Of a stretch of 38,414 nucleotides of DNA, positions 1 to 38,414 are shown piece after piece. The stretch comes from Tannerella sp. (lineage in GTDB: Bacteria > Bacteroidota > Bacteroidia > Bacteroidales > Tannerellaceae), in the NCBI GenBank assembly GCA_031276175.1, contig JAISNP010000043.1:1-38414 (forward strand), read 5' to 3'. The translations under genes were made by a program, and so were the position numbers. The notes beneath the pieces were generated by a model. The model saw nothing but the letters and a program-made list of their open reading frames with translations, made no database searches and was not told the origin of the DNA. Each line of letters opens with the position of its first letter. Position 1 is the first letter of the stretch.

Positions 1-21
1 TGTTTTGATTTTCTGTTTCGG

Positions 22-29
22 CAAAGTTA
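22..29 (-). promoter_or_regulatory. Candidate Bacteroidetes promoter -7 element firing off the left edge
   Basis: On the minus strand this reads TAACTTTG, a full match to the Bacteroidetes -7 consensus TAnnTTTG. The nearest upstream TTTG (positions 53-56 on the plus strand read as CAAA) is 23 bases away, slightly longer than the usual 19-21. A gene transcribed leftwards probably begins just outside the window. The same TAACTTTG motif precedes the intact Rpn nuclease gene at 25593. Confidence 0.4.
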
Positions 30-86
30 GCATTAAATTCTCGTCTTACACACAAACGGATAAAAATGTCTTTCATAATTTATAGG

Positions 87-145
87 GGAAATATACGGAT
101 TGAATCCGCAGGAATAAACCGAACGAGATAAAATCTCGTCCCAAC
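87..145. repeat. Dispersed repeat, copy A
   Basis: This stretch is a diverged direct copy of 7277-7334: both share the blocks ATATACGGAT, GAATCCGCAGG, ATAAA and AACGAGAT..AATCTCGTCC. It also contains the dyad CGAGATAAAATCTCG. It lies just beyond the terminator of the giant T9SS gene, while the other copy sits inside the small ORF upstream of that gene, so the two copies bracket one transcription unit. No coding sequence was recognised in 1-240 apart from this repeat, a left-going promoter and the terminator. Confidence 0.65.
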
Positions 146-170
146 GCGAACTTTCCGCCATCCTGCCATA

Positions 171-210
171 AAAAAAAGCAGGGGCGATACGCGAAACGTA
201 TCTCCCCTGC
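171..210 (-). terminator. Rho-independent terminator of the giant T9SS gene
   Basis: A 14-bp stem (178-191 pairing with 197-210, one C/T mismatch) with loop CGAAA is followed, in minus-strand sense, by seven T residues (171-177). It lies about 100 bases past the stop codon at 315. Confidence 0.85.
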
Positions 211-314
211 ATACTAACAGTAATTAACCGATAATCTTAAATGCACTCTGAATTTAAAATCACAATGAAAAAATTAAAAACAACAATCATTATTACAAAA
301 ATCATTCTATTCTT

Positions 315-3300
315 TTATTTCACTATCACCTTATGCACCGAACCGTCTTTCAGCGTAACTATATATACGCCGCGCATCATCGGCACCGAAGTATTGCCTT
401 CGGACACCTCGATACGTTTAATCAACTGTCCCGTGATCGAGTAGACGCCGACCACATCTTCGCGGTCTACGCTGATATACACCGTCTCGTTGTGCGACCA
501 TATCCGCGCGCCGTTACCCGGCAGAGCGGCATCGCTGGGATTGGTGAAGCTCAGGACGAGGTCTTTATATACCTGAGTAATTAAATATTCGTACTCCCCG
601 TTTTCGTTCAACTTGCCTACCAACTCTTCCTCGGCTGTTGCGCGGATGGTCTTGATCGTCATCGGCTGTACTCCACCCGGATAGATGACCTTAAAGCTGA
701 AATTGCCGTGGGCATCCACATAATGTTTCCCTGCGGGCGGAACCGTCACCACGCCGGGTATGGGCGGAATCGTCACCATATGTACCGGACGCGGCATAGC
801 CCTGTTGCTTACGCATATGCTCAGCACGCCGCAAGCCTCGTCGACGAAGAGATACAAGTCGTACGAACCGTCGATGCTATTATGATCTTTGCTCGTCAAC
901 CTGGGCTGAACGAGTGTCAGATGGCTCAGCACCGTCACGCTCTCTATTTTCTTGTAACGCAGTATCGGGAAGCACTGCGATTCGCCTTCTGCCAGAGTAA
1001 GCCCGCCGGGACGTATCTCAACGTTTATCGCCGCTTCGCCGTAGACGGACAGCGAATCCACGTCAAGGAGGTCGGCAAACTCGCCCAACTTATATTCCGT
1101 ATCCGAACCTTCGCAACTGTAGTTCTCCACGTGATGACCCTTATCACCTTCACTATTACCGAGCGATATTTTCAGCCGTGCATCCTTGTCGATGCGCAGG
1201 TCGTTCATTCGCAGGATGCCGGGGCCACTTTCGTAGCAGTTGCCGTCGCCGCCGAGCGAAGTGTAGCCCGGAGCAAGAATACCGCCGATAGACACATGCA
1301 CATCCGAATGAAGCCATCCGTAACCGCCGATCGTCGACGTCGGGATAATATCCAGCGTATTGGTAAGCGGCCATAGCTGGCTGTACCCAAAGTTAGAACA
1401 CTCCGGCGCCACAGGCTCCATATGCAGGTGGCGCGTATAGATGCCCGCATAGTCGCTCGACGACATCTGCGGCTCCGAAACAAGTTCGAGGAAACCGTCG
1501 TGCGTATAACCACCCTTTTCTATCAGTTCCACATGGTTGCGTATCTTAAACGTATCGGCGTAGAACTTCGCGTTGAGCGTCGGATTGCCGTATACAAGGT
1601 CAAAGTCGTCCGTAAGGAACGTCAGCGCCGCATGATCGGCCACAAGCGTATGCAAGCGCGGCACGGTAGCCCCGTTGCGATAAGTCACGTATATCGTATC
1701 TATCGAAGTATGGCTCCCCACGCTCCGCTCCTCATCCTTCGAATGGGTGTAGCAGTCGCGGCAATAATTCGACTGACTGAGGTTTCCGCTCTGACTGAAC
1801 GGAGGAGTCGCACGATGATGACCCAGCTTGAAGACAGGCATGTTGCGGCGAAGCGGTGTCCACGAAGCAAAACTCGTACGCGGGCCGTCGATAATCAAAC
1901 TGTCGTGGATAATCAAACTGTCCGTACGGATTTGTATCGACGTTCTCGTACCCGCATCGAGATGCGTATTCAGGTCGAGATGACCGTAGCTCTCAAGCAC
2001 AGGCGATGCGATAAGCGAACGCTGACCCTGCGTATAGATTCGCGCATCGGAGTGGAACGTCACGCGCGCCGTGTTGTGCAAATAACTGTTCGAGCCGCAA
2101 TCGTCGCTGCAGGCAGCGCCCGTAAGCGTACTGTACCTCCAGTTTTCCTTATTACCCTGCGTCTTGATATACAAGCCGTAGCCCGCAACGCCTTCGCCGT
2201 GCAGCGTACCGTAGTCGGGCACAGCGCCCATACCCGAACCGCTGCCGCCGTGGTATATCATTTTCTTGTACACATCAATCAGGTCGGATGCCACAGCCGC
2301 AAAACCGCCCGACGTAACGTCAACGCCCGTAGTATCCTTATCGAAGTTCAGGATAAGCGCGCGAGCCTGATTTTCCGTCGTATCGGCATCGCAGTGGTAG
2401 TCGCTGCCGCAGCCGTCGTTCGTATAACCGTTTATATTATAGAACGGGTCGCGCTGCACAGGTTTGCCGTACAAACCGCCGTACTGAATCTTTATATTGT
2501 TGTCGGCGCCGATAAAGACGCTCCCGCTGTTGTCGTGACCGATGTAGCGGAAATCCTGAAGATAGACGTTGTTGCGTTTCTCCCGGCAATCCTCGCAGCC
2601 GTGCAGGTTGCGCGTCTTGTCCGTTTCGAAACTGTTGGCGTAGAACAGCACGTCGCCAAGCATCGAATCGACGTTGAACGGATGACGCATGTCTATATCG
2701 CCGTACTGCGTAAGGAACTTGGCATCGCCCGTGCCGCCCTGGAACTGAAGGTAGGCGCCGTTGTTGAAAATGATGTTTCCCTTTGTGCCTGCATTCACCG
2801 TCAGGTTCCCGTTGTTGCCGATATGTATCAGACCCGTATCCGTGCAAAAACGGTAAACGTCCTCTGCCGCCGTAGACCGGCAACGCGCTACGCCGCCGAT
2901 GATGCCCGCACGTTCGTAATTGTCGCCGGACAGAGGAGCGCCGCTACCGCCGCAAGTGAACATGTTGGAATACGGGATACTGATTTCGGTTTCGTACTTC
3001 CCGCCTTTGCCAAGCGAATCTACGATATGCGTAAAGTAAATATTGCCGCCACTATATGGGTCTACCACCGCCATATCACTGAAACCGGACTTGATGCTCA
3101 ACTTTCCGGCCTGCGTATCGGGTACGCGGTAGATAAAGCGGTTCAGGTCGAAGCCGACCGCAGTCTCAGCATTATCCGTCGTACAATGGGCGGGATTCTT
3201 CCAACTGTAACCAAGCCAGATGTCGCCCATACGGGAAATAATATCGGTAGTGTCGCCAACGGTATTGGTACCGGTAAAGTCGAACATGGCCGTCTGGATG

Positions 3301-6300
3301 TCGTTGTACGCTTCTATCTCCGTATGCCCGCCATTAACGGCGCCGACGCTCGTGCGATTGATTACCACCGAATCGCTTGTGCGGATGCTGCCGAAAGTTT
3401 CGTTATGAAGATCAATATCGTGAAGGAGTTCATCAGCTGTGCCGTTGTAAGTACCGCCATGTCCGGAATGTTTGTTGTCTCTGGTGCTGCTATTCAACGC
3501 TTCCAGACGAATCTTGCTGTCCGAGTCGATGTCTATCTTGAACGGACGGCGAAGGTCGATGTTGTTTACATCCGCATGGAGCAGGATGCTGCCCGCACTA
3601 TTGTTGGTCTCGTCGTAATGGAAATGAATCGTGTCGGTGGCAATAATGTTTTGTTTCGCCCACCATTCCGTTGCGCCTTTGCCGGCCAGCGTAAAGTTTA
3701 CGGCTGCACGGCTGGCGTCGCACCAGTCGTTAGCGGGGTCGTAACTGGTCAAGTCAAAATGCGTACTAAGCATATCGGCAGTACCTACATTAATAATAAT
3801 ATCTCCCGTTGCGGCACGGAATTTAACGGAGTCGATGCCGTCTAAATCTGTTGCTGCAAAGGTAAACGTGCTGTCGATGCGGATGTCCTGATTGGCATGA
3901 ACCGTCGTCCGGTTGCCCTTGCCGCCGTTGACGATGTCTACGGCGCTTTGCGTCCAGACGTTACGACCGGCGCGAAGCTCAATATATGCGGAGTCGGAAG
4001 GCCCGACATAGTCCCCGCCGTCGTGCTTAATCGTCAGCGGGCTGCTTTTGCCGGTGCGGATGTCTCCCACGACGGCTTCCAGCTTCAGATAGTTGGACGT
4101 GGACGCATCGGTAAACGAAGTCGGGCTTTGGTCGTGCAGAAGGATGTTCTGTCCGGCTTTCCACCACGTATAGCCTGCGCCGTCATTCTTGAAAGTAATC
4201 GGCGTACGGTTTGCATGAATGTTTCCGGTCTCTGCGTGCCAGAATGTGTTTTTATTCGTTGCCGGAGCAGCCGTACCGCTTGAGAAGTCTATTTTGCTGA
4301 AATCCATTAAAATGCTATCATGCGCATACCATTCCGTATAACCCTTCCCTGTCGTGGTGAAAGTGACGTCGGCATAATCAATATCAATATCATTATTCTG
4401 CGCATTCCATTTCATATTGTTTGTGGCCTCGTTGTCGTTCGTTGCCTTATTCGTGAAATCAACCTTAATGTTTTCGTTTGCGCCTGAATTACCCACGACT
4501 TGGATACTCTGATGTGCCACCCACCAGATAAAATCATCGGTTGTTGAATTATTGGTAAATGTAATGGCTTTGGGTAGTGTAGGACCACAATTCTGGTCTA
4601 CATGAATATTACCGGTTAGTGCGAGCCATGCCGTACCGCCGCCGCCGGAAACGGCATTACCGGACGATTTAAATGTTACGCTGTCGTGCGTAATAATGTC
4701 GGTTTTGGCTTGCCACACGGTCTCGCCGTTAGTGGTATGGGTTTTGGTAAAAGTAACTTGCGGAAACACTTCAATCTTTCCAAATTCTGCCTGCCACCTT
4801 ACAGAACCCGAACCGTTTGTGTTTGTAAACACAATCTCCCTGTTGCAATCCTCTGCTAAAATATCAGTCTTGGCAGACCAACCCGTCTTACCTTCGCCGT
4901 TTGTTGTGAAATAAATATTTGCCTTGTTGGTATAAATATGACCGTTTATAGCTTGCCACCACATGTAGTTGTCGCCCGTCGTGTTGACGGAAGTGTTTTC
5001 AAATTCAACCGTCATGGGAGGTTTATTAGTACCCAAAACTTCAATACATGAGTCGGCACTCCACCATATATGGCCATCATTCCCCCCCCCCGTATTTTTG
5101 AAGTTTATTGTAACAGGCGTAATATTACATGAGTCATCTACAATAATATTTCTCCCTGCACTCCACTCTGTACCTTCGCCGGCTACACCGGAAAAAAGGT
5201 CGTCTCTAAATGTTACATTATTGTGCGTTTTAATATCGCCGTTTTGCGTAAACCACTTGGTCTCTCCGGTGATGGCGCCGCCGGTGGATAATTTGGTAAA
5301 CGATACGGAAGGTTTGATATTTATATCATCGACGGCTTGCCATTCGGTTTCGCCCGTACCGGTGTGGGTAAATGTTATCGTATTATTGCAATCTATCGAA
5401 TAAATGCTTTTACCGGCAAACCACTGGGTTAAGCCGCTTCCGGAATTTGCAAAAGTGACATTGTCTTTGGTGATGATGCTGTCGCCGGCATGCCATTCCG
5501 TAACAACGGTTCCCGAATTAGTATAATTTACCGTAGAATTGGGGTAAGTGACAATTTTGCGTGCTGCGTGCCAAAATGTTCTTTCGGCGCTTTTTGTTAC
5601 GGCTACTGTTCCGCCTTTAAAAAGAAGGTCGCCCTGGGCACATGAACCATGTGCATAGATTTCGTTTAATCCGGTCGTTCCTGTATAAGAATAATTCGCA
5701 GGAGAGGCACCGCCTTCAAACTCAACGTTGCCGCCAAAAATTTGAATGTCGGCGGATACATTTGCAAATGTAACGGGTTGATTAAAACGGGTTGTTCCAC
5801 CGCCCGGCGAGCCGGTGTTTCCTGCACTGTAAACGCCGATGTATAAACCGCCGGTGGGGCTGCTTATTCCTGTGGGGGCAAATGGTTTATTGAAAATTAT
5901 TTCCTTACATTCGTTGGAATTGGAAACGTACAATTTTTGACTGTTGAGACTTCCTATTGAGAAATTGATGAGCACATTATGCAATCCGTTGGCATTGCGA
6001 TTCTTTACAGCTCCATCATTAACATCTCCTGTTCTCCAATAATTCTCAATATATCCCGCTCCGCCGTTTAAAGCCACAGTGAAATTTTCAGTACCGGACA
6101 CGGTACTTTCTCCCAAAAACAAATATCCTTTTTTTAGCGTAACCGCATTAGCAGAGTTGGTTCCATGGAAAAAACCAAGACCTTTATTTGCATTGTCAAT
6201 TTCCGTAAACGCATTTGCTGTCGCTGTAACGCCGCTTGCCACTCCTGTAAATATTGTGTCAAAACGCATGTAGAAATTATTAGGAAGAGTTAAAGTTTTA

Positions 6301-7034
6301 GTATTAATATCTGCTGTTGCCGTGATTGCAGCAGCGTTATGAAGCCGTACGCTGGCTCCGGCTATTAAGGCAATTGTGGCGTCAGGAACAACACCACTAC
6401 TACTATACGAAGTATTTTCTAACCAACTATCAGAAGATAGCGTATAATCAAACCTTTTATGCGTAAACGTAGGATCTACATATGCAAAATGGGCATAATG
6501 GTTCGGCGCATAGATACCGCCTCCTTGTATATTCACTGTTATACTATGAGTATGTGATGGGGAAATATTAGGATAACCAGAATAAAGATTGCCAGTGTTA
6601 CACACACTTGCAGCTGATGGAAACCCAATTGGAGCGTCAGTAGAATAATCCCATGATGCGGTATAAACATAATGCCTTGTACCACTACTACAAGTACCAT
6701 CAGTAGTGTGTGAATAGCTATAATAATAGTATCCACGCATATATACTCCATTATCTATTTTGACCCCCAAAATAGATAATGGAGTACTACTCGGTATACT
6801 ACTTAGACAACTCGTAGACTGAGACGCAGGAACAGGTGTTTCAGCAACACCAGCATACCAATAAGTATAACGGTCTCCATCAATATTGATACCGCTCTCC
6901 TGTGTTGTACTAACAGTATAAGTACCTCCATTACAGTTGCAACCGGAGTCCCAATAAGTTTGCGCCCAAACCTCCCCGCCCCCCGCAAAAGCGGCGGCGG
7001 CAATTAAAATCAACAAAGTAAATTGCTTTTTCAT
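315..7034 (-). CDS. Giant T9SS-secreted tryptophan-ladder beta-repeat surface protein
   Basis: A 2239-residue protein with a clear signal peptide (MKKQFTLLILIAAAAFAGGG, then ..VWAQ). The last ~75 residues form a type IX secretion (Por) type A sorting domain: a VGVYSITGQLIKRIEV strand pair followed by MMRGVYIVTLKDGSVHKVIVK-like ending. Between residues ~485 and ~1130 there are about 20 degenerate repeats of 30-45 residues with the pattern (I/V)xFxxxGxGxTxWxAxxxI, giving a periodic WxA or WW that suggests a beta-solenoid with a tryptophan stack. Further on the repeats fade into a region with paired cysteines (CEDC, CSDDC, CRDC). By T9SS knowledge the product crosses the outer membrane and is anchored or released at the surface; an adhesin or matrix role is inference. 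No -7 element was found in the 43 bases upstream, so it is probably co-transcribed with the ORF at 7078-7464. The half nearest the start codon looks A+T-richer than the rest, and it carries a 10-G tract. Confidence 0.9.
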   Translation of the reverse strand: MKKQFTLLILIAAAAFAGGGEVWAQTYWDSGCNCNGGTYTVSTTQESGINIDGDRYTYWYAGVAETPVPASQSTSCLSSIPSSTPLSILGVKIDNGVYMRGYYYYSYSHTTDGTCSSGTRHYVYTASWDYSTDAPIGFPSAASVCNTGNLYSGYPNISPSHTHSITVNIQGGGIYAPNHYAHFAYVDPTFTHKRFDYTLSSDSWLENTSYSSSGVVPDATIALIAGASVRLHNAAAITATADINTKTLTLPNNFYMRFDTIFTGVASGVTATANAFTEIDNANKGLGFFHGTNSANAVTLKKGYLFLGESTVSGTENFTVALNGGAGYIENYWRTGDVNDGAVKNRNANGLHNVLINFSIGSLNSQKLYVSNSNECKEIIFNKPFAPTGISSPTGGLYIGVYSAGNTGSPGGGTTRFNQPVTFANVSADIQIFGGNVEFEGGASPANYSYTGTTGLNEIYAHGSCAQGDLLFKGGTVAVTKSAERTFWHAARKIVTYPNSTVNYTNSGTVVTEWHAGDSIITKDNVTFANSGSGLTQWFAGKSIYSIDCNNTITFTHTGTGETEWQAVDDINIKPSVSFTKLSTGGAITGETKWFTQNGDIKTHNNVTFRDDLFSGVAGEGTEWSAGRNIIVDDSCNITPVTINFKNTGGGNDGHIWWSADSCIEVLGTNKPPMTVEFENTSVNTTGDNYMWWQAINGHIYTNKANIYFTTNGEGKTGWSAKTDILAEDCNREIVFTNTNGSGSVRWQAEFGKIEVFPQVTFTKTHTTNGETVWQAKTDIITHDSVTFKSSGNAVSGGGGTAWLALTGNIHVDQNCGPTLPKAITFTNNSTTDDFIWWVAHQSIQVVGNSGANENIKVDFTNKATNDNEATNNMKWNAQNNDIDIDYADVTFTTTGKGYTEWYAHDSILMDFSKIDFSSGTAAPATNKNTFWHAETGNIHANRTPITFKNDGAGYTWWKAGQNILLHDQSPTSFTDASTSNYLKLEAVVGDIRTGKSSPLTIKHDGGDYVGPSDSAYIELRAGRNVWTQSAVDIVNGGKGNRTTVHANQDIRIDSTFTFAATDLDGIDSVKFRAATGDIIINVGTADMLSTHFDLTSYDPANDWCDASRAAVNFTLAGKGATEWWAKQNIIATDTIHFHYDETNNSAGSILLHADVNNIDLRRPFKIDIDSDSKIRLEALNSSTRDNKHSGHGGTYNGTADELLHDIDLHNETFGSIRTSDSVVINRTSVGAVNGGHTEIEAYNDIQTAMFDFTGTNTVGDTTDIISRMGDIWLGYSWKNPAHCTTDNAETAVGFDLNRFIYRVPDTQAGKLSIKSGFSDMAVVDPYSGGNIYFTHIVDSLGKGGKYETEISIPYSNMFTCGGSGAPLSGDNYERAGIIGGVARCRSTAAEDVYRFCTDTGLIHIGNNGNLTVNAGTKGNIIFNNGAYLQFQGGTGDAKFLTQYGDIDMRHPFNVDSMLGDVLFYANSFETDKTRNLHGCEDCREKRNNVYLQDFRYIGHDNSGSVFIGADNNIKIQYGGLYGKPVQRDPFYNINGYTNDGCGSDYHCDADTTENQARALILNFDKDTTGVDVTSGGFAAVASDLIDVYKKMIYHGGSGSGMGAVPDYGTLHGEGVAGYGLYIKTQGNKENWRYSTLTGAACSDDCGSNSYLHNTARVTFHSDARIYTQGQRSLIASPVLESYGHLDLNTHLDAGTRTSIQIRTDSLIIHDSLIIDGPRTSFASWTPLRRNMPVFKLGHHRATPPFSQSGNLSQSNYCRDCYTHSKDEERSVGSHTSIDTIYVTYRNGATVPRLHTLVADHAALTFLTDDFDLVYGNPTLNAKFYADTFKIRNHVELIEKGGYTHDGFLELVSEPQMSSSDYAGIYTRHLHMEPVAPECSNFGYSQLWPLTNTLDIIPTSTIGGYGWLHSDVHVSIGGILAPGYTSLGGDGNCYESGPGILRMNDLRIDKDARLKISLGNSEGDKGHHVENYSCEGSDTEYKLGEFADLLDVDSLSVYGEAAINVEIRPGGLTLAEGESQCFPILRYKKIESVTVLSHLTLVQPRLTSKDHNSIDGSYDLYLFVDEACGVLSICVSNRAMPRPVHMVTIPPIPGVVTVPPAGKHYVDAHGNFSFKVIYPGGVQPMTIKTIRATAEEELVGKLNENGEYEYLITQVYKDLVLSFTNPSDAALPGNGARIWSHNETVYISVDREDVVGVYSITGQLIKRIEVSEGNTSVPMMRGVYIVTLKDGSVHKVIVK
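5082..5091 (-). repeat. Ten-G homopolymer inside the giant surface-protein gene
   Basis: Ten consecutive C on the plus strand, read as ten G in the coding strand, encode part of Thr-Gly-Gly-Gly near residue 648. Tracts of this length are prone to slipped-strand changes; a gain or loss of one base would truncate the protein before its C-terminal sorting domain. The frame is open in this sequence (ON state). Confidence 0.85.
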
Positions 7035-7077
7035 ATCGTATGTTTTTATAATTTATAATCGTATTGCGGTTGTCGTA

Positions 7078-7464
7078 TCAGTTAATGAGTACTTTTATTG
7101 CGTCGCTCCATGGGCCGTGCTGCAGTCGGGGGTTAATCCATGCTGCGGTGAAGGTCACGTGTTTGCCTTCGTCGGCTTCGTCGAAAAGGAGCGTCATGTG
7201 GAGCCTTGTGGAGCCTTTGCCGTTGGGACGAGATTTTATCCCGTTCCTGCTATCCGTGAGATTCCGGCTCACATCAGGAATATACGGATAGAATCCGCAG
7301 GGATAAAACGAACGAGATGGAATCTCGTCCGAACTGTCCGTGAAACCGTCAATTTCTTCGGAACTATGATAGGTTTTGCATATAACATGTTCGTTTTCAT
7401 AGATATTGTCTATGAAAGCGGGTAGCCCTGAGGGGCAAGAGTAGATGCTTATCCGACGGTTCAT
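7078..7464 (-). CDS. Small ORF with a palindromic repeat in its middle; C-terminus of the 225-aa unknown family
   Basis: A 128-residue ORF of unknown function, built from three parts. The first ~43 residues (MNRRISIYSCPSGLP...) are not recognised. The middle ~38 residues are encoded by the palindromic repeat at 7220-7335. The last ~46 residues (GSTRLHMTLL...TAAWINPRLQHGPWSDAI) align with the end of the protein at 22854-23531 (FSTRTPFRFKL...ATRWENNRGVKGPWAPNI), sharing the STR, the W-N-R spacing and the GPW motif. It has its own -7 element (TACCTTTG) about 35 bases ahead of ATG and ends 43 bases before the giant T9SS gene, so the two are probably one transcript. It may be a real chimeric gene, or a decayed member of the 225-aa family whose N-terminal ~180 residues are lost. 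Confidence 0.5.
   Translation of the reverse strand: MNRRISIYSCPSGLPAFIDNIYENEHVICKTYHSSEEIDGFTDSSDEIPSRSFYPCGFYPYIPDVSRNLTDSRNGIKSRPNGKGSTRLHMTLLFDEADEGKHVTFTAAWINPRLQHGPWSDAIKVLIN
7220..7335. repeat. Palindromic repeat element, copy B, inside an ORF
   Basis: The two ends are imperfect inverted repeats: GTTGGGACGAGATT..AT.CCGTTC on the left and GAACGAGAT..AATCTCGTCC on the right, with matching inner blocks CTATCCGT and ACGGATAG. The right half is the direct copy of 87-145. The element is read through in frame by the ORF 7078-7464, in the manner of palindromic elements known from Rickettsia genes, though no relation to those is claimed. Confidence 0.6.
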
Positions 7465-7498
7465 GTCTTATTTTTTATAATAATGGTGCAAAGGTAGG

Positions 7499-7506
7499 AA
7501 TATTTT
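7499..7506 (-). promoter_or_regulatory. Candidate -7 element for the small ORF and giant T9SS gene
   Basis: Minus-strand TACCTTTG matches TAnnTTTG and lies 34 bases before the ATG at 7464. No convincing -33 TTG at the expected distance. Apart from this, 7465-7627 holds only A+T-rich sequence and the remains of the Rpn pseudogene promoter. Confidence 0.5.
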
Positions 7507-7627
7507 TATATATGAGATGTTTTTTGCGATATTTTTTTTACACGTGTGGTATAGAATTTGCTTGTGCGGCAGGAATATTGCAAAAATCGCTAACATTGTC
7601 GTGCGAATATACAATTTACGATGAGCT

Positions 7628-8290
7628 ATGGCATATTATCTTGATCCCAAAAACGACTTGAGGTTCAAGCGCGTCTTCGGCGCGCATAAGCATTTGTGCA
7701 AAAGCTTGCTTATACTTTACGCGGCATGGTTTTGTGCAATGAAAGCAGACCTGTTCTTCCCTGTCAGGGGAAGAATATCAATAGAAATATCGGCCGCCCC
7801 GCTTTCCCTGTTCCCCGTTCCCCGTTCAGGGGATTCATACACAGCAAGTGAATACCCTTACGGGCAATGAGGCGCGTGGGCAGATGCGCTTTTCTATTGA
7901 CAGGAATGCCCTGACGGGCAATGCACAAAACGATGCCGCGTAAAGTATAAGAGCCGGGCGCTGCTTGATGCTTCGAAGGCGTATGTGATGCAGTTGGACC
8001 GTGCGGAGAAGTATGAGTTTCTGCAGCCGGTTTACGGGCTGAGCTTTGTGGACGATATTTTCGAGAAATCGCCCGAAATGCGCGACGAATATTATCATCA
8101 TTATAAAACAGTGAATATAAAGGACAGGCGGAAGCAGATAAAGGGGCTGGAAACGGGAATGGAGAGGGGAATGGAAGAGGGGCGGAAAATAATGGCTGCC
8201 TCCTGCCTGAAAAAAGGATTGTCTCCGGAAGAGATCATCGAACCGACCGGGCTGACGGTCGAGGAGATTATTGCGCTGCGGGATAAATGA
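7628..8290 (+). pseudogene. Rpn-family nuclease (PD-(D/E)XK) pseudogene, interrupted and doubly deleted
   Basis: The first 28 residues (MAYYLDPKNDLRFKRVFG...CKSLL) and the later segment from KSRALLDASKAYVMQLDRAE to KQIKGLE match the intact paralogue at 24646-25593 almost residue for residue. Between them ~64 codons, including the nuclease core (VDVRC..GRQFIVEMQ in the paralogue), are gone and replaced by the 241-bp element 7710-7950. A second in-frame loss of ~80 codons joins KQIKGLE directly to the GMERGMEEGRK tail. The end (SCLKKGLSPEEI...LTVEEIIALRDK) is intact. Its promoter has decayed: the paralogue has TAACTTTG, here the same place reads TAACATTG. The 3' end overlaps the convergent glycosyltransferase gene by 23 bases. 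Rpn proteins are recombination-promoting nucleases; this copy should be inactive. Confidence 0.85.
7710..7950. mobile_element. MITE-like 241-bp element with 29-bp terminal inverted repeats
   Basis: Bases 7710-7738 and the reverse complement of 7922-7950 agree at 28 of 29 positions (TTATACTTTACGCGGCAT...). Inside the ends a weaker inverted match continues (CCCTGTCAGGGG against GCCCGTCAGGGC, then TCAATAGAAA on both arms). It has no coding capacity for a transposase. It sits exactly at the junction where the host Rpn gene lost ~64 codons. The outermost TATA on both sides could be a target duplication, but because TATA is self-complementary this cannot be told from the inverted repeat. Confidence 0.75.
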
Positions 8291-9302
8291 TTTCGCCGGG
8301 AGTTATGATGATCTGTTTTTGAGGATGATATATTTGATAAAGCGTATCTTTCAATTTGTTTTCGTCCATGGCACGTATCATTTGCGCGTAGGAAATATCG
8401 TCGGCATTGAAAGTGAAAACTTTACCGTAATTGCATTCGGATGAATATCCGGGTCGACGGAGCAGTTTGCGGAGGGCGGAGAGCGTCGCTGCCATGATGA
8501 CGGCAAAACGTATCATCCATTTGAAAAGGGTGTTGGAGTGGGGATAATGTTTGCGAAAAAAAATAAGCATCGCTTCATGAAAAATCTTTACGTAGCGAAG
8601 GTCTTTACGGGTGCTTTCGCCCTTGTAGTGGATAATTGTTTCGGGAAGATAATAGATGTCGAAACCGGCTTGCCCGATACGGTATGAGAGGTCGATGTCT
8701 TCGCCGTACATGAAAAAAGTTTCGTCCAGCAGTCCCGATTTGTCAAGCGCCTGCCGCCTTATCAGCATGAAAGCGCCGGAAAGAATGTCTACTTTATGCG
8801 GTTTGTTTTCATCCAGATAGCGGATGTGGTATCCGCCGAACGTTTTCGAGAGGGGAAAAAGCGCGGACAAGCCGGTCATCTTGCAGAAAGCGTTCCACGG
8901 CGAGGGAAATCCCCGTTTGGATTCGGGAAGGAAGCGTCCGTATCCGTCAATCATTTTCACGCCCAACGCGCCGGCGCCGGGATGTGCGTCCATAAAGTCG
9001 CATACGCGAATCAACGTATCTTCGCCCACGACTGTGTCGGGATTCAACAGCAGTACATACTCGCCGCAAGCCGTTTCGATGGCTTGATTGTTGGCCTTCG
9101 AGAAGCCTGCGTTCTCGCGGTTTTCAATGAAATGCACATTCGGGAACAAGGGTTTGAGATATTCTACCGACCGGTCGGCGGAGCAGTTGTCGACCACGAA
9201 AATTTCCGACGCAATGAGCCGTGTGGCTCGCGTCACCGAATCGAGACATTGCAGGAGATAATATTTGACGTTATAGTTGACAATCACTATCGACAGTTTC
9301 AT
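8268..9302 (-). CDS. Family 2 glycosyltransferase (rhamnosyltransferase-like)
   Basis: A 344-residue GT-A glycosyltransferase. The N-terminal nucleotide-binding strand is MKLSIVIVNYNVKYYLLQCL; EIFVVDNCSADRSVEYL and NAGFSKANNQAIE follow, then the metal/sugar-nucleotide loop LLLNPDTVVGEDT (NPD in place of DxD). FMYGEDIDLSYR is the usual acceptor-side/catalytic ED motif of this family. Residues ~250-275 form a hydrophobic stretch that may bind the membrane. The family transfers sugars such as rhamnose from nucleotide donors to surface polysaccharide, on the cytoplasmic side of the membrane; the exact sugar cannot be read. It is a lone gene with its own promoter, and its stop codon lies within the 3' end of the Rpn pseudogene, so the two transcripts converge. 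Confidence 0.88.
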   Translation of the reverse strand: MKLSIVIVNYNVKYYLLQCLDSVTRATRLIASEIFVVDNCSADRSVEYLKPLFPNVHFIENRENAGFSKANNQAIETACGEYVLLLNPDTVVGEDTLIRVCDFMDAHPGAGALGVKMIDGYGRFLPESKRGFPSPWNAFCKMTGLSALFPLSKTFGGYHIRYLDENKPHKVDILSGAFMLIRRQALDKSGLLDETFFMYGEDIDLSYRIGQAGFDIYYLPETIIHYKGESTRKDLRYVKIFHEAMLIFFRKHYPHSNTLFKWMIRFAVIMAATLSALRKLLRRPGYSSECNYGKVFTFNADDISYAQMIRAMDENKLKDTLYQIYHPQKQIIITPGEIIYPAAQ

Positions 9303-9327
9303 ATTTTTTCTTTTGAGAATGAGAAGG

Positions 9328-9358
9328 CAAACTTACATCTTTATCGTCTTTCCGGCAA
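9328..9358 (-). promoter_or_regulatory. Bacteroidetes promoter of the glycosyltransferase gene
   Basis: On the minus strand TTG (9358-9356), 20 bases, then TAAGTTTG (9335-9328): a full match to the Bacteroidetes -33/-7 promoter layout, 25 bases ahead of the ATG at 9302. Confidence 0.7.
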
Positions 9359-9440
9359 GTATATTGTGCGTGGCGGCAAGATTTTTTCGGGGACGGGAGG
9401 GATTGGACGGCGATGGGCGTGATGTCTATGAAACGGGGCA

Positions 9441-9473
9441 CAAAAAAAACGCCTTAAATCACTTAAGACGTTT
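9441..9473 (-). terminator. Terminator of the tRNA-Tyr/tRNA-Gly unit
   Basis: Minus-strand stem AACGTCTTAA / TTAAGGCGTT (one G-T pair, loop GTGA) followed by a run of eight T (9442-9449). It lies directly downstream of tRNA-Gly. Confidence 0.85.
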
Positions 9474-9482
9474 ATCTTTCGG

Positions 9483-9555
9483 AGCGGAAGACGGGACTCA
9501 AACCCGCGACCCTCAGCTTGGAAGGCTAATGCTCTATCGACTGAGCTACTTCCGC
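9483..9555 (-). tRNA. tRNA-Gly (anticodon TCC)
   Basis: The reverse strand folds as a cloverleaf: acceptor stem GCGGAAG / CTTCCGC, D arm GCTC..GAGC, anticodon arm TTAGC-CTTCCAA-GCTGA with TCC at the anticodon, T arm GCGGG-TTTGAGT-CCCGT. The discriminator base is T, as expected for glycine tRNAs in bacteria. CCA is not encoded. It follows tRNA-Tyr by 35 bases and shares its promoter. Confidence 0.95.
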
Positions 9556-9590
9556 TTGATAATAACTATTTAATCACTCATCTTTGTCTG

Positions 9591-9673
9591 TGGGCAGAGA
9601 TGGATTCGAACCACCGAAGGCGTAAGCCAGCTGAGTTACAGTCAGCCCCATTTGGCCACTCTGGTATCTGCCC
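9591..9673 (-). tRNA. tRNA-Tyr (anticodon GTA)
   Basis: The reverse strand shows acceptor stem GGGCAGA / TCTGCCC, anticodon arm GCTGA-CTGTAAC-TCAGC with GTA, a long variable arm (class II) and T arm GGTGG-TTCGAAT-CCATC. Discriminator A; CCA not encoded. First gene of the tRNA pair. Confidence 0.95.
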
Positions 9674-9690
9674 TTTTCAAAAATGCGGTG

Positions 9691-9720
9691 CAAAGATACG
9701 ACTATTTTTTTACTCTGCAA
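9691..9720 (-). promoter_or_regulatory. Promoter of the tRNA unit
   Basis: Minus strand: TTG (9720-9718), 19 bases, TATCTTTG (9698-9691). This is a full Bacteroidetes-type promoter 18 bases ahead of tRNA-Tyr; its upstream half overlaps the 3' end of ribH. Confidence 0.75.
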
Positions 9721-10196
9721 GCATAATCAATCATTTTTATTGCCGTAATTGCGGCTTCGTCTCCTTTATTGCCGTAAATACCTCCGCTGCGTTCTTCGGC
9801 CTGTTTCAGGTTATTAGTCGTTAGAATACCGAAAATAAACGGGATTTCATAGCGGAGATTCAGTTCGGTGATCCCTTGCGTTACAGCCGAACATACGTAA
9901 TCGAAATGCGGCGTATCGCCTTTGACGATACATCCCAGAGCAATCACGGCGTCTACCCGAAGATGTTCGGCCATCCGGCGAGCGCCGAAGTTGAGTTCAA
10001 AACTGCCCGGCACACGTTCGACATATATGTTTTCGGATTTTACGCCATGCCTTTCCAGGGTATTACATGCGCCTTCCAGCATTTTTTCGGTCACGGACTC
10101 GTTCCATTCCGATACTACGATTCCTATCCGCATGGAGGAAGCATCCGGTACGCTGTTGAAATCGTAATTCGACAAATTCTGATATGCGGTAGCCAT
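9702..10196 (-). CDS. ribH: 6,7-dimethyl-8-ribityllumazine synthase
   Basis: A 164-residue cytoplasmic enzyme that joins 5-amino-6-ribitylaminouracil with 3,4-dihydroxy-2-butanone 4-phosphate, the penultimate step of riboflavin synthesis. Family signatures are in order: [37 protein letters not shown] (substrate pocket), [17 protein letters not shown] with the catalytic His in TPHFD, then [18 protein letters not shown]. Length is normal. The gene lies 3 bases after the TPR protein gene and is almost certainly co-transcribed with it from the promoter at 10946; the same pair is familiar in Bacteroides. Confidence 0.96.
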
Positions 10197-10199
10197 TGT

Positions 10200-10892
10200 T
10201 TATTGCTGTTCGGACTTGATTTCCGCACGTGTAATATACTTGTCGATGTCCATAGCCTCAACCGAACGGTTGTATTTTTCTTTAATTGTCGTATAGGCCT
10301 TAATGGCTTCTTTGTACTGGTTCATACTTTCGTAGGCAATACCTGCCTTTTTCAGGAAAATCGGGCTGAGAAGGTCGTTATCGGCTTTGGCGGCAGCTTT
10401 TTCGAAATAGCCGACAGCTTCTTTTGTGTTGCCTATGCTCACATAGCAATCTCCAATTAATCCCGTGACTGTCGAAGCTGTCTGCAGGTCGACTCCTTTA
10501 TAGGATTTAAGCCATTTGATAGCGGTTTGCGGGTCGCCAAGCTTGTAATAGCAGATGCCGGTACACGCTTTTGCAAGATTGCCCGTTTCCGTTCCGCCAT
10601 ACTGATCTGCGATAGCTTCAAAACCTTCGAAATCAAGACCGTTTCCGTTCAATGCGAGAGCGAAAGAATCTCTTTCCAGAAATTGTTCGCCCTTGAAAAT
10701 AGCGACCTTGGCTCTTTCGTTGCGCGGCATTGCATAGCCGTAATGGTATGCAATGATCAGTCCTACGATTGTTGCTACACCTAAAATACCATAGGTGAGG
10801 AGCTTTTTGTTTTTCTCAATAAATTGTTCCGAACGGGAAAGTATTACACCCACTTCCAGTTCATTCTCTTTTTCTTGCTTTTTCTTTGCCAT
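10200..10892 (-). CDS. Membrane-anchored tetratricopeptide repeat protein
   Basis: A 230-residue protein with a charged N-terminus (MAKKKQEKENELE), one membrane segment at residues ~35-53 (TYGILGVATIVGLIIAYHYG), and a C-terminal domain of TPR helices (ACTGICYYKLGDPQTAIKWL, IGDCYVSIGNTKEAVGYFEK, IAYESMNQYKEAIKAY). The layout resembles YfgM-type ancillary proteins of the secretion/outer-membrane assembly route, but function is not established by sequence. First gene of the TPR-ribH unit, divergent from recF. Confidence 0.88.
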   Translation of the reverse strand: MAKKKQEKENELEVGVILSRSEQFIEKNKKLLTYGILGVATIVGLIIAYHYGYAMPRNERAKVAIFKGEQFLERDSFALALNGNGLDFEGFEAIADQYGGTETGNLAKACTGICYYKLGDPQTAIKWLKSYKGVDLQTASTVTGLIGDCYVSIGNTKEAVGYFEKAAAKADNDLLSPIFLKKAGIAYESMNQYKEAIKAYTTIKEKYNRSVEAMDIDKYITRAEIKSEQQ

Positions 10893-10945
10893 GACTATAT
10901 TACTATATTTTGTTTCGTAAATCCTTATAACTCTATTTCAGAGCG

Positions 10946-10953
10946 CAAAATTA
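10946..10953 (-). promoter_or_regulatory. -7 element for TPR protein-ribH
   Basis: Minus-strand TAATTTTG matches TAnnTTTG, 53 bases ahead of the TPR gene. No good -33 TTG. Confidence 0.5.
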
Positions 10954-10994
10954 GTTTTTTTATGGAAATAATCGAATATACAGTCGATATTTTT

Positions 10995-11002
10995 TACTTT
11001 TG
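10995..11002 (+). promoter_or_regulatory. -7 element for recF-dciA
   Basis: TACTTTTG matches TAnnTTTG and lies 47 bases ahead of the ATG at 11050. It rules against the in-frame TTG at 11002 being the recF start, since that codon overlaps the promoter. Confidence 0.55.
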
Positions 11003-11049
11003 TGCTGTCATTTGAATTGTCCATACAAACTTCATTTTCGCACAAAGCG

Positions 11050-12153
11050 ATGATATTAAATAAATTGCATATACTGAACTATAAAAACATCGTGCAGGCC
11101 GATATTGCGTGTTCGTCCAAGATGAACTGTTTTTTCGGAAACAACGGGATGGGAAAGACGAATTTGCTGGACGCGATTTATTTTCTGTCGTTTTGCAAAA
11201 GCCATGTTCATACGCCGGAATTGTCGATTATTCACCGGAACGAAGACGTTTGCGTGCTTCAGGGGGAGTATGATTTTGACGGAAACGGAGAAGTGGTGTT
11301 CTGTTCCATACGGCGCGGACAGCGGAAGCAATTTAAACGTAATCTGAAAAGTTACGACAAGTTATCGGAGCATATCGGATTATTGCCGCTGGTGATGGTA
11401 TCACCCTCCGATTCCGAATTGATAAGAGGGGGCAGCGAAGACCGGCGCCGATTCATGGATATGATTATCTCGCAGCACGACAAGGCGTATCTTCATGCCT
11501 TGATTCAGTACAACAAAGTGTTGATGCAGCGCAACCAGTTGTTTCGCAATCAGAGTTGCGACGAAGCATTATTCGATGTGCTGGAAATGCAGATGGAAAT
11601 GTACGGGACGGCGATATACGAAAAACGCGTCCGGATGATTCGGGAATTTACTCCGCTGTTCGACGAGTATTACCGTGCGATATGCTGTTCGTCCGAAACC
11701 GTCGGGTTGCAATACGTTTCTCAACTGGCCTCGTTTCGCTTGACCGACAAACTGGCTTCGGACAGAGAAAAGGAACGGATTGTCGGGCATACGCTGTCGG
11801 GCATTCATAAGGACGACATGGAAATGACGCTGGACGGCTACCTGATACGGCAAACCGGTTCGCAGGGACAGAATAAAACTTGCCTGATTGCGCTCAAATT
11901 AGCCCAGTTCACTTTTCTGGCGACACGTGGGGCGACGAAACCCATTCTTCTGCTGGATGATATTTTCGACAAGCTCGATGCAGAACGTGTGGGACAAATC
12001 ATTCGGCTGGTAAGCCACGAACAGTTCGGACAGATTTTTATTACGGACACGAATCGCAAATATCTGGACAGAATACTCTCCGTCGCCGGGCAGGACTATA
12101 CGTTATATAAAGTAGACAACGGCGAAGTAACGCCACTGGATAAAACGGAATGA
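11050..12153 (+). CDS. recF: DNA replication and repair protein RecF
   Basis: A 367-residue SMC-like ATPase that binds gapped DNA and helps RecR/RecO load RecA. Walker A is GNNGMGKTNLLDAIYF near residue 35; the ABC-type signature region is in LIRQTGSQGQNKTCLIALKLAQ; Walker B is PILLLDDIFDKLDAERV. The reading frame is open further upstream, but ATG at 11050 gives the usual RecF N-terminus (MILNKLHILNYKN) and lies downstream of the promoter. It overlaps dciA by 4 bases (ATGA), so the two are translationally coupled. Confidence 0.96.
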   Translation: MILNKLHILNYKNIVQADIACSSKMNCFFGNNGMGKTNLLDAIYFLSFCKSHVHTPELSIIHRNEDVCVLQGEYDFDGNGEVVFCSIRRGQRKQFKRNLKSYDKLSEHIGLLPLVMVSPSDSELIRGGSEDRRRFMDMIISQHDKAYLHALIQYNKVLMQRNQLFRNQSCDEALFDVLEMQMEMYGTAIYEKRVRMIREFTPLFDEYYRAICCSSETVGLQYVSQLASFRLTDKLASDREKERIVGHTLSGIHKDDMEMTLDGYLIRQTGSQGQNKTCLIALKLAQFTFLATRGATKPILLLDDIFDKLDAERVGQIIRLVSHEQFGQIFITDTNRKYLDRILSVAGQDYTLYKVDNGEVTPLDKTE

Positions 12154-12443
12154 AACGGGCAAACGCAAAACATATCAGCGAACTGTTACAGCTTTTTTAC
12201 GACGACAATCCTCAATTAAAGCAAAAACTGATGGAAGCGCGCATTATGCGTGCCTGGAGCGAGGTTTTGGGGCCGGCAACCATGCGTGCCACACGAAACC
12301 TTTACGTGAAAAACGAAGTGCTTTACGTATTCGTCAATTCGTCCGTCCTGCGTAACGAATTATGGCTTAATCGCGAAAAGCTGAAAAAGAAACTCAACGC
12401 ACATACGGGAACGGACGTCATCCGCGATTTGGTGATACGGTAG
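12150..12443 (+). CDS. dciA: DUF721 protein, DciA-type helicase loader
   Basis: A 97-residue DUF721 protein: HISELLQLFYDDNPQLKQKL, then RAWSEVLGPATMRATRNLYVKNEVLYVFVNSSVLRNEL. Members of this family (DciA) recruit or load the replicative helicase DnaB in bacteria lacking DnaC; that role is known for other phyla and is inferred here. It overlaps recF by ATGA and converges on the formyl-THF cyclo-ligase gene with only 4 bases between stop codons. Confidence 0.88.
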   Translation: MKRANAKHISELLQLFYDDNPQLKQKLMEARIMRAWSEVLGPATMRATRNLYVKNEVLYVFVNSSVLRNELWLNREKLKKKLNAHTGTDVIRDLVIR

Positions 12444-12447
12444 CCGT

Positions 12448-13002
12448 TCAGTCGATAATTTCCTGTTCGGTAATCACCTGCGTCATTCGGCAATCGTGCG
12501 CGTCGACGGGGACAAAGTCAAACACCTGAAACCGGAAACATATCCCTATCACGGGTTTCCCGAACTCCGAGAGGAAACGGTCGTAAAAACCTTTTCCCCG
12601 TCCGAGCCGGTTCAGCCGACGATCGAAAGCCACTCCGGGAACGATTGCGAGGTCGATGTCGTCAAGAAGTATTTCTTTATTTCCCTGCGGTTCCATGATG
12701 CCGAACGAACCTGTTTTCATGCGGCTTTCGCCCTGATAGGGATAGAACGTCAACCGTTCGCCGTCTACCGCAGGCAGGAAAATCTGCTTTTCCCCGCGCC
12801 ATTTTTCGAGAAAAGCCACCGTTTGCACTTCTCCCGGCAGGGCATGATAGCAGGCAATGCGCGTGGCGTTGCGAAACCACGGCGACTGCTCTATTCGGGC
12901 ATGTATCCTGCCCGATAGCTCCGCCAGTACTTCGACCGGATAATTTTTTTTCAGTAACGAAACTTTTCGACGCAGTTGCTGCTTGGCATCTCCGTTGTCC
13001 AT
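12448..13002 (-). CDS. 5-formyltetrahydrofolate cyclo-ligase
   Basis: A 184-residue cytoplasmic enzyme converting 5-formyl-THF to 5,10-methenyl-THF with ATP. Seen: the N-terminal KQQLRRKVSLLKKNYP helix with basic residues, ACYHALPGEVQTVAFLEKW (substrate segment), the ATP/Mg motif VPGVAFDRRLNRLGRGKGFYDRFL, and GICFRFQVFDFVPVDAHD at the C-terminus. I chose ATG at 13002 rather than the upstream ATG at 13041 because it starts one base after the S41 protease stop codon and gives the normal family N-terminus; the longer form would add 13 residues overlapping the protease gene. Likely the last gene of a unit with the S41 protease and dCMP deaminase. Confidence 0.93.
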   Translation of the reverse strand: MDNGDAKQQLRRKVSLLKKNYPVEVLAELSGRIHARIEQSPWFRNATRIACYHALPGEVQTVAFLEKWRGEKQIFLPAVDGERLTFYPYQGESRMKTGSFGIMEPQGNKEILLDDIDLAIVPGVAFDRRLNRLGRGKGFYDRFLSEFGKPVIGICFRFQVFDFVPVDAHDCRMTQVITEQEIID

Positions 13003-13003
13003 C

Positions 13004-14620
13004 CTACAACTTCGGTCGCCATGTATCGTTATTGATTTCACGGATGGCGCGGTTCAATGAAGGGTCGTCCGACAGCATAATCGCGTAAAATTCGCTCTCA
13101 TCGAAAAAATTGTGGACAATGTAGGCCTGCAAGGCTGTTTCGAGCAGTTTTTCCGAGATGCGAATCAAAGTCGGGCGTTTCTTCAGCCCCTGTTTCTCCG
13201 CAAAATCGACGAAAGTCTGCAACAGCGGTTGCGTTTTCAGGTAAGCATGCAGTTCGTTGAAGGTTTTGAACGACGACAACTTCTGTTTATGGCTGTCGGA
13301 ATATTCCAGCGCAAAGCGGGACAGCAGCCCCAACCGCATTGCCGCGCTGTAGTACGAGGTGATGTTACTCGTATCCCGCGGGATGAAAATGTCGGGCATG
13401 ATGCCTCCGCCGCCGTAGACGGTACGTCCTCCCAGCGTTTTGTATTCCGGCAGGTCGTTCGTTTTGATGCTGTCGGCCGAATCAAATTCGCCGTGATAGA
13501 AACGGTTTTCTATATCTTTGTGATACTCGTCGGAGTGTCCCAGTTCGTAGTTTTTCTGTATGCAGCGTCCCGAAGGGGTGTAGTATCGCGCGATGGTCAG
13601 CCGCAGTTCGGAGCCGTCTCCCAGAAGAATGGGCGCCTGCACCAGTCCTTTCCCGAACGTGCGCCGGCCGATGATGAGTCCCCGGTCGTTGTCCTGAATG
13701 GCGCCGGCGAAGATTTCACTTGCCGAGCCGGACATTTCGTCCACCAGCACGACGAGGGGGGCATTATGGCACGAGCCGGAACCGTTGGCATACGATTCGT
13801 AGTCGTTGAACGATTTGCCTTTTACGTGTACAATCGGCCGGTTGGGGGGCATAAATTCGTTAATCGTGCGAATGGCTGCGTCCAGATAGCCTCCGCTGTT
13901 TCCGCGCAGGTCGATGATGAATTTTCCGCAACCGTCTTTTCCGAGTTTTGCGATGGCTGTAATAAATTCGTTGTAGGTTGTTCGGGCGAAGTCTTCTATT
14001 TTAATGTATCCGATGCCGTTGCCGACATTGTTGACCACTTTGATGGAATAATTGGGCACGTCGCCGCGCATGACGTCAAAGTAGAGCAGTTCGGGCGAGT
14101 CGCCGCGTTTGATGCCCAGCTTCACTTTGCTGTTTTTCTTGCCGCGCAAGGTATGCCGTATGGCGTATGAGCTGAGGTTTTTCCCGGCGAATACGGAGTC
14201 GTCGATGGTGATTATGCGGTCGTAGGGCAGGATACCCGCCTTCTCGGCAGGCCCTTTGTGAATGACGTTGATGACGAGAATGGTATCCGAAAGCATATTG
14301 AACGAAACGCCGATTCCGCTGAAAGAGCCTTCAAGTTTGTCGGTGATGAGTTGCCGTTCTTCCGCAGGGATCAGTGCGGAGTGCGGGTCAAGTTCGTTGA
14401 CGATGCTTACGGCCGCGGTTTCGACCAGTTGCTGCATGTTTACCGTATCCACGTATTGATGTTCGATGATGCCGAGAATCGTTTCAATCTTGTTGTTTCC
14501 CGAAAAGCGCATATTTCTTTTCGTGTAGTAGTTTCCGACGAAAAAGCCGACAATGGTGCCGAGCGTGATAAGGATTGATGTCAGGAAGGACGTTTTGCTG
14601 TTATTCATTTTCTGCTTCAT
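13004..14620 (-). CDS. S41 family carboxy-terminal processing peptidase
   Basis: A 538-residue periplasmic serine protease of the CtpA/Prc type. Order: N-terminal membrane anchor (SFLTSILITLGTIVGFFVGN), a helical region with HQYVDTVNMQ and ELDPHSALIP, a PDZ domain (FSGIGVSFNML..GPAEKAGILPYDRI), then the catalytic domain IDLRGNSGGYLDAAI, EMSGSASEIFAGAIQD and GRRTFGKGLVQ. The Ser of SASE and the Lys of FGKG are 25 residues apart, the spacing of the Prc Ser-Lys dyad. A C-terminal extension of ~150 residues follows, as usual for Bacteroidetes. The start overlaps the dCMP deaminase gene by 20 bases. Confidence 0.94.
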   Translation of the reverse strand: MKQKMNNSKTSFLTSILITLGTIVGFFVGNYYTKRNMRFSGNNKIETILGIIEHQYVDTVNMQQLVETAAVSIVNELDPHSALIPAEERQLITDKLEGSFSGIGVSFNMLSDTILVINVIHKGPAEKAGILPYDRIITIDDSVFAGKNLSSYAIRHTLRGKKNSKVKLGIKRGDSPELLYFDVMRGDVPNYSIKVVNNVGNGIGYIKIEDFARTTYNEFITAIAKLGKDGCGKFIIDLRGNSGGYLDAAIRTINEFMPPNRPIVHVKGKSFNDYESYANGSGSCHNAPLVVLVDEMSGSASEIFAGAIQDNDRGLIIGRRTFGKGLVQAPILLGDGSELRLTIARYYTPSGRCIQKNYELGHSDEYHKDIENRFYHGEFDSADSIKTNDLPEYKTLGGRTVYGGGGIMPDIFIPRDTSNITSYYSAAMRLGLLSRFALEYSDSHKQKLSSFKTFNELHAYLKTQPLLQTFVDFAEKQGLKKRPTLIRISEKLLETALQAYIVHNFFDESEFYAIMLSDDPSLNRAIREINNDTWRPKL

Positions 14621-15053
14621 TATTTATATTTATGTAATCTACGACGATTCCCGCACGCCTGAGCAGCAGGCAACCGTCTTCCAGATGGTACTTCTCGGAA
14701 TATACGACCCGCCGGATGCCGGCCTGAATGATCAGCTTGGCACATTCGATACAGGGCGACGAGGTAATGTATATCGTGGCTCCCATGCTGCTGTTGAACG
14801 AGGCGGCCACTTTGGTAATGGCGTTGGCCTCGGCGTGCAGCACGTAGGGTTTGGTCACGTTGTTTTCGTCCTCGCATACGTTTTCGAAACCCGACGGCGT
14901 GCCGTTGTAGCCGTCGGATATGATCATCTGATCTTTTACAATCAGCGCACCTACCTGACGGCGTTTGCAGTAGGAATTTTCAGCCCATATGCGCGCCATG
15001 CGCAAATACCGCCTGTCTACTGCAATCTGTTTTATTTCCCTGCCTTTTTCCAT
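14601..15053 (-). CDS. Deoxycytidylate (dCMP) deaminase
   Basis: A 150-residue zinc deaminase making dUMP from dCMP for thymidylate synthesis. Zinc site: YVLHAEANAI (His and catalytic Glu) and SSPCIECAKLII (two Cys). Other markers: CKRRQVGALIVKD and SDGYNGTPSGFENVCED. The frame is open to 15095, but that codon lies on top of the promoter -7 element, and ATG at 15053 (MEKGREIKQIAVD) gives the usual family length. First gene of the unit that continues into the S41 protease and the formyl-THF cyclo-ligase. Confidence 0.94.
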   Translation of the reverse strand: MEKGREIKQIAVDRRYLRMARIWAENSYCKRRQVGALIVKDQMIISDGYNGTPSGFENVCEDENNVTKPYVLHAEANAITKVAASFNSSMGATIYITSSPCIECAKLIIQAGIRRVVYSEKYHLEDGCLLLRRAGIVVDYININNEAENE

Positions 15054-15094
15054 ATGCTGTATCAATCCGGCAAATAATCCGGTCTTGGAGGTCA

Positions 15095-15102
15095 CAAAAA
15101 TA
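15095..15102 (-). promoter_or_regulatory. -7 element for the dCMP deaminase unit
   Basis: Minus-strand TATTTTTG matches TAnnTTTG, 41 bases before the ATG at 15053. Between it and the array at 15294 (15103-15293) no gene or clear signal is visible. Confidence 0.5.
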
Positions 15103-15293
15103 GTGATATTCCGAGTTGACAGGTGTTTTTTGCCGGTATTTTTTTATGATTGCCGGATTCATTGCCCGATAAGCCCGAAAGGATATATGCGCATAACCGT
15201 AACGCCGCCGGCTTGCGGTGCAGGGATGAAACACGCTCCTGCTGCCTGCAAGGCCGGATAAAGCGCCTTTTGGTATAAGTTTTTGTCGTTCCG

Positions 15294-15554
15294 GCTTAAG
15301 TACGAACGATTTTTACTTAAGTAAACGCGGCGCCGACTTAAGTAAAAACGGTTTTTACTTGAGTAAAAATGGCGCCGACTTAAGTAAAAACGGCGCCGAC
15401 TTAAGTAAACGTGATTTTTTACTTGAGTAAACGCGGCGCCGACTTAAGTAAAAATGGCGCCGACTTAAGTAAACGCGGCTCCGACTTAAGTAAAAATGAT
15501 TTTTACTCAAGTAAAAACGGCGCCGACTCAAGTAAAAACGGCGCCGAGTTAACT
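15294..15554. repeat. Intergenic tandem array, strict 21-bp period, ACTTAAGT/GGCGCC units
   Basis: The octamer ACTTAAGT (or ACTTGAGT, ACTCAAGT) occurs 12 times at exactly 21-base steps from 15294 to 15525 (the first copy reads GCTTAAGT), with a shifted degenerate AGTTAACT at 15547. Between them most units carry AAA(C/T)GGCGCCG; a few have a GATTTTT variant instead. Both ACTTAAGT and GGCGCC are palindromes. The array starts 11 bases after the M3 peptidase stop codon and lies ~190 bases upstream of the dCMP deaminase promoter. Short ORFs on both strands (YLSRRRF- and GADLSKN-type heptads) exist only because 21 is a multiple of three. No spacers, so not CRISPR. Confidence 0.9.
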
Positions 15555-15564
15555 CCGGATTCAT

Positions 15565-17613
15565 TTATCTTTTTATTCCGTCCCGTACAAGCAGGGCGCG
15601 GATCGTCGGGTCCTGCCCCCTGAACCTGCGGTAAAGTATGTCGGGGCTTTCGGAGGCGCCTTTTGAGAGGATGTTCAGGCGAAACGATGCGGCGGTTTCG
15701 GCGTCGAAGATTCCCGCCGCCTTGAAGACGGAGAAGGCGTCGGCGTCAAGCACTTCCGCCCATTTGTATCCGTAGTATCCTGCTGCGTATCCGCCGGAGA
15801 AGATGTGTCCGAAATCGGAGCTGAACAGCGTGCCGGGCACGTGTGGAAGTATGGCGGCAGCGGCGGCGGCCTTTTCTTCAAATTCGGAGACGGAGCCGTC
15901 GAACGGCGTCCGGAGCGTGTGCCAGGCCATGTCGAGGAGGGCAAATCCGACCTGTCGGCAACATGCGTATCCGGCGTTGAAGCGTGATGCCCGAATCAGG
16001 TTTTGCACCAGTCGCGGCGGTATTTTTTCGCGCGTAAGGAAGTGCTCGGCAGCCATGTCGAGGAAGGCTTCTTCTTCCAGCCAGTTTTCCATTATCTGGG
16101 AAGGGAGTTCTACGAAATCGCGCACGACGTTTGTGCCGGCGAGGCTTTCGTAGGAGACGTCGGAGAGGATGTCGTGCAGCGCATGTCCGAATTCGTGCAG
16201 AAAGGTGCGCATCTCGTCGAAGGTGAGCAGCGACGGTCGGGTGGCGGTGGGACGTGTAAAGTTCATGACGATGGCTGCGTGCGGGCGATGATCCGCGCCT
16301 CCGTCGTCGCGGCGCTGTGCGCGGAGGCTGCTCATCCATGCGCCCGACTGCTTGCCGGGGCGGGGGAAGAAGTCGATATAGAGGATAGCCAGATGGCGTC
16401 CGTCGGCGTCGAGCGCTTCGTATGTCCGCACTTCGGGATGATATACGGGTATGCAGGTATTTTCTCTGAAAGTGATGCCGTAGAGGCGGTTTGCGAGGCG
16501 GAAGATGCTTTGTGTCGCCTTTTCGAGTTCGAAATACGGACGGGTCATTTCGTCGGAAACGTCGAAGCCGGCGGTTTTCAGTTTTTCGGAGTAGTAGCTC
16601 CAGTCCCACGGCATGAGGTTGATTTCGCGTTTTTCCGTTTCGCGTGCAAAGCGCTGTACGGCGCGGTATTCGTCGACGGCTGCCGGCCGGCAGGCTTCGA
16701 GCAGGCGGTCGAGCAGGCGGTATACCTGTTCGGGGGTTTTGGCCATGCTGTTTTTGAGGACGCAGGCGGCGTAGTTTTCGTATCCGAGGAGTTGTGCGAT
16801 TTCGGTGCGGATGTCGACGATCCGGCGGATGATGTCCTTGTTGTCCGATTCGTTGTTGTTGTTCCCGACGTTCAGGCGCGCCCGGTAAAGCGTTTCGCGC
16901 AACTGCCGGTCGTCGGCATACTGCATGAACGGGCGGTAGAGCGGCTCGGAAAGGGTGAAAATCCATCCCGTTTTGTTTCTGTTTTTTGCTTCTTCGGCGG
17001 CGGCTTCGCAGATGCTTTCGGGGATGCCGGAGAGCGACTTTTTGTCGACGAGGTGCAGTTCGCAGCTGTTTTTGTCTTTCAGCGTGTTGTTGTCGAATGT
17101 GATTGCGAGCCGGCTCAGTTCGGCGCTCAGGCGGCGGAAGCGTTCCTGCGCTTCGGGGGCGAGGTTGGCGCCGTTGTCGGCAAAGGCGTCGCAGGTGTTT
17201 TGCAGCAGGGTGGCATCTTCGGGGGAGAGGTGCAGGGATGCCCGGCTGTTGTAGACGGCTTTTATCCGTGCGAAGAGGCGGGGGTTCAGATAGACGTTGT
17301 TGCGCGATTCGGAAAGGATGTCGGAAACCGGCTGCGCGAGGCGCATCATTTCGTCGTCGGCTCTGACGCCGAGCAGGAAAAAGAATATCGACGATACTTT
17401 TTTCAGCAGTTTGCCGCTGCGTTCGAGGGCGACTATCGTGTTTTCGAAAGCAGGCGGATGCGGATTGTCGGCAATGGCGTTCACCTCGTCTTCCCACCGG
17501 CGTGCGGCTTCGGCGGCGGCGGGGAGGTATTGCGCGTTACTCCACCTGTCGAACGGGATGGTGTCGAACGGCGTGCGGAAGTCTTCCGTCAGGAGTGATG
17601 TCGGGGCGGTCAT
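15565..17613 (-). CDS. M3 family metallopeptidase (peptidyl-dipeptidase Dcp-like)
   Basis: A 682-residue zinc peptidase of the thimet oligopeptidase/Dcp clan. The zinc site is HEFGH at residues 473-477 in FLHEFGHALHDILSDVSYES, with the third ligand expected in the downstream ENWLEEEAFLD helix. The C-terminal part has the GYAAGYYGYKWAEVLDADAF substrate-binding motif, and the N-terminal ~200 residues are the helical cap. No signal peptide is seen, so it should degrade peptides in the cytoplasm. It starts 24 bases after nadD and is the last gene of the yicC-gmk-nadD unit. The 21-bp array begins right behind its stop codon. Confidence 0.94.
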   Translation of the reverse strand: MTAPTSLLTEDFRTPFDTIPFDRWSNAQYLPAAAEAARRWEDEVNAIADNPHPPAFENTIVALERSGKLLKKVSSIFFFLLGVRADDEMMRLAQPVSDILSESRNNVYLNPRLFARIKAVYNSRASLHLSPEDATLLQNTCDAFADNGANLAPEAQERFRRLSAELSRLAITFDNNTLKDKNSCELHLVDKKSLSGIPESICEAAAEEAKNRNKTGWIFTLSEPLYRPFMQYADDRQLRETLYRARLNVGNNNNESDNKDIIRRIVDIRTEIAQLLGYENYAACVLKNSMAKTPEQVYRLLDRLLEACRPAAVDEYRAVQRFARETEKREINLMPWDWSYYSEKLKTAGFDVSDEMTRPYFELEKATQSIFRLANRLYGITFRENTCIPVYHPEVRTYEALDADGRHLAILYIDFFPRPGKQSGAWMSSLRAQRRDDGGADHRPHAAIVMNFTRPTATRPSLLTFDEMRTFLHEFGHALHDILSDVSYESLAGTNVVRDFVELPSQIMENWLEEEAFLDMAAEHFLTREKIPPRLVQNLIRASRFNAGYACCRQVGFALLDMAWHTLRTPFDGSVSEFEEKAAAAAAILPHVPGTLFSSDFGHIFSGGYAAGYYGYKWAEVLDADAFSVFKAAGIFDAETAASFRLNILSKGASESPDILYRRFRGQDPTIRALLVRDGIKR

Positions 17614-17636
17614 ATGTGTATATTATTGCGTATATG

Positions 17637-18230
17637 TCATAATGTATGGTCTGCCGGCGGGGCGGCGAAAAACGATACTGCCTTTTCGCGCACAGGTTCG
17701 GGTAGGAAGAAGCGTATATCGCGTCCCTGCCGGATGGCGTCGCGGATGAAGGAGGATGATATTTCCATTACCGGCGCATCTACCCGCCGCACGCCGGTCG
17801 GGGGCGCAGGCGCGGGGCGGTCGTATCCCGGACGGGGATATATGAGGACGGGAAACTCTTCGAGCAGCGCGTCGGCGTCTTTCCACTGTTCCATGTTTTG
17901 CCAGTTGTCGGCGCCGATGATCAGGTGGAACAGGTGTCCGGGGAATGTATGTTTCAGGGCGCGGAGCGTGCGGAGGGTATAGGACGGGAGGGGAAGGGAG
18001 CGTTCGAAGTCGCTTGCCCTGAATCGCGGATAGCCTGCCGTGGCGGCCTGTACCATTTCGTAGCGGGTGCGGAAGTCGAGCATGTGCTGCTGCGTTTTCA
18101 GCGGATTATGAGGAGTGACGAGGAACCACGTTTCGTCCAGATTCTCGTATTCGCAAATCCAGTTTGCAAGCGCCAGATGCCCGACATGCACCGGATTGAA
18201 TGAACCGGAGAAGATGCCGGTGCGTTTCAC
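17637..18230 (-). CDS. nadD: Nicotinate-nucleotide adenylyltransferase
   Basis: A 197-residue enzyme making nicotinate adenine dinucleotide from NaMN and ATP in NAD synthesis. Nucleotidyltransferase motif GIFSGSFNPVHVGHLALANW at the N-terminus (GSFNPxHxGH), then FLVTPHNPLK, FHLIIGADNWQNMEQWKD and the C-terminal ISSSFIRDAIRQG (ISST/SxxR motif). The start is GTG at 18230, whose bases overlap the gmk stop as GTGA. Although the frame is open far upstream, that sequence is the antisense-frame shadow of gmk (Arg/Ala-rich) and not part of the protein. Confidence 0.95.
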   Translation of the reverse strand: MKRTGIFSGSFNPVHVGHLALANWICEYENLDETWFLVTPHNPLKTQQHMLDFRTRYEMVQAATAGYPRFRASDFERSLPLPSYTLRTLRALKHTFPGHLFHLIIGADNWQNMEQWKDADALLEEFPVLIYPRPGYDRPAPAPPTGVRRVDAPVMEISSSFIRDAIRQGRDIRFFLPEPVREKAVSFFAAPPADHTL

Positions 18231-18805
18231 AGTCCGAGGAATTGCGTGACGAGGCGGCATGTTTCGTCCTGCGCCCGTTGCAGTTCGTCGTTGAGGACGA
18301 CGGCGTCGAAGCGTGTCGCAAAGGAGAGTTCGTACTGCGCCTTGTCCAGCCGCCGGGCGATGACGTCGGGCGCATCCGTGGCACGCGATTCCAGCCGCCG
18401 GCGCAGCTCGTCGACGGAGGGCGGCCTGATGAAGATTGCCAGCGCCTGCGTGCCGTAGCATTTTTTCAGCCGGAGGCCGCCGGTGACGTCGACGTCGAAA
18501 AGTACGTGTTTGCCTGCTGCGGCGATTCGGTCGATTTCGGACTTGAGCGTGCCGTAGAAGACGTTTGCATATACTTCTTCGTATTCGACAAACTCTTCGG
18601 CGGCGATTTTTTCCCTGAACGTTTCGGACGACATGAAGTAGTATTCCGTCCCGTCTTTTTCTCCCGCACGCGGCGCGCGGCTCGTGGCCGAGACGGAGAA
18701 AGCCAGCGGAAGACCGCAGGCCAGCAGGCGGCGGATTATGGTGGTTTTGCCGGAGCCGGAGGGGGCGGAGATTATTATCGACCTGCGGTTCATTGCGCGC
18801 GTCAC
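18227..18805 (-). CDS. gmk: Guanylate kinase
   Basis: Phosphorylates GMP to GDP in the cytoplasm. P-loop SAPSGSGKTTIIRRLL; GMP-binding segment SVSATSRAPRAGEKDGTEYYFMS and FVEYEEVYANVFYGT; HVLFDVDVTGG (Walker B-like). Two starts are possible: GTG at 18805, which overlaps the yicC stop as GTGA, exactly as nadD does with gmk (192 residues), or ATG at 18793 (MNRRSIIISAP), which gives the more typical N-terminus (188 residues). Length and motifs are normal. Second gene of the yicC-gmk-nadD-M3 unit. Confidence 0.95.
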   Translation of the reverse strand: MTRAMNRRSIIISAPSGSGKTTIIRRLLACGLPLAFSVSATSRAPRAGEKDGTEYYFMSSETFREKIAAEEFVEYEEVYANVFYGTLKSEIDRIAAAGKHVLFDVDVTGGLRLKKCYGTQALAIFIRPPSVDELRRRLESRATDAPDVIARRLDKAQYELSFATRFDAVVLNDELQRAQDETCRLVTQFLGL

Positions 18806-19674
18806 AGTGCGTTAAGTACCTGTTCCCTGACCTGCTCCAGTTCGTCTTTCATCGCGACTACGAGTTGTTGCATCGCGGCGTGGTTGCTTTTTGAGCCGAG
18901 GGTATTGATTTCGCGCCCGATTTCCTGCACGATGAAGCCTAATTTCTTGCCCTGCCCGTGCGGTGCGCGGAGCGTGTCGGCGAAGTATTTGAGGTGATTG
19001 TCGAGGCGTTTTTTTTCTTCCGTCACGTCCAGTTTCTCGATGTAGTAGAGCATCTCCTGTTCAAAGCGGTTTCTGTCGTAATCCGTTTCGCCGAGCCGGT
19101 TCAGTCCTTCGGCGATACGGTTTTTTATTTTCTCGATACGTTCTTCTTCGTATGCCTCGGTTTGCCGGAGCAGTTGGGCGATGCGGTCTGCTTTTTCTTC
19201 AAAGAAGCGTTGCAGCATTGCGCCTTCCTGTATCCTGAAGTCGATCAGCAGGCGTACGGCTTCGCGAAAGGCGCCGTGTACGGCCGTCCACTCGTCGTCG
19301 CCGGGCGATGCGGCATCGCTTTTCACCATGTCGGGAAGGCGCAGCAGCACGGCAAACCAGTCGGTCGGCTCCGCAATGTGCATCTGCGCGGCTATTGCCC
19401 TGCCCTGTTCGAGATAGCTTGCGAACAGCGGGCGGTTGATTTGCGTCGACGTGTCGCTGCCGATGTTTTCGATGCCGACGACAAGGTCTATTTTGCCGCG
19501 CTCAAGGGATTGCATCACTTCGTTGCGCAACTGCATCTCCTTTTCGCGATATGCGGAGGGGATGCGCACGTTTAAATCCAGCTGTTTGCTGTTTAGTGAT
19601 TTGATTTCTACCGTCACTTTCTTGTCGGGCAGTTCGGCTACGGCCTTTCCGAAGCCGGTCATTGATTGTATCAT
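18802..19674 (-). CDS. YicC family endoribonuclease
   Basis: A 290-residue YicC protein (YicC_N plus DUF1732). The N-terminus MIQSMTGFGKAVAELPDKKV is the family hallmark, so ATG at 19674 was chosen over an upstream in-frame start; SLNSKQLDLNVRIP follows. The C-terminal half is a charged coiled helix (EEKADRIAQLLRQTEAYEEERIEKI) ending in DNHLKYFADTL...GKKLGFIVQEIGREINTLGSKSNHAAMQQLVVAMKDELEQVREQVLNAL. In E. coli YicC acts in RNA turnover; the same role here is by family. It is usually next to gmk, as here. Confidence 0.94.
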   Translation of the reverse strand: MIQSMTGFGKAVAELPDKKVTVEIKSLNSKQLDLNVRIPSAYREKEMQLRNEVMQSLERGKIDLVVGIENIGSDTSTQINRPLFASYLEQGRAIAAQMHIAEPTDWFAVLLRLPDMVKSDAASPGDDEWTAVHGAFREAVRLLIDFRIQEGAMLQRFFEEKADRIAQLLRQTEAYEEERIEKIKNRIAEGLNRLGETDYDRNRFEQEMLYYIEKLDVTEEKKRLDNHLKYFADTLRAPHGQGKKLGFIVQEIGREINTLGSKSNHAAMQQLVVAMKDELEQVREQVLNAL

Positions 19675-19730
19675 ACAGGGATATAATTTTCGCAAGGGTT
19701 CATTTTACGCGATATTTCTTTTTAATCGAA

Positions 19731-19797
19731 ACACGGGGACGCCAAGTACGCAAAAGGTGAACGGGGTCATCTTTTGTATTCCGGGCGCCTCCGTGTC
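19731..19797. other. Two-tier hairpin between korB and yicC
   Basis: An outer stem (ACACGGGGACGC against GCGCCTCCGTGT, one mismatch and one wobble) encloses an inner stem CAAAAG..TGA / TCA..CTTTTG. It lies 23 bases past the korB stop and ~55 bases before yicC. There is no strong T-run, so it may be a weak terminator of korAB or a structured leader; the sequence alone does not decide. Confidence 0.5.
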
Positions 19798-19819
19798 CGA
19801 TTTCAGTATGCCGAAGCGG

Positions 19820-20833
19820 TTATTTCACTTCCCACGTTTCGCCGCTCATCAGCAGGTCGTGCAGCTTGCGGACGGGTTTTGCGGCCTGCACGGCGGCGAT
19901 TTGCTGCGCGACGGATTCGTCGTAGGTCGGCGCTTCCACGTCGCGGATTACGCCTGTGGCTACGGGCAGATCGTCTTTCATGAGGGCGAGCATGTTGTGC
20001 AGCGTGACGTCTTTTTCATGCGCGTCGTGCACAAGGATGTCTTCTTCCCCGTAACCGTCCTGCCCGATGGTGACGGCTTTGATTTTAAGCCCGTCCAGCA
20101 CAAGGCCTTTTTCGAGGTTTTGGCCGAACCGCATTTTTTCGCCGTGCTTGAGGAATATCGTTTTTTCGGCGCGGAACGTTTTTTCGGATATTTGCTTGTG
20201 GATGCCGTCGTTGAAAATGACGCAGTTGACAAGCACTTCTATCACCGACGTGCCGCGGTGGCGCGCTGCGGCGACCATCACTTTGGTCATGGCGGGCAGG
20301 TCTACGTCTATTGCACGCGCAAAAAACCGTCCCCGTGCGCCCAGCGTCAGTTCGGCAGGGATGAAGGGGTCTTCTACCGTGCCGAAAGGCGAGCTTTTGG
20401 AGACGAATCCGCGCTCGGATGTAGGCGAATACTGCCCTTTGGTCAGTCCGTAGATTTTGTTGTTCATCAATATGACATTGATGTCCACATTGCGTCGCAC
20501 GGCGTGTATGAAATGATTTCCGCCGATGGCAAGGCAGTCGCCGTCGCCCGTAATCAGCCATACGTTCAGGTCGGGGCGCGCCGTTTTGACTCCGGTGGCG
20601 ATGGCCGCGCCGCGCCCGTGAATGGTATGGAATCCGTAGGCATTGACGTAGTAAGGCAGGCGCGAAGAGCATCCGATGCCCGAAATGACGGCCATCCGGT
20701 GCGGCGGGATGTTGAGTTCCGCCAGCGCTTTTTGCAGGCTGTTGAGGGTTGCATAGTCGCCGCAACCGGGACACCAGCGTACATACTGGTCGCTTTTATA
20801 GTCCTGAGGGGTGTATTTTATTTCCGTATTCAT
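19820..20833 (-). CDS. korB: 2-oxoglutarate:ferredoxin oxidoreductase, beta subunit
   Basis: A 337-residue thiamine-diphosphate subunit. It begins MNTEIKYTPQDYKSDQYVRW, then CPGCGDYATL (Cys pair), GIGCSSRLPYYVNAYGFHTIHGRG, and the ThDP/Mg motif GDGDCLAIGGNHFIHAVRRN...NNKIYGLTKGQYSPTS. With KorA it oxidises 2-oxoglutarate to succinyl-CoA and reduces ferredoxin, and it may run in reverse in anaerobes. ATG at 20833 overlaps the korA stop by 4 bases; the longer open frame upstream is a korA shadow. A related branched-chain 2-oxoacid specificity cannot be excluded from sequence alone. Confidence 0.94.
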   Translation of the reverse strand: MNTEIKYTPQDYKSDQYVRWCPGCGDYATLNSLQKALAELNIPPHRMAVISGIGCSSRLPYYVNAYGFHTIHGRGAAIATGVKTARPDLNVWLITGDGDCLAIGGNHFIHAVRRNVDINVILMNNKIYGLTKGQYSPTSERGFVSKSSPFGTVEDPFIPAELTLGARGRFFARAIDVDLPAMTKVMVAAARHRGTSVIEVLVNCVIFNDGIHKQISEKTFRAEKTIFLKHGEKMRFGQNLEKGLVLDGLKIKAVTIGQDGYGEEDILVHDAHEKDVTLHNMLALMKDDLPVATGVIRDVEAPTYDESVAQQIAAVQAAKPVRKLHDLLMSGETWEVK

Positions 20834-22689
20834 TTTCTGTCCTCCATTATTTTGGTAAATTCTTCCACTAAGCGTGTGACGGTAAACGGTTGGCCTTTGA
20901 TGCGGCAAAACTTGCAGGGGTTGAAATCGTCGATCTTGCTCCGCAGGTAATTGGCGAACTGCCCGTTGTTTTGTTCGGCGACGATTACTTTTTTGTATTT
21001 CCGAAGCACTTCCGCCGTATTCTTCGGCAACGGATTGATGAAGCGGAAGCTTGCCAGCGCCACTTTCTTTCCGTTGCGCTGCATGATTTCCATCGTTTCG
21101 TAGAGATGTCCGCGGGTGCCCCCCCACCCTACTATCAGCAGGTCGGCATCCGGGTCGCCCGCCACGTCGAGCGCGGGGATGCAATCGGCCACTTTGTCTA
21201 CTTTGGCTTGCCGCGTGGCCACCATTTTCTGGTGGTTGGCCGGTTCGGTGGAGATGGAGCTTGTGGCGTAGTCTTTTTCCAGTCCGCCGATGCGGTGTGC
21301 AAAGCCTTCCGTGCCGGGGATTGCCCAGTAGCGCACGAGCGTTTCGTCGTCGCGGCAGTATGCTTTCCACGGCGATTCGCCTTTGTAGTTGGAGACGTAG
21401 TTCGGCTTGATGTCGGGATACTCGTCCGGGTGAGGAATGCGCCATGCCGAGACGCCGTTGGCGAGGAAGGCGTCGGTCAGGAGGATGACGGGCGTCATGT
21501 GTTCGACCGCAATTTTGCCTGCCCAGTATGCCATGTCGAAGCAGTCGGTCGGCGTAGTAGCCGCCAGCACGATGGCCGGGCTTTCGCCGTTGCGGCCGTA
21601 AAGCGCCTGCATCAGGTCGGTTTGTTCGCTCTTCGTAGGCATTCCCGTGGAAGGCCCGCCGCGCTGCACGTCGATCACCACCAGGGGCAGTTCGGCAATG
21701 ACGGCCAGCCCGATGGCTTCGCTTTTCAGCGCCAGCCCCGGTCCCGATGTGGATGTGGCGGCAAGGCATCCGGCAAAGCTTGCGCCGATGGCCGTGCATA
21801 TCCCCGCGATTTCGTCTTCGGCCTGTATGGTGATTACGCCCAGGTCTTTGCGTTTGGCCAGGTCTTGCAGTATGTCGGTGGCGGGCGTGATGGGATAGCT
21901 GCCGAGGAACAGCTTCAGGCCGGCCTTTTCGGCTGCGGCGATCAGGCCGTAGGTGGTTGCCGTATTGCCGCTGACGTCGGTATAATGTCCGGGGGGGATT
22001 TTTGTCGGTTCGATGCGGTAGGTCGGGACGGATGCCTGAATGTTGTGCCCGTAATTATATCCGTCGGTAAGCGCCTTGATGTTTGCCTGTACGATCAGCG
22101 GTTTTTTTGCAAATTTGTTTTGCAGCATGTGCATTGCGCTGTCGAGCGGGCGGTCGAAGAGCCAGCACACCAGTCCGAGCGTAAACATGTTTTTGCATCG
22201 CAGCGCCGATTTGGCGTCCAGCCCGAACTCGGCCAGTCCGTCGCGCACCATTGTCGAGATGGGCGCGGCTACGACATGTACCGTTGTCAGTCCCAGTTCG
22301 CCGAAGGGATCGTCGGTAGTAAATTCCGCCTTTTCGAGATCTTTTTTCAGGAAAGAATCGGTGTCTATAATTACTATGGAGTCGGGATAAAGCCGTTTCG
22401 CGTTGACCTTCAGTGCGGCGGGATTCATGGCGACCAGCACGTTTGCTCTGTCGCCCGGCGTATGAATCTTTTTCGATCCGAAGTGTACCTGATAGCCTGA
22501 TATGCCGCTCAACGAGCCTTGGGGGGCGCGCACCTCCGCCGGATAGTCGGGGAAGGTGGAAATATCGTTTCCTAAAATTGCCGAGAGGTTGGAGAAGATC
22601 GTTCCGGTCAGCTGCATCCCGTCGCCGCTGTCGCCGGAGAATCGTATCACGACATGCTCCAGTGTGGTTACTTTTGTCTGTGTTGTCAT
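20830..22689 (-). CDS. korA: 2-oxoglutarate:ferredoxin oxidoreductase, alpha subunit (gamma-alpha fusion)
   Basis: A 619-residue subunit. Residues ~10-190 are the gamma domain (VVIRFSGDSGDGMQLTGTIF, PDYPAEVRAPQGSLSG, VLVAMNPAALKVN), fused to the alpha/pyrimidine domain (LFLGSYPITPATDILQDLA, TIQAEDEIAGICTAIGASFAG, TSTSGPGLALKSEAIGLAV, VVDVQRGGPSTGMPTKSEQTDL) and the C-terminal domain (LLIVGWGGTRGHLYE, VIVAEQNNGQFANYL). Cytoplasmic, part of an oxidative or reductive TCA branch. Upstream gene of the pair with korB; the promoter -7 element is at 22717. Confidence 0.95.
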   Translation of the reverse strand: MTTQTKVTTLEHVVIRFSGDSGDGMQLTGTIFSNLSAILGNDISTFPDYPAEVRAPQGSLSGISGYQVHFGSKKIHTPGDRANVLVAMNPAALKVNAKRLYPDSIVIIDTDSFLKKDLEKAEFTTDDPFGELGLTTVHVVAAPISTMVRDGLAEFGLDAKSALRCKNMFTLGLVCWLFDRPLDSAMHMLQNKFAKKPLIVQANIKALTDGYNYGHNIQASVPTYRIEPTKIPPGHYTDVSGNTATTYGLIAAAEKAGLKLFLGSYPITPATDILQDLAKRKDLGVITIQAEDEIAGICTAIGASFAGCLAATSTSGPGLALKSEAIGLAVIAELPLVVIDVQRGGPSTGMPTKSEQTDLMQALYGRNGESPAIVLAATTPTDCFDMAYWAGKIAVEHMTPVILLTDAFLANGVSAWRIPHPDEYPDIKPNYVSNYKGESPWKAYCRDDETLVRYWAIPGTEGFAHRIGGLEKDYATSSISTEPANHQKMVATRQAKVDKVADCIPALDVAGDPDADLLIVGWGGTRGHLYETMEIMQRNGKKVALASFRFINPLPKNTAEVLRKYKKVIVAEQNNGQFANYLRSKIDDFNPCKFCRIKGQPFTVTRLVEEFTKIMEDRK

Positions 22690-22716
22690 TGTGCTCTATT
22701 TTGTTGAAAAATCGGG

Positions 22717-22724
22717 CAAATATA
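22717..22724 (-). promoter_or_regulatory. -7 element for korAB
   Basis: Minus-strand TATATTTG matches TAnnTTTG, 27 bases before the korA ATG. Confidence 0.5.
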
Positions 22725-22784
22725 ATCGTTTTGTACGAAAGGGAAGGCCGGTTTGATTTTTTTAATACATACGGCGTGCAGGAT

Positions 22785-22835
22785 AAAAAAAACCCCTGCA
22801 CCTTTTCCGTATACACGGATACCGGGGTGCAGGGG
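22785..22835 (-). terminator. Terminator of the 225-aa protein gene
   Basis: Minus-strand stem CCCCTGCACC / GGTGCAGGGG with an inner CCGT / ACGG stem, followed by eight T (22786-22793). It lies 19 bases past the stop codon at 22854. Confidence 0.88.
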
Positions 22836-22853
22836 AAGAATGAAAAACATGTG

Positions 22854-23531
22854 CTATTCCACTACCGTTTTCTCTATATTCGGCGCCCAAGGCCCCTTCA
22901 CGCCCCGGTTGTTTTCCCACCGCGTGGCGACGCAAAGAATCTTGGCGTGCGCCGAAGCGGGCAGTTTGAAGCGGAAAGGCGTCCGGGTAGAAAAGTCAGA
23001 GTACGGCAATTCGTCGGCATTCGTCGGCAACGTTTCTTCCGCATTGTAAAGCCCCCATTTCAGCTCGGCGCCGTGTATGTCGGCAGGCTTTGCCGTCGAA
23101 TGATCCTCGTTTTTATCCTGAAAATGTGCATCTATCCATCCTGCGCCTACTATTACGAAGCGCTTGATTACCGGATAAGTATCCGGATCCGATGCGGAAG
23201 ACTGTCCCGACTTCGGCACGGTCAGCCCCAGCGCGATGCGGTCGGCGTCGGTCAGGAGCGGGTTATGAATCAGATACGCCTGATTGAACGTGCGCAAATC
23301 CGCAATATAAGCATCCTTGGCTTCATCCTTGCGTTCGCGGTTCATCGGCGTATGGGTTTCGGGATTGTGGTACTGGTTGTAATAACTGTTGAAGATACCA
23401 AACTTCGACTGCAGCGCAGTCACATTTGCAGCATCCACAGCCCATGCCGCTGCGTGCGGCGTCAGGTATCCGAAGTATTCGTTACTCCATCCTATTAAAT
23501 CAGAATCACTGTGAGGAACATAATCTTTCAT
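22854..23531 (-). CDS. Conserved protein of unknown function, 225 aa
   Basis: No enzyme motif is recognised. The N-terminal two-thirds is helical and aromatic-rich (MKDYVPHSDSDLIGWSNEYF, NSYYNQYHNP, LRTFNQAYLIHNPLLTDADR), and the last ~80 residues look like a small beta-sandwich (VIVGAGWIDAHF, ELKWGLYNAEE, TPFRFKLPASAHAKILCVATRWENNRGVKGPWAP). I have the impression of a family found as single small genes in Bacteroidetes, but this could not be searched. No signal peptide. The same C-terminal motif is found in the small ORF at 7078-7464. It is a single gene with a good terminator; the 21-bp array lies in front of it, possibly inside its 5' leader, as the only near-consensus -7 element (GATATTTG, about 23936-23943) is on the far side of the array. 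Confidence 0.8.
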   Translation of the reverse strand: MKDYVPHSDSDLIGWSNEYFGYLTPHAAAWAVDAANVTALQSKFGIFNSYYNQYHNPETHTPMNRERKDEAKDAYIADLRTFNQAYLIHNPLLTDADRIALGLTVPKSGQSSASDPDTYPVIKRFVIVGAGWIDAHFQDKNEDHSTAKPADIHGAELKWGLYNAEETLPTNADELPYSDFSTRTPFRFKLPASAHAKILCVATRWENNRGVKGPWAPNIEKTVVE

Positions 23532-23622
23532 TTTGCTTTGTTTTAAGTGAGTATTTCTTTTAATTCAATCTGTTATTGAGTTCTTTTCCATCTTTCCGGG
23601 CGGGTTGGCGCTTAATGTCACG

Positions 23623-23860
23623 GAAGGCTCCGGAACTTCCGTAGAAGGCTCCGGAACTTCCGTAGAAGGCTCCGGAACTTCCGTAGAAGGCTCCGGAATT
23701 TCCGTAGAAGGCTCCGGAACTTCCGTAGAAGGCTCCGGAACTTCCGTAGAAGGCTCCGGAACTTCCGTAGAAGGCTCCGGAACTTCCATAGAAGGCTCCG
23801 GAACTTCCATAGAAGGCTCCGGAACTTCCATAGAAGGCTCCGGAACTTCCGTAGAAGGCT
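23623..23860. repeat. Intergenic tandem array, strict 21-bp period, TCCGGA/GGAACTTCC units
   Basis: Eleven full units plus a 7-base partial, each made of GAAGG, CTCCGGAACTTCC, then GTA or ATA. Variation is tiny: one unit has GGAATTTCC, and three adjacent units have CATA instead of CGTA, as expected for recent slippage or recombination. Each unit holds the palindromes TCCGGA and GGAACTTCC. ORFs run through both strands (heptads VEGSGTS and GAFYGSS) because 21 is a multiple of three; nothing else supports coding. The array occupies most of the 437-base gap between the 225-aa protein and the DJ-1 gene. Confidence 0.92.
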
Positions 23861-23968
23861 AAATTTTTAAAGTTTGCCGAAATCATTTTCATACAGTGTA
23901 CTTTTTGAATAAAGTTTTGCAAATATCGGACATCTATTTATTTCTGCAATACTAAAAATGTTTAATTA

Positions 23969-24592
23969 TCAGTAATTCGATGCGGGGGTTCGGAAATATC
24001 CGGTCCAACTTCTGTTTCCGTCGTATTCCATATATTCCAGTGTACGATTAAGCACGTAATCGCCATAAATTATTCTTACAATCTCGAACGATAAATCTAT
24101 TCCTGCCGAAATACCTCCGGAAGTGAATACATTATCGAAATGTGTAAACCTTTTTTCTTTTTGCGGAATAGATGAGGGTACATTTGCAATTATTTCTTCA
24201 TAGACCTCCTGATGGGTGCAAAACGCTTTGCCGTCCAACATTCCCAGGCTTGCCGGTATTCTGACTCCGGAACAGATGCTTAATAAATATTCGCAGTGTT
24301 GATAGCGGTCTTTCACCCAGTTTAAATAAGTGTCGTTTTTACTGACTGCGCGACTGCCGCGGCCTCCCGGTAAAATCAGGATGTCTATTTTCGGTGCGTT
24401 CTTAAAATGGCAGTTCGGCAATATGTGCATTCCGTTGAGCGCTTTAACGGGGGCGCCTGTTTCCGATACTAAAAAGGTATTGAACAGGGAATGATCGTGT
24501 AATGCCGATGATACGGCGAATACTTCAAAGGGGCCTGCAAAATCCAAAACTTCCGCATCATCGAAGATTAATATTCCAACGTTTCTTTTCAT
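23969..24592 (-). CDS. DJ-1/PfpI family protein
   Basis: A 207-residue class I glutamine-amidotransferase-like protein. It starts MKRNVGILIFDDAEVLDFAGPFEVF (the conserved Glu/Asp near the N-terminus), then IDILILPGGRGSRAV, and the nucleophile elbow LLSICSGVRIPASLGMLDGKAFCTH with Cys107. FTSGGISAGIDLSFEIV follows. It is closest in pattern to the isonitrile hydratase/AraC-N-terminal branch rather than to chaperone DJ-1; substrate unknown. Cytoplasmic, single gene. The 21-bp array lies about 110 bases downstream of its stop codon. Confidence 0.9.
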   Translation of the reverse strand: MKRNVGILIFDDAEVLDFAGPFEVFAVSSALHDHSLFNTFLVSETGAPVKALNGMHILPNCHFKNAPKIDILILPGGRGSRAVSKNDTYLNWVKDRYQHCEYLLSICSGVRIPASLGMLDGKAFCTHQEVYEEIIANVPSSIPQKEKRFTHFDNVFTSGGISAGIDLSFEIVRIIYGDYVLNRTLEYMEYDGNRSWTGYFRTPASNY

Positions 24593-24645
24593 TGTGCTGA
24601 TTTTTTAATTGTTGATATGTATATAAGATGTAATCTTGCCGGGCG

Positions 24646-25593
24646 TCAGTTGCCGCCCGGATTGTTGTTATCCTGCAGTGCGAGGATTTCGTCTATCGTC
24701 AGGCCGGTCAGTTCGCGGATGTCTTCGGGGGACATGCCTTTTTTCAGGCAGGAGGCGGCGATTGTTTTCCGGCTTTTTTCCATTCCTTTTTCTATTCCTT
24801 CTTTTCGGCCTTCTTCAATTCCCATTTCCATTCCCATTTCCATTCCCATCTCCATTCCCTTTTTCATTCCTTTCTGTTCCGCGTCCGACAGTACGCTTAT
24901 TTCGGTGAGGATGCCGTCGCGGAGGCGGTCGTAGGCGAGCAGCTGCGCTTTGGTGTAGGTGCCTACTTCTACGTATTTTACCGCTTCGCTGATTTCGCGG
25001 TTTTCCATGAGGTCGGGGGAGATGTGGCTCGTGGCTTCGTTGATTTCGGTCAGGTAACGGAGCCACAAATCCTTCAGTTTCTTTTCCGCACGGTTGCGGG
25101 CGGCAAATTTTTTCAGTTCGATGAAGATAAATTCGAGGCCTTTGATTTGCTTCCGCGTGTCTTTTATGTTCACGATCTTATAATGATGATAATATTCGTC
25201 GCGCATTTCGGGGGACTTCTCGAAAATGTCGTTTACGAAGCTCAGGGCGTATACGGGCTGGAGGTACTCGTACTTTTCAGCCCTGTCGAGTTGCATTACG
25301 TATGCCTTGGAGGCATTGAGCAGCACGCGGCTTTTGAAACTTTCCGACCAGTACATTTGCATCTCCACGATGAACTGCCGTCCCTGCACGTCGGTGCAGC
25401 GCACGTCGACAATCGAGTGGCGAAGGGCGTCTATTTCGGGGAGGAGTTCTCCGGTCTGATATTCCAGATCTGCAATTTGCTGCGATTCGTCCAGCGGGAG
25501 CATACTGTTGAGCAGACTTTTGCAGAGGTGTTTGTGTTCGCCGAAGACGCGCTTGAACGTCAAATCGTTTTTAGGGTCAAGATAATATGCCAT
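24646..25593 (-). CDS. Rpn family recombination-promoting nuclease/putative transposase
   Basis: A 315-residue intact Rpn protein. N-terminal MAYYLDPKNDLTFKRVFGEH is the family signature; the PD-(D/E)XK core is DALRHSIVDVRCTDVQGRQFIVEMQMYW (Asp of VDVRC, Glu and Gln of EMQ). The C-terminal part carries Gly-Met-Glu repeats (KGMKKGMEMGMEMGMEMGIEEG) encoded by a 12-bp direct repeat at about 24826-24860, then a conserved SCLKKGMSPEDIRELTGLTIDEI helix pair. Rpn proteins are Ca/Mg-dependent endonucleases that raise RecA-independent recombination; tail repeats vary in number between copies. Paralogue of the pseudogene at 7628-8290. Own promoter at 25623. Confidence 0.92.
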   Translation of the reverse strand: MAYYLDPKNDLTFKRVFGEHKHLCKSLLNSMLPLDESQQIADLEYQTGELLPEIDALRHSIVDVRCTDVQGRQFIVEMQMYWSESFKSRVLLNASKAYVMQLDRAEKYEYLQPVYALSFVNDIFEKSPEMRDEYYHHYKIVNIKDTRKQIKGLEFIFIELKKFAARNRAEKKLKDLWLRYLTEINEATSHISPDLMENREISEAVKYVEVGTYTKAQLLAYDRLRDGILTEISVLSDAEQKGMKKGMEMGMEMGMEMGIEEGRKEGIEKGMEKSRKTIAASCLKKGMSPEDIRELTGLTIDEILALQDNNNPGGN

Positions 25594-25622
25594 GGCTAAG
25601 TATGATTTTTATGTTTGCAGGG

Positions 25623-25630
25623 CAAAGTTA
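25623..25630 (-). promoter_or_regulatory. -7 element for the intact Rpn gene
   Basis: Minus-strand TAACTTTG, full TAnnTTTG match, 30 bases before the ATG. The surrounding AAATCGCTAAC(T/A)TTG is conserved in front of the Rpn pseudogene, where the element is mutated to TAACATTG. Confidence 0.6.
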
Positions 25631-25705
25631 GCGATTTTTTCAACAACATAATGGTTTTCGCCGGAACGGGACGCGGAAGTCGCTGCGCTCCCCTACCCTC
25701 CTTGT

Positions 25706-25761
25706 TGCCAAAATGACAGTTGCTCCGTCAAATTTTCTCCCGTCCTTGCAAAATAATGTCA
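25706..25761 (+). promoter_or_regulatory. Possible activator sites upstream of groESL
   Basis: Two related blocks, TTGCCAAAATGACAGT (25705-25720) and TTGCAAAATAATGTCAGT (25746-25763), precede the sigma-54-like promoter by about 65 and 20 bases. The first has the form TGNCA-N3-TGNCA, a dyad. They could bind an enhancer-type activator. This is inference from repetition and position. Confidence 0.35.
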
Positions 25762-25783
25762 GTCCTGCTTCCGCATCGTTTTT

Positions 25784-25798
25784 TGGCACGGATTTCGC
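25784..25798 (+). promoter_or_regulatory. Sigma-54-type (-24/-12) promoter of groES-groEL
   Basis: TGGCACGGATTTCGC: the invariant GG and GC are separated by exactly ten bases and the left half is the full TGGCAC consensus. No TAnnTTTG element was found between here and groES. The predicted leader is about 70 bases. Confidence 0.6.
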
Positions 25799-25880
25799 TG
25801 TATACGGTATGTGATTTTAAAAATCAAAAACATCATATCAAATTAAATTATTAATAACCACATTTTAAATTGACAAGAAA

Positions 25881-26150
25881 ATGAAGATTAAACCATTAGC
25901 AGACCGAGTGCTGGTAAAACCGGCCGCTGCGGAAGAGAAAACATCGGGCGGAATCATTATTCCGGATTCGGCAAAAGAGAAACCGCTGAAAGGCGAAGTA
26001 GTTGCCGCAGGCAACGGAACAAAAGACGAAGCAATGGTCGTCAAAAGCGGCGACAGCGTGCTTTACGGCAAATATGCCGGTACCGAAATCGAGTGGGACG
26101 GAGAAACGTATCTGATCATGCGTCAATCCGACATTTTAGCAATTATCTAA
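25881..26150 (+). CDS. groES: Co-chaperonin GroES
   Basis: An 89-residue Gro[37 protein letters not shown] includes the mobile loop (TSGGIIIP) that binds GroEL, followed by GEVVAAGNG and [32 protein letters not shown]. Seven copies cap the GroEL cage in the cytoplasm. It lies 37 bases before groEL in the standard operon. Confidence 0.98.
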
Positions 26151-26172
26151 TTTATCATTCCAAACAAACTAA

Positions 26173-27825
<1,653 letters not shown>

Positions 27826-27848
27826 TCTTTTTGCTCATAATGATGAAA

Positions 27849-27881
27849 GGAGCGACCCCGGGCGGGTTGCTCCTTTTTTTT
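27849..27881 (+). terminator. Terminator of groESL
   Basis: Stem GGAGCGACCC / GGGTTGCTCC (one G-T pair) and a run of nine T. The T-run ends at the stop codon of the convergent beta-helix gene. Confidence 0.92.
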
Positions 27882-30291
27882 ACATTTTCTTCCCGACGTT
27901 TGCACGTATGACGCCGCCCGGCACCGTGACCGTATTTTCCCGCTGGTTCCTGAAGACCGTCATCTGTTGCGGCTTCGACAAGTCCGCCCCGGCAACGGCG
28001 CGGCGCAGGTCGTCGATGCTGTTCACCGGCATCCCGGCAAAGCCTACGATGACGTCGTTCGACCTCAGAAAGTCGCGCAATTCGCTGCCCCACGCGCTTA
28101 CGGCTACGACATACACGCCTCGCTCCGAATCCATGCCGGTGGCAGACCGTTCTCCGAGCGTGTTCAGGTTCTTGACCTGCACGGATTCCCATATAAATGT
28201 TTCCGCATCCGTCCCCCCGTCCGCCGCAAAAACAGGCGCCGGCATCCGGGGCTGCCCGGCAAGCGCCTTCAGGCGGGGCGACTCGACGCCGAAACGATCC
28301 ATTGCGAAATTCTGGAAGCCCGTGCGGAAAACCTCCTCCAATGTGTCCGCCACGCGGAAATCTCCCGAAGCGGGATCCGTAAACGCCACCCTGCAAACCA
28401 CGGAGCTTGCGTCGGAGCCGAAGCTGCGCGCCGTCCGGTACGAAAGGCTGTCGGTAAAAACATTGCCGTCAATCAGCGCGCCGCTCATGTCGCAACCCGC
28501 CGTCTGCTCGTATGGCGCCATCACGATGTTGCGGATAAACACGACGCCGCTTTGCTTAAACCACACATGCCGGTGCCACGTGCCGTTCACCAGGATATTG
28601 TTTTCCACCACGCGGTAGAATCCCTCCCTGAGTTTCAATCCCCCGTTCAGGCAAAGGTTGTTGCTGATAATGTAGTTGCTTGAGCCGTCGTCAAGGTCAA
28701 TATCCCACCCCCGGTCGCAGCGAAAGCGGTTGTTGCGGATCACCGTCGTCTCCGTCGCGTCGGCAAGCACCAGACCGGCATATCCGCCCGTCGCGAGGAG
28801 CGAATCCATCACTTCGCGTTGCGGATGCCAGAAGCGATCCCTGCCCCAGGAGTTGAACGAGCCGTGGTCGCCTGTTTCCTTCACGGTGTCGAACACGTCG
28901 TTGAACTCAATGACGTGCCCGCCCCATGTGCCTTCGCTGACGTTGATGCCGGCGCGCGGCGTGTCGTAGATGCTGTTGCGGCTGACTGTGACGGCGCGAC
29001 ACATGGAGAGTTCCACCCCGGCAATCTGCTTTTCGTACAGCCCTATCTTGTGAATCAAATTGTCGTGCACCCGGCAATCGGCCGGATAGTTGCCGCCCTT
29101 CGGCCCCTTCGCCCGGTCCATTTCTTCCGGGGGGACGAACTCGGCGTATTCAAAACTCGGCGAGCGTACCGCGCCGGGATCTCCCACAAAGCACACGGCG
29201 CCGGCGCCGATGCGCGTAAAGTGCGATCCGCTGACTTCGCAGCGGCGGTTGTAGTTGCTGAAGAATACGGCATTGCCGCCAAGGTTATACAGGTTGCAAT
29301 TTTTCAGCGCGCAGCGTTCCGCCCCTTCGAAAAACACGGCTGCCCCGCGATAAATCGTCCAGTCGGAACGCAGCAGCGGCTCATACGCCTCCATAAAGGT
29401 GCGCACGGTCTGCGTCAAATCCACTCCCTCCACCGTGATGCGGCGCACGGGTTCCGCCTCGCTCCCGCGTATCTCGATCAAACTTTTGAGCTGCGGGCTT
29501 TCAAACAAAGCCTCCGTCACGTCCTCTCCCGGCAGGGGATAGTAGTAAAGCATGGATTCTGCGGCGCTGTAAAACCATTCTCCCGGCGCGTCGAGTTCCT
29601 CAAAAATATTCTCCACCATCCGGTTGGCCGCGTGCAACCCGGAGCGGCGGTTGTTTTGCCATCCGCCTTCCGTTTCGAGCCTCCCCCGGCGGTCTTTCCC
29701 CGTAATCCGGTAATGAAAATCCCCCCAGTCGCTGCCGTGCATGGCGTGGAGGTAGCCGCCGGCAGGATTTTTCCACCGCTTCACGCGCCGGGGAGACGTA
29801 GCATCGGCCGCCGTCCCGTTGAAACGTATGGCCGTCGAATCGAAATCGGGATAACGCGCCTGCGGGCGGATTTCGCCGTTCACAATCAGCATATCCATCT
29901 GCGGATTCCCGGATACTTCGGTCTTCAGGATGCCGCCACGGTAAGGCGTCCAGCGCAGTCCGTCCAGCGCCACGCTGCCCTTGATGACCGCCTTTTCGTC
30001 TCCGTATGCGCGAACGGTCAGCGACTTGCCGGCGCCGCCGTCCTGCGGAGTCAAAACGAGCGTCTCCCGAAGCCGGTAAACGCCTCCGCGCAAAAACACC
30101 GTCACGTCGCCCTCGACAGGCCGGGCTGCCTCCAGCGCCTGCGCTATCGTGCGGAAAGGAAACTGCGCGCTGCCGTTGCCGGCGTCGTTGCCGTGCGGCG
30201 ACACGTAATACTGCGTCTGAGCCTGCGAAATGCAGATTGAAAGCGCCGACAGCAGCAGCGTCGGCAGGATGTAAATCTTATTCATGTGCAT
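27880..30291 (-). CDS. Secreted right-handed beta-helix protein with C-terminal PDZ domain (glycosidase-like)
   Basis: An 803-residue protein with a signal peptide (KIYILPTLLLSALSICISQAQ); ATG at 30285 (MNKIYIL) is an equally good start. YYVSPHGNDAGNGSAQFPFRTIAQALEAA and VFLRGGVYRLRETLVL are the typical opening of polysaccharide-active beta-helix proteins. Residues ~280-620 carry the helix rungs (CALKNCNLYNLGGNAVFFSN, VTVSRNSIYDTPRAGINVSEG, TTVIRNNRFRCDRG, YIISNNLCLNGG, VVENNILVNG). Residues ~710-800 form a PDZ domain (YVVAVSAWGSELRDFLRSNDVIVGFAGMPVNSIDDLRRAV). The fold and position beside the xyl operon suggest a periplasmic or surface glycosidase of the GH120 (xylosidase) or GH141 type, but catalytic residues cannot be fixed by eye. 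Convergent with groEL, divergent from xylB. Confidence 0.82.
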   Translation of the reverse strand: MHMNKIYILPTLLLSALSICISQAQTQYYVSPHGNDAGNGSAQFPFRTIAQALEAARPVEGDVTVFLRGGVYRLRETLVLTPQDGGAGKSLTVRAYGDEKAVIKGSVALDGLRWTPYRGGILKTEVSGNPQMDMLIVNGEIRPQARYPDFDSTAIRFNGTAADATSPRRVKRWKNPAGGYLHAMHGSDWGDFHYRITGKDRRGRLETEGGWQNNRRSGLHAANRMVENIFEELDAPGEWFYSAAESMLYYYPLPGEDVTEALFESPQLKSLIEIRGSEAEPVRRITVEGVDLTQTVRTFMEAYEPLLRSDWTIYRGAAVFFEGAERCALKNCNLYNLGGNAVFFSNYNRRCEVSGSHFTRIGAGAVCFVGDPGAVRSPSFEYAEFVPPEEMDRAKGPKGGNYPADCRVHDNLIHKIGLYEKQIAGVELSMCRAVTVSRNSIYDTPRAGINVSEGTWGGHVIEFNDVFDTVKETGDHGSFNSWGRDRFWHPQREVMDSLLATGGYAGLVLADATETTVIRNNRFRCDRGWDIDLDDGSSNYIISNNLCLNGGLKLREGFYRVVENNILVNGTWHRHVWFKQSGVVFIRNIVMAPYEQTAGCDMSGALIDGNVFTDSLSYRTARSFGSDASSVVCRVAFTDPASGDFRVADTLEEVFRTGFQNFAMDRFGVESPRLKALAGQPRMPAPVFAADGGTDAETFIWESVQVKNLNTLGERSATGMDSERGVYVVAVSAWGSELRDFLRSNDVIVGFAGMPVNSIDDLRRAVAGADLSKPQQMTVFRNQRENTVTVPGGVIRANVGKKM

Positions 30292-30354
30292 AATTTATCA
30301 AGAAGTTAATATTGAGTTTGATTTATTGTCGTTCGATTCCACTTGTTTTCGTGC

Positions 30355-30362
30355 AAAATTAC
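30355..30362 (-). promoter_or_regulatory. -7 element for the beta-helix gene
   Basis: Minus-strand TAATTTTG matches TAnnTTTG, 63 bases before the ATG. Confidence 0.5.
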
Positions 30363-30438
30363 TGGAAATGCCGGGATTTTAAAACGAGTGAAATAAAAAA
30401 CTTTCTCCGCGCTCCACGCTTCGGACAGGCAGAAGCGG

Positions 30439-30774
30439 GTTTATTTTCGGTTTTAAGTCGCATACCAGCGGCAGAAGCGTGAATTCGTCTGCTTTTATGC
30501 TTCTGCCGCAGGTATGAAGCATAAATCCGTCTGCTTTTACGGTTCTGCCGCAGGTACGAAGCATGAATTCGTCTGATTTTGCGGTTCTGCCGCAGGTACG
30601 AAGCATGAATCCGTCTGCTTTTGCGGTTCTGCCGCAGGTATGAAGCATATTTACACTTTTTTTTATGGTTGTGTCTATCGGCAGAAGCGTGTTAATTTTC
30701 GTTTTTTAGCTTCTGTCTATGGACAGAAGCATGAATCCGTCTGCTTTTGCGGTTCTGTCCATGGACAGAAGCAT
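30439..30774. repeat. Intergenic tandem array, strict 42-bp (2 x 21) period
   Basis: Eight 42-base units in perfect register, each ending GAAGC(A/G)T. Four central units (30481-30648) are nearly identical (cores GTCTGCTTTT, TTCTGCCGCAGGTA(C/T)GAAGC); the flanking ones are diverged but keep length. Several contain a dyad, best seen as TTCTGTCCATGGACAGAA near 30754-30771 and CTTCTGTCTATGGACAGAAG near 30710-30729. It lies between the divergent promoters of the beta-helix gene and xylB. Open frames on both strands (14-residue MLRTCGRTAKADGF repeats) reflect 42 being a multiple of three. No spacers, so not CRISPR. 30775-30960 otherwise shows nothing recognisable. Confidence 0.9.
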
Positions 30775-30962
30775 TTTTTCACTTTTCTACCCGGTTTTGT
30801 CCGGATAATATTCCGTGAAGCAGTGAGCCATGCCGAAACAAACGCGCGTGTTGCGGGGAAAAAACTTTCGGAAAGTGATTGTATCCGGTATAATATTCTC
30901 AAATCATTACGTTTTTTACGCTATTTTATTCGACAGAGTTCCGCAAGCGTCGATTTTATATT

Positions 30963-30970
30963 TACATTTG
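30963..30970 (+). promoter_or_regulatory. -7 element for the xyl operon
   Basis: TACATTTG, a full TAnnTTTG match, giving an unusually long leader of about 160 bases before xylB. No clear -33 TTG. Confidence 0.5.
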
Positions 30971-31054
30971 CGTCTGATTTTAAACAGAGAACAGATGCTT
31001 CTCCATGAAGACAAATTTTATTCAAGCCTGCGTATACGCATTTACGGAACGACC

Positions 31055-31077
31055 GGCGCCCGGCAACAGCCGGCGCC
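31055..31077 (+). other. Strong hairpin in the xylB leader
   Basis: GGCGCC(C)GGC-AACA-GCCGGCGCC: nine G-C pairs with one bulged C, followed by a further G+C-rich GCCGGCGCGGCGC stretch, in an otherwise A+T-rich leader. No T-run follows, so it is not a plain terminator. It may control mRNA stability or translation of the operon. Confidence 0.55.
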
Positions 31078-31134
31078 ACGCATTGCCGGCGCGGCGCGAC
31101 ACAGCTATTTATCACACTTCATTTTAATAGATAT

Positions 31135-32628
31135 ATGAAATACTTGTTGGGATATGACACAGGAAGCTCGTCCGTGAAGGCCTGTCTGGTGGAAGCGGAG
31201 AGCGGGAGAATCGTGGCTTCGGATTTTTTTCCGAAGGAAGAGATGAAAATTACTGCGCACAGACCGGGATGGGCGGAGCAGGAGCCGGACGAATGGTGGA
31301 ACAACCTGACGCTCGCCCACCGCGCCGTGATGCAAAAGGCCGGCGCCGGGAGGGACGAGATACTGGCCGTCGGCGTGACGTGGCAAATGCACGGGCTGGT
31401 GCTTACGGACAGGGACGGACGGACGCTCCGCCCGGCCATCATCTGGTGCGACAGCCGCGCCGTGCCGTACGGCGAAAAGGCGTTCGACGCCATCGGCAGA
31501 GAGAAATGCCTGTCGCACCTGCTGAACTCGCCGGGCAACTTCACGGCCTCCAAGCTGGCATGGGTCAAGGAACACGAACCCCGCGTGTTTGAACGAATCG
31601 ACAAACTGATGCTGCCCGGCGACTATATCGGCATGAAACTGACGGGAGAGGTTGTGACGACTGTGGAGGGCTTGTCGGAAGGCATTTTCTGGGATTTCAA
31701 GACAAACGCGCTTTCGGAAGACGTGCTGGATTATTACGGCATCCCGCGCAGCTTTATCCCCGAAATAAAGCCTGTCTTCGGCGCTCAGGGCTGCGTTTCG
31801 GCCGCGGCGGCCGCGGAACTCGGACTGAAGGAAGGCATCCCCGTGACGTACCGCGCGGGAGACCAGCCGAACAATGCGCTTTCGCTGTACGTCCTCGAAC
31901 CGGGAGAAATCGCCTCCACGGCAGGCACGTCGGGCGTAGTCTACGGGATCCTGGACAAGCTGAACTACGACGTGCAGTCGCGCGTAAACACCTTTGCCCA
32001 CGTGAACCATTCACCCGAACAGATTCGCCTCGGCGTGCTGCTCTGCATCAACGGAACGGGGATACTGAACTCGTGGATGAGGCGCAACGTGGCGGTCGAA
32101 GGAATGTCTTACGACGAAATGAACCGCCTCGCCGCACAGTCGCCCATCGGCGCCGGGGGGCTGTCGGTCATTCCGTTCGGCAACGGCGCCGAGCGCGTGC
32201 TCGGCAACCGCGACGTCAACTGCTCGCTGCACGGCATAAACTTCAATATCCACGACAGGCGCGACGTACTGCGCGCGGCGCAGGAAGGCATCGTTTTTTC
32301 ATACGAATACGGCATGGAGATTATGCGCGACATGGGCATCCGGATCGACACCATCCGCGCCGGACACGCCAACATGTTCCTCAGCCCCGTTTTCACGCAA
32401 ACCCTGTCGGGACTGAGCGGCGCAACGATAGAACTGTACAACACCGACGGCGCGGCAGGCGCAGCCCGTGGCGCAGGCATCGGCGCAGGCTTCTACGCCT
32501 CGCCCGGCGAAGCGTTTGCAAGCCTCGAAAAACGCTCCGCCGTCGAACCGGACACGCACAACCGTGCGGCGTATCGCGAAGCCTACGAGAGATGGAAGGA
32601 ACTGATCGTCGCACAACATAATAAATAA
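31135..32628 (+). CDS. xylB: Xylulokinase
   Basis: A 497-residue FGGY-family kinase that phosphorylates D-xylulose with ATP. N-terminal phosphate loop YLLGYDTGSSSVKACLVE; VTWQMHGLVLTDRDG (xylulokinase substrate motif); PAIIWCDSRAV; KLMLPGDYIGMKLTGE; GDQPNNALSL with the catalytic Asp; STAGTSGVVYG; and the C-terminal ATP-side SGLSGATIELYNTDGAAGAARGAGIGAG. First gene of the operon xylB-GH30-xylA-xylE, with spacings of 9, 43 and 12 bases. Cytoplasmic; its product enters the pentose phosphate pathway. Confidence 0.96.
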   Translation: MKYLLGYDTGSSSVKACLVEAESGRIVASDFFPKEEMKITAHRPGWAEQEPDEWWNNLTLAHRAVMQKAGAGRDEILAVGVTWQMHGLVLTDRDGRTLRPAIIWCDSRAVPYGEKAFDAIGREKCLSHLLNSPGNFTASKLAWVKEHEPRVFERIDKLMLPGDYIGMKLTGEVVTTVEGLSEGIFWDFKTNALSEDVLDYYGIPRSFIPEIKPVFGAQGCVSAAAAAELGLKEGIPVTYRAGDQPNNALSLYVLEPGEIASTAGTSGVVYGILDKLNYDVQSRVNTFAHVNHSPEQIRLGVLLCINGTGILNSWMRRNVAVEGMSYDEMNRLAAQSPIGAGGLSVIPFGNGAERVLGNRDVNCSLHGINFNIHDRRDVLRAAQEGIVFSYEYGMEIMRDMGIRIDTIRAGHANMFLSPVFTQTLSGLSGATIELYNTDGAAGAARGAGIGAGFYASPGEAFASLEKRSAVEPDTHNRAAYREAYERWKELIVAQHNK

Positions 32629-32637
32629 CCCCTGAAT

Positions 32638-34047
32638 ATGAAGAAAGCATTTTTTATTATCGGAACGGCCTGTCTGGCGGCATCCTGCACGCAGACACCG
32701 CAGCAGGCCGGATGGGTGAGTACGACGGCAGACGCCGGCTTTGCCGGACAACCCGCCATCAATACCGTCGCGGCGACGGCCGACGCCAAGGCCGACGTAA
32801 CCGTACTGACGGAACGCACGCTGCAGGAAATCGACGGCTTCGGCGGATGCTTCAACGAACTGGGCTGGACGACGATCTCGTCGCTGAACGAGGCCGACCG
32901 CGACGCCGTCATCCGCGACCTCTTCGGGCCGGAGGGGATGAACTTCACCTACTGCCGGATGCCTGTCGGGGCAAACGATTTTGCGCGCGACTGGTACTCG
33001 TACAACGAAACGGACGGCGATTTCGAGATGAAAAACTTTTCGATCGACAACGACCGGGAGACGCTGATTCCCTTCATCCGTGCCGCCCAAAAGGTCAATC
33101 CCTCCCTTCGCATCTGGGCCTCGCCGTGGAGTCCGCCCACATGGATGAAATACGGCAAACACTATGCCTGCCGCGCGGCAGGCGAACTGAATAATCTCCA
33201 CGGCGACCCCAACGCCACGCAGGAAGGCACGAACATGTTTATCCAAAAGGCGGAATACATGAAAGCCTATGCGCTGTACTTCAAAAAATTTATCGAAGCC
33301 TACCGTCACGAAGGCATCCGCATCGAAATGGTCGCCCCGCAAAACGAGTTTAACTCGTGCCAGATCTTCCCCTCATGCACCTGGACGGCAGAGGGGCTGA
33401 GCGCCTTTATCGGCGACTATCTCGGCCCGGAGATGGAGGCGCTCGGCGTCCGTATCCTGTTCGGCACGATGGAACGCCCGAACCATCTGCTGGCGGACAC
33501 CGTCATGCAGCGCAAAAGCGGAGCATACATCGCCGGCATCGGGTTTCAGTGGGCCGGCAAGGAAGCCATCGCCAAGATACACGAAACGTATCCCGACGTG
33601 CGGCTGATGCAGAGCGAAAGCGAGTGCGGCAACGGGCAAAACTCGTGGGAATACTGCTTCTACATCTGGGAACTGATGAAGCATTATTTCAATCACGGCA
33701 TCTCGTCGTACATGTACTGGAACATCTCGCTCCATGCCGACGCCGCAGACAACCGATGGAAATGGCCGCAAAACTCGCTCATCTCCGTCGACAGTCGGCT
33801 CAAAACGTATCGCTACAACCCCGAATATTACCTGATGAAGCATCTCAGCCATTTCGTGAAGCCGGGAGCGCGGCGGCTGGCCACGGAGGGAGACGAAAAC
33901 GTGCTTGCGTTTGTCAATCCCGACGGATCGACGATCGTGATCACCGCCAATGCAACGCCCAACCCGCGGACGCTGACCGTAAAGGCAGGCGGCAGGATGT
34001 TTTCCGCCACCCTCGCGCCGCAGTCCCTCCACACGTTTACGCTGTAA
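32638..34047 (+). CDS. Glycoside hydrolase family 30 lipoprotein
   Basis: A 469-residue GH30 enzyme (clan A, TIM barrel plus beta domain). Signal peptide [19 protein letters not shown] with lipidated Cys17. Barrel markers: [57 protein letters not shown]. The acid/base is Glu237 in VAPQNEF; the nucleophile is Glu327 or Glu329 in [11 protein letters not shown] (spacing to the following Trp favours Glu329). C-terminal beta domain [20 protein letters not shown]30 members cut beta-glucosides, beta-1,6-glucans, xylan or beta-xylosides. Location between xylB and xylA argues for a xylose-releasing activity, which is inference. Anchored in the periplasm or on the surface. Confidence 0.9.
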
Positions 34048-34090
34048 TTACAAAACATTATTCATTCACATTAAATACAAACAGAACATT

Positions 34091-35419
34091 ATGGAAATTT
34101 TAAAAGACAGTAAAGCATTTTTCCCCGGAATCGGGAAAATCGGATTTGAAGGAAAAGAGAGTAAAAACCCGCTGGCGTTCCACTGGTACGACGAAAATCA
34201 GGTAGTGCTGGGCAAGCGTATGAAGGACTGGTTCCGCTTCTCGATGGCATACTGGCATACGCTGTGCGCCGAAGGCGGCGACCCGTTCGGACCGGGCACG
34301 AAGAAGTTCCCCTGGAACGGCGCGCCGGACGCCGTGAGCCGCGCAAAGTATAAGATGGACGCGGCGTTTGAGTTTATGACGAAAATCGGGATGCCGTTCT
34401 ACTGCTTCCACGACGTAGATCTGACGGACGAGGGCAGCAGCTTCGCCGAATACGAAAGCAATCTGGCTAAAATAGTAGACTACGCCAAGGAGAAACAGGC
34501 GGAGACGGGCATCAAACTGCTGTGGGGCACGGCCAACGTGTTCGGCAACCCGCGCTACATGAACGGCGCGGCCACGAACCCCGACTTCCTGTCCGCCGCA
34601 TGGGCGGGAGGGCAGATTAAGAACGCCATAGACGCCACCATCGCGCTGGGCGGCGCAAACTACGTCTTCTGGGGCGGTCGCGAGGGATACATGAGCCTCC
34701 TCAATACCGACATGAAGCGCGAAAAGGAGCATCTCGCCATGATGCTGAGCCTCGCCCGCGACTATGCCCGCAAGCAGGGTTTCAAGGGCACATTCCTCAT
34801 CGAACCGAAACCGATGGAGCCGACCAAGCACCAGTATGATTTCGACACGGAAACGGTCATTGGCTTCCTGCGTCATTACGGGCTGGACAGGGATTTCAAG
34901 GTCAACATCGAAGTGAACCATGCCACGCTGGCCGGGCATACGTTTGAGCACGAATTGCAGACGGCGGCCGACGCCGGGATGCTCGGCTCGATCGACGCCA
35001 ACCGCGGCGATTACCAAAACGGCTGGGATACGGACCAGTTCCCCGTGAACCTCTACGAACTCGTGCAGGCGATGCTCGTCATCATCGAATACGGAGGCTT
35101 CACGACCGGCGGTACGAATTTCGACGCCAAGACGCGCCGCAATTCTACCGATCTCGAAGACATTTTCATTGCGCACATCGCGGGGATGGACACCTTTGCG
35201 CGCGCGCTGACGGTGGCCGCCGACGTGCTCGAAAAGTCGGACTACCGGACGTGGCGACGGGCGCGCTACGCCTCGTATGACACGGGCGACGGCAAGGCGT
35301 TCGAAGAAGGCCGGCTGACCCTCGAAGACCTGCGCCGCATCGCAGCCGACAGCGGCGAGCCGGCTCAAATCAGCGGCAAGCAGGAACTGTATGAAGCGTT
35401 AATCAACATGTACATCTAA
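34091..35419 (+). CDS. xylA: Xylose isomerase
   Basis: A 442-residue class II xylose isomerase converting D-xylose to D-xylulose with two divalent metals. Seen in order: [50 protein letters not shown], catalytic His in [32 protein letters not shown], metal Glu in [35 protein letters not shown] and the metal Asp segment [17 protein letters not shown]. Cytoplasmic. Normal length. Third gene of the operon. Confidence 0.98.
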
Positions 35420-35431
35420 ATCCCGCCCGAC

Positions 35432-36823
35432 ATGCACACTGCGAACAACGGAAGCAAACGCTACCTCTACTCCGTCACGCTGGTCGCCGTTCTGGGCGGA
35501 CTGCTCTTCGGATACGACACGGCGGTCATATCCGGAGCCGAGAAGGGGCTGGAAATATTCTTCTCCCAGGCGCCCGATTTCCTGTACAACAAGTTGTGGC
35601 ACGGGCTGGCGTCTTCCAGCGCCCTGATAGGATGCGTGGTGGGCGGCCTCATCTCAGGCCTGCTCGCCGCGCGCCTCGGACGGCGGAACTCGTTGCGCCT
35701 TGCCGCCGTGCTCTTTTTCCTCTCGGCGCTGGGGTCGTACCTGCCGGAATTTCTTTTCTTTGAATTCGGGAAACCGACCTTCAACCTCTTCCTCATGTTC
35801 AACTTCTACCGCATTCTGGGAGGGGTGGGCGTGGGGCTGGCGTCGGCAGTCTGCCCGATGTATATCGGCGAAATTGCGCCGTCGCACATCCGCGGCACGC
35901 TGGTTTCGTGGAACCAGTTTGCCATCATCTTCGGGATGCTGGTCGTATACTTCGTGAACTACACGATTCTGGGCGATCACGACAACACGTGGGCTGCCTC
36001 CATCGGGTGGAGGCAGATGTTCGTTTCCGAGGCCTTCCCCGCCGCGCTGTTCGGGCTGCTGCTCTTCCTTGTTCCCAAAACGCCCCGCTACCTCGTGCTG
36101 ACGGGGCACGACGGCAAGGCGCTGGAGATACTGACGCGAATCAACGGCGCGGCGAAAGCCGGCGAAATACTGACGCAAATCAAAGAAACCTCCCGTGCGA
36201 AAAACGAACGCCTGTTTGCCTACGGCATCACCGTGATAGTAATCGGCATCCTGCTGTCCGTCTTCCAGCAAGCCATCGGCATCAACGCCGTGCTCTACTA
36301 CGCGCCCCGCATTTTCGAAGGCGCCGGCGCAGGCGGAGGCGGGATGGTGCAAACCGTCATTATGGGCGTGGTGAACATCACGTTCACGCTGGTAGCCATC
36401 TTCACCGTCGACCGCTTCGGGCGCAAGCCCCTCCTTCTCATCGGCTCCGTCGGGATGGCCTGCGGCGCCTTTGCGGTAGCTCTTTCGGATCATTTCGGCT
36501 TGCAGGGACTCGTCCCGGTTATCTCGGTAATCGCATATGCCGCCTTCTTCATGATGTCGTGGGGGCCGATTTGCTGGGTGCTGATTTCGGAAATATTCCC
36601 GAACACCATCCGCGGGCAGGCCGTAGCTATAGCCGTCGCCTTCCAGTGGATATTCAACTACATCGTCTCGTCTACCTTCCCTGCGCTGTACACCTTCAGC
36701 CCGATGGTTGCCTACGGCCTCTACGGCGTCATCTGCCTCATAGCCGCCGTCTTCGTCCTGAAATGGGTGCCCGAAACAAAAGGCAGAACGCTGGAAGACA
36801 TGACACGCTTCTGGCGCAAATAA
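35432..36823 (+). CDS. xylE: D-xylose:H+ symporter (MFS sugar porter)
   Basis: A 463-residue, 12-helix transporter of the sugar porter family. Signatures: GGLLFGYDTAVISGAEKG in helix 1, AARLGRRNSLRLAAV (RXGRR loop), GVGLASAVCPMYIGEIAPSHIRG, PKTPRYLVLTG at the central loop, QQAIGINAVLYYAPRIFE in helix 7 (QQxxGxN sugar-binding motif), VDRFGRKPLLLIGS and the closing VPETKGRTLEDM. Like E. coli XylE in layout; brings xylose into the cytoplasm. Last gene of the operon, followed by a terminator. Confidence 0.95.
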   Translation: MHTANNGSKRYLYSVTLVAVLGGLLFGYDTAVISGAEKGLEIFFSQAPDFLYNKLWHGLASSSALIGCVVGGLISGLLAARLGRRNSLRLAAVLFFLSALGSYLPEFLFFEFGKPTFNLFLMFNFYRILGGVGVGLASAVCPMYIGEIAPSHIRGTLVSWNQFAIIFGMLVVYFVNYTILGDHDNTWAASIGWRQMFVSEAFPAALFGLLLFLVPKTPRYLVLTGHDGKALEILTRINGAAKAGEILTQIKETSRAKNERLFAYGITVIVIGILLSVFQQAIGINAVLYYAPRIFEGAGAGGGGMVQTVIMGVVNITFTLVAIFTVDRFGRKPLLLIGSVGMACGAFAVALSDHFGLQGLVPVISVIAYAAFFMMSWGPICWVLISEIFPNTIRGQAVAIAVAFQWIFNYIVSSTFPALYTFSPMVAYGLYGVICLIAAVFVLKWVPETKGRTLEDMTRFWRK

Positions 36824-36844
36824 TCTCCGCTGCCACGTGGCCTG

Positions 36845-36877
36845 ATACCCTCCGGATCCGTCCGGGGGGTATTTTTT
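36845..36877 (+). terminator. Terminator of the xyl operon
   Basis: Stem ATACCCTCCGGA / TCCGGGGGGTAT (12 bp, one G-T pair, loop TCCG) and a run of six T. It lies 22 bases past xylE. Confidence 0.92.
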
Positions 36878-36933
36878 GTTTGTAAAGATGATGCAATATC
36901 TCTTTCGCTTCCCGACGCCGTCGGCGCTTCTAT

Positions 36934-38102
36934 AGGGTGTGTCAAAACAGTCACATCCTCTTTTTATTGCACAAAGTTTTTGTAACTTTGGGTATAGTTT
37001 AAAAATTATGGCATAGTTACATTTTCGTCCTTACACACCCAACCAAACAGTACTTTTTCCGCAAAGGATGGATAAAGACATTGCGGAGAACTCCCTTGTT
37101 CGCATTCTCAACGCCATCGTTGACAGCCTTAATTCGGATAATTTCAAGAAACTCTGCAAGGAGACAGGACGATGTCCTTATCATCCTGAAATGATGCTTA
37201 AGGTCATCCTGTACGCTTACATGAATAACGTCTACTCATGCCGTAAAATAGAGCAGTTGCTGTTGCGTGATATTCATTACATTTGGCTTGCCGGTTATGA
37301 GCAGCCGGATTTTATCACCATAAACCGGCTTCGCAATCGTGTAAAGGATGAGATTAATACCGTCTTTACCCGGCTGGTTCTTATACCGGCCGACAGGGGT
37401 TTCGTCAGCCTTGAGGTGGAGTATACGGATGGTGCCAAGATTGAGTCCAGGGCAAACAAATACACTTTTGTCCGGCGAAAGACAGAGGAAAGAAATCGTG
37501 CAAAGCTGCTCAATAAGATTCGCGTCCTTTTGGAACAGGTGGATGAAGCCATCGCACAGGAGAACGCAGTGAAAGATACACCTGTAGAATTTACCCCCGC
37601 AATGCTCTCCGACACAGTGAATGAACTCAAAGATGCTTTGGAGCATGCACCTCAAACGAACGACAGGGAACAGAAAAAAGTCCGTCGCCAAAAGAAGAAA
37701 CAGATAAAGGAACTTCAGGCTTATCGTGACAAACTCATGGAATACGACACTCAGCTTGCTACGCTTGCCCAGCGTAATTCTTATTCCGGGACAGACCCTG
37801 ATGCCACCTTCATACGCATGAAAGAAGATGCCATGAACAATGAACCCGGAGCAGTCTTCGGTCAAATGAAATACAACATGGCATACCGACACTTCCGACA
37901 CGTTGGAAAAGACAGGGTTGCAATGGACTTTGCCTTCTTTGCCACAGCCTTTAACCTCAAAAAACTGTGTGCAAAACTTGCAAAAGCAGGAAATGGAGAC
38001 TTTGCTCCCAATAACCGTACGGCTGTGGTAGTCAGTCCGACGGCGAATATGATTAGCGAATATGATTTGGCGGACGGTTCGTCCGGAACGCCGGTTCCAT
38101 AA
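36934..38102 (+). mobile_element. IS1182-family insertion sequence remnant
   Basis: The left end probably begins near AGGGTGTGTCAAAAC (36934), ~60 bases past the xyl terminator, a form typical of IS ends. The transposase remnant follows. No inverse copy of that end (GTTTTGACACACC...) is found before the next gene at 38284, so the right end seems to be lost; the right boundary given is the end of the transposase frame and is uncertain. Confidence 0.65.
37008..38102 (+). pseudogene. IS1182-family transposase, nonsense codon and internal deletion
   Basis: The natural start is likely ATG at 37008, followed by GCA and then a TAG stop; after it the frame continues LHFRPYTPNQTVLFPQRMDKDIAEN, the conserved IS1182 N-terminus. 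An open frame remains only from ATG at 37068 (344 residues). It carries MMLKVILYAYMNNVYSCRKIEQLL, DIHYIWLAGYEQPDFITINRLR, VEYTDGAKIESRANKYTFVRRK and DATFIRMKEDAMNN, then jumps to EPGAVFGQMKYNMAYRHFRHVGKDRVAMDFAFFATAFNLKKL. In intact relatives roughly 180 residues, including part of the DDE core, stand between these two blocks. The last ~25 residues (VVVSPTANMISEY...) are not recognised. It cannot encode a working transposase. Confidence 0.85.
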
Positions 38103-38258
38103 TATATAATGTCATCTAATATGGAGAAGCGACTTCGGACTGACGGAGGAGGCGAAGGATTATTTGATAAAACACGCACGCTTCAAAAATCGGGAGTCCG
38201 AAGATTATTCAGCATAGACGGTTTTTGCTTTCGGGTTAATTACGTCATTTCGTTTTTG
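38103..38258. other. Gap between IS remnant and next gene
   Basis: No gene is recognised. The only structure seen is an inverted repeat CTTCGGACT (38133-38141) / AGTCCGAAG (38195-38203) with ~53 bases between, plus a further AGTCCGAC at about 38035-38042 inside the IS remnant. Confidence 0.4.
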
Positions 38259-38266
38259 TATATTTG
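38259..38266 (+). promoter_or_regulatory. -7 element for the edge gene
   Basis: TATATTTG, a full TAnnTTTG match, 17 bases before the ATG at 38284, giving a very short leader. Confidence 0.55.
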
Positions 38267-38283
38267 CGAAAAAATTGTCGGTT

Positions 38284-38414
38284 ATGAAGAATTTACCCAT
38301 AGGAATACAGTCGTTTGAGGATATCCGCAGTAACAATTACCTGTATGTGGATAAAACCGCGCATCTTTACCGAATTGCAACAACCGGAAAAGTATATTTC
38401 CTGTCCCGTCCGCG
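38284..38414 (+). CDS. AAA-ATPase-like / PD-(D/E)XK nuclease family protein (5' part only)
   Basis: The window ends after 43 complete codons: MKNLPIGIQSFEDIRSNNYL, then YVDKTAHLYRIATTGKVYFLSRPR. This is the characteristic opening of the AAA-ATPase-like plus DUF1703 (PD-(D/E)XK nuclease) family that is multicopy in Bacteroidales; in full proteins a Walker A of the RRFGKS type follows straight after SRPR. Function is poorly known, often proposed to involve mobile DNA or defence. The 3' end is outside the window. Confidence 0.85.
   Translation, partial: MKNLPIGIQSFEDIRSNNYLYVDKTAHLYRIATTGKVYFLSRP

Follow-up and report, generated by a model that had tools for sequence, protein, structure and literature searches.

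Intergenic tandem arrays of a draft Bacteroidales genome were found to share, in most cases, a step of 21 or 42 bp, and no known element type that was examined accounts for this step. Three such arrays (A, B and C) lie in the window, the whole 38,414-nucleotide stretch of DNA that was analysed, and many more were counted in a sample of the same genome. The arrays are tentatively interpreted as dispersed intergenic minisatellites, neutral or selfish, that comprise many unrelated families and whose two-turn register is set at the DNA level, 21 bp being two turns of the double helix; our confidence in this interpretation falls a little short of even. Bacterial repeat arrays are usually explained singly, whereas here a single unit length is shared by mostly unrelated sequences, dozens of them in one genome, and appears again in related species, so that the origin of the repeat period becomes directly testable.

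Arrays of the window and their sites

The three arrays were located where the initial annotation had placed them (array B there ending at 23860), and their units were mutually unrelated, as it had claimed, each array representing its own dispersed family (Table 1). Autocorrelation of arrays A and B gave peaks at 21 bp and its multiples, while array C gave peaks at 42 and 84 bp and none at 21 bp. The further claim that no array slips by a single base held for B and C when a phase tracker was used, although TRF split array C into two rows, one with 5% indels. It failed for array A, where the register shifts by one base at approximately 15410-15420 (GATTTTTT, one extra T). Some units of array A carry GGTTTTT or GATTTTT in place of GGCGCCG.

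Table 1. Arrays, repeat elements and adjoining genes in the window.
Feature	Position	Strand	Description
Deaminase gene	14601..15095	-	six relatives without array A keep the gene order M3-deaminase-S41
Dispersed ~80-bp element, one copy	15137..15215	+	occurs near several arrays
11-bp direct repeat, left copy	15153..15163	+	CCGGATTCATT; brackets most of the DNA missing from relatives
Array A	15294..15554		21-bp units (ACTTAAGTAAAAACGGCGCCG), ~12 units, one 1-bp slip
11-bp direct repeat, right copy	15555..15565	+	CCGGATTCATT; at the end of array A
Peptidase M3 gene	15565..17613	-	end adjoins array A
Gene beside array B	22854..23531	-	without Pfam match
Array B	23623..23866		21-bp units (GAAGGCTCCGGAACTTCCGTA), 11.3+ units, 98% matches
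DJ-1/PfpI family gene	23969..24592	-	flanks array B on the opposite side
Beta-helix protein gene	27880..30291	-	sub-threshold PDZ match; diverges from array C
C element, left end	30412..30455	+	CGGACAGGCAGAAGCGGGTTTATTTTCGG; found again at several loci
Array C	~30430..30790		42-bp units, ~8, reverse-complement symmetry, dyads 21 bp apart
C element, right part	30700..30815	+	contains CTGTCCATGGACAGAAGCATTTTTTC; found again at several loci
FGGY carbohydrate kinase gene	31135..32628	+	other flank of array C

Relatives of array A were found on three other contigs (C143, C118 and C52), and at the syntenic site the array was absent in all six relatives compared. The distance from the M3 stop codon to residue 14 of the deaminase was 508 bp here compared to 68-129 bp in these relatives, and the surplus of about 380-440 bp lies mostly between the two copies of the 11-bp direct repeat. 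Six of the eight profile matches to the ~80-bp element in the sample fell within 500 bp of an array, but at three loci only; 19% of random intergenic points would be expected within that distance. In one relative (G020) a 23/46-bp array lies about 200 bp past the end of the peptidase M3 gene, and in another (G015) a 21-bp array lies on the other side of the gene. A 23-bp array upstream of SurE is present also in one (G007) of ten other same-genus genomes with the gene, and its unit differs. For arrays L106 and L114, flanks of 1.5 kb did not contain the adjoining gene.

The families of arrays B and C have relatives in other species. Array B was related to arrays on four other contigs of its own genome and matched G015, G016 and G023; viral contigs scanned with an 18-base piece of its unit gave one contig only, with a single unrepeated match. 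Matches to array C (E<=0.001) were obtained on 17 other contigs of its own genome, several of them short, and on 17 contigs of G004. At many loci, and in G004 as well, the C element shows recurring ends around internal 42-bp units whose number varies, and its half-units are reverse-complement-like (symmetry z of 5.3). Among arrays beyond the three of the window, relatives were detected in the sample for some only.

Period, register and divergence of the arrays

The sample consisted of 512 kb of the same draft genome, picked by contig number with the window excluded; the host is a gut bacterium related to Tannerella. It contained 48 arrays that reached the census threshold of 80 bp, with mostly unrelated units, and the fragmentation of the draft qualifies all array copy numbers. 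The best-folding period was 21 bp in 26 arrays, one of which (L104:12713-12804) may be a 7-bp repeat, and 42 bp in eight, excluding L114:84-497, which was called as a ninth 42-bp array and is really an 84-bp repeat. The period test proposed by the initial annotation, run on this sample, revealed a strong excess at 21 and 42 bp (34 of 48 arrays), which chance does not explain; the outcome that would have refuted its proposal, a lack of excess at 21 bp, was thus not observed in the sample. The minority periods among good arrays of this genome were 20 bp (one array), 23 bp (three) and 41 bp (two), none of which is predicted by a strict two-turn rule; the 23-bp arrays may form a separate hairpin class. 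When non-coding repeats with at least three copies were considered, 32 of 38 had a period of 21 or 42 bp in this genome (with the three of the window counted), compared to 8 of 17 in the same genus and 0 of 1 in four outgroup genomes. Among non-coding repeats with 2-3 copies and a period of 18-30 bp, 10 of 21 had a period of 21 bp; five of the ten belong to larger arrays or lie nearby, and without them the count is 5 of 16.

Arrays of 21 or 42 bp were present in the samples of seven of 24 same-genus genomes and at four named MAG loci. No array of at least 80 bp was found in any of the four outgroups, in the isolate loci (604 kb), or in the six of 80 loci placed in neither comparison group (L014, L023, L043, L045, L047 and L064). 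The array density of this genome was not matched in its close relative G024, where 84 kb were sampled and contained none.

The arrays are mostly non-coding and their placement is roughly proportional to intergenic length. Tandem, divergent and convergent regions held 18, 11 and 7 of 36 arrays, compared to 52, 29 and 20% of intergenic base pairs (totals that include the arrays themselves), and no clear promoter or terminator bias was observed among these locations. The codon-model gene caller missed the DJ-1 gene, so these location counts are approximate.

About 10% of unit bases differ from the consensus, yet the register stays mostly exact: 43 arrays contained 6 register slips and 979 substitutions. 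These figures omit L114:84-497, the 84-bp repeat, which had 9 of the 15 slips when included. With the same scoring there were 52 mismatches per gap within arrays, compared to 12.5 in flanking non-array repeats. Array copies across loci do have gaps (17.8 mismatches per gap), and cheaper gap scoring gave 15.5 for these copies against 11.3 in the flanks. The lengths of two pairs of related sites, the only pairs examined in this way, differed by whole units, L081 and L088 by 273 bp (13 x 21) and L119 and L139 by 168 bp (8 x 21). Unit divergence was 0.157 and 0.129 at the array edges and 0.087 at the centre (n=37 arrays of at least 5 units, p=2.2e-4). In five of nine 42-bp arrays direct 21-bp similarity was retained, with a lag-21 identity of 0.61-0.64.

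Explanations of the shared step

The head-to-tail tandem units at several loci, found for the three arrays of the window, the change of copy number by whole units in two pairs and the homogenised centres with diverged edges (n=37) are all consistent with minisatellites. Units would be gained, lost and homogenised through slippage or through strand switching between palindromic units. The step would be held to two helical turns (21 bp) because copying or exchange would work only with donor and acceptor in the same rotational phase, and 42 and 63 bp would be its multiples. No sequence-specific protein would be needed, so that many of the sequences entering the process could become arrays of 21 or 42 bp. 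One-unit alleles may be products of contraction and not seeds, so that a first 21-bp duplication is hypothetical. One suggestion of the initial annotation was a genome-wide mechanism by which local seeds give rise to repeats of one fixed period; the period excess in the sample and the whole-unit changes support the first part, while the local seeds are only partly right because array families also disperse.

It is conceivable, though rather doubtful, that an unknown process in this Bacteroidales group copies arbitrary intergenic sequence into arrays on a 21-bp ruler and that the resulting arrays move to other loci and other species. We know of no other bacterial case of a period-specific, sequence-independent array-making activity. 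No description of such shared-period arrays was found in the literature by a narrow search, made mostly with strict exact-term combinations and largely outside subscription journals. Neither a DNA-level ruler nor a broad-specificity protein reading DNA every two turns is known to have a precedent in the architecture of bacterial genomes.

Phased protein binding had also been proposed by the initial annotation, and part of the evidence agrees with it. Selection would then maintain a spacing at which one dyad every two turns, always on the same helix face, is bound by a protein with a nucleoid or regulatory role (or by a set of paralogues), as the register kept in diverging units suggests. The palindromes described there were confirmed, and in a comparison of 43 arrays the units had a longest perfect stem of 5.3 bp on average, compared to 3.7 bp after shuffling. 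Dyad symmetry had a mean z of 2.75 and was significant (p<0.05) in 24 of 37 arrays, comprising 9/9 of the 42-bp and 15/28 of the 21-bp arrays. Complementary double changes numbered 40 at dyads against 17 at other centres, mostly from few arrays. Protein binding therefore retains some probability from the dyad enrichment and the paired changes; the enrichment also fits a binding protein and to that extent counts against the minisatellite reading. Overall, we nevertheless regard it as unlikely: variable dyad pairs show only a slight excess of complementarity (114 pairs, 0.018 per pair, against 0.002 at other centres), most of it in a few arrays, and no 5-, 6- or 7-mer exceeded the maximum of 300 shuffles in 37 families. 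GAAAA, AAAAA, CGGAA and AACTT each occurred at 4-5 times their own expectation but below the shuffled maximum. There is no clear location bias, array A was not retained at its site and the arrays show no excess curvature.

Selection for curvature was rejected, the arrays giving 55.8 degrees per 84 bp and shuffled units 55.5 (p=0.75, 37 arrays; wedge model). The arrays were slightly less curved than tandemised intergenic p-mers (65.7) and no richer in A-tracts than intergenic DNA. An RNA function was rejected as well; the folding z of 146-nt pieces of the three arrays followed no strand rule (plus/minus: A -6.9/-6.0; B -1.2/-4.3; C -2.4/-1.1) and no Rfam match above gathering was obtained at arrays. 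Rfam gave two tRNAs only over the window, and over 15080-15600 it gave 16 sub-threshold matches, none at gathering score.

Rpn (PF12784), described as forming anti-phage toxin-antitoxin systems (PMC10327210), was considered as a factor acting in trans. Array density was correlated with its number per Mb (Spearman 0.50 for 25 genomes, p 0.011; 0.39 for the 21 genomes of the genus, p 0.08). Seven Rpn-less genomes yielded no array in 632 kb, and the other genomes with Rpn yielded 19 in 752 kb. Rpn is not a dependable lead, because four of the seven Rpn-less genomes are outgroups and Rpn-less G016 has two B-like matches.

A second improbable alternative is that the arrays are REP/BIME-like elements, dispersed palindromes moved by a transposase and amplified internally. 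Array C, with its inverted half-units, recurring ends and variable internal units, is BIME-like, and the bracketed surplus at site A points in the same direction. GGAG, a variant REP tag, was present in 12 of 43 units (6.4 expected), and the own genome (G000) gave one partial Y1 transposase match of 29 bits against a Pfam cut-off of 23. However, no Y1 transposase (PF01797) match was obtained in array-bearing G004, G013 and G015 (drafts, 93-99% complete), and two further tags, counted like GGAG as present anywhere in the unit, were not enriched (GTAG 4/43 units, 7.7 expected; CGTC 8/43, 7.5 expected). Such elements alone would not fix one period over unrelated families.

Less probable again is ordinary slippage with survivorship, in which only arrays changing by whole helical turns spare promoter geometry and persist. 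The integer multiples of 10.5 bp below 90 are 21, 42, 63 and 84, and the main periods seen are 21 and 42. Under survivorship the period should be relaxed in regions free of promoters, yet 6/7 arrays in regions called convergent are 21 bp (crude gene calls; some neighbours are distant), and repeats of 2-3 copies already prefer 21 bp.

Translated heptad-repeat proteins, named by the initial annotation as one finding that would refute its proposal, can be set aside as highly improbable for the arrays tested: although 21 is divisible by three, array B has five of six frames open and 3 of 44 arrays lie inside genes called by the codon model, stops in all six frames refute the reading for A and C, 6 of the 44 lack any open frame, 21/42-bp arrays have 2.7 open frames compared to 2.3 in column-permuted controls, and periods of 20, 23 and 41 bp exist.

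Relation to known repeat systems

Plasmid iterons are direct repeats about two helical turns apart whose sequence differs between systems. The arrays resemble them in the two-turn spacing of direct repeats and in the differing sequence from array to array, but here many arrays occur in one genome, and the Pfam-matched genes beside the three arrays of the window are not replication genes.

REP and BIME elements are dispersed, extragenic and palindromic, and BIMEs hold REPs in alternating orientation (PMC3733652, PMC2817692). The arrays appear likewise dispersed, extragenic and palindromic, and the inverted half-units of the C type may correspond to alternating REPs. They differ in the lack of GTAG/CGTC enrichment and of a Y1 match in three array-bearing genomes, in having many unrelated families per genome, and in the fixed 21-bp step.

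With bacterial intergenic minisatellites or VNTRs the arrays share tandem units, variable copy number, a homogenised middle and diverged edges. The unit lengths of bacterial minisatellites are varied, whereas here dozens of mostly unrelated arrays have one unit length.

Period of the tandem arrays

The window arrays A, B and C were examined using Tandem Repeats Finder and row-by-row reading, which confirmed the places and periods proposed in the initial annotation. The accompanying claim that no single-base slip occurs failed for array A, which contains one extra T at about 15410–15420 and is one base out of phase from that point. The window corresponds to contig 15 in a 2.79 Mb draft genome made up of 145 contigs. 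Its carbohydrate kinase is 83–87% identical to kinases of four Tannerella sp. MAGs, in a comparison from which own-genome records are possibly absent, and the genome was therefore taken as Tannerella-like Bacteroidales; from the style of isolate names we take these MAGs to be of termite-gut origin.

The initial annotation had proposed testing for a genome-wide excess of this period, and an excess is present in a 512,168-base sample of the draft (contigs C1–C41 minus C15, at most 20 kb per contig). Arrays 80 bp or longer numbered 48 in this sample (9.4 per 100 kb), and folding at each period between 15 and 49 put 34 of them at 21 or 42 bp. With the window's three arrays included, the best periods were 21 (28 arrays, one of which, L104:12713, may be a 7-bp repeat), 42 (10, including an 84-bp repeat at L114 excluded from later counts), 23 (3), 41 (2) and 31 (2), with one each at 20, 27, 33, 44, 45 and 48. 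Because the draft is fragmented, and four of the arrays sit at the end of a locus, some copy numbers may be in error. A second count used a lower score limit and repeats of at least three copies outside long ORFs; periods of 21 or 42 bp made up 32/38 in the own genome (window included), 8/17 in same-genus samples and 0/1 in four outgroup genomes. Own repeats classed inside ORFs gave 5/13.

A second array class has a period of 23 bp and several of its members resemble short hairpins; one lies upstream of SurE in two species, with differing units. Repeats of about 83–84 bp seem separate from the 21-bp set. The window also carries a 56-nt repeat and a PDDEXK_2 (Rpn-type) gene with inverted related stretches, and this family has nine matches in the own genome.

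Coordinates of arrays, repeats and related features
Feature	Locus	Positions	Remark
Array A	window	15294-15554	21 bp
Array B	window	23623-23860	21 bp
Array C	window	about 30430-30790	42 bp
23-bp arrays	L095	12867-13121, 18575-18722	
23-bp array	L109	9635-9848	
23-bp array	L306	1237-1374	
23-bp array	L324	7341-7459	
~80-bp element	window	15137-15215	
~80-bp element	L112	4144-4222, 3549-3600, 13865-13924	
~80-bp element	L081	11432-11511, 12203-12245	
PDDEXK_2 gene, inverted related stretches	window	24646-25593, 7578-8290	
~83-84-bp repeat	L114	84-497	CCGTCCGAACGAGATTCCGTCTC..
~83-84-bp repeat	L094	14331-14496	
56-nt repeat, partly matching inverted copy	window	90-145, 7221-7246, 7279-7334	AATATACGGATTGAATCCGCAGG.., 89% identity

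Distribution and the site of array A

Small samples of 8 to 104 kb were taken from each of 24 same-genus genomes. Period-21/42 arrays were present in seven (G004, G008, G011, G012, G013, G014, G015), G007 and G020 gave 23-bp arrays only, G023 gave periods of 22/44 and 43, and G018 gave one array under the cut-off (42/85). No array above cut-off was found in the samples of G001, G002, G003, G005, G006, G009, G010, G016, G017, G019, G021, G022 or the close relative G024 (84 kb); the whole G016 genome contains two B-like matches, so that a blank sample is no proof of absence. Period-21/42 arrays also occur in named MAG loci of Tannerella sp. (L003), Alistipes sp. (L016) and Dysgonamonadaceae (L078, L080). 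Among 28 loci (274 kb) grouped as gut MAGs by accession there were 11 arrays, five at 21 or 42, while 46 isolate loci (604 kb) gave one array of another period and four outgroup genomes (362 kb) gave six, none at 21 or 42. The outgroup-set genome G039 has one non-coding 21-bp repeat of 2.7 copies. Narrow queries of the open-access literature returned no account of such arrays.

Array C has matches (E ≤ 0.001, several short) on 17 other own contigs, array A on three and array B on four. The C element consists of recurring left and right ends flanking a variable number of 42-bp units. C-type matches occur on 17 contigs of G004, where three copies read kept the 42-bp register. None turned up in the remaining 39 relatives, several of which were scored for part of the candidates only. 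The B family has matches in G015, G016 and G023. Some sampled own arrays form small families; about half are without a relative in the sample.

At the site of array A the order peptidase M3, deaminase, S41 peptidase is common to the own genome, G024, G015, G022, G009, G016 and G012. The M3 stop and residue 14 of the deaminase are 508 bp apart in the own genome and 80, 81, 78, 129, 68 and 88 bp apart in these relatives respectively, extrapolated where the alignment begins at a different deaminase residue. Besides array A, the extra DNA includes most of a dispersed element, and almost the whole of this stretch is bracketed by two copies of CCGGATTCATT. This direct repeat may represent a target-site duplication, as movement of the arrays by a transposase, one of two main rival explanations, would have it; the dispersed element reaches beyond the left CCGGATTCATT copy, which counts against simple insertion. 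The dispersed element, about 80 bp (ATGAATATCGTATTCATT..GAAGGGCTATATTTTCATAACC), has eight matches in the own sample, six of them less than 500 bp from an array at three loci only, and none in samples of nine relatives.

Changes within and between arrays

Across 43 arrays and 404 units there were 979 substitutions and six register slips. Under one scoring scheme there were 52 mismatches per gap within arrays, compared with 17.8 for array copies at other loci and 12.5 for flanking non-array repeats; cheaper gaps gave 15.5 and 11.3 for the latter two. Single-unit related sites exist in the own genome for two array sites, and the lengths between common anchors differ by 273 = 13 x 21 bases (L081, 14 units, and L088) and 168 = 8 x 21 bases (L119, nine units, and L139), possibly through growth or contraction. 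The pairs L099/L102 and L093/L103 have flanks in common and altered unit sequences, with 21 bp retained. In arrays A, L093 and L119 some half-units are swapped for a different block of equal length (GGTTTTT in place of GGCGCCG in A), suggestive of strand-switch events. Terminal units diverge from the consensus by 0.157 and 0.129 compared to 0.087 for internal units (n = 37 arrays, p = 2.2e-4), a pattern that homogenisation by unequal exchange or slippage would give.

Self-complementarity exceeded that of permuted units (p < 0.05) in 24/37 arrays (mean z 2.75), comprising 9/9 42-bp and 15/28 21-bp arrays. The halves of the 42-bp units are directly similar in five of nine arrays (lag-21 identity 0.61–0.64), with values of 0.05–0.33 in the other four, including C. 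Complementary double changes numbered 40 at dyad centres, compared to a mean of 17 at other centres; the excess complementarity per variable dyad pair is small (0.018, 114 pairs), with much of it coming from a small number of arrays, above all one of 23-bp period. Arrays that bind protein are the other main rival, and for a single protein with a single motif no k-mer exceeded the shuffled maximum.

Origin of the fixed period

The arrays are probably not coding, promoter or terminator elements, targets of one protein with one motif, curved DNA or REP elements. Translation into repeat proteins, which the initial annotation held would count against its reading, does not apply to A and C, which lack any open frame; open frames averaged 2.7 per array compared to 2.3 in column-permuted controls, and with home-made gene calls, used also for the location counts, 3/44 arrays lay inside genes called by model. 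Array location showed no clear bias towards promoters or terminators, curvature computed from wedge values showed no excess, and REP tags were not enriched, GGAG excepted (12 compared to 6.4). Profiles for the REP-mobilising Y1 transposase found none in three array-bearing genomes.

We tentatively favour neutral or selfish dispersed minisatellites whose two-turn register would be imposed at the DNA level, a reading we place a little short of even and which does not account for the 23-, 20- and 41-bp arrays. Selection on promoters is a less favoured source of the preference. Repeats of only two to three copies already prefer 21 bp (10/21, or 5/16 once those in or near larger arrays are removed), as do arrays in regions called convergent (6/7, home-made gene calls), which favours a rule acting at unit making or exchange. 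Periods of 21, 42, 63 and 84 are integer multiples of 10.5 bp, so the same set is expected under a helical-phase rule as under a 21-bp ruler, and the data fit both equally.
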